From Amphibalanus amphitrite (taxonomy: Eukaryota > Arthropoda > Thecostraca > Balanomorpha > Balanidae): a stretch of 64,000 bases of DNA. Both the position numbers and the translations under genes were made by a program. Under the pieces are notes generated by a model. That model did no database searches. It was not told the origin of the DNA and saw only the letters and a program-made list of their open reading frames with translations. The stretch is taken from assembly GCF_019059575.1 (NCBI RefSeq), contig NW_024881539.1:124001-188000 (forward strand), in the 5' to 3' direction. This document shows positions 1 to 64,000 of this stretch, one piece after another; position 1 is the first letter of the stretch, and each line of letters begins with the position of its first letter.

Positions 1-1047
1 TAGCCCGTCAGCGGCCGCCGTCCGCTCTGATCTGTGGGGAGCGCCCCGAGACGCCAGAAGCTGTCGAAGCTTCGACGCCGCGCGGGAACTGTGGGGAGCG
101 CTCGGACGCCCGTGGAAGCTCACGGCTTCAGATTCAATGTCGGCTGGAGTCGGAACCGTGGTGCTGATAGGAGAGCGGTCTGAGCTGCGGCGCCCGGCCG
201 TGAGGGTGTGCAGCCGGGCTGTCTGTCGGACCCCTGCGCTGAGTGGGAGAATGGAATTGGGTGCAGGCTGGTTGAATATCTTTGACACGGATTACTGTGT
301 CAGTCTGGCGAGTCAAACTACCCTGAATTGAGATACCGATATCGGGGAATCTGGCTATCGAGTAGGACCGCGTCGAGCCTATCCTCAGCTTTGTAAACAC
401 GCCAGTAGGAAGACGATAGCTCCATTATGAATCCGACCATCGTACTGCCGAGTCTGACCACCTGTCTCCATCCCTTCATCAGTCCACCACTCTGATGATT
501 CGCCGAACCACAAACACTTCCGCTGGAGCCACCAGCGCGGCCACAGCTGGCTCGGCCAGGTGTCAAGGGTGCTCTAAACTGGATCAGCTCCCGCCAGCTT
601 TATGAGCCCCGGCTAAGAGCAATCCCCGACCGATGCTCTTGTGTCGGTGGAGCCATTTGATGGAAAGACTGCGGAGTGGAGTACTGTGGCCTGCGCGAGA
701 TAAATAGCAACGGGAGCCGATTAGTGCCCGATTCTGCCGACTTAGAGACTTGAGGGGTGATAAGAGGGAAAAGCTTGTCGAGCAACCCACAAAAAGTGGT
801 GAAGGACGGGTCAGCGGAAACGAGCATTGCGGACGAGATATGTCGGGTCGTCGTTGAGAGTGAGGAGGGGGAACGCAAATACAGTATTATTCTCGCTCAA
901 CAAGCTCGTGCATATTAATGGAAGAGCCCCAGAATTGCGCATTATGCACTCAAATTTGCATACAACAAAAATATATCCTCACATATTCTTGACAGATAAT
1001 CTCCCCTTTCCTTAAGGCGACTCTGATCAATTGTTCATTTTAGGATG
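1..1047. other. Unassigned sequence, no gene recognised
   Basis: The first ~300 bases are CpG-rich and the rest is mixed. Short open frames exist on both strands, but none shows a domain, splice-site context or repeated family. The C-terminal exon of the Ig-domain gene could lie here or beyond the window edge. I looked for a frame-compatible exon and found none I can support. Confidence 0.4.
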
Positions 1048-2214
1048 TTAACCCGCGGCCCACTAGGTCCTGGATTTCCACCCCTTACTGGGGGGGGGGG
1101 GGTGTTTGAACAGCCCCTTCTAACTCGGCTCCTGGGCCACGTAGCGATACGCAGAGGGTGGCGTTCGAAAGACCGCCAAAAATAACGACAAAATCATTTC
1201 AGTCACTTTTTGGTCAGGTGAAATGTCAGGTCACCAGAGGTCATTAAAGACAAGGTTTCGCCGATTCTCAGGTCGAATGTCGACAATTACTAAGAACCCA
1301 ACGCATAACTCGGGAACCAATAGAGCTACATCACCGTGGAAGAGTGCATTCGATAGCCTTATTAACGCTCTTTCTGAGTACTTCCCTCAGATTTGACCTA
1401 GCGTCAACGGTTTTGCCTGCAGGGGGCAAAAACTGAAAGAAATAATTTTTCGGAAGGTGTTTTCCGCAATTACTTCTGACTCAAGCCTTGCTAGAGGTTA
1501 CTTTTACCGGCATCGTGTTCCTCTCGTCGAGACGCATCGAATGAACTATATAAGTTGACCTTGGAAGGTCAACTTGAAAATTTGACCTCAGTGCAAGGTA
1601 GACCTGACTGGAAGGGCCACGTTGCTTATCAGTCGGTCCATATCATCAAGCTGATCACATCTAAGGCATTTTCATCGCTCTAACATGCCTCTATCAAAAG
1701 TTATTCGCGAAAACTGTTAGATACCGATCGTGACCTGATATGACCTCAGGGGCATAAAGAGGGGTCACGGGTACCATTTTCATGTTCAGTATGTCAAAGT
1801 TACTTGTAATTCTGTGTTTGAGAGTGTTGGTAATGGTTTTTGTCCAAAAGGGGCGACTTTCAATTTTCTCCCGTTGACTTTTATAATGGGCAGGTCGCAA
1901 AATTTACCTGAACTTAGGTCACCGATATCGAAATTCCGAGATAAGCATTTTGTACATACTGTTACTCTTATCAGTGGCTGAAAGCTTCAAACCGATTGGT
2001 CACTAGATGTAGCTATGACAGACATTTAAACTTTTTATGAGGTGATGTCACCTGTGACCTGACCTTAAAAGACCTTGGGCTGAAACTTTCCTAGCATGTG
2101 TAGAATTGATGTATGACAAGGTGTGCCAAAAAAGGTGTGCCGCCGTTTTTGAGATATTTGCGAAAAACCGCGGGGGCTCAACCCCCCCCCCCCTCCAGCA
2201 GGGCACGGGTAAAG
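1048..2214. mobile_element. piggyBac-like TTAA non-autonomous element (family A)
   Basis: It starts TTAACCCGCGGCCC at 1048. It ends in a decayed copy of the same end near 2214 (GGGTAAA in place of GGGTTAA). A G-run hairpin lies just inside the left end (1090-1103) and a C-run lies near the right end (2181-2194). The interior is rich in AGGTCA/TGACCT and clearly homologous to the element at 36865-38050, for example the block containing CTCGGCTCCTGGGCCACGTA. No transposase frame is present. The element is older than its relatives, since both ends carry mismatches. Confidence 0.7.
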
Positions 2215-2478
2215 TGTATCGAAATGGTCAATGGTCATAGGTTAAATGACTAATCAGGTGATCAGTGGTCAAATACTAATCGTCTGAAAAGTGTAAAAGT
2301 CAGACTCCATTTGACTCACTTCTGAATGTGACGATGTCGGTAACGGGCTTCCAGGGTCGGTAGGCCTCCGTCGTTACCCGCTCGGTGGTGGGCTGCAGTA
2401 TTTCTGCAATCAAGAGTATATTTTATGCAACCAATTACTGGATCTATCAGATAGCAAACATGTTTGCAGACGTACCTA

Positions 2479-3492
2479 TTAACCCGCGCACCGACGGGGG
2501 TCTGCGCCAACTTCGCACCGACGGGGGGGGGGGGGGGCGGATGACCGCCCCCCCCTGAGATCTCGAGAACGAAGCAAGATAGCGACAAGCGGTAAACGGC
2601 ATCAGATACGCACGGCCAAGATCTACAATTTTTACTAAGGTCATTTTCAGGTCAGGCCAAAGATGACGTCACAGGGGTCGAAAAAGTCAAAATGGCGGCG
2701 CTAGATATGGAGAGAGTTTTTCTCGAATAACTTTCGAATTAGTCAAGATAGGAACAAACTAAGGGCATCATCGTGATCCTCTCGTCAATCCGCATCGAAT
2801 GATATATATGTTGACCTCGAAAGGTCAAGGTCAAAGGTTGACCTCAGGTCACGTGACCTCGAGGTCATCATGTATATCATTCGATGCGTCTTGACGAGCT
2901 GAACACAATGAGACCATCCAAGCGTCTGTATCTTGTTCCTGTACGGAGTTATTGGCCAAAAACCTTTGGTGACCTTTGATGACGTCACATGACCTCACAG
3001 CTGCCCAACAGCAAAACAGACCTCAAGGTAGTGAAGGTTGATCGCATATGAAGTCATGTATGGTATATGGGGCCATTCCGACCCGTTTTAGTGGTAAAAA
3101 CAGGGAGTTGATTTTTCCCCCATTGACTTATAATGGGGAGGTCGCGAAATTGACCTGACCTTAGGTCACCGATATCAAAATTCCGAGATAAACAAATTGT
3201 AGCTACTAATGACCTAATAATATCCTGCGACTTTCAAAGGCCTCCGACATCTACTGTAGCTCTGGCACGGTGACAAATTTGCAAAAAAGTGACTTGAGGT
3301 TGGGTCATTCAAAGTGACCTGGTGACCTGACCTTAAAAGGTAGGAGGTTCAAACTTGCACACCATGTGTAAAGTTGATAAGGTTATAGTCATACCAAATT
3401 TCGCGGCGCTACGCGCCGCGGTTTTCCCGCTATTCGCGAAAAACCTCAGGGGGGGGCGGATATCCGCCCCCCCCCGTCGGTGCGCGGGTTAA
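2479..3492. mobile_element. piggyBac-like TTAA non-autonomous element (family B, type specimen)
   Basis: TTAA flanks both sides (2479-2482 and 3489-3492). The terminal repeat CCCGCGCACCGACGGGGG is perfect at both ends. At the left end the core GCACCGACG recurs 27 bp further in, and the right end has it once. Both ends then form a hairpin of a G-run, a short loop and a C-run (2523-2556 and 3450-3476). The interior carries many AGGTCA half-sites and no open frame of note. TTAA duplication with CCC termini is the hallmark of the piggyBac superfamily. The G-run hairpins are an unusual addition. Confidence 0.85.
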
Positions 3493-3672
3493 TTAAAATC
3501 AGCGTCACAAAATATGCAATTATGTCATTTAAGATATATTTGATGCAACATGACGTCTTTATATTAAGAGACAGTTGTAATTACCTTTAAGCTAACCACG
3601 AAGCCTCAGGGCCCACTTATGCAATCAGACACATTCATTTGCAACAGCAGAAGACATATTGAAATAACCCAC

Positions 3673-3799
3673 CGTTTAGTGTGATAGATCCATCAACTTT
3701 TCCTATGTAGTTTTCGCAGATACACTTATAGGAGCCAAAATCAGACGAATTCAGGTGATGAATCGTCAGCAGCATCTCAGTTTTGTATTCGTAGTGCCT
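3673..3799 (-). CDS. Ig-gene exon 8 (second half of Ig3)
   Basis: The acceptor is ...GGTTTCAG before 3799 and the donor GTGGGT starts at 3672. The exon has 127 nt, enters in phase 0 and leaves in phase 1. It encodes residues 335-376, including D-F-G-S-Y-K-C, the second cysteine motif of Ig3. Reading on past the donor meets a stop after about 12 residues, so a further exon is expected downstream (lower coordinates). Confidence 0.85.
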
Positions 3800-6700
3800 C
3801 TGAAACCCCATTTGCAGTGCGTCAGCTAACAGCAACTGCTGTAACTCGTGATTGCGGACATAAAAGTGCCTAATTGGTCATTTGAGAAGATTTGTTTCAG
3901 AACAATGCCTTTTAAATGGATGAGAAAACTTATATTCTTATGTAACGAGCCTCTTTGAGTTTACCCAAGGGGTAGAGTTTATCAAAAATGAGATCGCATC
4001 ATTCATTCGACCCACCTACTGTACTCGCACAGCAAATGAGCGCCAAGACTAATTCGATAAACGCTTCCACTCCCCAGCGCACATCAATTTTACTTGTGCG
4101 CACATCAAATATTTTATCTTCCATATAAGTTTTAAACACATGTTCCTCTCACGATTTCAATGTCGTATTTTCCCTTCCGCTCGTCGATAATGAGATGCCC
4201 CTCTTTGCCGATCATCTTCCTCCAGTAGACGATTGGCTCCGGGTATGCCTCGCTGCGACATCTCATTGTCACCGATGAGCCCTGGACGCCGTCCATCAGC
4301 TGATTCGGAACCCAGATCATCGGCTTAACTGAAACACAAACCATGGGTAATATCGTAGTTTAAAAAGATAGGCATGTCGTAGACTCGTACGCAAACTTCA
4401 GACCACATTGCCATTTCGGATAAACAGCAAGCACGCACGCTAACCACTGCCTGGCTATGAAAAAATGCCTAGCTTGGTCATCCAAAGAGCGTTTTCGATT
4501 TAAATGAACCATCAATCAATTCCTCTTCTCCCCAAAAAAGATCCGACACCGGCACAACACGGTCTGCCAATGCGCTGCCGCGCTGGAATCCTCCCAATCA
4601 GGAGACCTGCGTAGGTAGACAAGCCCGCCGTACTGCCGAGCCGGCCGGGACAGGCTAACAGCCAGGCATTCTGGCCAAGTGCGGTAACCGAATAGTATTT
4701 GGTTAGGTGTTCGAGCCTCCAAACGCGCAGAATCCGAAAGAAGATGTAATAGAGAAGTAGAGAAGTCGGGGTACTCCCATCAGGTCGAAGATTGTTTCCA
4801 TTTTGTCACGCATTCTGTTTGCTGCCTTTTGCGGGAAGATGATAAACACAACACCTTCCGTGGAAAGTTTTTTTTTACAGAAGACTTTCATCAAGGTAAG
4901 TGTTCCCAACGTTCTCAGTTCCGGATACGTTCATCGCAAATTTGTCCATGGAAAGTTGATAAGTAAAAGGTGTTTGATGCATCTGTCACTGCGTGGTTCT
5001 AATTAGCCGTTTTCGCGACGGGCTATCCGGCGAATGCACCTGATTTGACCAAATCTGCACCTAATTTCTTTTACAGCAAATATCTTCATTTTATGAATTC
5101 ATTTCAGTGTTTTAACCCGCGCCCAGATGGGGTCTGCCGAGCAACGCGGTCTGATGGGGGGGGGGCATTTTGGCCCCCCCCCTCAGATCTCGAGAACCAC
5201 GCAACATAGCGACAAGCGGTAAACGGTGTTGGATAGCCCCAACGGGGAACTACCTTGTGACCCAATTTCATTGACCTCGGTCAAACCGATGACGTCACAG
5301 GTCAGGTCAAAGGTCCAATTTTCACCGTTTACAGGCATTTCAAGAAATGCGTTGTAAAATCGAGTAAAATGCATTTCATTGAAAATCATCGATGGGGAAA
5401 TGTTCTTCAAACACATATTTTGCTATTTGAGGTCACTGATACCAGGTCAGGTCACAGAGGTCAGGTCACTGGGGGGGTCACAATATGAAAGTGTCGTGTG
5501 ACACATGTTTTATGGTCCATTTTACATGACAAATGCGATTATGTGGGTCAGACAGACTTTAGGGCCAGCTTAGGTCACGTTTTGGTCAAGGTCAGGTCAA
5601 GGTCAGGTCAAGGTCAGGTCAAATTAGGTCAAATTTCAAAGTTGATATTTTTGCATAAAATGGGTATCAATTCGATGCAGCTCGTCACGGGGAGTTCAAT
5701 GGTGGTCTCCGTTTTGCGCTACAAGGTCTAGAATTGCTAAAAATTGGGTTCAAAAATTTGACGTCATCAATTTTTAACAGTTTTTTCGCTATAACTTGGC
5801 CAAAAAAAGAGCTATCGATCTAAAATTTGGTATGTATATCGAATAGCGCAGGGACTATCAAATATATTCCGATTTTTTCGAAATTCGAAAATTTTTTGGA
5901 AATTTTTTGAGTTTTTCTAAAAAAATCATTTTTTTTATTTTTTGGGGTCAAAATCCCAAAATTTTGAAAATCCGAGATAGCAGTTTTGTAGCGCCGTCTT
6001 TTCTCTACACAACCACATAAATAACTTTAAAATTGCTTGTTAACTGTAGAATTGGTGAGCGTTTCAAGATGTCATGTTTTTTGCTCATTTTTACTCGAAC
6101 ATGACCTCAGTTTGACCTCAATAACTCCTGACCTGAGGTGACCTGTGACTTGAAATTTTGTGTGAAGGTGTTAAATTGATGCCCGGTAAGGTACCCAAAA
6201 TTTGGCGGCGCTGCGCGCCGCCGTTTTCTCGCTATTTAAGAAAAACCACAGGGGGGGCCAAAATGGCCCCCCCCCATCAGGGCGCGGGTTAATCGATGAT
6301 ATTCTCTGATAATATGACAGAGCAGGCATATAAGCAATTAGTGCAACCCTAGTTGATAGCTGAGAGACACACTGACCCTGATTTGACCAAATCTGCACCT
6401 AATCTGTACCAGATGTGCAGCAAATGTGTACCAGATGGCCGTCGTGAAAACGGCTATTACCTATTCATTCAAAGTAACCAGTTTAATTTGCATCGGCAAG
6501 CTTAAATAACAGTTTTGTTGTTGTTGTAACTGTTGTAACTCAAGAAGGATTTGTATAACAATACACATGCCTTGCGTGATGTATACTCACATTCTACAAA
6601 GAGTTGTATCCGCTTGCTGACAGTGGGTGGAATCTGAAACACATATTGATTGTGGTGATGGTCATGCTTACCTAATATCTTATCACCATGCATTTAAAAT

Positions 6701-9700
6701 GTTTTTTCTTTCAGTGTTATTTTGCAAACAATTTAAATCCATTTGATCCTGTTAGAGCACCTACATAATTAAAAATGCTTTAAAATTAATAAATATAAAA
6801 TAAAAAATATTCTGGACTTGACTTTTGTTAGTGCAATTAAACCAGTCATTAAGGGATAAGTAAAACGAAAAACATTTTGATTATTTGGTGCATTATGCTT
6901 CGGACTCATGGTCTGGAGTCCGGCCACGTGAAGAGTCCAATTACAACATCGACTACCTATACAATTTTCAACTTATGAACAAAGATATCCCATATCATAT
7001 ATAAGCGATTGATTTTACATACCTCGTTTTTAGCCATACACAGGTAGGCCCCCATATCGGACGGTGTGACATGGACCAAATGCAGAGTGTCGCCCTTGAT
7101 GGTCTCCGGTAGGCGAGAGATATTCTGATCTGCAATTAAGTGGGCAAGTTGAATAGAGTGACAATAAAGTGACAGTGCCCACGTCGGCTGCATATAACGG
7201 TTAGCTAAGAGACTACTCTACAACAACAGCCGATGAGTACCAATGAGCTAGAAGTTGTGAGCATGAAGTTCAAATTAAGCGTTCCGAGATGAGATCTGAG
7301 GGATTGCAGCACACGGTAGGCCAGCTTTGGCACAGATTAACTTGGAGAAATGCAATACCACCGGATTGAAACAAATAGCTTACAGCTCTATTTCTTCTGA
7401 TGAAATTAACATAAGAAAAATCCGGTGTGAGATAGGTGATTAATTAGTCAAGGAAAACGATTAAACGGTGCAAACGACTGGACAAATGTACCATTCGCCA
7501 TAACGTACGCAACGTCCTTGGATCTTATCAGCGAGTAAATAATCATGCGATCTCTTCAGCTGCACAAATATCAAGAAACAATACTCTGGATATTTTTATT
7601 CCCCGATACCATTTTGTCTGTGTTTTGAGAGCCCTTCTCATCAGCGCTGACCCTTCAGCAGCTGGTGGCGCTCCTTGAGAGCGCGCTCTTATACCATCTC
7701 CGCGCCGAGTAAAGCTACGCGTAGGCCTTCCCGGCGCGTGCTGTAGTTTTACCCGTGGAGTGACCCCAGCCGAGCATCAACAAGAAGAGCCTAATCAGCG
7801 CACGCCTGTGCTAACAGGCGACTCGCGAGAGCTGTCCCATAATGAGCGCCATTATGCATCAAGGGGCGTCTTCCTTTAGTTGCTGCTACTCAGGTGAAGA
7901 CAACTAATCGAGGAGTGTTTTCCTCCGTTGTCAGACAAGTGGACCCGTCCCGCTCTTATAAGTGGAAGGATTTTGTAAGATAATAATCATTTATGAAATG
8001 AGTGAGGAGAGCTTGCTACGCAAGATAAATCTCTCCCGTTTGCTCATGTAGCTCAAAATCACTACGTCCATTGCCACTAGAGATGTCAATCAGATACCAA
8101 CTTTTTGGTATACCGATACCAAACCGATACCAACTTGGTATTTGGTATTTCAAGGCTAATGCATTTAGTATTTTGTTGGTATTGTGAATCGTCCCTAATG
8201 TAAAAGAGTGCATTTCGTAAATGAGTAGAATTTGGTAAAAAGTTGGTATTTTCCTGAGTTTGCCAAGTTGGTTCGGTTTCGGTATTCTTCCATGGTTATT
8301 GTTGGTATTTGTTTTGGTATTGGTATCAAGAATCAAGATTTTCCGTAGCTGACATCACTAATTGCCACCCTCGACCTCTGCGATTAACCGTACCCAGAAA
8401 GCCGCACCGACTCACCACTCTCTCCACCGCGGCTGAACTGCTCCCGCTGACCGTACTGGTCCCTCCGGCCGTACTGGTCGTGCCTGCTGTACTGGTCCCG
8501 TCTGCCGTGCTGCCGGTGACGCCCTCGGTGGCTATGTCGGCCGCGGTGGACCACAGCCGCCCGCAAAGGGCGGCCATCCTCTCTGACCCACTGGATGGTC
8601 GGCTCCGGTACTCCGGTAGCCGCGCACGTCAGCGTCACGTTTTGACGGCTCTTGACTGAGACTTCTGACTTGGTACTGTTGTCGTCTATTATCTTCGGTG
8701 GCTCTGTGAATGACACAGCCAGATAATCAACAGATCGTGGTGCTAGTAGATTTCAAAGAACGATGAGCATTGGACGTTAGGCAGTCAGTCCTCCATAACT
8801 CTATGATTTTCTCACCGCACGATTATGATAAAAATAAAAGAAAAAAATTGTTTTCAGTAATGAGAAATTTAGGAAAATTAGTCATATTCAATTGTGTTCA
8901 GGAGCATCCATTCTAAATCGGGTTCCATTACCTTCCCTCTTTGTTCAAGCTCTCGAACAGAAGCATGAGGTTTCCAATTAAAAGAAAAGAAAAAGCTAAC
9001 ATCGATCATATCAGTCCGAGCCATTGCACGTGCGCTCGTGCACGGAGCCGAAACTATATCATATTATAATCAATCTGAAACGTCACTCGGAACTTACCAA
9101 ACACCTTCAGCGAGCCAATCTGCGACATGAGCGGTGCAGTGTTGACCTGGCACATGTAGAGGCCGCCGTCACTGCGCTGGACCTGTGAGATGTGCAGCAC
9201 CCACGTGTTGGGGTCGTCCTGCACAAGCTTGAAGCGGGGAATGCTCGTGATCACCTTGTCGTGAATGGTGAGGATCATCTGCCGCTCCAGGTGGATCCAC
9301 GCCACCTGCACAGGAATGAGAAGAACGATCGTTAGAAGAGTTATTTGACGCCACAAGTTACTTTGATCCATAAGAAGTATTAATGGTGAAAAATCAGAGG
9401 ATGAGTTAATTTTTTGTACTGATTTTATGATTAGTAAAATATTTCAATATTTTTTTCCCCAGAATAGAATATTTTCCCAGTTTTGCTTCGCCCTGCTAGA
9501 TGTTAGATAACAGTTACGATTGGATCGCTACGTTTCGTATTGTTGTCTTCGTTCCTTTTTCACACAAGGTCGCTCTTTACCCGGGGCCGCAATATTGGTT
9601 GGCTGATGTGTCGTATCGCTATCTTGGAATCCCCCGCTAAGGTGCTGGGGCTTAAAATTATACATTTATGGACATGACTGTGAGCCAGCTCGATAATCGC

Positions 9701-12700
9701 AATCTTCGATACCTTTTTTCAAGACGGCAAGACCAATTAGATTGGTCCGCGCAGAAACCATTGACATACAATTATCTGTAATCCGTTCTGATCCAATCGT
9801 CTCCGACTGTGTCGTGCAGCTGCCTAACATGTTATTTGTTGGCGGCGAGGCCATGTCATTTTCGCCTTGTCAGCCACTCGATGTTATTGGCCGACTCAGC
9901 CCAGTATATCAATGATGGAGCACGGCTCGATGAGCTCGGCGAGTGTCACAGCACTATACCCCTCAGCCCGGCACCCCATACCGGGGTGTCACAGCTCGGC
10001 ACCCGGCCCCAGGGTGCCACAGCAGCACCCCCACACCTCGGCACCCCATACCGGGGTGTTACAGCTAGCCACCCGGCCCCAGGGTGTGACAGCAGCACCC
10101 CGCTCAATTCAGCACCCGATCCGGATCGATGGCTGCCGAATGCCGGGGGCGACATCACTGGCCAGGTGATTAATCGAATGTGCAGTAGTTGGCAACATTG
10201 TTAGCCGAAGGCCACAACTCTCGGTCGGAAGCTGCGGGCTGGACTGAGAGCCGCCCTATGAAGTCACAGATCCATCGGTCAGAGGTCAGAGGTCATGATC
10301 AGTGGTCTAAGGCTAGTGGTCCTGGTCAGATATCAGAGAGCAATGGCTAGTGGTCACTGGTCTGAAGCTAGCGATCATGGTCAAATATCGGAGATCAGTG
10401 GTTAATGGTCAGTGGTTCTGGTGAGAGTTCTGAGGTCACTGGTCTGATGTCGGTCAGGAAAGAAGTCAGAGGAAAGAGGTCAGCAGTGAAAGGTTAGAAG
10501 GTCAGATATCTATCACTGAGTTGTTGTCACTTGTCAGATCTTTTGATCAGAAATCACCTGAATGCCACTGCAATAGCTCGTCATCTGCAGGTTCGGCTGA
10601 CAATGCAATCATACTCGTACCTATGACATAATACTCGTACCGCTTCCACGCCTGAGTCTCAATCTCACCACCTGCAGCAATCTCGCTCATCTATAGCCCA
10701 TTCCACCCCCTCCGTGCCTTACTCTTGACGCACCCTCCCCCCTCCCCCTCCTCCCCAGCCGGGTCGGGACCGGCGGGTGATGGTCGGCATGCCGACACGG
10801 ACCCTCGGGCCGCCACCTATGCTAATTCGGCGTGCCGGCGCGCCAGATTTGCATCACGGCCGGTCGGCGCTCCACCTGAATCGGCACCATTTCCATAGGT
10901 GCCGCCTCTGCGCTGCTCATTACACCGCGCTGCCGGCGCCGGCAATGAAGAACAAAGCTGGCCGCGCTGTGCGGCTCGTTTTCGCGGCTGTCGGCGGCTA
11001 TTGCGGCGCGGCGCTAAGTGGCAGCGCGCCGCAATAGTCGCTCCTCGGCCGCGCTGCCACAGATGCAGATATCCTATCTGGCTAGATTAGGTTGTGTTCG
11101 TATATTACCACCAGCCGGCGGGCCGCTCGCCGAGTTAAAAGTCAGACCGGCAACAAATGTGCAACGGAGATTCTGAATTGGACAAAAACAAGACAGAGCG
11201 GGATGTGTTAGCTGTAAACGGGCCGCTTTCATCCACCAGTAGCAGGCGCGAAGACACACGACGCGCGTTGTCGTATCGCCGGCCTTGCACCATTTCAATC
11301 GGACTCGGGTGAATTTTGCACGACACCCGTCCAATTGGTGATTTTCGAAGCAGATTTCCACCGGGGCCTGGTAACTTTGAAGTCGCGCCGACGGACATAA
11401 GTGGCCCGGACGCCGACCTCGTGATACTGGGAAGCGCCACGCTCGCGCGCCCTCCTCCGCTCACTGCGGGAGACCGACTCGGACAACTCGGAAAACAGCC
11501 GCCGTAATCCGCCACCAACTTGGTGACTGCTGATTAAAGAGCGGCCGGTGATGAGCGTCGGGAGGGCCGGGGAAACGCTACCCGATGGGATCCAACCGCA
11601 GCCGCACTGAGGTCGAAATCAGCTAACTATGCTTTTCGCAAAGTGATCTATCTGTAAGTTCCGCATCAGTATAGTGACACGTGTATAAGACTCAATCACT
11701 GTGCAATTTGCATGCGATATCCTCTACGTAACTGTGTTGAATATAAGTTATGAATTTATAGACATATCAATGCTTAAAATGTTGTTTGATTTGGTGACAT
11801 TCACTTACATTGGCTGTTTTCTGCGCATCAAAGAAAATAAAGCTAAGCTTACGAGTAATGATATTGGAGAGTAACTGAAAAAAGTTAAAGGGAAAAGATA
11901 ATTTGCTATTATTTTTGAAGTAGAAAATATTTTGATGTTCAGACATTGACTGATCGAGACACGGTGTCCGAGCTGGCTAGGTTCCTTGAGGCATATCACC
12001 GATGCAGAATGACCCGCGGTAATGCTGAGGAACTAGCCTAGCGGGTCCGATAACGTCCGATTCTCGTCTCGAGAGAGGAATAGACAGGCTTTGTTCGACA
12101 CTTCCTTGTGCAAGGGAAATCAATGGATCTGTGATTAAAATGCATGCCCATATGCCTTGCAATACTCAATGGCTCATTCAGATTTATGCAAATCAGAAAT
12201 ACTTGAGCCATATGCATACGCATAACATGATTCATATGACCTATGTTTGATATTATATAAAGTCAAAACTGCACATTCGAAGCATATTTATTTTTTACAT
12301 GAGATATGCACAAGCACATATTGACCAGCCATGGAACTTACCCATGCAAGCACTGAACTTAAATGCTTGAGCAAAGTAAGATATTATCATATCTTATCAT
12401 ATTAACGCCGCACTATTCACTTTACCTCGATTGGGTTGATGGGAGGTAAGATAGTCTACCGTGCCACTAATAAAAATACAGTATGTTGTGATTATTTCAA
12501 TGCATTCCCTACACCATTAGCGCTTCACCCACTCCCCAACATGCCTTGCTTCAGATCTCATCCAGCCAACACGAAAAAGCCAATTTGCGAGAACTCAACA
12601 TACAAGAAAACAAGCCATAAAGCGGTTCGGCGGCTGGCAGATGAGGCCTCGCCCGCCCGGCGGCCGGGCCGGACAGTCGACTATGAATAGGCATACATAA

Positions 12701-15700
12701 TGCACGCCTCCTCGTAGCCAACACCCAGATTGCGGCGTTAAAGCTTAATCGCACTGCCTAGCCGCCGCCTTGCCGCTTTCTGGAGACGTGATGTGAATAG
12801 CTCAGCATTTGAGCATCCATCGGGGTGCATACTGTTAAAATGAGCCGATCGAAAGGAAGTGAAGAGAGGAATGGCAGCTCGATGCTGAACGAGACGCCAG
12901 TCACGGCGTCTCCGTGAGCCTCACTGCGTAGTGCGTTATGCCACTAAATGCTTTACAGTTTGGTTTTCGCTAATTGCTGTGAATTATAAAAAGTCGAATT
13001 TGCTTTAACTTAAATTCATTTTTGCTTCTAAATGCACAAAAATCTGAAATTATCGTTTTCTCGGGTCATCGTTGAATATTCCTGCCAAACCCGGCAACAG
13101 AAAAGAGAGCAAAAACATTCTCTTCTTGGAATATAAATTTTGGGGGGCTCTTCGCATCAATAACCGATATGTATTTTATTCTTACAGCACTGTTGTTGAT
13201 AACGATTACAAAAAACCGCAACGTTGCACGCAAGCTCGCTTTCAATAAGACACTTGCACACCAATAATGGGGTCGATATGAACTTAGAATGACTGGTCAT
13301 TGGTATGGTGAATTTGGGTAATATTGGCATCAGGCTACTATGGTTGCTATGGTTACATGGTTGCTATACCATTTCCTGTAGCATTTCCAAACGCCACGCT
13401 CTTCCCTCGAATAGAACAGATAGCATCCCTCTGTGCGTTGACAGGCCGTCCTCCCGTGCCCCGCCACCACGCGTTCGACCGCTTCACTTTCAAATCACGC
13501 CCGTCAAATCTGTAAACTAGTAAACATAAATAAACGGCGGCAGCGGCCGACACGCCTCTAACGTGGTTTCTCTATTCCGGGCCGGAGCCCGCTCGCCATC
13601 TCGAGCGCGGCGATCGCACGCCGAGAGGGTGCGCCGCGAATGCCCACGCGCTAATTTCGCCGCAGTTGGCCGCCAGAATGGCAGCGGGGTGGCGAGCGCG
13701 GCGCGGCGCCAGCTGCCGCGGCAGGCGCAACCGCGCCCCGTTCGGCCCGCCCGCGCCGCGTCTTGCCACCCGGTCGCTCGAAGGGAGGCGATCTGACAGA
13801 TCACAAACTCTTCCCAGCTGCCGAAATTGGCCCCTGAAGCGGAACGAGCCACGTGCCGAAGGGGAGAGGCCGTTATGGGCTCCTCGACGACAGGGAACAG
13901 CCGGAGTTGATACGGGGTTGTGGGAGCGGTGCAGAGACTAAGCAAAATTAGTCATTGACGCCAAGAAAGTGCATTCTGTAGCACTCGTACATATTAACAT
14001 CGGGGAAGAAATATTCAAATGGGTGGCTTTCATGATTAAAGAAATTCAAAAGTAAAACATAATAGGACACTTATGTAACAAATATCAGTCATTATCTCAC
14101 AAAAGCAATAACTCTGCGCAACTCCATTTATTTTATATTAACATTGTCATTGTCTGTCAAGTAAAAATGTATTAACCCTCGCCCGTATGGGGGGTCGAAC
14201 GGACCCTCCTCGGTTTTTCGCGAATAACTCGCGTAAAAAGCGGCCGATCGCGACGAAACTTTCAGTACCCTCGCGTTTATTAATTTTACACCTACCCTGA
14301 AATTTTCATGACCCTGACCCTAATGACCTTTGACCTGTGACCTACTTTTCGAGACCATGTTTGGCCGAAATCGCGATTCGGCGTATGTCTGCTCGCATTA
14401 GCCGCGTGTTTGCAGTCTTTTCGTGGTTTTAAGCGTTCAACTTGAGATATGATGTTGCTCCTATGCATTAGGGTGGGTGTCAAGGTCACCTGAAGGTCAG
14501 GTCAGGTCATTGACCTTTGATGACCTCGGTTCACTTTTTCGAGTTTTACATGTTTCTAGGCTAGTTTTTGGAGCTGAATTCGAATTTAGCAACCATATGA
14601 ACATTTACGAAGTAGTTTTGGCACCTTCGTAACATGTTACGAAGCTGTCAGAGGCGGTTGCCACCTACTATGAATACCCTTACTGGTTGACCTGACCTGA
14701 CCTGACCCGACCTGGCCTATATGCATGAGGACATCATCTGTGATCAAAACTAACATGATATTCGTGATCAGCACCCCAAAAAACCCCATGGAAGCCACGC
14801 TTTACGACTTTCTAACAGGTCCCGATTTTCCCGACTTTTGGGTCATAGACCTGACCTGGAAGGTCAACCGATGACCTAGGACCTTAAAATTGGGTATCAT
14901 CGGCTTCCTCTCGTCACGGGCAACACGCTCGTTTTTTCCGCAAAGCTCTAGCTCGATCAGGGGCGAAACGGCAAGGGGGGCCCCTTATACGTTCGCGGCT
15001 GGAAAAACACTAATACGGGCGAGGGTTAAGAAACCAAATAGAACAGAAGGAAATGACGGGGAACAAGATGTCCTCTGTCACCATCGCTCCATTTAGCTGG
15101 AATATGATGCCTGCTTTGAATTCCATTCAAGTGCGGCAGCTCAATGCAAACGGAGCACTCTCTAAATTCTTAGAGGGCTGCCGACACCACGGATGGCCAC
15201 TCCACTAATAATTCATCGCGCCCTTCTCGCGGATAGAGTGGGCGGCGCCGCTCGCTCTTTTTGACGACCGGGGCATGAGCGAGCCGCAGTCGTCAGCGAG
15301 CCTCTGAATTTCCGGACCGGCGGCGGGAATAAACGAAATGACGGCCGCCGCCGTAGTGTCATCCGACCGTACCTGTTCGGTTTACAGCCGCCGGGTACCG
15401 GGGGCGAGCGGAGGCTGTTCTGTGCCACCCTCCCCCATCCCTTCCCTGCCGCGCTGGACGGAAGCAGACAAATAAAACCACCACCGGCGCGGATCGGCTC
15501 GTCGGCTAATTGTCGGCATTATCACAGGGGAGCTGCGGCCGACGCTAACGAAGACCAACGGGCGCGATTCTGGAGGCTCGCGTGCGCAGCGTCCGCGCGC
15601 TCCCCTTGGAGTCGCGTCCCCTGTCGGAGCTGCGCGCCGCTGACCCGCCGTCCGCCAGCCCGTCCGGCCGCGCTATATGAGCTAATGGTAACGGATCGGG

Positions 15701-18700
15701 CGCGGCTGGTGGGTCGCAAACGGCCGCCAATTGCTAGCGATAGGGTATTGTGACGCGTACATGATACGGTGTCGACGGCAAGACGCAACAACAACATTTC
15801 GAGTACTTGGCTGTACAAATAATCCGCGCTTTGAAGTCTTCACTAAGGCATGTGCCAAATTAGCAATCTTGTAGACATTTTTCTTTGCAGTTTATTTTGC
15901 AGTGTTTTCACTAGAGATGTCAATCGGATACCAACTTTTTGGCATACCGATACCAAACCGATACCAACTTGGTATTTGGTATTTCAATCGTAATGTGTTT
16001 GGTATTTTGTTGGTATCATGAACCCTCAATAATGTATAAAATGCTAAGAAATCGGTAAAAAGTTGGTATTTCCCTCATTTTTCCAAGTTTGTTTGGTCTC
16101 GGTTTTCCCCATGGTTTTGGTTGGTATTTGGTTTGGTATCGGTATTCAGATTTTCCGTAACTGACATCACTAGTTTTCACACTGTCATGGAACGGGGTGC
16201 TACCGTGGTCTGTGACATGCATAGTTTGCAGTTCGCACATCAGGATACCAGATTTTACACACCCCGGCGTGAGGCCATGAATTTTGATAAGTTCTGAATA
16301 TTCGACGTGGATGTGTTATCAATCCAACACCGATGGGTGCAGAGCTAGAGATACAGCTCTCTCTTGTCAACCTTATCCGGCAGCTAGAACGAAGACCAAT
16401 GTTCGATTTACGATCAAGAATAAATGCTTTAGTTTCAGAGTTCAGCATTGCGAGGAAGCTCATCATGGTGACTATAAGCATATTTTTATTGGCTGGCATC
16501 GGTTGACAAAGGTCCGTGATCGAATATACCCCAAATTTTATTTTATCACTATATTCTGCCTGGAGTGTGGATCCGGTCACTTTAAATATGCTTATAATGA
16601 TCATGAGTTTTTTAGCTCGAGTTTTATGGGATGCTCTGTGACAGAATTGATAAACATTTGCAAATATATGAAATATGATAATTTCCTTCATTTTATGTCA
16701 TCTTGCTGAAACAGATTTAGTACGATAACAAACCAGAGAACACTTCTGATTGTGGTGCTTACCTGATAATCGCCGAGGTTTTCCACGACACATTTCAGGG
16801 CGGCGCTCCTGGAGGCCACTACTTCCTGGTTGCCGATCGGCTGAGCAAAAACAGGCTGAGTTTCCGCCTCTGCAAACAAGCGCACAAATGCCGCAATCAG
16901 TCCAGAGTACCTCTGCAGTCCGCGGCAATGTAATTCATCATTATCGCTCAAAATAGACACAGAAGTGGGACATAGATCGGCAAACATTACACCCTTTTCA
17001 GCATGAAAGCCTATGAAAGCGGCATCTTCTTATAGATCATCCCTGATCTATATGTTATCTAGAATAACGTTACAATCTCTCGCTTCTATCCAAATGTACT
17101 CATTACATTTCCGTTTCCTTTTTTCTGATCGTGCATTTCGCCAAGAGAGTCCGTAGTAGGTAGGCTGTGCCGCAGCACTTGTCTGTCGTGCGGCACAGTC
17201 TACCTTTCCTTACATCACTGCGCATAGCGGAGGAATACCTAGCGGGGCGATGTGTTGCGACTTGAGAGTAGTTTTTTTTTGCGTCAGACGAATGCGATAG
17301 CGAGAATTATCTGAACCTTAGTTAATTATATAATCAGTCAATTTCGCTTCTGCTAGTTATGCTAATAAGTGTGATGAGGCAGGTAGGTACCTACACTTGT
17401 TTGAAGTTATTTTACGTGCTTACATAAATGCGGTAGGTACATACTCTTAGTCTTCGTCCTAAAGTGACCACCACAAAATTGACTCTAGAAAGTCAGAAAG
17501 ATGGATCAAATAAATGAAAACACGATACCGTAGAGCCTTTTAATGTCCGCTATAAAACAAAGAAGATTCACAGCACCACCAAAACGCAAGAAAGAAGGAT
17601 TCTGAGAATCAACAAACACGTCGTTGCAAATCTGAGAAAGGCGGCGGCCTGGTTCCGACTGCGAATTGTGTTCCATTGCATATCGTGCATATTTCAGCGA
17701 CTGATCAGACAGAGGGAGATGAGGTGATTCTCAGACGCTGAGCCGATATGGCACGGTGATCTTTGGTGGCGCCGCGGCGGGCACTGCTGGCAGGGGGTGC
17801 GAAGCCCGCGCCGCACCGGTCCGCCGCGCGGCTACGAAGATTAGCCGCGCAAAGATTTAGATGGCATCGGTGTAATCTTCGGAGATAAGGTGGAAACCGG
17901 GAGGAAATTAGTTTTGTATTGGATGAACGGGAGGCTTTGCGGCCAATCGCGGCCCGCCGTGGGCTGAGGAGCACGCGCTGATGGGTCAGCTGGAACGAGT
18001 ACTGAACGGTGATGTTCCATGGCAGAGGATTAGCCACCGGGGTGCGGCACAGCGACCGAGTCATGGAAGGAAATAAGACCGGCCAACGCCATGGGCCAAA
18101 ACAGTGGTTACAATGGAGTGGTCAACTGACGATATCGCTATTGATGAGAGTTGTTCGCTCAATGTAATTTAGTGAAGTTTATGCCCAGGCTGCCAGGAAT
18201 CACATTTTATTATACTTTTTTATCTTAAATCGCTACGTAAGATACAACTTTTCATGAATGGCATCGACTTCTGAACCACACACATAGGTATAGTCATTAT
18301 GAAGTTTCTAAGTCTACTGCCAAGCATCCTTTAATTTATATGACTTCTTAGGGATATTAGACATTATCTCCGCAAACAGTTTTCGATAGTTGTTGACATT
18401 TTTACTTCAGTGCATGGTCTGGCGTGAAGGAGCAGGGGGCATGTCCTTTCTGGCCTTGCACAGCGGTTGCGGAAATCCATTCATAGCCTGTTTATCCCAT
18501 GTTGTGTGAGTAGTTTGCGGTCGCAGTCAGCGCTCTTTGGTGTTGTCTCACGGATATTGGTGCCTTCCGGAGAGCAGTTTGCTTAGCAGACTGCGGCGAG
18601 GACCAGTAATCAGAGATCTCGATTCCTAGAAAGGCAGCCAGAACATTATTTGAAGTGCGGGTGCCCAGATAGTGGAAAGCACAAGAGAATTAGACATCTA

Positions 18701-21700
18701 TGCAGTTTTTACCTATTGCTGCCTAGCATTGAACATAATTGTATCTAATTGTATGTTTGTATGTATTGACATCAAAAGCCTTCCACATATGGCGAGTAGG
18801 GTACGTCACCAGTTATATGGTGAAACTAAAAGTTGATGATAAATCTTGAGCATGTTCATTTTTCGGTTCCACTTACTTAGTAGACGCCGCATACAAAAAA
18901 TAACAGTCCTCCCGCAAGTGGAAGTGCTGCCTCATGGCCATGCATTTATTGGCCAAAAGCTCGATATATCGAAAACTTATGGCACTCTGAGAATTCAACA
19001 GAAAATATTGAAATGTTATAATTTTTGAGCAGGTTCCCGGACATCAATTGGGAAAGCGAGGACAATCCTTGAAACATGTTTTTGGTTCACCCATGCGATG
19101 CCTTCACTTCTTCAAGACGGTCATCTACTTCGCATCCGGGAATCTCTTCCCGGTCTTCCTTGACCGTCTGGAGCAGCTTCTGTTTCCCCTACTCTGACTT
19201 ATTATTTTACGGTTGAAGGTCATTACGAGCGCCAGTGCCCTCTCTGCAGTATTATTGACGATCTTCAGGGCCTAGACAGTGTCACGTGCCACCTGGTAGT
19301 CGTGGTCCTAATCCCAGAACTCCAGGTCTCCTCCTAGGAATCCCGTGAGAAAATAACAAGGAAAATGGAGGATTTCGAAGAAGTGCGAAGTCGCATTGAC
19401 GAACCTATCCATGGTCCTTCCAGCGATATCCAACGACGGATTTGATCGCCGAAGGCATGGTGGCCCACCGACACCGACGCCAGGATCATTCAGTTTGTCC
19501 ACAATGCATGGTGAACAAGCTGAATGAACAAGGCGCCGGTGTCGTTGGCCCCGCTACTGGATGAAGCGCTCCCAAACGTTCCTCTTCTCATTAAACGTCT
19601 TCAAGCCTTCCGCGAAGGATTCCCTCGACTGCGCATGCCGCCCTGAAGGCGAAGAGGATCATGAGTCTCTTTGAGGCGAGTGATTAGAGAACAAGATCAG
19701 AGGAGCTAGCCCTGGGGCTGCGTACCGATGGCGACCGATAGCCTTCAGCGCGGCATGCGCACATTGTGCAGTCGAGGGAAAACCTTCGTGGAAGGCTTGA
19801 AGACGTTTAATGAGAGAAAGGTCGTTTGTGAGCGCTTCATTCAGCAGAAAGGCCTCCTTCCAGGGCTTAACGTAGGGGAAGGTGGGGTAAGACGGACCAG
19901 CTAATGTTTGAGGCCGCATATCTTGCTACACTGCTCTCGTAATTCATATTATTTATAGTCTTCGGAATGCTCAATCCTTCCTCTGTTGATATGTGTAAAG
20001 ACTAAATTTCAAATTAAAGACATCTAGGTGGTGGATGCTCTTAAAGAGGGACATGTCAAAAACTCAGACAAGAAAAAACGTGGGGTAAGACGGACCACCC
20101 AGCAGTGCCTGCTATCCGTTCATGTGTGTTACACTTCTGCTCTGTACTCTTGTAAGAAAAAGTAACCAGAATGGTAAAATAACAAAACGAGCCTTTATTC
20201 TTTACTCATGTGTGATGGAAGTGCAGCTAAAAGCTGGGAACAAGTGTGTTGATTGTCGTTTGGCATGAATGCATGCTAACTGAGCACTTGCATGCATGGC
20301 TCACATGCAACAAAGACTCCTTCCTGAAAAATTAGCTTACTTAAACTTGTGTCAATGTTTTGGAAAAGAACTTTCCATATGCAGGGTACAATGGACCACC
20401 ACAGGGTAAGATGGACCACAGTGGTCCGTCTTGCCCCAAATCTAAATTCTGTCATTATCATGACGTATATGTCAAATAGCCCAACATTGCAAAACCTTGC
20501 CTTTCCTAAAGTGTGACTATAACTAAGTTTATAACTTTGTTCTTCACAGTTAAGTGCAAAATAGAAACTAATCATGCAAGAAAGGCGCCGTAATTGAATC
20601 CGCCGTAGACCTCTTATATTAGATCGGTTTGACGAAAAACAACATTTTTCTCAATAACTCAAAAGCTATGCATCCTAGCAGCATGAGCTCAAGGTGGCCA
20701 TTGTTACGAAGGAAAACAAACATAGTGAGTGCATAAAGCAGTAGATACCAGCAGCGGTTCAGCCGGGAGGGCTGGTGGTCCGTCTTGCCCCGCTGGGCCG
20801 TCTTACCCCACCTTCCCCTACACAAGCGCAGCGAAGGTGGCAAATTCTTCGACTGATTTAAGATCTTTTGGACGCAGTTGGAGGTAATGGCGAAAAAGGA
20901 AGATCTTAAGGGCGTATCACTGCATATGACCTTCGACATCCAACGAGCGTGGTGGTCGACCCCCGTCACATCACCGGGAGGAAATTCGCCGAGGAAGAGA
21001 ACACAGCTGAAGGCATCCTCGGTAGTCGTTCCGTGGCAAGAACTTGCCGGCCTGGAGAGCGCGCACGCAGAACACGACTGCGCCTGCTTTCCAAGCCTTT
21101 TCCTTGGGGTTGTCGCAAGGCCGAAAGTCCTGCTGGTTGATATGTTGCCATCGTGTTCTGAAGAAGTCCATGGAAACCTTGGAACTCGGCCCTGAAGTCG
21201 CCCCGAAGAGCATTTTGAAGACATGGCTGCAAACAACTTCGAGAATAGAATATGGTGTCAGATGTCTGCATAGTAGCTCGGTATGTTGGTGTTACTGTGT
21301 TTGGTGTTACTCTGCTGTGTTTAGTAGAGGCATAAGTCAAAAGAGTCCTATATGTATGTATGCATTATTTACGATCATGGGCGATCCACACATCGCGTGG
21401 CGATTACGAAGCAAATTTAATAGAAAACAAGTAAAACAGATTGGTGCATTGATGCCCAAAGTGACGAAAAAGGTCCAAAAATGCCACAACTGAATAAATA
21501 ACGATACAGGAAGGAACACGTAAGAACGATTCGCTACAGCTTTGTCAGCATAATACCGGCACCAGCAGAATCTCGAACTTAACCATGATTTGTGACACGC
21601 TACCAGCATATTATCATTATTCCAATTCGTGTAGCATTTATTGGCAATCTCAACTTCGGCATCATTGGCGTTTTACCGGCAGTACAGGATCATATTTTAG

Positions 21701-24700
21701 ATTCCCAGCCGGCTGTGGCAAACGATACTGGCTATGCCGTTAGCAAGTCAATGGGAAATTGCACCCCTGTCGGGAGTGTCTTGAGGCAGTGGTAAATGAA
21801 GGAGAAAAAACACCAAACTCCACACAGTTAATAGTCATGCTAAAAGTAACCCGAAAAATAAAATGCTCAAGTTCCATCAAACAAATTTGTTTTTTGACGC
21901 ACCCTAATGGCGAGGCGATTACGGCTTTTTCACCTTTTTTATTCATTTAACTTAATTCAACTAAGGAGCAGTATACAAAATAATGTGGCTAATAATAGCC
22001 ATTTTCCAGACGGTCATCTGGCACATATTTGTTCATATTTGGTGTGGTATGGTCAAATTAGGTTCATAGTTGATTTTTAGCAGTTCTCAGCTTTGGAAGC
22101 ACTTGTTGCTTATGCCTGGTTATAACTGGTTTATCCAATTGTCAGACGTTATTTCCATTTAAACATTGAAATAGACTTATGATATGAAAGCATTTGTTGT
22201 GAAAGAGATTTGGTTAGACATGGTCATCTTTGGTGCATTCGCCAGATAAACCATCGTGAAATGTTCCAATATGTTTAACATTTACCAATGGATTTCCGGT
22301 GGAAGCTACCCGTAGTCATTAAGTGTTGACCGTGAACAAAACCATCACATTTCCCTGAACCACGGATCACATAAGGTGATCACATCATCACATCAGGCAC
22401 GGACATGGGTGTCGATTTCCGCCGGTTTGGGGTGCCCGAGCTCTCCGAATTCCCCGCCGGCCCGGCCGGCTTGGCTTTGGAGCCCCAGCAGACGGCGCAG
22501 GTCAAGGTCACCGCTAGGGCGGCGGTGGATTTGCTACGCCCGGGCACCCCCAACTCGGCGTAAATCGACACCAATGGGCACGGATCACATTAGGTGATCC
22601 GTGCCTGAACCATCCGGGGCTTCCCCAGCGCTGTGTTACGACATACCAAGTAAAAGCTTACTCGCGCTGTGAAAACTGTTAAGATCAAAGCCGATCGCTT
22701 ATTAATTAGTATACTTCTATGGATCGTTTCCACTTGCTACCCATGCTAACAGCCTTGGGGCCTGCACTCCACAGCCGTCAATGATGGCACCAATATGTCC
22801 TGTATCGCAGCGCTGTATATAAAACTCTCCCGGCTTTCAGCATGTGACGGGCTCATTCATAAATCAAAAGTCCCGAAGCCCGAAGCTGCGGCGGGTGCAT
22901 TGTTCAACCGGCAGAGGGAGTGATTAATTTCCTGGTGAGTCATTATGTATAAGACGCTAAACGAAGCGCTCTGTCACGGCAAAGCTGCCGCGCCTCCCGG
23001 CAATAATGATGGCTATTTCGTGGTATTAGAACATAGCCGTGGGACCCGAGGGCTGGCCGACAATACGCTTTTTAACGTCAGAGAATATTCTTCTCAGAGT
23101 GTGAACACTGGTGCGAGGAGGATGTTTTAACCATGTTGAAACCGTGCATAAGTTGAAAGTCTTTTAGTATAAGCTGCATCATTTTTGTAATAAAAAAACT
23201 TTGTTTATCGACAGAGAAAGCACACAACAAGACGGCAAATCATGGTCTTATTTAATTAAATCGCTTCAAAAACTCCATTGAGACAAGGCTGCGAGTGTCA
23301 GGCGGAGGAGTATCATCAAGGGCATTAGGTACACCTGCCGCTGATAATGGACAAGATTAATATTATCGAGGACATGTTTGCATCGTGGCGTAAGTAAATA
23401 ACGTAAGCCCGTAAGTAAACTTCACGTGATATACCACACGTAAATGATGAGTGCATACAATTACGCAAAACGTAAAAGTCAGCATACACCCGATCATTCA
23501 AAAACGGACATTTATGGATGCAGTGTGAATTTAACCCTCGCCGGCACAGGGGGGCGGGGCGGTTGATGCAACCCGTTAAGGTTTTTCGCGAATAACTCGC
23601 GTAAAAACCGGCCGATTGCAACGAAACTTTCATTACTTTCGCATTGATCAATTTTACACCTACCCTGAAAATTTAATAGCCCTGGCCTAAATGACCTTTG
23701 ACCTGTAACCTCTTTTCCGAGACCATGTTTGGCCGGAATCGCGATTCGGCGTATGTCGGCTCGCATCAGCCGCGCGTTTGCAAGCTTTTCGTGGTTTCAA
23801 ACGTTCAAACATGTGATTAAATGTTGCTCCCAAGCATTAGGGTGGGTGTCAAGGTCACCTGAAGGTCAGGTCAGGTTATTGACCTTTGGTGACCTCGGTT
23901 CACTTTTTCGAGTTTTACATGTTTCTAGGCTAGTTTTTGGAGCTGACTTCGAATTTAGCAACCATTTGAACATTTACGAAGTAGTTTTGGTGCCTTCGTA
24001 ACATGTTACGAAGCTGTCAGAGGCGGTTGACACCTACTACGAATACTCGGCAGGACGCGCTACTGGTTGACCTGACCTGACCTGACCCGACCTGGCCTAA
24101 ATGCATGAATGCATCATCTGTGATCAACACTAACATGATATTCGTGATCAGCACCCCGAAAAAAACCATAGCAGCCACACTTTATGACGTTCTAGCAGGT
24201 CCCGATTTTCCCGACTTTTGGGTCATTGACTGACATGGAAGGTCAACCTTCCTCTCAGGTCCTCAGGTCTCAGGTCAGGTCATTGGCTTCTTCTCGTCAC
24301 GGGCAACACGCTCGTTTTTTCCACGAAGCTATAGCTCGATCAGGGGCGAAACGGCAAGGGGGGGGGCAACGGATCCCTCAACCCTTATACGTTCGCGCTA
24401 GCTCGATCAAGGGCCAACGCGAGGGGGTACGGGTCGCACCAGCCCCTTTGTGCCGTCGAAGGACGCAAAATGGCTTGTGCCGGCGAGGGCTAACTTTGTA
24501 AGGCATTTTACCGTTGTTTGATCTGATCCAATCTATTGTCACCTACGCTTCTTTATTAAGCCAAACTCAATGAAGCTATGATTTCAGTGACAGTATTGTT
24601 ATTTAAATGATGGCAGTTGAATAACATACAATCAGGTTATGCTCACGATTGTCTGGCAAACGATGACTTGAGTCATGCAATTCAGCAATTAGTAAGAAAA

Positions 24701-27700
24701 ATGAGTTAGGGTGTCACCGAGACAAAACGTGTTCAAATAATTGAGACATTTGTTACAACGAAATGATAAAAAGGCATCATTCGCGGCACAACGATCAGCT
24801 TTACGGTGCTCTATAGGATTTTTTTTTTTGGGGGGGGGGGGTGAACTGCGTCAGCATACATTAATTTAAAAAATCATCAAAGCAGTATATACTGTCATCT
24901 GTCTATCAACTGTCGTGCATGTCTTAACATACCCCTGGCTCTCGTATACTGCTGAAAGTGTTGATTTCAGAGCCGATGGGTATGAGACATATGACTCCTC
25001 AACTAGGTGTACGAGTTAACATGTTGGCGCCCTCATTGTTTGATTGATAAATGGCAGCGCCAGTCCAGTATGTGTAAATATTGACCGTTAACCAGGTCAT
25101 GGGCAAAATATTTGTGCTGAGTTATCTATGAACCGTGCGGAATGTCCCCCGCGACCCCTCACCCACGCTCTCTTTGGAGTCGTTGCGATTCAATGTCTTA
25201 TGTGACCCTATTAGTGGCAGGCTCCTGGCTACCCCATATTAGTGGCAGGGGGGCTGTTTACGACCCCCCCTTGATATCTCGAGATCTAACCGGCCGATTT
25301 TCAAAATTCAAACGACATTCGATTTGGCTCAACGAGATCTACATTTCTAAAAAAAAATTAAAAAATGTCAATAGGGGGGTAGAGGGGGTAAAAACGGGCA
25401 AATTGCAGATACATTTTAGACTGTTTATCACGGCCAGGTTTCTGAACCAATCTTAACGCAACTTTTGCCGATCGATAGAGAATGAACCAGGAATTCACAT
25501 GGATCCTAAAAATATGCATTTTCAAAAATCATAGGCGGATACAGATCATTGAGATTGGGGGTACACAAAAAGTATAGTAAATAAGGTTTTTGTTGGTACT
25601 GTTTCTAAAAAGGGTGGCAATGGTCTTGTTATGTTACAATTTTCTTATGAGAGAACGACTAAAATTGTATTGGTCATGCATAGGCGGTGTCAGGGCACCT
25701 ATGTTGGGAGGTAAAAAATAACCCCCCTTTTTGGACGCCTGGATCCGCCTATTATAGCAAAAACGTGTCAAAAGAGGATGCACAATAACTTTGTATATGT
25801 TATCACATGATACCTTTCATTCACTGTTCGTAAAACTGGTGCAGCATCGTGATCTTCGCCCAAATGACTCGCTTCACGAATAGGACCCCCCAATTCCCAG
25901 TGCTCTGGAGCCGCCCCTGGTAAAGTTATGAACTTGAAATTTTCAGGGAATGTGCCCAATTTAGTTTTAGGAAAAGTCAGAAAATTTCAGCATCGTAGCT
26001 TCAGTGGTTTCGGAGATATTCCCGAAAAACCTGAGGGGTGGATAAAAACAACCCCCCCCTGCCACTAATAGGGTTAAGCCAATTCTCCAAATCAGGGAAA
26101 TTGACATCAACAGTCGACATCAGGCAGACTGTCGCTGAGCTACGGAGCTACGCTGTGCAATGTGCATGGCCCCCCATCGTGACACACTGTGGGGTGGACG
26201 CTGCTGTCCGGTCACATGCCATCTCTGCCGACGGGACACTACATAGTTAGACCCTGCTGCTCGCGGGACACCTTGCCTCTCAGCAAGTACAGGTCTCGCG
26301 GGTTGTAACGGTAGGTTTTGCACATAGAAAATTTAGTGTACTTCAGGCTATATCTTCGTCGTCTTAAGCTTTTAAGTGTTGAAGATGCAATCGACTTGTT
26401 GGTTCACAAGCCGGCCAGGATTGTGTAAAATGGCTTCATCGTAGATCGATTAGTTACTGAGATATAACCGGAAATGTAAAAGTGCAAAACCTACCGCTTA
26501 ATCTCGCGAGAGCCGTGCACTAGCAGCAAGTAAGCTGCGCAAGTAGCCCAACACCATACCAGACCCATGTCGCTCGTCATGCCACTATCTCTTAGTCTTG
26601 CGCTTGGAATTTCAGCCTCAGCTCGTTTCGTGAGGCACTAGCGCCCTTGTGCTTGCGGGACATTAGCCTCTGCTACCCAAGACACCGGCCGCTTCCTCCT
26701 TGAACACTAACCCTTTCTGCCCGCAGAACAGCAGTCCCTGCCACCCACAACACTAGTTCCTCTGAACACTGGTTCCTCTGGACACTGGTTCCTGTTTGCG
26801 GGGCATAAACCAGCCCATTTACGAGGGACAAAAAACCCTTCTGCCCGTGAAACCAGGCCATTCTGCCCATGGGACATCAGCCCCTGCGAGCAGGACACCA
26901 GCCCCTGTGCGCTGGTTTCAAGCCCCAGAAACTCTTCCCTCGAGGCCCCGTCCCCGGCATGGGCTTCTCGTCACGGACACGCTTGACAAACGGCCGAAAA
27001 TCGACACAGCCGGCGACCGTTTTCAATTTAGAGTGTCTCCGACCAAATCCCGAACAGACAACCGATATATGATGGGCAGGAGGTGTCCCCACAAACTAAA
27101 GAAATGAAGTTCTGGTGTCGAAATGAAACCAAGCGCACGAGTTACACAGTACACACCCGCGTTTCATCCCAACCGACCCAACCACCATTCATGACAAATA
27201 TGACACCCATGAGCACATCTTACTCATAGAAGTATGCGCATTTGATCACGAAGAATGGCATGGCATTTGCATATTTTGTCAAATTGATTTCGTAAAAGAT
27301 TTATAGAAATACTGGTGATGTTTGTAGCATATTTAAAGGTAAATTAATCCCGCTTTGCTGGTGAACAGCGCAGTTTCTTTTCATTGCAAAGGAGGAGAAA
27401 AAAGAGATGGTCAACACGTAACATCAGGTGGTGGCCCGTCCTCACGTTGCAAAATGTCATCGCCATTCCGCTGATTGTTCGCGGTATATGATAACACACA
27501 TGTGGGCCTTCAGATAAAGGAGGAGAATGAGGACTACACGCGCCAACGGTTGTAAACGCTAATGCCTTAGCCATTCGAAGGTAGAGCTCCACAGAATAAT
27601 GCCTAGAGACTCCGGTTATGCTACAAAAAGTGAAGGAAGTAACGCTCCATAACACGAACTTTTAAGCAATTTGAACAGTTCTTAACGATATGCAAGGCTT

Positions 27701-28921
27701 GAATTTCCAGCAAAATGGAAGACTCCATTCGCGATTTGCCACCCAAGGTATGGGCTCCTTGAACTGACGGGGCACACAGTACTTCTTGGAGAAATTCAAT
27801 GAATAACAAACTAAAATTCTGGGCTCCGGTCTCGTAATGCGAATTACAAAACAGATGGCTCAAATTAAGGTTTTCACTTATCTACAGTGTAGGAATAAAA
27901 TATACTATTATCAATTGTTTACCATTACAGGTCGGTTCAACTGGTCAGTAGGCTAAAACACGGCACCCGTATCATGTTTTAGGTGAGAAGACCTGCGAAG
28001 CCATCCTTTCGTTAGGTATATGTAGCATCAAATAAGAACTCACCTCATAAGGCGGTGCTCTCGGTGTCTGCGGCATTTTTGAGCCGTAAAAACGAGATAA
28101 ACTGGTCAGAGGTGTCGGCAGAACCACTACAGAAACGCCAATTTAGCATAAGTGTGATGATGTTTCGACTACATTTTCCGGAAAGAATACACTTGAAGTG
28201 ACTTTTTACACGTATGTAGGACGACCTAATAAATTTGCAATCATATCCGAGCAACACCACCTTCGTATTCAATCGTTGCAGCCTTCGTTGCAATCATGTA
28301 CCTGCGTACCACTTCCCTGTCGTTGACTGTCAGCTGAGTAGTCGTATATGGGGCTTCATTCACTGCGTGCTACCGATTGTCCTCTAAGGTTGGGCGTACC
28401 ATTAGGAAAAAAGTCACTTGCAATGAACTGTAGCCCGTTAGTAAGAAAAGACATATTAACTCACATTTTGACATGCTGCAAAGTTACGTCCTATGCTTCT
28501 AAAAAATGGTTTGTCACCAAAGTAAATAGGTAAATACTGGCATGTTCCGATTAAGTTGTATCTGTGTAGTAATATACATAACGCTTAAAACTAGGGACCT
28601 TTTGGAATTTCCAACGGAAATGATGCAGCGCATGATCAATCCTTAAAGTGGAGCCATCTCCTACTGCCAGGCGAATGTGTTGTGGTCGTTTGCCTCGGGA
28701 GTTAGGGAGTATAGGACATTCAGATGCATAAGACAAAAATGTAAAATTTAAGATATCTTAAGACCTTAGATTATCTTCGTAAGATCTAAGATATTTCGCA
28801 TTTATCTTCATAGTCCTATTTAAATTTACCGTAAGTACCCGGCCTCACCTGCTGGTCGTGGGAGAGGAGCCGCGGCAATCACCAGCAGCGCCAGCAGCCC
28901 GGTCCACCAGGAGAGCTCCAT
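3673..28921 (-). CDS. DIP/lachesin-like neuronal Ig-superfamily cell-surface protein (8 exons, 3' end missing)
   Basis: Eight exons join without a phase conflict into a 376-residue partial protein. Residues 1-24 are a hydrophobic signal peptide. Ig1 has Cys51, Trp63 and a D-x-G-x-Y-x-C ending at Cys112. Ig2 has Cys156, Trp168 and Cys256. Ig3 has Cys299, Trp311 and Cys360. N-glycosylation sequons lie at Asn138, Asn151, Asn228 and Asn351. The Ig1 block VAWIHLERQMILTIHDKVI and the Ig2-Ig3 linker PPTVSKRIQL are typical of Dpr-interacting proteins and lachesins, which are membrane-anchored recognition molecules of arthropod neurons. The linker and domain order fit that group better than Dpr, which has two Ig domains. 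The membrane-anchoring C-terminus was not found. Ig2 is odd in carrying a His/Arg/Gln/Tyr-rich insertion (about residues 182-222). Function is inferred from family membership. Confidence 0.87.
4153..4328 (-). CDS. Ig-gene exon 7 (first half of Ig3)
   Basis: The acceptor is GTTTGTGTTTCAG before 4328 and the donor GTGAGA starts at 4152. The exon has 176 nt and encodes residues 276-334. It holds the first Ig3 cysteine (TMRC) and the conserved tryptophan (VYWRKM). It joins exon 8 at KYDIEI/RHYEYKTEM, matching the C'-to-E strand region of DIP third Ig domains. Confidence 0.85.
4329..5003. other. Intron 6, distal part, no feature recognised
   Basis: This stretch of intron between exon 7 and the nested transposon at 5004 shows no domain-bearing frame. 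It contains a GC-rich patch (4540-4690) that I cannot assign. Confidence 0.5.
5112..6292. mobile_element. piggyBac-like TTAA non-autonomous element (family C), nested
   Basis: TTAA occurs at both edges (5112-5115 and 6289-6292), with terminal repeats CCCGCGCCCAGATGGGG and CCCGCGCCCTGATGGGGG. The left end carries a second, diverged copy of the repeat before its G-run hairpin. The hairpins are GGGGGGG-CATTTTGG-CCCCCCC on the left and a matching G-run/C-run on the right. The empty site reads TTTTAAACGATGAT at 62756-62769. The interior holds the densest AGGTCA run of the window and shares a long block, inverted, with the element at 29399-30602. Confidence 0.85.
5584..5635 (+). repeat. AGGTCA tandem run
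   Basis: Four alternating units of AAGGTCAGGTC are followed by further AGGTCA copies. AGGTCA is the canonical half-site of nuclear hormone receptors, and here the copies are direct repeats with 0-1 bp spacing. It lies inside a transposable element, so regulatory use is only a possibility. Confidence 0.7.
6591..6633 (-). CDS. Ig-gene exon 6 (Ig2-Ig3 linker)
   Basis: This 43-nt micro-exon has acceptor TGTGTTTCAG before 6633 and donor GTGAGT at 6590. It encodes residues 262-275, IPPTVSKRIQLFVE, the signature strand linking Ig2 and Ig3 in DIP/lachesin proteins. Phase 0 in, phase 1 out. Confidence 0.87.
6634..7022. other. Intron 5, AT-rich
   Basis: This is short AT-rich intronic DNA. Nothing else is recognised. 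Confidence 0.7.
7023..7129 (-). CDS. Ig-gene exon 5 (second half of Ig2)
   Basis: The acceptor is CTTAATTGCAG before 7129 and the donor GTATGT is at 7022. The exon has 107 nt and encodes residues 226-261, with the Ig2 motif D-M-G-A-Y-L-C. Phase 1 in, phase 0 out, joining exon 6 cleanly. Confidence 0.87.
7130..8069. other. Intron 4, proximal part
   Basis: No gene is recognised. A GC-rich block (7660-7930) with short inverted segments could be an old repeat, but I cannot assign it. Confidence 0.5.
8078..8360. mobile_element. hAT-like MITE, copy 1, with 8-bp target duplication
   Basis: The 283-bp element has ends TAGAGATGTCA and TGACATCACTA. It is bracketed by the perfect 8-bp direct repeat ATTGCCAC (8070-8077 and 8361-8368). 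Eight-base duplications and TAG-type ends fit the hAT superfamily. The interior is built from GGTAT/ATACC motifs. It sits only 55 bp from the exon 4 donor. Copy 2 is at 15912-16172. Confidence 0.85.
8416..8703 (-). CDS. Ig-gene exon 4 (first half of Ig2 with low-complexity insertion)
   Basis: The acceptor is CATTCACAG before 8703 and the donor GTGAGT is at 8415. The exon has 288 nt and encodes residues 130-225. The first part has the Ig2 cysteine (NVTLTC) and tryptophan (TIQWVREDG). It then runs into about 40 residues rich in His, Arg, Gln, Asp and Tyr, with repeated RRDQYG/RHDQYG units, before exon 5 resumes the Ig fold. Phase 1 in and out. Confidence 0.83.
8704..9097. other. Intron 3
   Basis: Short intron of 394 bp, AT-rich in the middle. 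No other feature is seen. Confidence 0.75.
9098..9305 (-). CDS. Ig-gene exon 3 (core of Ig1)
   Basis: The acceptor is TCCTGTGCAG before 9305 and the donor GTAAG is at 9097. The exon has 208 nt and encodes residues 61-129. It starts VAWIHLERQM and includes W-V-L-H-I-S-Q-V-Q and Y-M-C-Q-V-N, the most family-diagnostic block of the gene. Phase 0 in, phase 1 out. Confidence 0.92.
9306..9969. other. Intron 2, distal part
   Basis: Intronic DNA with no recognised gene or repeat family. Confidence 0.5.
9970..10110 (+). repeat. 70-bp tandem duplication
   Basis: Two adjacent copies of a GC-rich unit start with GCACCCCATACCGGGGTGT at 9971 and 10041. They include the shared block CACCCGGCCCCAGGGTG. Offset 70 bp. 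Confidence 0.8.
10265..10540 (+). repeat. Degenerate GGTCA-rich short repeat
   Basis: Loosely periodic units of the type GGTCAGAGGTC, CAGTGGTC and CTAGTGGTC are repeated many times. It is unlike the AGGTCA-bearing transposons in having no terminal repeats. It is probably an eroded minisatellite. Confidence 0.6.
10541..14171. other. Intron 2, CpG-rich and AT-rich patches
   Basis: GC-rich patches (10740-11520, 12600-12760, 13430-13800) alternate with AT-rich stretches. Long open frames in the GC-rich patches occur on both strands at once, as expected of high-GC noncoding DNA. I find no domain or splice-bounded exon. These patches could be enhancers or CpG islands. Confidence 0.4.
14172..15029. 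mobile_element. piggyBac-like TTAA non-autonomous element (family D)
   Basis: TTAA lies at 14172-14175 and 15026-15029, with ends TTAACCCTCGCCCGTAT. The single-repeat end is on the left, followed by a short G-run hairpin (14190-14209). The duplicated end is on the right, where CGTAT recurs 26 bp in, before a GGGGCCCC stem. The interior has AGGTCA/TGACCT arrays and the perfect palindrome CTTCGTAACATGTTACGAAG at 14625-14644. Related elements lie at 23531, 48263 and 52339. Confidence 0.85.
15030..15911. other. Intron 2, GC-rich stretch
   Basis: GC-rich DNA (15210-15760) with open frames on several strands and no recognised domain. Probably noncoding. Confidence 0.4.
15912..16172. mobile_element. 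hAT-like MITE, copy 2, with 8-bp target duplication
   Basis: The 261-bp element is homologous to 8078-8360, with ends TAGAGATGTCA and TGACATCACTA. It is bracketed by the perfect direct repeat GTTTTCAC (15904-15911 and 16173-16180). Confidence 0.87.
16181..16762. other. Intron 2, proximal part
   Basis: Open frames of 140-160 codons occur here on both strands. They overlap each other and show no domain, so I regard them as chance. Confidence 0.5.
16763..16869 (-). CDS. Ig-gene exon 2 (start of Ig1)
   Basis: The acceptor is CTTGTTTGCAG before 16869 and the donor GTAAGC is at 16762. The exon has 107 nt and encodes residues 25-60: EAETQPVFAQPIGNQEVV, then the first Ig1 cysteine (ALKCVVENLGDYQ). 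Phase 1 in, phase 0 out. It joins exon 3 as DYQ/VAWIH, exactly as in DIP proteins. Confidence 0.9.
17158..17205. repeat. 17-bp stem hairpin in intron 1
   Basis: The arms AGGTAGGCTGTGCCGCA and TGCGGCACAGTCTACCT pair almost perfectly around a short loop. The stem is too short for a typical animal pre-miRNA. It may be a small foldback remnant. Confidence 0.5.
17206..19084. other. Intron 1, no feature recognised
   Basis: Mixed-composition intronic DNA with a CpG-rich patch at 17640-18060. No supported gene or repeat. Confidence 0.5.
19561..19843. repeat. Inverted partial duplication of the decayed gene
   Basis: Arms 19561-19651 and about 19740-19843 are inverted copies, sharing for example CATTAAACGTCTTCAAGCCT and its complement. 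The left arm duplicates the AFLLNEAL...LQAFHEGFP coding segment in reverse. They differ by small indels, so the inversion is not very recent. Confidence 0.75.
19873..20820. mobile_element. TA-flanked MITE with iterated GGGGTAAGACGGACC motif
   Basis: The ends are TAGGGGAAGGTGGGGTAAGA and its complement, ending at 20820 with TA at both edges. The motif GGTAAGACGGACCA (or its complement) recurs near 19885, 20085, 20405-20440 and 20775-20810. Same architecture as the elements at 32022, 36226 and 45127. No transposase. Confidence 0.8.
21241..21989. other. Intron 1 spacer
   Basis: No supported feature. Short open frames occur on both strands. Confidence 0.5.
21990..22262. mobile_element. Decayed copy of the TAGCCGTTTTC MITE
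   Basis: The left end, AATAGCCATTTTCCAGACGG, and the right block, GGTGCATTCGCCAGATAAAC, match the ends of the elements at 5004 and 62647 with several mismatches. This is a third and older member. Confidence 0.55.
22363..22603. mobile_element. 241-bp foldback with 9-bp flanking direct repeat
   Basis: A GC-rich insert is bounded by CCTGAACCA at 22354-22362 and 22604-22612. Its ends are themselves hairpins (GGATCACNTAA...GTGATCC), followed by inner inverted repeats GGTGTCGATTTCCGCCG and CGGCGTAAATCGACACC. A 9-bp duplication would fit Mutator-like or related elements. No coding capacity. Confidence 0.7.
22613..23530. other. Intron 1 stretch with a TATA-like motif
   Basis: A TATATAAAA motif on the plus strand (22815-22823) precedes a 61-codon open frame (22945-23130). 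The frame is short and unrecognised and may be chance. No other support for a gene. Confidence 0.25.
23531..24493. mobile_element. piggyBac-like TTAA non-autonomous element (family E)
   Basis: The left edge is TTAACCCTCGCCGGCACA at 23531. The right edge is TGTGCCGGCGAGGGCTAA (TTAA mutated to CTAA). On the right end the repeat core CGGCACAA recurs 27 bp in, while the left end has it once. The interior matches family D, including the palindrome CTTCGTAACATGTTACGAAG at 23994-24013. Confidence 0.85.
24494..25201. other. Intron 1 spacer with a poly-T/poly-G tract
   Basis: Contains a T-run followed by a G-run at 24820-24842. Otherwise nothing is recognised. Confidence 0.5.
25202..26077. mobile_element. 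piggyBac-like non-autonomous element (family F, CCCTATTAGTGGCAGG ends)
   Basis: The right edge is CTGCCACTAATAGGGTTAA, ending at 26077. The left edge is CCCTATTAGTGGCAGG, preceded by GTGA in place of TTAA. The left repeat recurs 28 bp in (TATTAGTGGCAGGGGGG) and is followed by a G-run/C-run hairpin. The related copy at 31209-33600 shares the ends and the interior block that includes GCCTGGATCCGCCTATTATA. Confidence 0.8.
26640..26930 (+). repeat. Degenerate ~30-bp minisatellite
   Basis: Loose repeats of the type GGACACTGGTTCCTCTGG and GGACACCAGCCCCTG recur across about 290 bp. Open frames through this array reflect the repeat and are not taken as genes. Confidence 0.55.
26931..28848. other. 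Intron 1, proximal part
   Basis: No supported gene. Small open frames on both strands lack splice context or domains. Confidence 0.5.
28849..28921 (-). CDS. Ig-gene exon 1 (start codon and signal peptide)
   Basis: The ATG is at 28921-28919 in a strong context (CACCATGG). The exon runs to the donor GTGAGG at 28848, giving 73 nt and phase 1 out. It encodes MELSWWTGLLALLVIAAAPL, a clear hydrophobic signal peptide. It joins exon 2 through a split Glu codon (G/AG). The distance to exon 2 is 12 kb, but phase and content fit exactly. Confidence 0.78.
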
Positions 28922-29398
28922 GGTGACGTGCACGATGTGCAACTGGCACCCCCGGGCGCTCCGCTCTGCCGGCGCGCCAAAACCGGCCGTCCGCGCGCTA
29001 ATCGGACCAATAGCAGACGCCGGCGGCGGTCAGCGCGCGGCGCGAGCGGCCGTGCGCGCGCGCGCGGGGCAGATGCAAGTGGCGGACGATGTGAGGTGTC
29101 ACGGCCCATCTGCGATCAGGGACGCCGTGACGCGTTCCGGACGACCGGTGGGTGACACCGACTGCCAGCACCCACTCACATTAGCGCCGGCCGGCCCGGC
29201 GGATCTCGCTAATTACCAATCTCCGCAGTCAAGTGCATTTGCCGAGTTGAATTTCAGAGGAGCTCTGACCGCCGGAAAAGGGCTGTGACAATGGTACTGT
29301 TCGATTGGCTCGCAGCCACTGATGAAGGGAAAGATCATAGATGCATTGCTTATTATTTGCGCTATAACTACTAAATTTAAATTAAGTGACGTTACTCT
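28922..29398. other. CpG-rich region upstream of the Ig-gene start
   Basis: High CpG content with a (CG)n run at about 29055-29070. This is a plausible 5' leader and promoter area for the minus-strand gene, but I see no clear TATA box or initiator that fixes the start. Confidence 0.35.
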
Positions 29399-30602
29399 TT
29401 AACCTTCCAGGCGGTGGGGGGGGGGGGGCATTTTTTTGCCCCCCCCTTTAGTTTTTTCGATATATCTCGAGAACCGCTGCGCCGATCGTCACTTGACTTT
29501 CAGTACCCTCCCGGGAGCAGCTAGCGCACATGGTGACCAAAAATTTTTCCAAAGGCTATGATAGGTTGGCCGCTAATGACGACAGAGTGACGTCATTTTT
29601 GCCATTTTCGACCCAAAAAAAGGTTTCGCGGAAAGAGCTGTCAGGCCTACAGCTTTAGAGATACAGAAAAATGTGTCAGACATAAAAGGTGTGAAATTTA
29701 AAGGACTACAAAACTGCTATTTCGGTTTTTCGAATTTTTTGGATTTTGACTCCAAAAATAAAAAAAATAGATTTTTTGAATATAATAGCCAAAAAATCCA
29801 AAAAGTTTTTTGAATTTCGAAAAAAACCAGAATATATGTGATAGCCCCTACCGCCTTCTATCTACATACCAAATTTGAGATCGATACCTCTTTTTTTGGC
29901 CAAGTTATAGCGAAAAAAACTGTTCAAAATTGATGACGTCAAATTTTCAAACTCAATTTTTAGCAATTCTAGACCTCGTAGCGCAAAACAAAGACCACCA
30001 TTAGACTCCCCGTGACGAGCTGCATCGAATCGATACCCATTTTATGCAAAAATATCAACTTTGAAATTTGACCTTTTTTGACCTGACCTTGACCTGACCT
30101 CCACCAGAAAGTGACCTAAACCGTACCTGATGGTCTTATAACCAACACCATTGAGTTGGAAATGAAAAACTGGCCATAAAACATGCATCGCATAACCTTA
30201 GTAAAGTTGGGCTCATGTGGTGACCCTTGGTGACCTTTGGTGACCTGACCTGTGACCTGACCTGGTATGACCAGTGACCTCTAACAGCAACATATGTACT
30301 AGACAACTGACGCCTTATCGCTGATTTTCGACAAAATGCGTTTTACTCGGTGTTATAGCGCTTTCCCTAGAAGCCCCGTGAACGGTGAAACATTTTATCT
30401 TTGACCTGACCTGTGACGTCATCGGTGACCCTGAGGTCAATGAAATTTGGTTTCCCTCCACAAATTTGACAGGGCTATCGAACGCCGTTTGAATTTTCCG
30501 GATCCGTCCAGTAGTTTCGGAGATACGGGGGGGGGGCAAAAAAGTGCCCCCCCCCCCCACCGCGCGGAAGGTGGCTGGTAGGCCCACCGCCTGCCGGGTG
30601 AA
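29399..30602. mobile_element. piggyBac-like non-autonomous element (family G, GGCGGTGGG ends)
   Basis: The left edge is TTAACCTTCCAGGCGGTGGG at 29399. The right edge is the complement of CCCGGCAGGCGGTGGG, ending GGGTGAA at 30602 (TTAA decayed). G-run hairpins lie at 29416-29450 and 30527-30558. The interior is the inverted equivalent of family C (5112-6292), including the block with GCTATAACTTGGCC, yet the terminal repeats are unrelated to those of C. Confidence 0.75.
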
Positions 30603-31208
30603 GCTGGATGTGAAAATAGATCTAAAAAGGCACCCTAAGTTGCGATAATCAATGCGTTTTGTTATCCTGACGGGCAAACCTTGACCAAGAACCCAGACGG
30701 CACGAATCCCTGGCTAACTCCACTGTCGATACGCGGCGGAATTAGAAAAGAGAGCTCGTCCGGCCCGGAGGGGTCGTTGGCAGCGCGGCCGACGGGCCGA
30801 CGAGCCGACGATGCGACGAGTCCCCACCTGTGTCGGCTGGTGCGTCCATTCACAGGGGACGCGTTAGTTATCAGTTGTCAGTCGCTGTAGCCGTTGTCGC
30901 AGTTGTCAGTCGCTGTAGCAAGCTAACCAGTCACTGACTATATAGTAAAGATTGACGAGATTTTCCGAACAGAGCGCTGCGGAGGAAACGTCCAGTCAGT
31001 CATTCGATATTCAGACTAAAGGCCGAACTCAAAGGCGCTTATCAGTTAATAAGCGTCCTGCTGGGTTCCAACTAAGCCAACTTAGCCAATAGCCATAGTG
31101 GGAAGGAGGGGTGTAACCATGAATGCACTCAGTATACAAAACAACAACAGAGAGGTAGGAAAAAGGGGAAAAATAATAAAATGCTTTCAGTAAGTACCTA
31201 AGTACCTA
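30603..31208. other. Intergenic, CpG-rich then mixed
   Basis: Includes a CpG-rich patch (30690-30860) and repeated GTCAGTCGCTGTAGC (30874-30920). It could hold a non-coding first exon or promoter of the Ig gene, but nothing proves it. Confidence 0.3.
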
Positions 31209-33600
31209 CCCTATTCGTGGCAGGCTCCCGGCTAGTTACCCCTATTAGTCGCAGGGGGAGGGGGGCTGTTTACGGCCCCCTTAACATATCGAAAGCTAAA
31301 CGGCTGATTTTCAAAATTCAAACGGCATTTTGAAAAAAAGAAAATTCTCAAAAAGTAAATAGGGGGCAGTAGGGAGATAGGAACTACGAATTGCAGATGT
31401 TTTTTTTCAACTGCCCGTCACGGCCATGTTTTTTTTAGCCAATTTGACGCAACTACTGCCGATCGATGCAGAATGAACCAGCAACTGACACGCACACGCA
31501 TAATCAAAATGAGCCTTTCGAAAAATCATAGGCGGATACAGGTAATTGAATTTTGGAGGTATACATACATACAACATACATAATAAATCGTTTTTTTTTT
31601 GCTGGTGCAGTCAGCGAAACGGGCTAGCAATGGTTTAATCATGTTACAAAAACATGTGATAAAATGCCTAAAATTAGATTATAATTCATAGGCGGCGTCA
31701 GGGCACCGAAGTTGGGAGGTGAAATCGAACTCCCTTTCTTTTTCCTGAAACCGCTTATGATCCACCTCTTGCTCACTTGTGAACATGTAATACCTACCTA
31801 CAAATTATGATCATTTCAATCGCTATTGCATTTGCTACTAAACATACCAAACGTCATGATCCGAGAAGCAAACATTCACTGTGTGTAAATACTTTACAAT
31901 ATTCAGCATCTGGACGCACCTATGATTTTCGGGAAAAAACATAGCTTGCAACTATTAGCGATCCCATGATATGATGAATTTACATGATGAATTTGTAGTC
32001 GCTCCAGGGCAGTCTGACTTTTAGGGTAGAGTGGGGCAAAGCGCCCAGGGCGGGTAAAAGGCCCACCCCTATTTTTGTGTGAAATGCTCGACTTTTCAAA
32101 GAATCCCTGATAGCCATTTTCAAGAACACTCATGAATCTGCTTGTACTTCCTTTTTTGGTTCCACAAGTGGGGTGTTCTGGATGTAAGATAAAGATTAGT
32201 ATATTTCTGACATTTTTTTTGAATTACATGCTTTCTTACTGCTAAAACTTTGTCTGATAGAGATTAAAGAAGGCAATGAAATTTAGCTATATCGAACCTG
32301 TAGATTTAAGCTACATTTTGAACATTTTTGTTTGCAACACAATCGTGACAGATCTGATTTTGGTGGACTTTATTTTGAATGTGTTGTTGGGGTAATACGT
32401 TCACTTTGGCGTGGGCAAAGCGCCCATCATCGGCCAATGGGAGTTATACAGTACGGGCAACTGCGAGCATTTTGGGCTCAAAATGAGTGGCGGGATACGT
32501 TTATGATGCTCAGGATTCTGATTAAATATGCAATTTTCTGGTTAGTATCTGTGGTGTCGTAATGTCACGTGAGGTCGGGTCACAGTGCTGCCGCCTGGTG
32601 GTGACATGACCCGGGTGCGACCGGCTCGCGGAGCGGGAGTCGCCCGCTGACGCTTGAGCCGCGCGGAGCTGCGGTTACGTTTATTACTTTGTATCGTTGT
32701 TCATTGCTTATGTTAAATATAGGTACTGCGAGACAGTACAGTATCGTCTGGAACGATTTATTCGCAAGAACTGATCTCCGCTCCCCAAGGCAGTGACAGG
32801 CGTTGACTGAATAAGGAGTGGGGTGGCGACAGCAGTGTTTAAGATGTTTTTTACTGGTGTAATCTGTCGAGTTGAATTTTAACAAAATGAGGAATGGATG
32901 AATGCTACATTATTTTGTCAGAGTATCAAAAGTGTGATGAAGCTTTCAGGACTGGGCGTTATGCCCCACTCACATGGGCGTTATGCCCCACGGGTGGGGC
33001 AAAACGCCCGATTTGTAGTCCTCTCAAATCGTACGGCATATCTAAAAAACTATACATCCCACATGTTTCTGATGTGTTATTCGAAGAAAGCATTGGTAAT
33101 GAGCTACTGGATCCGCTACCGGGTTAATGGTTATCCTTCAAATTTGCAAGATAAAGAGATACTGAGGCTGGAAAGTTAGGGTGGACGCTTTGCCCCACCC
33201 TACCCTACCAAACGCTCATCAAATGGTGCAGTGCATATAAAAATCAAGCCCCCCTTTTTGCACGCCTGGATCCGCCTATTATAGGAAAAACGTGCAAAAA
33301 GAAGGTGTACAATCACTGTGTATACTGTATATGTTATCACATGATACCTTTCACGGTTATGATGCATCAGCATCGTGATGGTAGCCTAAATGACTCACTT
33401 CACGAATAGGACCTCACAATTCCCGATGCCCTGGAATCGCTCCTCATAAAGGTATCAACTCGAATTTTTCGGGGAAATGTGCCCAGTTTAGTTCTAGGAA
33501 GTCAGAAAATTTCAGCATCCTAGCTCCGGTCGTTTCGGAGATATCATCCCGAAAAACCTGAGGGGTGGATGAAAACACACTCTGCCACTAATAGGGTTAA
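31209..33600. mobile_element. piggyBac-like element (family F), split by a TA MITE
   Basis: The left end is CCCTATTCGTGGCAGG with a second copy 28 bp in (CTATTAGTCGCAGG). The right end is CTGCCACTAATAGGGTTAA, ending at 33600. The interior is homologous to 25202-26077. It is interrupted by the TA-flanked element at 32022-33207. Confidence 0.8.
32022..33207. mobile_element. TA-flanked MITE with iterated GGGGCAAAGCGCCC motif
   Basis: The ends are TAGGGTAGAGTGGGGCAAAG and the complement of TAGGGTAGGGTGGGGCAAAG, with TA at both edges. Internal copies of the motif occur at about 32405-32430, 32955-33010 and the right end. A member of the same TA class as 19873, 36226 and 45127. Confidence 0.8.
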
Positions 33601-35600
33601 AGAATAAAGGCCATTTTGTTTTGCTCAGGTCAGCACTGAGATCAATAGAGGTCAGCAAAGGTCAAATTTTTCCAACTTCAATATTTTGACGAATCGGCAT
33701 ACAGCACGCGAACAACAAAAGCCACAGGGCACAGGGTCTCAATGAAGCGCATTCGATAGCACTATAAAGCTTTTTCGCTGGCATGTTTGGATTTGAACTC
33801 CGATCAACGCTTTGGTATGGCTTTGGTCTCCAAAGGGCAAAACCCGTCAAGATTCAAGATAAACGGATTTTGCGGAAATGGCTTTGCTGCAAGAACGTTA
33901 AAATCAACCAATACATAGCGTAAGTGTTAAAGCCATCGTGTTTCTCTCGTCACGACGCGACGAATGAACTACCTTTAATTAATCTGACCTTCTTACTCCC
34001 CTCCGACTGGGGCTGGAGTAGGTGGGTGAAGCTGACAGCCCCCTGAAGGCTTTCTCACAACTGCTCGGTACCTTTGAAGATATAGAGCTTAAACGACCTA
34101 TCAAACGCCGTTCGCCGTTTGTCGCTGCGATGTGTAGTTTTTGAGATCTGAAGGGGGGGGGGGGCGAATCGGCCCCCCCGCCAGTTTCTTGTCCCGGCGG
34201 AGCCCGCCAGAAATAGGGTTAATTAAAGATCTACAACTTTTACAAAAACATTTTCAGGTCAGGTCAATATTGAGGTCACCAAAGGTCATCAACGATAAAA
34301 TGTTGTGGAATTAGTTACCTATATAACTTTTAAACTAAGAAACATAGAGACATAAAACCAATACATTTTTTTTTTGTTGCTCTCGCCGAGGCGATGCGAA
34401 ATAAGTATGTGATGACCTTCACAGGTCAATTTGAAATTTGACCTGAGGTCAAGGTCAGGTCATTCATCAATGAGGTTGTGGGGTATGGTCATGCTGCATA
34501 CCAAACGACGCGCCTTGACCAGGCGAGCAGGCCAGTTTGGTACCACTTACAAGTCTTTAGCACCATCATGTCGTGATTTATTGACAGAAAAACGATTTAT
34601 GACGTCACATGACCTCAGATGACCTTTGCCGGTGCCCCTGTCAATTAGCGGCACCAGGATCATCACCGATGAGATAATCTTCCATAATACTGAAAGAATT
34701 GGGTGGTTTTGACTCGTTTACACGAAGCAGGAGGCGTTTCAATATTTTCCCATAGGCTTGCAATGTAAAGGTCACGAATCTGGCCTGACCTCAGGTCACA
34801 GATATGAAAATTCTGAGATATACAAATTGCACATACTGGTACCCTAACTAAAGCCTGAAGAGAAGAAATTGATCGGTCAAAAACTCTAGCTCTGGCGTGA
34901 TTGCAAACTTTTCTGAGGTAGGGTCACCAAACCGCCTCTGGTGACCTGACCTGAGGTCAGATCAACTCAAAATTTTCAAAATGTTGCGTAAAAGCCTTTT
35001 AGGAAAAGTCAGAAAATTTGAGCTTCCTAGCTCAAAGCGTTTGGGAGAAATAACCAAAAAACCTCAGGGGGGGGGGCTCCTGAGGCCCCCCCCCCCCCGC
35101 CAGGAATAGGGTTAATGATAGTCAGCTAGCAGGTCGGAAAAGCCTCGAATGGACTCAGCCTGCTGTATGGAAGAAGAATAAATGATGAGATTTGACTTCC
35201 TTCAACCCATGTTGTGACCTGAGTTGACCTGAGTGGATGTGACCTATCCTTGACCTCAACTTTCTCAGCTTAAAGCTATATCATTCGAGGCTCCTGTGCA
35301 TGCCGAACAAGATGGTGCAAAAAATCGAATCTCTGCGACAGTTTTTTAGTGAAGTCATTTACAAAAAAATGAGTCCGTACCTTTGGGCACTTGACCTGAT
35401 CTCAGTGGTCATCGGATGGCTTAAGACCCTAAAATCGGGTACCCTCCGCTGCTTCTCGTAATGGCCCACACATTCGTTTTTTCCGCGAGGCTCCAGCTCA
35501 ATTAGGAGCGAAACGGCAAAGAAGGTCGTACCCCACCCCTCTCGACCGAGGCGAAAAAAGATAGGTCCGACGGATGAGTAACCCGGTCCATTCTCTCTCC
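33601..35600. mobile_element. Rearranged cluster of piggyBac-like fragments
   Basis: Parts of several TTAA elements are joined here. 33601-33990 resembles the family A interior. A duplicated-type end points right and closes with GGGTTAA at 34213-34222. A single-type end (CCTGGCGG... G-run/C-run ... GCCAGGAATAGGGTTAA) closes at 35116. Family D-like interior follows to about 35590. Hairpins of G- and C-runs lie at 34154-34190 and 35068-35099. The first end appears inverted relative to its interior. Confidence 0.6.
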
Positions 35601-36225
35601 GCTCTACAACCTACACAAAAATCAGGATCAGCTGCCTCCGTGCTCGCCATGTGACACCCGGTAGCGCGGGGGTGGTGACCTTTAGCCCTCGGCTGTGACC
35701 GACCGCGAGTCGGTCACTCCGACACGGGCCACCTCGGTCCCCGGGGACCGGCAGCCATTACCCGCGCCGACGATTCGCATTCCAGCCTCTTTGTCGCGGC
35801 CGTTATCAAATCTCGACACAGTGTGGCTACCGATTGGATTCACAGGAGCCGATCCGGGGTCAGACTGTGATGAGCTGAGCCGTCAGACACTGTCAGCCGG
35901 GCTCATATGGGCTCGGACCGGTGACGGGCGGTCGGTGCCGAGAGTTGGTGGATCGACACGCGTGCCGGCCGGTCCGCTGGGGGTTCGGCCGGCTGGTCAG
36001 CCGGGTGTATCGTCCGACCGGCTGAGTTTGAACGCGTGGGGTCATCGATGACGGGGTGTTAATTTTGATCGGCACTCGGCACCGGAGGGTTGCTTTCATT
36101 CATCTATCTACAACGCATATCCAGAGGTAGAAAACTAAGCGTATGGTTCGGATTGAAAAAAAAAACGTTTGGCTCTTATGCTATTTCGTGTGTGTCTCAC
36201 TGTTGTGTGTCAGCGTTATCTCAAG
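35601..36225. other. CpG-rich single-copy-looking region
   Basis: 35640-36060 is GC-rich and carries a 118-codon plus-strand frame (35695-36051) with no recognised domain. It could be a CpG island or an unrecognised exon. I cannot support a gene call. Confidence 0.3.
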
Positions 36226-36759
36226 TAGGGGAAGCCGGGGGAAGCCCGGGCGCGGGGGAAGCCCGGCCACCCCGTTTCCGGCTAAATTATTCACAATAAA
36301 ATGCTCAACTGTTTGTCCTTTCAGCGTGGCAGCTAAGGTAACGCCAGCAAAAAAGTTAAGACTGACAAAAATTGCATATTGTTAAAGTTATAGCGCAAAA
36401 ATGATATTTTAAGGGTTTTTAGCTAAAAAGTGAGATATGTTGCACTGTTAATGTTATACCATACAGTACTAATATTTATACGAATGTTATGTAAGGACCG
36501 TTTAAGTGTTTGTAGTGAGGGGTGACGAGGCAGGCTGGCTTAAGTATGACATTTTTTCGAATATCGCTGTTCTAAAATAAAAATTAGCACATTGGGGTAA
36601 CCCCGGGCGAGTGGCCAAGCTTACCCCCAACCGAGAGCAATGCCACTAAACCACTGTTTTCCATGAGATAATAGGTACTGAGCAGGTTTGGTTTACACCT
36701 AGATCAAAGATAAATTTCGAAAATAAACATGTTATCATAGACAAAGCCAGTCATGTCAC

Positions 36760-38446
36760 TTAAAGGGACTATCCCACCTTCTAAAATGTTGTTGAAACCA
36801 GTTAAATTGTGCCCGACTTTATAGATTGGATGACCAGGAACACGGTTCTGGCATTTATTTTTCATTAACCCGCGCCGGGCCGGTGCTCTGAGATTCCGCG
36901 CCGGGCCGGGGGGGGGGGGGTGTCTGAACACCCCCCCTTCTAACTCGGCTCCTGGGCCACGTAGCGACACGCGGTAAGCGGCAATCAAAAGAACGTCCAA
37001 AATAAGGACGAAAACACTTCGGTCATTTTTTGGGTCAGGTCAAAGGTCAGGTCACCAGAGGTCACCAAAGGTAAAATGTTGACTATTTCAACATTTTGGA
37101 AACTGCCAACGGCTATCTCGGGAACCGATAGAGCTACAGCGCCACGGAAAAGCGCATTCGATAGCACTTTTACAGGCCTTTCTGAGTAATGTTCTCAGAT
37201 TTGACCTCAGGTCAACGGTTTAGCCTCCAGAGGACAAAAACTCCAAAAATAGCCGTTTTTACGAAAATCGGTTTTTCGGCGATAACTTTTGACTCAAAAG
37301 AGCCATGACATTACTTTTGCCAGCATCGTGTTCCTCTCGTCGAGACGCGTCGAATGAACTATAAGTTGACCTTGAAAGGTCAACTTGAAAATTTGACCTC
37401 AGGTCAAGGTCATGACCTGACCGGAAAAGGTCATGTTGCATGTCAGTCGATCCGCAACGTCGAGCCGAACACATCTAAGGCGTTTTCAGCGCTCTAGGAC
37501 GCCTCTATCAGAAGTTATTAGCGAAAAACTGTTAAATTCTGTTCGTGACCTGAGATGACCTCGGGGACATAACGAGGGGTCACAGTTGCCATTTTCTGGT
37601 TCAGTGTGTCAATTTTACCTACATCTCGATGTTTGAGAGTGTCTAGAATGGCGTTCGTGCAAAACAGACGCTTTTCAATTTTCTCCCATTGACTTATAAT
37701 GGAGAGGCCGCAAAATTGACCTGACCTTAGGTCACCGATATCAAAATTCCGAGATATGCATTTTATAGATACTGTTGCTCTAATCAATCGCTGAAAGTTT
37801 CAAGGCAATCGATCAATCGGTGTAGCTATGACGAGCATTCTTATTTTTTCTGAGGTGAGGTCACTTGGCGTGACCTGGTGACCTGACCTAAGGCGACCTG
37901 GGTCTGAAATTTTCACAACATGTGCGGAAAAGATGTACGAACAGGTGTGCCAAAAACGGCGGTGCTCCGCGCCGCCGTTTTTGAGATATCTGCAAAAAAA
38001 CGCAGGGGGGGGGTGTTCAAACACCCCCCCCCCGGCCCGGCGCGGGTTAAACATCTTAGGCTTCCCATATTCCAAACACAAACTTTCAAATATGTGACGT
38101 CACAGCCCAAAATTACCTCCTTCCCCAGGCCACATTACTGTCATAAAGTTGATTCTTTTTACTCTGTAGGCACCACAACAAAGTTCAGACCAAGTTTTAA
38201 GCGATTTTTCAACGAACAAACCCATTTAAATCAGAATGACTAAACGAGGTGACGTCACACTAACGGTCGCTCCATGTTGAAGATAGGGCCTTGCGCAAGG
38301 CCCATTTTCAAATGAAGGGAACGAATTTCTTCAACACCAAGAGGCCGCGGGGGTTGCAACCTAGATAGATAGTGGTTTCTGAACCTCGCCGCAAACTTGG
38401 CTATCTCAACTCAAACCCCATGTTAAAGGTGGGATAGTCCCTTTAA
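36760..38446. mobile_element. TTAA-flanked T2/Kolobok-like MITE, second level of the nest
   Basis: The ends are TTAAAGGGACTATCCCACCTT and its complement, AAGGTGGGATAGTCCCTTTAA. TTAA lies at 36760-36763 and 38443-38446. Without the inner insert it is about 500 bp, matching 49609-50105. TTAA duplication with AGGG termini resembles T2-type MITEs attributed to the Kolobok superfamily. That attribution is from memory. Confidence 0.75.
36865..38050. mobile_element. piggyBac-like TTAA element (family J), innermost of the nest
   Basis: TTAA lies at 36865-36868 and 38047-38050. The terminal repeat is CCCGCGCCGGGCCGG, present twice (26 bp apart) at the left end and once at the right. G-run/C-run hairpins lie at 36910-36938 and 38005-38033. 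The interior is homologous to 1048-2214 and dense in AGGTCA. Confidence 0.87.
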
Positions 38447-39029
38447 GGTCAACTAGGGTCAAACTACGTTTTTGCAGATAACGCGACAGACAGTGAAGCT
38501 AGAGCTTCAAAAATGGTGTCGTTGTGTTCTTCTTCATCAGCCGAGTCGAATGATATGCAATATGATGCATTAAGGTAAAAAGAAAAATAAATTTTAAGGA
38601 ATTTTGAAATACACATTTTTTGTCAATTTTGCATCACGATTTTCATCGACCTGTACTGAATATGTAGTAGACGCTAGCTAAAATACCAGTAGTGACATAA
38701 ACTCTAAGATGTCCAGAGCTAATCAGTACCTTAATATTTCACTTTCCGTTAATATTTGGAAAACACATAATGGTTTCATCAACTCGTTGTAAAGCGCTGG
38801 GGAGGTGGCCGGCGTTACCCCTATGCCGGGCTTACCTCAGAAAAATCAACACTTTTTTTAAAACTCGATTTCCTCAACCTTATACTTATTCCACGAAACC
38901 GAATTTTTGGGAAAACACGGCCAATGAACTTAGCTAGCTAGCAGGATATCAACATGTTATACAGCACGTATGGTATGTAATAAAAATGAAAAAGAGCTTA
39001 CTATGCCGGGCTTCCCCCGGCTTCCCCTA

Positions 39030-39925
39030 TCACCCGTAGATATGTGCATAGAAAAAGTTTGCAAGCAAAAAGTTGGTATGCAGTGGCTTATATCCAATAA
39101 AGTAGTTACCAAGCATGATTAGAAACGGCATCAGTTCGTGGAGGAGAGTATGGCACGCGAGCATTATGTAGGCAAATGTTAAAGGCTGTCAACGCCAACG
39201 CTGCAATTAGTACATTGAGAAGAGAAAACAGCGAAAGAGATGAAATGCCATAATGCCGATAAGGACAAAGGACGCTCAAAGCAACGCAGAAAGACGAGAC
39301 AATGCTTCGGCCAGGTCCGTATAAAACTTCGACAATCGAACACATGTCAATCGATTACATGTATTAGTCGATTTCACATTTGCAGATGGCATAATGCACA
39401 TAAACCTTAACAGCTTATCATACACAAAAGTTCTCACGATATTTAAATCCCCAAGACAGTAAAGCGTTTACCTCGCTAACCCAATAAAATATACGGGCTG
39501 GCCAGCCACGACCACGATTACATTCCCCGTCGTAACTTGTCGGGAACTACGGTGGTTCCAAACAGCCGAGCATGAGCATACGCCATACACCCTCTCGAAT
39601 ACAGCTGGATAAACGTTCAGCGAGCACAAGGCGAACGCTTCTCAGTTCTGACCATGTGCCCCTGAGTCAGAGAGAGCACCGAATGCAACGACTCTCGGTG
39701 TCAGCCGACGTCTGGAGACCTCGACAGAGACGCTAACGCAGTAACACCGCATACATCGGCTCAAAATTGGCACTGTTGGGCTGCCATCTGCAGTGACCGG
39801 CCGTCCTAGTTAGTTCCACTAGTAGCCGCGGCGCGGCGCCACCGTCGGTACCCGCTTCTCCCGTCCGTGAGGCCGACCCTCGCACTCCCCTCACCCTCAC
39901 CGGCGAGCGCCGCTAGACTCGGAGC
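39030..39925. other. 3' flank of LAMTOR3
   Basis: Downstream of the LAMTOR3 stop codon on its strand, so it should contain the 3' UTR and polyadenylation site. I did not find a clear AATAAA on the minus strand close to the stop. A GC-rich stretch (39820-39925) adjoins the last exon. Confidence 0.4.
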
Positions 39926-40063
39926 TCAGTGGGGCCGCACCAGGGGCTGCAGTCTCTGCAGCAGCGGCTCCAGCGTGACGTCCAGTGAGGACAGGTAGCC
40001 CGTGTTGGCCGAGGCGGCCGCCACCACCGTCAGAATGACCGGGTCCAGCCGAAACTGCACCAC
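39926..40063 (-). CDS. LAMTOR3: LAMTOR3 exon 5 and stop
   Basis: The acceptor is GCGCTCGGCAG before 40063. The exon encodes residues 82-126, VVQFRLDPVILTVVAAASAN, then TGYLSSLDVTLEPLLQRL and the TGA at 39928-39926. It matches the final beta strand and helix of LAMTOR3. Confidence 0.92.
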   Translation of the reverse strand: MVQFRLDPVILTVVAAASANTGYLSSLDVTLEPLLQRLQPLVRPH

Positions 40064-43000
40064 CTGCCGAGCGCAGTACCAACGGTAATAACGAGAGCTG
40101 TGTGGACCACTGTGTGGTTACAACGAGTACAGGCCGGTTAAAGGTAGTGCAGTTCGGTTAAAACTAGCGCAGTTCGGTTAAAGCTAGCGCAGTACGGTTA
40201 AAACGAGCGCAGTACGGGTTTGGTCACGTCACAGGTCTGACATGACAGACCTGCCACATCCCAGTAAGAGCTTAAAATTAAAATAGTGACGTCATATAAC
40301 GAATTAAATACGGTAACCCAGTCACGTCCTATTATGAATACGGTAACCCAGTCACATCTTTATATGAATACGGTAACCCTGTCATGTCACAATATGGATA
40401 CGCTAGCCCAGTCACATTAAATTACGAATACGGTAGGCCCGTCACGCCTTAGAGAACAAATACGGTCACCAAGTCACATCACATTATAAATGCATGATCC
40501 AAGCCACGTCAAACTATAAACTCTATAACCCGTATAACCAGTACCAGTATGAACTGAATACAGAAACCCAGTCATATCACAGAATGATCACTAATTATGG
40601 CAGCAGTCATGTCAACTATGAACAATATGAAACTGGAAGTAAGGCCATATCACCGTCAAAGCACGGCAACCCATTTACATCAGTATAATTAGAGGTCAGT
40701 CACACCCAGTATAAGCATTGTAGCCTACATACGCACCCACATCAGTCCACTGGACTCCAGACGTGACTGCTCGGGTCATTAATATAAACCACCAAGGTAC
40801 AGGTTACGGATATAATAGCACCACACGATGCCAATGACGTCCATTAGAAAACCACAGTCATGAGCGTTACTGGCATACCTACAACTGAAACAACCGTATC
40901 GATCGCTATGACAAATAAACCCTACATTTTTTTACACGTTTCTTGGAAGAAAACGACGGGCGTCAGTTAGAAAAAAATAGACATACTAGCACGCCAGAAC
41001 TTCTGTTCCATGATGCTTTTTTGGCATGCTCATCGAACCAGTAAAAAATGGACACTGCACGTAGTTATCTTATGAGGACATACCTGGTGTTTTGAGTACA
41101 TATGGAAGATCTTCTTGTTCTTTTCCATGTTCATTTTGGCTGCCTGGTCCGAGAGAACGGAGAATGCCGACAGGTATTTGACGCCCATCGCACTCTCAGG
41201 ACATGCCGGCGTGGAGACTGCGGTACAGAGGAGAAAACAATGCTCAGAACTCAACAAAATGCTCTGTGCGTACAGTCTCTCTTGAAAGTACTGCGTTTCG
41301 GCGCGATGGATCCATCAAGCCCGGCCGAGAAAGGGCTGCTAACTTTGAGAGCCACCGCATCAATTGACCTCGAGGATGGATGAGGATGTCAATTGGTTCA
41401 GTGGCTCTCAAATTTAGCAGTGGTTACACGGTCGGGCTTGATGGATCCACCGCAACGATGCGCGGTACTTTTAAGACTGACTGTACAGGACAGGCCGGCG
41501 GGGAGACTGCGGTACAGTGTACCATGGTTCTACCCATTCAGTAAAATCTATGTAACCAAAATCAAAAGGTCTTTGTGACAATGTCAATGCAGACTTCATA
41601 GGGTCATAGCACACTTCAAACAATTTAAATGAGTATTTTTCTTTACAAAATATGAATGCAAATATTCTGTTTTTCAAGTATTTCACCTGAATGTTGCTTT
41701 TGCCTTTTTGCATTGGATATGCATAAGATTTGGGTAATGAATGGTGGCCTAAAACAGCATATGAGAATATCTGATCGAATATGGATAAAGACAGAAGATT
41801 ACTATACAACCACTGAATGATAACTTCATTCAGCGGGCAATATGACAATGCTTGTATGAATAAGGTAACCCACATACCTTTGACAATGCAGCATCCATCC
41901 TTGTCATGGATTGCAATGCCCTCCACCCCATGGTCTCTGTGAAAAGGGACAGGAAAGGCAGGCGAAATTAACATAAAAGGTACCTATCATAGAAAGATAA
42001 GCATGAACATAAATTGTAATAATGTTACACCTACCCAATGTTAGCAGCATGGATAAAACACGACATTTTTCTTTGAAACTAATTATCAAGTATATTTAAT
42101 TCAACTCACTTCAGTAATATATAAAACTGAAGCATAGGATCTATTTTTACATTAAATTATATAAATACTTTCCTTAATTTGCAATTTAAAAGGGATAATA
42201 CAACCAAGCCAGATGAAAACTAAGCAACCAAAATTTACTGATTAAATGCCTTTCTTACCCATTCAAGATGTTTTCCAAGTACTTCTTAGCATCCTGAAAC
42301 ACAAGCAGTATATAAATGACAATGCTGAAAAATGGAGCTCAGCAGGAGTATAGAGAACAGTGACAGAGGGATGCTTTCACATTCATACATTCAAGTTAAG
42401 AACTACACAAAACAAGTGTGAACACCATTTCAAAAGCATTCTGACTACCAGTCACATCTTGCTGATTTATTTAAATACCACTGATACCTATATTACTAAA
42501 ACAGCTGATATGGGGAGCAAATTATTAGCATTCCACCTAATAAAGTTGGTAGGCTGTTGTCTTTGATTTTTTAAATTCATGTGGCCATTAGCATCTGCTA
42601 GAAATGGATAACACAAAAAACTGTTGAAAAATTTCAAAAATTTCACTCAGGCAAAACAGGTCAGATCTTAGTTAAATTGTAAATTGGGACATTTTCACTC
42701 TCAGGAATTTCAGTCATGCTTAAATAAAAAATATTTGATTTATGTCTTGATCGCACATTAAAAATGTGTTAACACTTGATATATACCTTCATCCTACAAA
42801 AAAAAAAATAATATGGGTGCTCCCATGGCAAATCTAAAAAACTATCAGATGAGCCTCAAAAGGAGTTCTTTTTCAGAGTAGTTATGGAAACATTTTTGGA
42901 AGGAAGTCAGCTGTTTGTGGGCAGCAAAGGATGAGGATTTAATGAGCACTTATATTGATTTTGAGATAAACATTGTGTTCAAATAAAAAATTATGGATAT

Positions 43001-43564
43001 CAGAAAGTACTATTAAAATACCTCATCCTCCTCAACCCCTACAATGATTTCAAGGCCCTTCAAATCTCATTCAAATTCATGCAGAACAAATTCAAGCTTG
43101 TATTAGGTACATGTGCCAATGCGTGTCTATCGGAGCCTCATCTAGAAATCCATCATTCGTTTCAGACGAGGGAGTTGGGAATGGTGGTGGTGAGATGAGG
43201 AATTAAGATGACCTAACAAGAGCTTAGAGGAGTGACCGGAATGATTTTTCGAAACAAGAGGTTGGAGAGGCTTAATGTGAAAAGAGATTGGAGCAGCCTC
43301 AGGAACAGAAGCATATACCTACTAATTGTGCAGCAAGCACTCACTGGGATGTTCCAGTTAATCCCAGGTTTAGCCCACAGATTCCACTGAATGCCAAGCA
43401 GAATGCACAGCCCCTAACCCACCTTAATCATGTGTTCGCCTAGCTTGCGAACACATGGTGAAGATGGAAGTAAATGCAAATAGTAACAAAGAGCAAAACT
43501 TTTAGTGAGCTTTAAAAAAACCGGAAAAGTTAAGCCACCACCTCCTCACCTCAAATGCAGGCAT
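39926..43564 (-). CDS. LAMTOR3: LAMTOR3 (Ragulator subunit, MEK partner 1), complete in 5 exons
   Basis: Five exons (15, 35, 59, 134 and 138 nt) join in frame to 126 residues plus stop, close to the 124 residues of the vertebrate protein. LAMTOR3 has a roadblock/LC7 fold, pairs with LAMTOR2 in the Ragulator complex on late endosomes and lysosomes, and scaffolds MEK1-ERK and Rag-mTORC1 signalling. Diagnostic segments are VEGIAIHDKDG, YLSAFSVLSDQAAKMNMEKN and VVQFRLDPV...ASANTG, each in the expected order. Exon 4 lies next to a foldback insertion that duplicated its acceptor. Exon 1 is the least certain part, because it codes only five residues. Family function is established; expression here is inferred. 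Confidence 0.9.
40135..40217 (+). repeat. 20-bp minisatellite (4 copies)
   Basis: Four copies of CGGTTAAAnnTAGnGCAGTn lie in LAMTOR3 intron 4. Confidence 0.8.
40306..40500 (+). repeat. ~30-bp minisatellite in LAMTOR3 intron 4
   Basis: At least six degenerate units start AATACGGTAACCCAGTCAC, spaced 30-33 bp, with decay towards 40700. An open frame through it is a by-product of the repeat. Confidence 0.8.
40701..41083. other. LAMTOR3 intron 4, remainder
   Basis: Nothing else is recognised between the minisatellite and exon 4. Confidence 0.6.
41084..41217 (-). CDS. LAMTOR3: LAMTOR3 exon 4
   Basis: The acceptor has a good pyrimidine tract (TTTTCTCCTCTGTACCGCAG) before 41217, and the donor GTATGT is at 41083. 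The exon has 134 nt and encodes residues 37-81, including YLSAFSVLSDQAAKMNMEKN. Phase 1 in, phase 0 out. Confidence 0.92.
41199..41517. repeat. Foldback flanked by a duplicated exon-4 acceptor
   Basis: A diverged hairpin (arms about 41266-41370 and 41376-41485, sharing GATGGATCCATCAAGCCCG) lies between 30-bp imperfect direct repeats at 41199-41228 and 41488-41517. Each direct repeat spans the exon 4 splice acceptor and the first 19 exon bases. The outer copy is a decoy acceptor (exon start would be 41506). It lacks a pyrimidine tract and would lead to a premature stop. Confidence 0.75.
41878..41936 (-). CDS. LAMTOR3: LAMTOR3 exon 3
   Basis: The acceptor is CCCTTTTCACAG before 41936 and the donor GTATGTG is at 41877. 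The exon has 59 nt and encodes residues 17-36, GDHGVEGIAIHDKDGCCIVK, the first beta hairpin of the roadblock fold. Phase 2 in, phase 1 out. Confidence 0.92.
42259..42293 (-). CDS. LAMTOR3: LAMTOR3 exon 2
   Basis: The acceptor is GCTTGTGTTTCAG before 42293 and the donor GTAAGA is at 42258. The 35-nt exon encodes DAKKYLENILN, the N-terminal helix, with GG carried into exon 3. Confidence 0.85.
42294..43549. other. LAMTOR3 intron 1
   Basis: AT-rich intron with no recognised repeat or gene. Confidence 0.6.
43550..43564 (-). CDS. LAMTOR3: LAMTOR3 exon 1 (five codons, tentative)
   Basis: ATGCCTGCATTTGAG is followed directly by a donor GTGAGG, in phase 0, with AAA before the ATG. It gives MPAFE-DAKKYLENILN, a sensible LAMTOR3 N-terminus. 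Such a short exon could occur by chance. A transcript is needed to confirm it. Confidence 0.5.
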
Positions 43565-45126
43565 TTTGATAGTATATGGTTTGAGTAATTAAAATAAAAG
43601 GCTCAGGTTTGAAGTCATGGACAGAATCTGGTCCCAATGCCGTTGTTAGATTAGGGCACGTGAAGTGGGTCCCAAACAAGACGTCCCAACATAAAAGAAA
43701 CTGGCCTTCCAATGAAAATGGAATATATTCAACGCTCTATGAAAACTGTGGAAATTGCTATGAACCTCAATTTGAGTTACTTATATTTTATGCCCTAGTT
43801 ACACAGGAAAAACGCGTATGCAAGAACGACTATTCAGGAATATGGCTTTGTTGTGTTCAATTACACTATACGCGTCCAACAGCTTACGTGAATAAACAAA
43901 TGAGCGAGTATGAAGCTAGTAGTAGCAGAAGTACAGCTATTTGATTGGGCGTACGGCAGACGTTCGTTTCTAGTATGTGCAAGTTAGAACAGAATAATGC
44001 ACAGTATTATGGATCACTTGCGCGCTTAGTGTCACCTCCAATAAGCCCAGCTTTATATTACTGCTAATATTGTTTCGAAGTTTGCTTCGAATGGTCCTCG
44101 ATTATTTGGGAGAACTGAAGGCTGAAGGTGACGTTGTCTATTTTTCATTAGTCTCATGAAACTGGTGAATCATGAACTTACACGCAAAGTAGGAGATATA
44201 TACCTAATAAAAGTTACTTTTATAAATGACTTATTTTTTCACATTTTTTTTCTTCTTATTTCACTGCCGAGATGGTTTCTAAGTTTTTTTTTTAATGAAA
44301 TTCATAATATAGATTAGCTCCATTGCAATTAAATTAAGTTACAATAGAAGCATTTAAGACTGAAAGTGATTTTTGGATATTCAATTGATAAATACATTAC
44401 TGCAAGTGTGAATGGGATTTATATTTTATGCAAGCTCTGGATTTTGTATAGGTAAATCGTACATTAATATAATGACGATGTTACGGTTTTGTAACCTTGT
44501 GACCTGACCTGAGGCCCGTGACACTGGCGGATCCAGGGAGCATTTAGGGCCATGTCCTAACCCCAAAGCCCGTTTGCCCCTGTAAAATACCCGACTTTTA
44601 ACAGTACGCCAATGGCCGTGCATGGAAAAAAGGGCCGTTTCGGCCACTTGCCCCCCCCCCCCCCACGTCCGGCTGGGTCTGCCAATGGCCCCTGGGACCT
44701 TAAGCTTTTCGGATTTCAGTAAAATGTAAAATGGAAGTCGCAAATAGTGTTCCAAATTCGATGGCGCTACGTGCTACCGTACTATGCGTGACATACCTAG
44801 GCGTAGGAACGTTTTCGAAAGTGTGTGGGGGGGGGGGGGGGGCAGGGTCCCAGAGGTCCAAAACCTAACCTACCCCCAAAATCCAATTTCTCCTCGGATT
44901 TCGGCCATTTTGTTTTCGCAAACATGCTCAGAGATAAAAAAAAATCGAGACAAAAACAAAAACAAAATTGGTTAAAATTTCAGGGAGACTCCCGTCCATA
45001 AACTCAAACTGATGGACGCGTTCCCCTGTCCTCCGCAGCCGTTGGCACCCATGCAAATTCCAGAGGCATCCAGCAACTTTTTCATTACGAGCAAGCGTGA
45101 AACGTGCAAAGCGAGTCTTTTCAATA
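43565..45126. other. Upstream of LAMTOR3 and spacer
   Basis: The likely promoter region of LAMTOR3 lies just above 43565, but no core motif stands out. A C-run (44649-44664) and a G-run (44828-44842) with GGCGGATCCAGG nearby suggest an eroded transposon. Confidence 0.4.
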
Positions 45127-46028
45127 TAGGGGAGAGTGGGGCAAAGCGGCCACCCGGGGCAAAGCGGCCACCCATCGTTTTAGCCCTTCATAGCTGGCGT
45201 CAGTTCCAATTTATGGTTTCCAATTATACTTCTCTTCACGGTCGTTCGAATGAGCCAGACCGGGGTTTCAGGCCCATCACCATTGTTCTGTGAAACACGG
45301 AAAAGCATTTCTTGCCAGGTTACCAACTATGTTTACAATTTTTAAATGTTATGTTATTCCATAACCGTTTTGGAATTTTTATAAGCGTTCTTGTTCATGC
45401 ATTGCATGGTTATCGTACATGTATTCTACCAATTTTAATGTTTTTTACCCCACTAATAGCTAAGCTGGAATATTTTTGTCTCGGACGGTATGCGCGGGGC
45501 AAAGTGGCCGGGGCAAAGTGGCCACCCCCTCAATTGGCCATAAGTTGCTTCCATCTGGATAAAAAACATTATTTATATTCAAATGTGTCGTCATGCATTC
45601 ATCATGGCCACTTTTCAGTTGCATGAGTTACCAAATAATGCAATTAAATGTTTATTTTCATGAAAATCCTTTCTTTGTTTACCTACAGGTGGAAGATGAT
45701 AAAGTAAACATCCATCCTCGCTTAACCTTGTCACCATCAAATACACTAGTCGTACACGAGGCAACTATTTTGTTTCTCATATCGGGACTTGAGAAGACGC
45801 CGGTGGCGACTTTGCCCCAGGGTTTGGGGCAAAGTGGCCAATATGTATAGGTTTAAAGTTTTGTCAATATCTTTCATATGTGAACGCCTTTGGAAATAAA
45901 ACGCAGTTGAAATAAAAGGCAACTTACTAGGGATCACATTGGTATAGAAATAATCTTTCCAAGTTTAAAAATCAAGCGTTGGCATCGTGAGAAGCGTTAG
46001 GGTGGCCGCTTTGCCCCACTCTCCCCTA
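45127..46028. mobile_element. TA-flanked MITE with iterated GGGGCAAAGCGGCC motif
   Basis: The ends are TAGGGGAGAGTGGGGCAAAG and its complement, with TA at 45127-45128 and 46027-46028. Direct copies of GGGGCAAAG(C/T)GGCCACC occur at 45138-45175, 45495-45528, 45812-45840 and the right end. Same class as 19873, 32022 and 36226. Confidence 0.85.
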
Positions 46029-46119
46029 CCTATAAAAATCAGCATGAATGGCCCAGCTAGGCTCAGCCCGACCTATAACGTTTTTAAAAGGTTTTTATAT
46101 CAGCAACCACTGCAACTGG

Positions 46120-47590
46120 GCTGATACACTATCAGAGGCCGGTGTGGGACTTTTAGAGGTCGGTCTGGGCCATCAGAGGCCAGTTTAACCCTCGACAGCC
46201 CGGACCTATAGGTTTTCTACATACGCGCCGGCCGAGGGGGCGGGGGGCGGTACGACCCCCTCGCCGTTTCGCCCCAGGTGGAGCTAGCGCGTCGCGGAAA
46301 AACGAGCGTGTGCGCCGTTACAAGACGCAGAGATCGATACCCGATTTTAAGGTCCTAGGTCAACCGGTGATCTCTGAGGTCAGGTCAAGTGCCTCCAGGC
46401 ACGGTTCCGTTTTTGGTGAATAACTTCGCAAAAAACGGCCGCAGAGCCGCGATTTTGCCAGCATCGTGTTCGCCTCTCTCAGGCGCGTCGAATGATATAC
46501 TTTTTGTTTGGGTGAGGTAAACTGAGGGTGTTGACCTCGGGTCATGGTCAGGTCAGCGCCCCCAGGTCACGAAATTGGTCGTAGGAGGTCATGTCGCATA
46601 TCATTCGATTCGGCAGGTCTTCCTGAGTCTATTGATGGCTTTCCCGACTCGCTAGCTCAATTTGATCGGTAGTTATTGACGACAAACCAATATGACCCTT
46701 ATAACTTCATAAATGACGTCGCGCAAGGTCAACATTGCAAAAGTGACGCATCGAACTTTGCAAGGAGTGCATGAAATCACGATTCGGTGTGCTTGAGATA
46801 GTTGGAGATCGTTTCCGGCGCCAGAAAAAGTTTTCAGTTTATCCCCATTGACTTATACCTAGTGGTGAGGTCACGAAAATGACCTGACATATGACCTTTA
46901 GGAAAAATCCGAGATGTACAAGTTGTGAGACTCCTAATGGATACTAGGTCCTCCAAGGTTCATTTCCCTGTGAAATCTCCTCTGGCAGTGAGGACTTTGC
47001 GAAGTTGCGACATCTGAAGACCGTGCAGAGGTTCACTTATGACCTCATGGGTCAGGTCAGTGACCTGATCTGACCCGAAAATACGGTTGGTGTCAAAAGA
47101 TCCGGCGGCTTGATTCAAAGGTCAGGTATGCAAAGCTTCAGCTCTCTATCGCCGGCGTGTTCGGAGCTATCGCGAAAAAAAAAACTATGGAGGGGCGGCA
47201 CCCCCCCCCCCCATCGGCCGGCGAGGGTTAAGGCCCTCAGAGACCAGTACAGGGCCTGCAAAGGGCAGGATGAGACCTTTAGATGCCGACTTGGGCCATC
47301 AGAGGCTAATGTGGGTCCTTACAGGCCAGCATGGGCCCTCAGAGGTCAGTGTGGGACCCTAAAATGCCGGCATGGGCCGGTGTTGGACCCCAGGCCAGCA
47401 GAAGGCCCTCAAAAACCAAGATGGGCCTCAGAGGCCAGCATCGGGTCTTCAGAATCCAGTGCAAGGCCCTCAGAGGCTAATGCGGGTCCTTACAGGCCAG
47501 CATGGCCCCTTAGAGGTCAGTGTGAGGCCGTAACAGACCGGCATGGGCGGGACCTGGAACCTAGAGACCAGCGGTGGGCCACGTGCGTGA
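46120..47590 (+). repeat. ~20-bp GGGCCCTCAGAGGCCAGTGT minisatellite, split by a TTAA element
   Basis: Degenerate units of GGCCCTCAGAGGCCAGTGTG occur at 46120-46184 and resume at 47232-47590. The element at 46185-47231 separates the two parts. The 177-codon frame through 47110-47643 follows the repeat and is not a gene. Confidence 0.75.
46185..47231. mobile_element. piggyBac-like TTAA non-autonomous element (family K)
   Basis: TTAA lies at 46185-46188 and 47228-47231, with termini CCCTCGACAG and CCCTCGCCGGCCGATGGGG. The repeat core GCGCCGGCCGAGGGG recurs inside the left end. The interior is homologous to 55614-56836 and carries AGGTCA copies. It inserted in a minisatellite. Confidence 0.83.
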
Positions 47591-48262
47591 AGTTAGCGTC
47601 GTATTCCGCGACGGATTCAGCGTCGAGTCCGAATTTCAATTAAACCCAGCCTATCCGATGCAGTTTGGGACGCTGATTCCGAATATCGTATTCATTTTAA
47701 ATTTCAAGGTCATCTTCACGGATTGAAATTGAGTCCCCGATGTTTTCTACACCGATCGTCCGATCCGATTTCTGATGGTCGCATTCGATAGCTAGGGTCA
47801 GAATCTCGAGTTCCCTAATATAAACCTTATTAAAAATATTTGACCTTAAAGGTCAAATCACGGATTGAAGTTTTGAGTCCCCGATTTTTTCTACACCGAT
47901 CGTCCGATCCGATTTCTGATGGTCGCATTCGATAGCTAGAGTCAGAATCTCGAATGCCCTAATATATACCTTATTAAAAATATTTGACCTTAAAGGTCAA
48001 ATCACGGATTGAAGTTTTGAGTCCCCGATTTTTTCTACACCGATCGTTCGATCCGATTTCTGATGGTCGCATTCGATAGCTAGGGTCAAAATCTCGAGTT
48101 CCGTTATATATACCTTATTAAAAATATTTGACCTTAAAGGTCAAATCACGGATTGAAATTTTGAGTCCCCCGATTTTTTCTACACCGATCATCCGATCCG
48201 ATTTCTGATGGTCACATTCGATAGCTAGGGTCAGAATCTCGAGTTCCCTAATATATACCTTA

Positions 48263-49154
48263 TTAACCCTCGCATGTGTGCGGCGTTTGCCAGCTTCTAA
48301 TGTGTAGGGGGGGGGTCGGTTGGACCCCCCCCTTGCCGTTTGGCCCCTGATCGAGCTAGAGCTTCGCGGAAAAAACGAGCGTGTTGCCCGTGACGAGAGG
48401 AAGCCGATGATACCCAATTTTAAGGTCCTAGGTCATTGGTTGACCTTCCAGGTCAGGTCAATGACCCAAAGTCGGGAAAATCGGGACCTATTAGAAAGTC
48501 GTAAAGTGTGGCTGCTAAGGGGTTTTTCGGGGTGTTGATCACGAATATGGTGTTAGTTTTGATCACAGATGTCTTTAAGCATTTAGACCAAGTCGGGTCA
48601 GGTCAGGTCAGGTCAACCAGTAGGGGTTGTGACGGGTATTCGTAGTACGTGTCAACCGCCTCTGACAGCTTCGTAACATGTTACGAAGGCACCAAAACTA
48701 CTTCGGTAATGTTCAAATGGTTGCTAAATTCGAATTCAGCTCCAAAAACTAGCCTAGAAACATGTAAAACACGAAAAAGTGAACCGAGGTCACCCGAGGT
48801 CACCAAAGGTCAATGACCTGACCTGACTTTCAGGTGACCTTGACACCCACCCTAATGCATGGGAGCAACATCAAATCACATGTTTGAACGTTTGAAACCA
48901 CGAAAAGCTTGCAAACGCGCGGCTAATGCGAGCCGACATACGCGGAATCGCGATTCCGGCCAAACATGGTTTCGGAAAAGAGGTCACAGGTCAAAGGTCA
49001 TTTGGGTCAGGGTCATGAAATTTTTAGGGTGGGTGTAAAATTGATCAATGCGAGGTTACTGAAAGTTTCGTCGCGATCGGCCGCTTTTTACGCGAGTTAT
49101 TCGCGAAAAACCATGGGGGGTCCATCCGACCCCCCCTACACATGCGAGGGTAAA
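48263..49154. mobile_element. piggyBac-like TTAA non-autonomous element (family L) inside the satellite
   Basis: The left edge is TTAACCCTCGCATGTGTGCG and the right edge is CACATGCGAGGGTAAA (TTAA with one change). ATGTGT recurs 26 bp into the left end only. Hairpins of G- and C-runs lie at 48307-48333 and 49115-49136. The interior is an inverted relative of 14172-15029. The palindrome CTTCGTAACATGTTACGAAG lies at 48669-48688. Confidence 0.87.
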
Positions 49155-49608
49155 AAATATTTGACCTTAAAGCCTAAAGGTCAAATCACGGATTGAAATT
49201 TTGAGTCCCCAATTTTTTCTACACCGATCGTCCGATCCGATTTCTGATGGTCGCATTCGATAGCTAGGGTCAGAATCTCGAGTTCCTTAATATAAACCTT
49301 ATTAAAAATATTTGACCTTAAAGGTCAAATCACGGATTGAAATTTTGAGTCCCCCGATTTTTTTCTACACCGATCGTCCGATCCGATTTCTGATGGTCGC
49401 ATTCGATAGGTAGGGTCAGAATCTCAAGTTCCCTAATATAAACCTCATTAAAAATATTTGAACTTAAAGGTCAAATCACGGATTGCAATTTTGAGTCCCT
49501 CGATTTTTTTTACACCGATCGTCCGATCCGACTTCTGATGGTCGCATTCGATAGCTAGGGTCAGAATCTCGAATTCCCTAATATATACCTTATTAAAAAT
49601 ATTTGACC

Positions 49609-50105
49609 TTAAAGGGACCCTCCCACCTTAACATTAGATTTGAGTTGAGATAGCCAAAATGGGGTCCCTGGCTCACAATTACCGGTTTCGGCATTCACAA
49701 CATCGAGAAATGCCTTAAATCGGAAATATTGAATTTCAAAATTGCAGCATTTTGATTCAGAGGGGCTAATGCATAGGAATACCCCTCTGAATGTGTGACG
49801 TCAGCGCAGATATCTAACGATTTTTAAATGTTTGACTAAAACGTTTTGTAGCACGAGGTGGTATATGCTGCTTTGCGCGCAACAAGTGCCGCACTTTCAG
49901 CTGCCAAACTATTGCTTCCAAATAAAGTCGCTAGGAACAGCGGAGATCCCAAAAAGTAAACAAAAGTAAAAGTCTAATATCTTGAAAACCGGTGAATATT
50001 TTTCGGTGAAATTTAGTAGATATTCGTTTTCGCTCTTTCTGAACCGAGCGACATCACTTTCATGCCAATTCATAAACTTTTTTGAAGGTGGGAGGGTCCC
50101 TTTAA
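49609..50105. mobile_element. TTAA-flanked T2/Kolobok-like MITE inside the satellite
   Basis: The ends are TTAAAGGGACCCTCCCACCTT and its complement, ending GGTCCCTTTAA. The target TTAA is the centre of the monomer palindrome GACCTTAAAGGTC. About 497 bp including the TTAAs. Relatives are at 36760 and 61624. Confidence 0.83.
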
Positions 50106-51181
50106 AGGTCAAATCATGGATTGAAATTTTGAGTCCCCGAGTTTTTCTACACCGATCGTCCGATCCGATTTCTGATGGTCGCATTCGATAGGTAGGGTCA
50201 GAATCTCAAGTTCGCTAATATAAACCTTATTAAAAAATATTTGACCTTAAAGGTCAAATCACGGATTGAAATTTTGAGTCCCCCGATTTTTTCTACACCG
50301 ATCGTCCGATCCGATTTCTGATGGTCGCATTCGATAGCTAGGGTCAGAATCTCAAGTTCCCTCATATAAACCTTATTAAAAATGTTTGACCTTAAAGGTC
50401 AAATCACGGATTGAAATTTTGAGTCCCCGATTTTTTCTACACCGATCGTCCGATCCGATTTCTGATGGTCATATTCGATAGCTAGGGTCAGAATCTCGAG
50501 TTCCCTTATATATACCTTATTAAAAACATTTGACCTTAAAGGTCAAATCACGGATTGAAATTTTAAGTCCCCCAATTTTTTTCTACACCGATCGTCCGAT
50601 CCGATTTCTGATGGTCGCATTCGATAGCTAGGGTCAGAATTTCGAGTTCCCTAATATATACCTTTTTAAAAATATTTGACCTTAAAGGTCAAATCACGGA
50701 TATTTGACCTTAAAGGTCAAATCACGGATTGAAATTTTGAGACCCCCATTTTTTCTACACCGATCGTCCGATCCAATTACTGATGGTCGTTTTCGATAGC
50801 TAAGGTCAGAATCTCGAGTTCCCTAATATATACCTTATTAAAAATATTTGACCTTAAAGGTCAAATCACGGATTGAAATTTTGAGTCCCCAATTTTTTCT
50901 ACACCGATCGTCCAATCCGATTTCTGATGGTCGCATTCGATAGCTAGGGTCAGAATCTCGAGTTCCCTAATATAAACCTTATTAAAAATATTTGACCTTA
51001 AAGGTCAAATCACGGATTGAAATTTTGAGTCCCCCGATTTTTTCTACACCGATCGTCCGATCCGATTTCTGATGGTCACATTCGATAGCTAGGGTCAGAA
51101 TCTCGAGTTCCCTAATATATACCGTATTAAAAATATTTGACCTTAAAGGTCTAATATTTTTAATAAGGTATGTATTAGGGA

Positions 51182-51665
51182 AAAACCGTGAGATTCTACT
51201 GATGCCATTTCATATATGCTTGACCAAGGAAGTCCGACTATACAGCACGTGCTCGGAAAGAGTCCTGTTTTTCTCCAGGCAAACGCTGATACGTTTTTGC
51301 ACTTCGCGATCAGCTTTGTAGCATGTGACTGCTGAGATCTTCCGCGTCTCTTGCTTGACTGCTTGTTTGCTGAGCTACAGCAGGATTTGAGGGACATCCC
51401 GATGCCTTTTCCTTTCAAGCAGCTCGCATAAGAAAAACTGGGTGTCTCTAAACTCTTCAGTGATCTTCCTCATCGATGTTGGAGGGTTCCGCGCAATAGT
51501 GGCAGTGGCTTTTAAATGAACTCTGTATTGCATTCCGATTCTTGTCGCGACCGCTGTGAATCTTGTTTTGGCTTACAACTGAACCTTCTTTCAAAAAAGC
51601 CTCACAGATTAGAAGAATCGTTTTTCTCGTGGGCGTGTACCGAGACTTCAATTTGACTCGAAAGC
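51182..51665 (-). pseudogene. Possible mariner/IS630-type transposase remnant
   Basis: Minus-strand frames with shifts read FRVKLKSRYTPTRKTIL, EAFLKEGSVVSQNK-HSGR and, in another frame, ARNPPTSMRKITEEF and VQKRISVCLEKN. These recall the helix-turn-helix head (TPTRKTI...GSV...K-GHSGRP) and the tail of some mariner-like transposases. Most of the catalytic part is missing. The match is from memory and partial. Confidence 0.4.
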
Positions 51666-52338
51666 GGAGCTGTATTTCTACTATTGACTTTGTAGAGAAC
51701 TAGACATATACAAATACAAGCTCCACCTTCTGGCCCCCATTACATCCAAAAGTCAATCTTACATAATCTCCCATGCTTTCTTGAGTTTCTCTTTCGAATG
51801 ATATATGATTTCACGTCCTTAATCAGAAATGGCATCCGTCAGAAGCAAAAAAAAAAGAAAAATGTGCTACCTTTTTTCTTTCCACCCTGTACACAAAGAG
51901 TAAGGACACACTTGAAATGAGTCAAGGCATAGACCTCTACATCAGAGTGCAGATGTCTATGTCAAAATCATCAAGTTTCTCGTAACTGATTTTTAAATGG
52001 CCACTAGAAAGTCGGACACGGAACAATTCGCTAGAATTTAATGCAGAAGCTCTTCATTAAGAATTCGAAAAGAGTAGTATCGAAAATAGGAATCCTGTAT
52101 GTGATCTAAGGATAAAAGTAAAATAACGGCTTTGGAGGGAAGTTTGAGCTTTGAACAGCCCGACACCAATATCAGACACCCGACCCGACCTTATCCTGAA
52201 TTGCACTCGCGCAACGAAACGTACCAAGCCTGAATTTTAAATCCTTTCCTTTGATTTAGATCATCGGCCTTTACACATACTTTTAAAATGTTTCAGTGTG
52301 GAGTCGCTGCTCAGTACTCACTGCTCACCGAATCAGTG
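51666..52338. other. Spacer, no feature recognised
   Basis: Mixed-composition DNA without recognised repeats or coding potential. Confidence 0.55.
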
Positions 52339-53261
52339 TTAACCCTCGCATGTGTGCGGCGTTTGCCAGCGTCTACAGCGTCTAGCGTGTAGGGGGGGGG
52401 GTCGGTTGGACACCCCCCCCCTTCTGCTGTTCGGCCCCTGATTATTGAGCTAGAGCCTCGCGGAAAAAAACGAGCGTGCTGCCCGTGACGAGAGGAAGCC
52501 GATAATGCCTAATTTTAAGGACCTAGGTCATTGGTTGACCTTTCAGGTCAGGTCAATGACCCAAAAGTCAGGAAAATCTGGACCTGCTAGAACTTCGTAA
52601 AGGGAAGCTGTTATGTTTTTTTTTCGGGGCGCTGATCACGAATTTCATGTTAGTTTTGATCACAGATGATGTCTTCATGCATTTAGGCAAGGTCGGGTCA
52701 GGTCAGGTCAGGCAGACCAGTAGGCGTCCTGCCGGCTATCCATAGTAGGTGTCAACTACCACTAACAGCGTCGTAACATTTTACGAAGGTACTAAAACTA
52801 CTTCGTAAATGTTCAAACGAAGGCTAAATTCGATATCATCCTGAAAACTACCCTAGAAGCATTTAAAACTCGGAAAAATGACCCGAGGTCATCAAAGGTC
52901 AATGACCTGACCTGACCTTCAGGTGACCATGACACCCACCGTAATGCGTGGGACGAACATCATTTCACATGTTTGGATGTTTAAAATCACAAAAAAAAAG
53001 ACCGGAAACGCGCGGATAATGTGAGCTGACCTACGCTGAATCACGATTCCGGCCAAACATGGTCTCGAGAAATAGGTCACAGGTCACAGGTCATTTGGGT
53101 CAGGGTCATGGAATTTTCAGAGAAGGTTAGAATTGATCAACTCGGGGGTACTGAAAGTTTCGTTGCGATCGGCCGCGTTTTGCGCGAGTTATTTGGGAAA
53201 AACCATTGGGGGGGGGAAGGTTCCATCCGACCCCCCCCCCCTATACACCTGCGAGGGTTAG
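52339..53261. mobile_element. piggyBac-like TTAA non-autonomous element (family L/M)
   Basis: The left edge is TTAACCCTCGCATGTGTGCG. The right edge is CACCTGCGAGGGTTAG (TTAA mutated). It has a duplicated-type left end and G-run/C-run hairpins at 52392-52425 and 53210-53242. The interior matches 48263-49154 in the same orientation, with the central palindrome eroded. Confidence 0.83.
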
Positions 53262-53416
53262 CCCTCGCCGGACCGTTGGACACCATCTGGCGGCCGATGC
53301 GCCTTCCACATTATTGAGTTCAGTGATTCAAACGGTGTCACGGTGCAGCCGACATTTACTGCTAGTCATGGTTACTGGTAGCCGACACTTACTGGTACTC
53401 AACGGGGCGCGGGTTA
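53262..53416. mobile_element. Fragment with mixed piggyBac-like ends
   Basis: It starts CCCTCGCCGGACC and ends GGCGCGGGTTAA, so the two ends belong to different TTAA families. It directly abuts the preceding element. Probably a deletion product or recombinant. Confidence 0.5.
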
Positions 53417-54429
53417 ATTTAGGAAACATCAGGCGTATATGACTGACCGTGACGCATGCTACGGTATTGTACCGACGCCATAAGTGGATTACAACGGCGT
53501 TATCAAGATCTCATTGAAGAAATGCATGTGTAACCGTCAAAGCCTTGCATGTGTAACAGTCAATGCAATTGAATATTCATCAGTCTAGTTTCCGGCACGC
53601 ACCAGCATTGGTGGGCATTACGCAACGCATATAACCTTCACCCTCCTTACATCGTGATATACAGGGTGATCTAAAAAAAAAAATTGGAACCCCTAACTTA
53701 AAATGTTTGTAAGTCAGAAAATGTTCACTTTATTGACAAATTGCAAACACCATTAGAAAGAACGTTCAATTCTCTATAAAATCAAGTTGATTTAAGTTAA
53801 TTGTTACTATAAATATTGCCCTAGACATATGCCTATAAAATTTGTGTCACGAAACTCAGTGAAAAGGTTTTGAACATTATGCGTAAATCAATGATTGACG
53901 GTTTGCTGTTCTGAACATGTCGCTTGTTGGAGGTTCATAAATAAAAATAGCTCATTCACGTGCTATTGTAAGGAAAGGAAAGGCTGAGGGCCTGCTGGGA
54001 CCAGTTGCCCCAGAGACTGCTGTCCCGCGCAGTCGGAACTGCCTTGGTCGGAGCTGTCTCCAAGCAACTGCAGGCTTGCGTGACCATAGAGGAGATCTTA
54101 TATACATAGAGATGACGATGACATGCACTTAAAATCGCGGCGATTCAGTGGGTCTTTTTAAGCAACTTATTTTCAGCCAGTAGCGTGCCAATATGGCTGA
54201 GGCATTGTTAGTCTGAAGAAATTATTACGTAGCGAGCGAAGCAAGCGTAGTCTTTCGTAGATTAACGGAAATTTCTGAGTATGAGCGGCCGGCCGGCCGT
54301 GGTTACGCTTTTGCGAGGCTAATATCTCAGCAACCACTTGACCGATTTACGTTCGATGATTTTTCTAGGGTAGCTTCATTCCTTCTACCAAGTATTGGAC
54401 TATTCTCGATGCATGTGGGTGACCGCTTA

Positions 54430-54905
54430 TGCACGTGCCACGTGCAAAACGAAGAGGTGTCAGTTTTGCAATTGTTGCAATATCTTGGTAACTACTTGGC
54501 CGATTGCGCTGAAAGTTGGTATGTAGGTAGGCACCCACTAGGCAATGCATATCCATGTGCCACAGTTGGGGTGCTGCTGCACGTGCGCACGTGCAGGGGT
54601 CTATTCCAGATCTCCAGAACGGCTGAACCGATTGTGCTGAAATTTGGTACATGGTTAGGGACCAGTTAGTAGGGTGCCGTGCAAAAGTCAGTTGTGACCC
54701 ATTTTGCACGTGTGCACGTGCAGGGTGCCGCTTCCAGATCTCGAGAACGGCTAGGCCGATTGCGCTCAAATTTGGCACATCGCTAGGGACCGGTTAGTAG
54801 GGTGCAGTGCACACGTTAGTTGGAGGTGTCCCTTGCAAATTCGTTTGTCCAAGGCCCACCCTCTCGCTCGCTCCGTTGGTCGCCCCAAAAGGCGTTTTAC
54901 TGGTT
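54430..54905 (+). repeat. CACGTG-bearing repeat units, related to the 63005 palindrome
   Basis: The block TGCACGTGCGCACGTGCA (54578-54595) recurs at about 54715. Each copy is followed by CCAGATCTCNAGAACGGCT and TAGTAGGGTGC. It matches one arm of the palindrome at 63005-63634, down to GGCGTTTTACTGG at 54890-54902. Confidence 0.8.
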
Positions 54906-55029
54906 AAAATATTGCTGTTCTTTCCTGGCTGATTTCATTCCTGAGGTAAGCAATGAAATTTGTAGCATGATTTCATTTTGTGTTTTTATTGAATTCCTTA
55001 AAAGCTCGCCTAAAAGCATTCTCTCTCAT

Positions 55030-55440
55030 TCAGGCTCTCATCAACCCGGCAGGCGGTGGACCTCCCGGCCACCTTCCGCGCGGTGGGGGGGGGCATTTTT
55101 TTGCCCCCCTCCCGTATCTCCGAAACTACTGGACGGATCCGTAACATTCAAACGATGTTCGATAGCCCTGTCAAATTTGTCGATGGAACTCCAATTTCAT
55201 TGACCTCGGGGTCACCGATGACGTCACAGGTCAGGTCAAAGATAAAATGTTTCGCGTACGTTAAAAATAGGGCGTACGTTGCCTAGTATATATGTTGCTA
55301 TTAGAGGTCACTGATAATACCATGTCAGGTCACAGGTTAGGTCACCAAGGGTCAGCACATGAACCAACTTTACTATTTACTAGGGTTGTGCGATGCATGT
55401 TTTATGGCCCCCCTGACATGGTCCCCCCCAAAAAAAGGTT
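55030..55440. mobile_element. Truncated piggyBac-like end (family G)
   Basis: GGCAGGCGGTGG, a G-run/C-run hairpin (55084-55110) and the following ~300 bp match the right part of 29399-30602 in inverse orientation. The other end is missing. Confidence 0.7.
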
Positions 55441-55613
55441 ACAGGTCTAAGGTCATTTGGGTCAGGTTCATGGAATTTTCAGGGTAGGTTCCTTGAGATT
55501 TGGTCAAGTTTGGCGCTTTCGGTCAACCGTCGTGAAAACGGCTGTTCTGAACCTTTCTGAGCACGGTGCAAGCTCAAATATACATATGTTGCATGTTCCC
55601 ATTCAATGACACA

Positions 55614-56836
55614 TTAACCCTCGCCGGACCTATTGGTTTTCTACATACGCGCCGTATGTAGACGATTTCGTACGATATGTAGATCTTTGGTACGATTTCC
55701 CTCGCCGTTTCGCCCCTGATGAAGCTAGAGCGTCGCGGAAAAAACAAGCGTGTGCGCCGTTACAAGACGCAGGTACTGGTGCCCGATTTTAAGGTCTCAT
55801 GAGGTCAGGTCAAGTGACCAAGGGCCAGGGTTCAGTTTTTCATAACTTCGCAAAAAAAAAACGGTCGGAGAGCCGCGATTTTGGCATCATCGTGTTCGCC
55901 TCGCTCAGGCACGTTGAATGGTATACTTTTTGTTCGGGTGAGGTCAACTTGAGGTGTTGACCTCGGGTCAAGGGCAGGTCAGCTCCCCCAGATCACGAAG
56001 CTGGTTGACAGAGGTCATGTTACATATTACTCGAATCGGCAGGTCTTCCTGAGTTTATTGGTGGCTTTCCCGACTCGCTAACTCAATTTGATGGGGAGTT
56101 ATTGATGAAAAACTCTAATGACCCAAATATATAACTGCAATGAAAACCGTAAGCCTCATGCTAATAATTATATTAAAAATAGGGCCAAGAAAATAAGACA
56201 TGCTGGGCAAACTGACAAACTGACTTTTGTCAAACCGTCTTACGGTTTTCATTGCAGTTATATATGTAATCATGAGCCTCAAAACCGCGCTTTCTTTAAT
56301 CAATGACCCAAGTGACCATAAATGACGCCACGCAATGTCAACAATGCAAAAGTGAAGCATCGGACCTTGCAAGGCGTGCAAGAAATCACGATTCCATGTG
56401 CTGGAGACAGTTTGAGATAGTTCTCGGCGCTAACATAGCAGTTTTCATTTTTCCCCATTGACTTATACCTAATGGTGAGATCACGTGGCCGACCTGACCT
56501 CATGTGATTTTTAGGGAAAATCCGAGATATATGTACAAGTTGTGAGACCTCTGGATGATACTACATCCTGTAAGTTTCATCTCCCTGTGAAAGTTCCTCT
56601 GGCACTGACGGCGTTGCGAAGTTGCGACATCTGAGGACTGTGCAGAGGTTCACATATGACGTCACAGGTCAGTGACCTGACCTGAAAATGCGGTTGGTGT
56701 CACAAGATGCGACTTGGATCAAAGGTCAGCTATGCCAAGTTTCAGCTCTCTATCGCCTGCGTGTTCGGAGCTATCGTGAAAAACCCTATAGGGAGGCGGC
56801 ACCCGCCCCCCCCCCCCGTCCGACGGCGAGGGTTAA
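55614..56836. mobile_element. piggyBac-like TTAA non-autonomous element (family K/N)
   Basis: TTAA lies at 55614-55617 and 56833-56836, with ends CCCTCGCCGGACC and CCCTCGCCGTCGGACGGGG. The interior is homologous to 46185-47231 throughout, except for the small insertion at 56127-56301. Confidence 0.83.
56127..56301. mobile_element. 175-bp insertion with foldback and 10-bp direct repeats
   Basis: AATGACCCAA flanks it at 56117-56126 and 56302-56311. The first 140 bp form a foldback with arms TATAACTGCAATGAAAACCG and its complement. A 35-bp tail follows the second arm. The related element at 46185-47231 lacks the insert. Confidence 0.7.
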
Positions 56837-57086
56837 TGATACATGCAGTACCTGATACGAGCATAAGGTTAAAATATGCCTAACATCATTTCAATAATAA
56901 CGCTCGAAAGCGTCACAGCTAAAAATAAACGGATGTGAACACAATATCCTTGACCGAATCCTTACAAAATGCAAGTCACGGGCCATGGCACCCCAGAAAA
57001 CCTTGCTTAAAAAGACCCACTGAATCGCCACGAAATCAAGTGCTTTAACATAGGCGTGTCATCTCTATGTATATAAGATCTCTATG

Positions 57087-58316
57087 ATAAAGTATAATAT
57101 TTGTTATGACCTTTTCCTCGAATTAAGAAATGTAAAAAAGTCGAAAGTGATGTATTCTAAGTGAATTTTCGCCCACAGGACATCGTCAGACAAGCAAATA
57201 GCATTGAGCAAACATGTACAAATCAAATATCTTTCAGTTGCCGAGCCATAAATGTCACATTCAGTTAATATTTTTAAAGCTTTACGTGAGAGCCCACTAT
57301 AAGTCCCTCTCATAAAAGGTTGCAAAATAGTTACATCATATCCCATACGCATATAGGTACATACACCGTTGTACAATTAGAGACAGGCAGATGTCCGAAT
57401 GAAACGAGATATACACATTATACGCATCAGACAGTATGTAATACATGGTAGTACGTTATAGATACCTATACCTATTAGTTATTACCTACGTACCTCCAAC
57501 ATTAATGCACAACACTTAGCTTAGAGGCGGCCGCGAGTGACATACAAAAACATAAACGTAACAGTTATTCGTATCGTGTACATGTGATCGAGTTCGTATC
57601 TCAAATTCACAACGAGTGTTGCACATCAGTAATCAGTAAATTCGCTATCGTAAAGTTCGTAGTTATTCGTTGCTATTCGTTGCTAATCGTTGCTATTCGT
57701 TACTATTCGTTGCTATTCGCTGTATTCGCTGTATTCGTAAAACTGAATCGTGTGGATCACACTGTATAGAATATGATACATTGATAAGAAGCAGAGTGAT
57801 AAGTGTAGTTCGGCGCCAGGGGGACCTAGAGAATAGGCCAAGAAGACTGATTATAGTTCAGTTGGGGTCGTTTCTTCTGTATCAATAGAGACTCTGCTAT
57901 CTTCCTGTCTGGATGATCCCTTGAACGATATAGAATACGAAGTTTTAGACGCGCTGTGCCTCTATCCTCTGAGTGGTGGTGTACCCTGAAATGATCACCC
58001 ATCGGAGTGTCTTGGGTTTGATTTTGGGCATCTCTGAGGTGCTCATTGAAACGCAAACGCACAGGACGCTTCGTCTCTCCTATGTACTTGCTGTCATGGC
58101 CATTTTCATGACAGATCTCACACGACAGTTCGTACACAACATTTTTCTGTGTGCAGTCACCCGTAAAGCCAGACTTGCACGTATGGCACCTTTGACCACC
58201 CGGACATGTCGGCTTTACTAACGCTGAACGTACTAGTTTGTCTCTGAGTTTGTTCTGGTTTTTCCACGCAATCTTTACGTTAAGTCCAGAATTCCTTACT
58301 TTACTTTTAATTTTAC
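57087..58316. repeat. Inverted arm (left) of the Penelope-like element
   Basis: 1230 bp, the reverse complement of 59981-61210. It includes the last ~165 codons of the endonuclease frame, a 10-bp TATTCGTTGC short repeat (57663-57738) and the 3' untranslated part. A 90-codon minus frame (57104-57376) is kept open in both arms and is unrecognised. Confidence 0.92.
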
Positions 58317-59210
58317 ACAGAAGTTCCTCGTCTACATATGGTAAGCATAAAAAGCCATCATAGTGTGCCTGCCTGTTACCCTCCCGTCGACTAGCTGGCA
58401 CTCGTTTGTTCCGAATCTCCCTTAGGAGCCTGTCTAAGAGCTTTCTAGGATAACCATTCTCCATCAGTAACTTACGAATTTTGTCGATGCTACGTCCCTC
58501 TTTCACAGAATTGGATGAGTTCATGATAGCTCGCCTTAGTTGGTTTCTGGCAACCCCATGTTTGGTTGATGTAGGATGAGCAGACTCGTAGTGTAAAATG
58601 ATGCCCGAATTCATAGGCTTAATGAATAGTTCAGTTTCTATCCTAGTTATGTCGTTGGTTTCTTCAACTGTCACAAGAGTGTCCAGGAATGGTACACCCT
58701 TCCCTCCCCCAGAATGCTCAATGGTGAATTTTATGCTGGGGTGCAGCGAGTTTAGGTAAGAAAAGAAGTCGAGCAAAGCTTGCTCGCCATGTGTCCAAAC
58801 ACCCGCATAGTCGTCGATGTAACGCACCAGAAAAGCTGGCTTAACGTCAATCTGATTTAAGGCAGACTGCTCAAAACGGTCCAGAAAAAGGATAGCTATC
58901 GGGGGAGCGCACGGGTTTCCCATAGCGATGCCCAGGGTCTGGCGATAGAATTCATTGTTGAACGAGAACACATTTTTCTGCAGACAGTGTTCCAGGAGTG
59001 ACCTAACGTCATCCAAACTAAGACCAAATGTGTCTACTTCCTCTTTATGTTCCCGAAGTGTCTCACATACTGAGTCAATCGCCTCTACAATCGGAATACT
59101 ACCATAAAGATTGACTACGTCAATGCTGAAAAATATCGAGTGCCTCGGAACTTCTTTCTGTTGAAAGTGTTCCCCTAGTTTGGTCAGAAAATCTTTAGTG
59201 TCCCAAAGGT
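57826..59210 (-). CDS. Penelope-like reverse transcriptase and GIY-YIG endonuclease (C-terminal part)
   Basis: The frame is open from about 59210 to the stop at 57826. Near 59100-59140 it carries RT motif A (FFSIDVVNLYGSIP). Counting from the Met at 59016, it then has MGNPCAPPI, the catalytic YIDD at residues 66-69 and GVPFLDTLV. A Cys motif (C271, C277-x2-C280) precedes the endonuclease. There VVYELSC (293-299) and KYIGETKR (310-317) form the GIY and YIG strands, R320 and H326 follow, and E375 in IAESLLI is the metal-binding Glu. RT primes at nicks made by the endonuclease. A frameshift at about 59205-59215 separates it from its N-terminal part, so this copy is probably inactive. Confidence 0.9.
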
Positions 59211-59938
59211 GTCTGCACGAACTTTAAAAGCTGCTTTAAGATGCGTTCCAGGAGGCACGACATCTTCTCAGTTGGACCACCACATGCTGAAATGACTGGT
59301 CTAAGTGGTGCTCCATCTTTATGGTCCTTCGGCAAGCCGTAAAAAACAGGTGTCCTGCTGTTACTAGTGGTAAGCTCTTTTATCGTTTTCTCAGGCAGCT
59401 TATCTTTAGTCACGGTTTTGAAGATGCGCTTAGTTTCAGCCTCTAACTTGGGTACGGGGTTCTTATCGATACTCTCATAATTGTTACGATCCTTTAAGAT
59501 GGCGTGTGACTTGTTCAGGTAGTCAGGTTTGTCCATGAGAACAAGGCCCTTACACTTATCACTCTGCTTTATCACCACCTCCTCATTATTCCGGAGCTCG
59601 TTAAGAAACTCTAAATGTTCCTGGGTAACATTGACTTTTGTTACGTTGTGGTTCTGATAAGAACTCACTACTGCCTCCTTTAGCTTTTTCAGCTTGTGCT
59701 CTACGTCTGCGTTTGACGGCGGGGGGAATCGTTTGTCAATATCAGGAAATCGGAAGGACAGACCTGCCTTCGATGAACCAGCTTTCTTAGTCACGTTGGC
59801 TGAGTCCGATGGTGCCCCCGGATCACCCTCTGCCGTTGACGTTGCCGAGCTGCGAGGCACGCCCCCTGTCGTGGCTCTGGGGTCGTCTGATCGGACGTCC
59901 GGTCGGATCGTGCTGGTCACCTGAGCTCTGGTGTTCAT
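59195..59938 (-). pseudogene. Penelope-like element, N-terminal part (frameshifted)
   Basis: A 247-codon frame starts at the ATG at 59938. It shows a Ser/Asp-rich leader, then RFPDIDKRFPPPSNADVEHK, KLKEAVVSSYQNHN, QSDKCKGLVLMDKPDY and PVFYGLPKDHKDGAPLRPV, the last being a typical RT block upstream of motif A. It ends in a different frame from the C-terminal part, consistent with loss of one or two bases near 59210. Only 42 bp separate the ATG from the inverted arm, so the 5' leader is truncated. Confidence 0.85.
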
Positions 59939-59964
59939 CTCGCTGACGGTCGAAGTCGAGGTCG

Positions 59965-60471
59965 ATGTCGATGAAGGATGGTAAAATTAAAAGTAAAGTA
60001 AGGAATTCTGGACTTAACGTAAAGATTGCGTGGAAAAACCAGAACAAACTCAGAGACAAACTAGTACGTTCAGCGTTAGTAAGGCCGACATGTCCGGGTG
60101 GTCAAAGGTGCCATACGTGCAAGTCTGGCTTTACGGGTGACTGCACACAGAAAAATGTTGTGTACGAACTGTCGTGTGAGATCTGTCATGAAAATGGCCA
60201 TGACAGCAAGTACATAGGAGAGACGAAGCGTCCTGTGCGTTTGCGTTTCAATGAGCACCTCAGAGATGCCCAAAATCAAACCCAAGACACTCCGATGGGT
60301 GATCATTTCAGGGTACACCACCACTCAGAGGATAGAGGCACAGCGCGTCTAAAACTTCGTATTCTATATCGTTCAAGGGATCATCCAGACAGGAAGATAG
60401 CAGAGTCTCTATTGATACAGAAGAAACGACCCCAACTGAACTATAATCAGTCTTCTTGGCCTATTCTCTAG
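59965..60471 (+). CDS. GIY-YIG endonuclease-only open frame in the inverted arm
   Basis: The inverted arm keeps the endonuclease frame open for about 160 codons, from KIKSKVRNSGL to the stop. The junction sequence adds an in-frame ATG and MSMKDG before it. The protein would contain the Cys motif and the full GIY-YIG domain without the RT. Whether it is made is unknown. It is probably a by-product of the inverted copy. Confidence 0.55.
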   Translation: MSMKDGKIKSKVRNSGLNVKIAWKNQNKLRDKLVRSALVRPTCPGGQRCHTCKSGFTGDCTQKNVVYELSCEICHENGHDSKYIGETKRPVRLRFNEHLRDAQNQTQDTPMGDHFRVHHHSEDRGTARLKLRILYRSRDHPDRKIAESLLIQKKRPQLNYNQSSWPIL

Positions 60472-61210
60472 GTCCCCCTGGCGCCGAACTACACTTATCA
60501 CTCTGCTTCTTATCAATGTATCATATTCTATACAGTGTGATCCACACGATTCAGTTTTACGAATACAGCGAATACAGCGAATAGCAACGAATAGTAACGA
60601 ATAGCAACGATTAGCAACGAATAGCAACGAATAACTACGAACTTTACGATAGCGAATTTACTGATTACTGATGTGCAACACTCGTTGTGAATTTGAGATA
60701 CGAACTCGATCACATGTACACGATACGAATAACTGTTACGTTTATGTTTTTGTATGTCACTCGCGGCCGCCTCTAAGCTAAGTGTTGTGCATTAATGTTG
60801 GAGGTACGTAGGTAATAACTAATAGGTATAGGTATCTATAACGTACTACCATGTATTACATACTGTCTGATGCGTATAATGTGTATATCTCGTTTCATTC
60901 GGACATCTGCCTGTCTCTAATTGTACAACGGTGTATGTACCTATATGCGTATGGGATATGATGTAACTATTTTGCAACCTTTTATGAGAGGGACTTATAG
61001 TGGGCTCTCACGTAAAGCTTTAAAAATATTAACTGAATGTGACATTTATGGCTCGGCAACTGAAAGATATTTGATTTGTACATGTTTGCTCAATGCTATT
61101 TGCTTGTCTGACGATGCCCTGTGGTCGAAAATTCACTTAGAATACATCACTTTCGACTTTTTTACATTTCTTAATTCGAGGAAAAGGTCATAACAAATAT
61201 TATACTTTAT
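59981..61210. repeat. Inverted arm (right) of the Penelope-like element
   Basis: 1230 bp inverted relative to 57087-58316. Coding differences are few, for example VRPTC against VKPTC and a pair of changes in the 90-codon frame. Bases 61211-61246 are extra sequence before the target duplication. Confidence 0.92.
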
Positions 61211-61623
61211 TATAACAAGATGTTCCTCGCCAGAGCACTAAACAACATAAGATCTCTATGTGCGTGACGGCCCACGGAGCTCGCGTTGAGCACATGCTGG
61301 GATGAACAGCGGAAGCTAGGACGCGTGTATCTGTTCTACTGTGTGCTTCTGTGTAAACTTTTATGTAATAAAATTGAATTTGGATGTGGTGTTATTCGCA
61401 AAAAGACAACAGATAGAGTGCTAACGGATTTCAGCGCATTGTTAACATTTGGCGATTTCGTTTCACTCAGTTTTCTGACGCTCATTCCAAAAGCTAATAG
61501 TGCGCCAATGCTTTACAAACATACATGCACCAATTTGACGTGATTTTATAGAGAATTTAATGCTCTGTCTAATGGTGTTCGCAATTTGTCAATAAAGTGA
61601 ATACTGTCGGACTTATAGACATT

Positions 61624-62416
61624 TTAAAGGGACAGTATCACCATTTTGATGAAATTTGACATTGCATAGGCCCCACCTTTCTGGTCCGGGAACTGAAGAC
61701 CGATCCTCGAAGCTCCACACCGTTATCCCGCTATCGCCGCTCAAAGTACGAAAGGTGTACCACACTTTGAATCGTGCTTCACTATCTTCACTGTTTAAAT
61801 GTTTGCGCCGTTTTGAATTGACCGCCAGTAATAAAACTTTTACCCTGGTCATTTCATCAAATTTTATAAAGCCAAAACGTTTTTCGCACTTATTCATCAC
61901 CGTTAAATTCGTTAAATAGTCGTAGGCAATTTCCGCTGTTTCCTTCGGATTCTAGCGGCTCAACAAAGGAATTCCTCCAGCTTGAATCACAATCTCCCTC
62001 CAATGTATGACGTTTATCACGTGATTGTCACGTGATATTTTCTCCCACTGTCAATTGTCACGTCCAATTGTCACTCCCTCCAATTGTCACGTTATATTTT
62101 TATAGGCAATACCTAAGGCTACCTCTCCCTAAGGACAACTCAATCAGAAGAACGACCGCGTAAGCGTAGCGTCAATAATGTATTATCTGCGCCAGTTCTG
62201 TAGTAATTTTGCATGCTTCCAAACTGGCGGCCATGCTTGTATAGTGGTGGTGCGCTCATGAAAATGAATCATGAAAATGAAATGTGGTTGCAATATTTTT
62301 CACCGAGTTCGGTCCTCAAACTATGTTTTTCTGATTCAGAAAAATAAGAAATGCTAGTAAAAAAAAAAATCAGTTCCATACATGGATTTTTTTTTTCGAT
62401 GATACTGTCCCTTTAA
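61624..62416. mobile_element. TTAA-flanked T2/Kolobok-like MITE in the right arm
   Basis: The ends are TTAAAGGGACAGTATCA and its complement, TGATACTGTCCCTTTAA, with TTAA at 61624-61627 and 62413-62416. The opposite arm has the uninterrupted CCTAACTTAAAATG at 53692-53705. It contains repeated CAATTGTCACGT-like units (62035-62095). Confidence 0.83.
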
Positions 62417-62450
62417 GTTAGGGGTTCCAAATTTTTTGGATCACCCTGTA

Positions 62451-62646
62451 TTTCATATTTGGACCGTATTTTTAGTTACCCAGGCAAGAAGCAACGCTTA
62501 GTGCACGTCAAGCCAGGGCCATTTTCCAATATGTAGATTGGCGAGGATACGACCAAACTAATGACTTTCATACCGTTTCGCTCCTAAATTACGTCGGAAG
62601 ATTGAAAACAAAAAGATTGTGTGTTTCCAATCACAAGAGGACGATA
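62451..62646. other. Spacer
   Basis: Nothing is recognised. Confidence 0.6.
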
Positions 62647-62918
62647 TTAGCCGTTTTCACGACGGGCTATCCGGCGAATGCACCTGATTTGACCAAATCT
62701 GCACCTAATTTCTGTTACAACAAATACATTCATTTCATGAATTTATTTCAGTGTTTTAAACGATGATGCTCCCTGATAATATGACAAAGCAGGCATATAA
62801 GCAATTAGAGCAACCCTAGCAGATAGCTGCTAAGAGACACACTGAACCTGATTGGACCAAATATGCACCTAATCTGTACCAGATGTGCACCAAATGTGTA
62901 CCAGATGGCCGTCGTGAA
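62647..62918. mobile_element. TAGCCGTTTTC MITE, intact interior, truncated right end
   Basis: It is homologous over its length to 5004-6456 without the insert. The left end is TAGCCGTTTTCACGACGG. The right end stops at GGCCGTCGTGAA, lacking the last bases. It supplies the empty TTAA target for the insertion at 5112. Confidence 0.8.
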
Positions 62919-63004
62919 CCCTCCTTACATCGTTACACAGTTAGGTCTCCATCAGATAATTCATCTGCATGTGTTAAGGTTGGGGTGCTACTGCACGTGC
63001 GCAC

Positions 63005-63634
63005 GTGCAGGGGGCGCTCCCAGATCTCGAGAACGGCTGGGCCGATTGCGCTCAATTTTGGTACACGGTTGGGGACCAGTTAGTAGGGTGCCGTGCAAAA
63101 GTCAGTTTGGACCCCGCTTGCACGTGCGCACGTGCAGAATGCCGCTTCCAGATCTCAGGAACGGCTGGGCCGATTGCGTTCGAATTTGGCACACCGCTAG
63201 CGACCGGTTAGAAGGGTGCTTTGCACAAGCCCGTTGGAAGTACCCTCTCGCCCTTGCGCACGTGCAGGGCTCACTATCTCGCTCGCTCGTTCTTTGCCCA
63301 AAAGGCGTTTTACTGGTTTTTTCCAGTAAAACGTCTTTTGGGCGAAGAACGAGCGAGCGAGATAGTGAGCCCTGCACGTGCGCAAGGGTGAGAGGGTACT
63401 TCCAACGGGCTTGTGCAAAGCACCCTTCTAACTAGTCGCTAGCGGTGTGCCAAATTTGAACGCAATCGGCCCAGCCGTTCCTGAGATCTGGAAGTGGCAT
63501 TCTGCACGTGCGCACGTGCAAGCGGGGTCCAAACTGACTTTTGCACGACACCCTACTAACTGGTCCCCAGCCGTGTACCAAATTTGAGCGCAATCGGCCC
63601 AGCCATTCTCGAGATCTGGGAGCGCCCCCTGCAC
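63005..63634. repeat. Near-perfect 630-bp palindrome with CACGTG motifs
   Basis: The arms 63005-63316 and 63323-63634 are equal in length and almost identical, separated by six T. Each arm holds the perfect palindrome TGCACGTGCGCACGTGCA (63119-63136 in the left arm) in units of about 127 bp, along with AGATCTC and TAGTAGGGTGC. CACGTG is the E-box core bound by bHLH factors. Open frames here mirror each other and are not genes. Confidence 0.9.
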
Positions 63635-64000
63635 GGCACCCTGCAGGTGCCGGGCGAGCGCGCTAGACAGGCGACCCCCGGCCGCTCCCTTGTTTTTCTT
63701 CTCTCTTAACGGAAAAAAAGGCATTACACCTCGTGAAATCAGTGTGTGCGTGCTCGTTATCATCAGACGCATCGCCGGACAACAACAGAAGAGCCGTAAG
63801 TTCTACCTGGCACCGGAAATAAGCAAGTTTCCAGGAATAATACGCATCATCGAATTGCGACGTTTCAAGCTAGACCCTGACAGAACGGTTAACCAACTTG
63901 AAGAAATAGACTAAATCAAAGTGTCTTCGTGTGCCGCAAATCACTGTCGAACCTGAAATGTGAAACAGCACTGCTTTTCTACATTTCTACGGGAAGTTCT
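63635..64000. other. Right edge, unassigned
   Basis: A plus-strand frame (63690-63914) contains KFYLAPEISKFPGIIRIIEL and ends in a stop. I do not recognise it. It might be a transposon fragment continuing from the palindromic element. Confidence 0.3.

Follow-up and report, generated by a model that had tools for sequence, protein, structure and literature searches.

The short TTAA-flanked elements of the window, the 64,000-nucleotide stretch of DNA analysed here, are in our judgement (at a probability of about 0.9) non-autonomous relatives of a diversified T. ni-type piggyBac lineage, in which a fixed arrangement of S and D ends is held constant while the recognition motif and the palindrome core change. 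An S (left-type) end consists of the TTAA, CCC, the recognition motif and then a palindrome centred near bp 28, and a D (right-type) end carries an outer copy of the motif with motif and palindrome together 27 bp further in (centre near bp 57). In the mechanism we propose, a T. ni-type transposase from rarer elements of 4-6.6 kb most likely binds both motif and palindrome. Its dimerisation and DNA-binding domain would sit on the motif (bp 7-16 in T. ni) and a dimer of its cysteine-rich domain (CRD) on the palindrome; the additional D site may recruit another dimer with no catalytic role, and synapsis would then work best for an S and D pair.

T. ni piggyBac itself has a TTAA target, a left end with a single motif and palindrome, a right end that repeats both by a 27-bp step, and a DDD transposase with a C-terminal CRD (PMC7351741). 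In that report, right-end bp 34-63 are almost identical to left-end bp 7-35, a CRD dimer binds the palindrome at bp 17-33, and with the native enzyme only a left and right pair both excises and integrates; its authors were puzzled by the duplication at the right end and put forward an additional dimer, placed on the inner side (PMC7351741). piggyBat (Myotis lucifugus), of the same superfamily, likewise has asymmetric motif and palindrome ends and forms a tetramer with a non-catalytic inner dimer, but its own left-end motifs lie at bp 11, 55 and 99, a 44-bp step, and its right end is without such a palindrome (PMC11707139, PMC13405395). Since piggyBat ends are laid out differently, this design does not extend to the whole superfamily (PMC11707139). 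The comparison drawn in these papers is between these two transposons, whose ends differ (PMC7351741, PMC11707139, PMC13405395); the present elements supply natural transposase/end pairs from which changes of piggyBac specificity could be learned. The coral CMITEs resemble the present elements as piggyBac-linked TTAA MITEs, found in tandem arrays, with stronger conservation between families in the internal regions than in the TIRs, but the excerpted text of that report mentions no duplicated inner repeat, G/C palindrome or fixed 27-bp step (PMC2872659).

End layout in the window and in the genome

The window contains the following features, with strand giving the S-to-D orientation of an element.

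1048..2216, minus: element; D end 1048, S end about 2213 with mutated TTAA; inner repeat not clear
2479..3492, minus: element; D end 2479, repeat CACCGACGGG, offset 27; S end 3492; both ends with TTAA
2523..2555, no strand: D-end palindrome of element 2479 (G run, core, C run), core CGGATGACCG
3449..3475, no strand: S-end palindrome of element 2479 (G run, core, C run), core CGGATATCCG
5112..6292, minus: element with many close copies; offset 27
14172..15029, plus: element; S end 14172; D end 15029, repeat CGTAT, offset 26
23531..24494, plus: element; S end 23531; D end about 24491 with mutated TTAA, repeat CGGCACAA, offset 27
25203..26077, minus: element; D end about 25203 with mutated TTAA, repeat TTAGTGGCAGG, offset 28; S end 26077
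29399..30601, plus: element; S end 29399 (TTAACCTTCCAGGCGGT); D end about 30599; S/D layout as in the others
34203..34222, minus: orphan D end, repeat CTGGCGGG, offset 26; partner end not found
35067..35115, minus: orphan S end with palindrome; partner end not found
36865..38050, minus: element; D end 36865, repeat GCCGGGCCGG, offset 26; S end 38050
46185..47231, minus: element; D end 46185, repeat of this copy degenerate; S end 47231
48263..49154, minus: element; D end 48263, repeat ATGTGT, offset 26; S end 49154 (TTTA)
52339..53261, minus: element of the 48263 family; D spacer expanded
55614..56836, minus: element; D end 55614, offset 28 (7/10), without G run; S end 56836

Both ends could be placed for 12 elements of the window, and every one of these pairs an S end with a D end; the non-autonomous elements range from 0.86 to 1.2 kb. 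The window has 22 copies of TTAACCC, where 9.3 would be expected, and TTAA flanks most ends, being mutated at four. A TTAA duplication is seen at one locus, where a nested insertion in C778 has its empty-site counterpart in the single TTAA of the 48263 element (48420-48423), a paralogous empty site aligned with L056:587-590 and L036:38-41.

We recomputed the offset between outer and inner repeat at the 13 double ends of the window. It is 27 at 2479, 5112, 24491 (minus, right end of 23531) and 30599 (minus, 8/10, equalled at 36 by a match to the G run), 26 at 15029 (minus, right end of 14172), 34222 (minus), 36865 and 48263, and 28 at 25203 and 55614 (the latter 7/10). The six offsets of 26-28 bp that the earlier note had claimed were all reproduced. 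Three of the 13 double ends do not give an offset of 26-28 bp: the best matches, each 6/10, fall at 25 for 1048, at 40 for the degenerate copy at 46185, and at 37 for 52339 with its expanded spacer. The elements at 5112 and 29399 and the orphan end at 34222, which were not among the original six, show the same offset.

For the whole genome, we defined end patterns as TTAACCC, a number of free bases, and a G run, with classes set by the number of free bases. The S class (4-16 free bases) has 36,914 matches against 2 for the reversed-pattern control and the D class (30-48) has 43,901 against 8, with 450 matches (control 8) at 17-29 and 482 (control 2) at 50-78; since the patterns demand G and C runs, the number of related ends without runs cannot be read from these counts. 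The ends of the genome are thus split into two sharp classes. In samples of 100 listed S and 100 listed D ends, all from contig C1, the modal gap is 10 for S (65/100) and 37 for D (56/100), a difference of 27. Taking one sequence per motif string among the 100 listed D ends, the outer and inner motifs are identical at 0.66 of positions at offset 27 and at 0.21-0.35 at other offsets from 14 to 39. The single best offset is 26, 27 or 28 in 94 of the 100 listed D ends, and four further ties include 27. The second copy and its spacing, on whose survival in a genome-wide comparison the original reading had been staked, both hold, with the duplication of the D end peaking at exactly 27 bp.

There are 32 distinct motif strings among the 100 listed D ends, where T. 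ni piggyBac has one recognition sequence (PMC7351741), and 27 among the listed S ends. The same step is kept by natural ends numbering in the tens of thousands, whose recognition sequences are many, which is strong independent evidence that the 27-bp spacing is functional. The repeats had been called unrelated; they do differ, mainly at about bp 8 to 14, but are not wholly unrelated, since many have CCC[G/T]CGC in common.

Transposase-carrying relatives

The earlier note had called for a search for a partner with a DDD transposase. Three larger elements were found with a DDD transposase of the DDE_Tnp_1_7 type between their ends, and the enzymes are piggyBac-like.

C527, 290214-294184: element of 3971 bp; intact 646-aa frame from ATG
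C778, 130624-about 137203: element with one stop in frame
C33, 447032-451754: element of 4723 bp; no stop in frame

The C527 protein matches PF13843 (E 2e-69). T. ni piggyBac (6x67) is matched at E 2e-78 by C527 and 1e-56 by C33, and piggyBat (9c0f) at 3e-30 and 4e-21. The three transposases retain the three catalytic Asp positions, and in all three the CRD has the Cys/His order of T. ni (C-x2-C ... C-x2-C-x4-C-x2-H ... C-x2-C). In a midpoint-rooted tree of 17 proteins, they cluster together (99) and then join T. ni piggyBac (100); piggyBat and 12 ordinary piggyBacs of this genome fall outside that group. With approximate domain borders, the core parts of C527 and C778 have an identity of 0.61-0.66 and their CRDs one of 0.54, and for C527 and C33 the figures are 0.35-0.43 and 0.46; these two comparisons gave no clear result on faster divergence of DNA-binding than of catalytic parts. 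C527 has a second copy on the contig of the window (C42), in which an insert cuts the frame.

In each of the three, the S end lies on the 5' side of the gene, the D end on the 3' side, and the D-end offset is 27. The termini are CCCT in C527, C778 and several families, and CCCG in many families and the C33 D end; the C33 S end has CCTT. Termini of the superfamily are generally CC[C/T]T (PMC2872659). Non-autonomous elements share ends with these larger ones in two cases. A short element (C527:289270-290217) abuts the transposase-carrying element and matches both its ends (90.8-93.5% over 294-782 bp). The window element at 23531, whose motif is that of C778, matches the C778 element at 88.9% over 198 bp (S) and 79.8% over 109 bp (D). 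Three families only are tied to a transposase, and of those in the window 23531 alone. With tens of thousands of ends in one layout and a piggyBac enzyme in three relatives, the lopsided ends of the laboratory piggyBac transposon look like a kept design; the genome-wide spacing and the piggyBac-like partners support the proposal of a conserved transpososome with a changing recognition sequence.

Superfamilies other than piggyBac also target TTAA, Kolobok and Sola3 for example, and the elements might on that ground belong to another TTAA-targeting superfamily and merely resemble piggyBac. For three families this is contradicted by the larger elements with piggyBac transposases, and we give it almost no credence.

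The ordinary piggyBacs of the genome were rejected as partners. Of the first 30 loci (L009-L038), 26 have a TTAACCC end, and in all 26 one end or more is of the ordinary type (TTAACCCATTAGTGCC or close to it); L012, L020, L034 and L036 have no TTAACCC end, L036 (C778) later proving to be a partner. L022 and L028 carry hairpin-type ends too, and in L028 the ordinary element sits inside a hairpin element. Ten further loci (L044-L053) yielded L046 as a partner, and L045 (C33) once flanks were included. Offset 27 is among the two best at none of 14 ordinary piggyBac ends (7 elements); one of these ends, L013a, has 26 as second best (5/10). A guessed end, TTAACCCTTTGC, gave 12+17 matches against 31+31 for the control, no enrichment.

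The G/C-flanked palindrome

Between the G run and the C run, the core half-positions pair in 312 of 433 cases (S) and 256 of 426 (D), where about 25% is expected for random bases. The median palindrome centre is bp 28 for S and bp 57 for D and shifts with the length of the G run; the expected centres for T. ni piggyBac, about 25 and 52, lie 3-5 bp further out. It is possible, if rather doubtful, that the runs are slippage by-products around a short palindrome, with no role in transposase binding, and that only the family-specific core matters. Run length does differ widely among copies (the S centre spans 23 to 39), and the T. ni palindrome is not known to contain G/C runs. Against slippage, the core is preceded by G and followed by C at the S and the D end of each transposase-carrying element; the same flanks accompany all 27 S and 32 D motif strings, there by pattern selection. 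The CRD stretch between the first two cysteine pairs (second to third cysteine) is also longer, at 21-23 residues compared with 11 in T. ni, and in piggyBat a CRD loop, putatively equivalent to this stretch, reads the palindrome (PMC11707139).

The poly-G hairpins, which the earlier note suggested may be new, are probably not a wholly new part, their position being close to that of the CRD-dimer palindrome of T. ni (PMC7351741). Because of this proximity to the palindromic internal repeat of T. ni, we consider it more likely that the hairpin is a G/C-flanked version of the piggyBac CRD-dimer site (PMC7351741). In a search confined to papers, with few subscription titles among them, no title or abstract opening described G/C-run palindromes at piggyBac ends. 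The D end at 55614 is a related end without a G run.

Turnover of the recognition motif

The families of 14172, 23531 and 48263 have bodies with 90-93% identity and motifs that differ at all three sites; within a family the S copy agrees with both D copies, outer and inner, and between the three families all copies differ together. Most pairs score about 0.70-0.81 in a global body alignment with cheap gaps, and a close relationship was therefore read only from 0.82 upwards. The motifs differ at 8, 10 and 15 of 18 bases, compared with 7-10% in the bodies, for which the binomial P values (1e-5, 2e-6 and 2e-14; 0.006, 0.016 and 2e-5 for the S site alone) are rough, as sites were taken as independent and the families were picked for differing.

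A single permissive transposase moving all families, with neutral drift of the motifs, would fit the TTAACCC of all pattern-search families (present by selection), the CGC that follows in many, and the cross-mobilisation discussed by the coral MITE authors (PMC2872659). We think this unlikely, given that the motif copies change together beyond the bodies (on the rough P values) and that the three enzymes, 38-62% identical, go with different motifs. Whole ends may instead have been swapped between bodies by recombination or gene conversion, as opposed to stepwise co-evolution with transposase specificity, a reading that we place a little short of even odds. Bodies of 90-93% identity with different motifs point that way, as do nested or abutting elements at L028, C527 and C778; S and D, however, lie about 1 kb apart with unlike layouts, and each switch therefore needs two coordinated exchanges.

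We tentatively suggest, at slightly less than an even chance, a radiation of parallel piggyBac lineages on one unchanged chassis (27-bp step, S and D pairing), in which both DNA-reading modules, the motif (about bp 8-14) and the core of the palindrome, switch and non-autonomous bodies move between lineages by acquiring new ends. If so, the genome would hold a natural set of orthogonal transposase/end pairs.

The 5112 family has a D-end region 98-100% identical in the 40 copies scored of 1425 candidates, and a comparison of four full copies gives 96.0-97.5% identity between elements whose flanks are unrelated.

Two end types at a constant step

Each of the 12 window elements with both ends located (0.86-1.2 kb; 12,535 of 64,000 bases covered, with boundaries as we drew them) has one S end, in which TTAACCC is followed by a single recognition motif and a palindrome of G-run, core and C-run, and one D end, in which an outer motif copy and an inner copy about 27 bp further in precede the palindrome; S+S and D+D elements number zero. 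Three further ends are orphans:

Window 33600, orphan end
Window 34222, orphan end
Window 35115, orphan end

The TTAACCC matches at 33121 and 53411 do not mark such ends and were excluded. The best repeat offset is 26-28 bp in 10 of the 13 window D ends tested (one tied with another offset) and lies outside this range in those of elements 1048, 46185 and 52339 (elements are named by window start). The six repeat offsets reported in the earlier note were all reproduced on recomputation.

The genome (807.6 Mb in 2644 contigs; the window is C42:124001-188000) was searched for TTAACCC followed by a variable number of free bases, one non-G base, a run of six or more G, a gap of 2-30 bases and a run of six or more C, the reversed pattern serving as control; ends without G/C runs are uncounted because the patterns require both. 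Free-base classes were 4-16, 17-29, 30-48 and 50-78, with 49 left out. Matches number 18,438+18,476 at 4-16 (S; control 1+1) and 21,922+21,979 at 30-48 (D; control 3+5). The classes 17-29 (227+223; control 5+3) and 50-78 (240+242; control 0+2) are rare, and many of the roughly 100 matches listed for each reflect broken G runs, minor rearrangements or elements that abut.

End statistics come from about 100 listed matches per class, the S and D samples all from contig C1. The distance from TTAACCC to the G-run has its mode at 10 in S (65/100) and 37 in D (56/100). Among the 100 D ends listed, which carry 32 motif strings, outer-inner identity is 0.66 at offset 27 vs 0.21-0.35 at the remaining offsets from 14 to 39; the best offset is 26-28 for 28 of the 32 strings and, copy by copy, 27 in 61, 28 in 18, 26 in 15, 25 in one, 18 in one and a tie including 27 in four. 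Two D ends among the matches listed for 50-78 free bases (G000:C23:1622027-1622122 and G000:C79:71156-71260) have three repeat-unit copies, an extra step of about 27 bp.

Transposase-carrying partners

A PF13843 profile search of the genome gave 116 scored matches. The first 30 loci retrieved have ordinary piggyBac ends or none; three loci, lying outside these or extended later, join the end layout and its spacing to piggyBac transposases:

C527, S end 290214, D end 294184: 646-aa frame
C778, D end 130624, S end about 137203 (TTAA changed to CTAA): transposase with one stop
C33, D end 447032, S end 451754: stop-free frame

The S end lies 5' of the gene in all three. The C527 element has a 99%-identical copy on C42, the window's contig, with an insert and a frame that stops early, and loci on C257 and C431 score equal to that on C33. 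The C778 element shares its motif with the window's 23531 family and harbours a nested 923-bp element flanked on each side by TTAA; the empty-site counterpart, the same host sequence with one TTAA (48420-48423), is found in window element 48263.

The C527 and C33 proteins match Trichoplusia ni piggyBac (6x67; E 2e-78 and 1e-56) and piggyBat (9c0f; E 3e-30 and 4e-21). A midpoint-rooted tree was built from 17 sequences, with T. ni piggyBac and piggyBat entered as aligned stretches only and several ordinary proteins as incomplete frames. In it the three partners form one group (99), sister to T. ni piggyBac (100); piggyBat and 12 of the genome's ordinary piggyBacs fall outside. The cysteine order of their cysteine-rich domain (CRD) is that of T. 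ni, but the second-to-third spacing is 21-23 residues as against 11.

At the C527 locus (L054), a short element (4271-5218) abuts the partner (from 5215) S end to S end, with a single TTAA common to both. GGTCA/TGACC pentamers occur at 17.4 per kb within the 12 window elements vs 3.7 outside, and are also dense in parts of L046, L054 and L055, which surround the transposases of C527 and C42.

Comparison with T. ni piggyBac

The 27-bp step is common to the barnacle elements and T. ni piggyBac, in which, according to the published account, left-end bp 7-35 are almost identical to right-end bp 34-63, bp 7-16 are contacted by the DNA-binding domain and the palindrome at bp 17-33 is bound by a CRD dimer (PMC7351741). 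The same account reports that, with native enzyme, a left+right pair supports excision and integration, left+left neither, and right+right excision only; 5 bp added to the right end roughly halve activity, and an extra binding site raises integration about two-fold (PMC7351741).

In the barnacle, run-core-run parsing succeeded in 99/100 S and 98/100 D ends listed. Among these the palindrome is centred at a median of bp 28 in S (23-39) and bp 57 in D (50.5-63), and the cores tend to be palindromic (312/433 half-positions pair in S, 256/426 in D). Cores are family-specific (TGTTTGAACA, TAAATTTTA, CGGATATCCG, CCTCAGGAG and others), and TGTTTGAACA is common to two different motifs. By analogy with work on T. 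ni piggyBac and piggyBat, we suggest that the partner transposases would make comparable DNA contacts within a two-dimer synapse, in which the G/C runs may have a role.

Motif turnover and ordinary piggyBacs

A gap-tolerant alignment gives 90-93% identity among the bodies of elements 14172, 23531 and 48263. Their six-base motifs differ jointly in the S copy and in both D copies, outer and inner, by 8/18, 10/18 and 15/18 according to pair; P is 1e-5 for the 8/18 pair, a rough guide only because the families were selected as differing. The motif change may reflect either exchange of whole ends or co-evolution. Coral CMITEs are likewise described as more conserved between families in internal regions than in TIRs (PMC2872659).

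In ordinary piggyBacs of this genome, offset 27 was among the two best at 0 of 14 ends (seven elements). Three of them (L009, L035, L051) carry at one end a palindrome whose centre falls at bp 24.5, matched by 0/100, 0/100 and 16/100 shuffles, respectively; this is near where the CRD site lies in T. ni. Window 40123-40201 holds tandem repeats of about 20 bp, reading TTAACCG... on the minus strand, which differ from the element type. At L028, an ordinary piggyBac (667-3347; ends TTAACCCATTAGTGCCC, 604-aa open frame), with several equal-scoring loci in the PF13843 search, lies within a hairpin element (7-3825).
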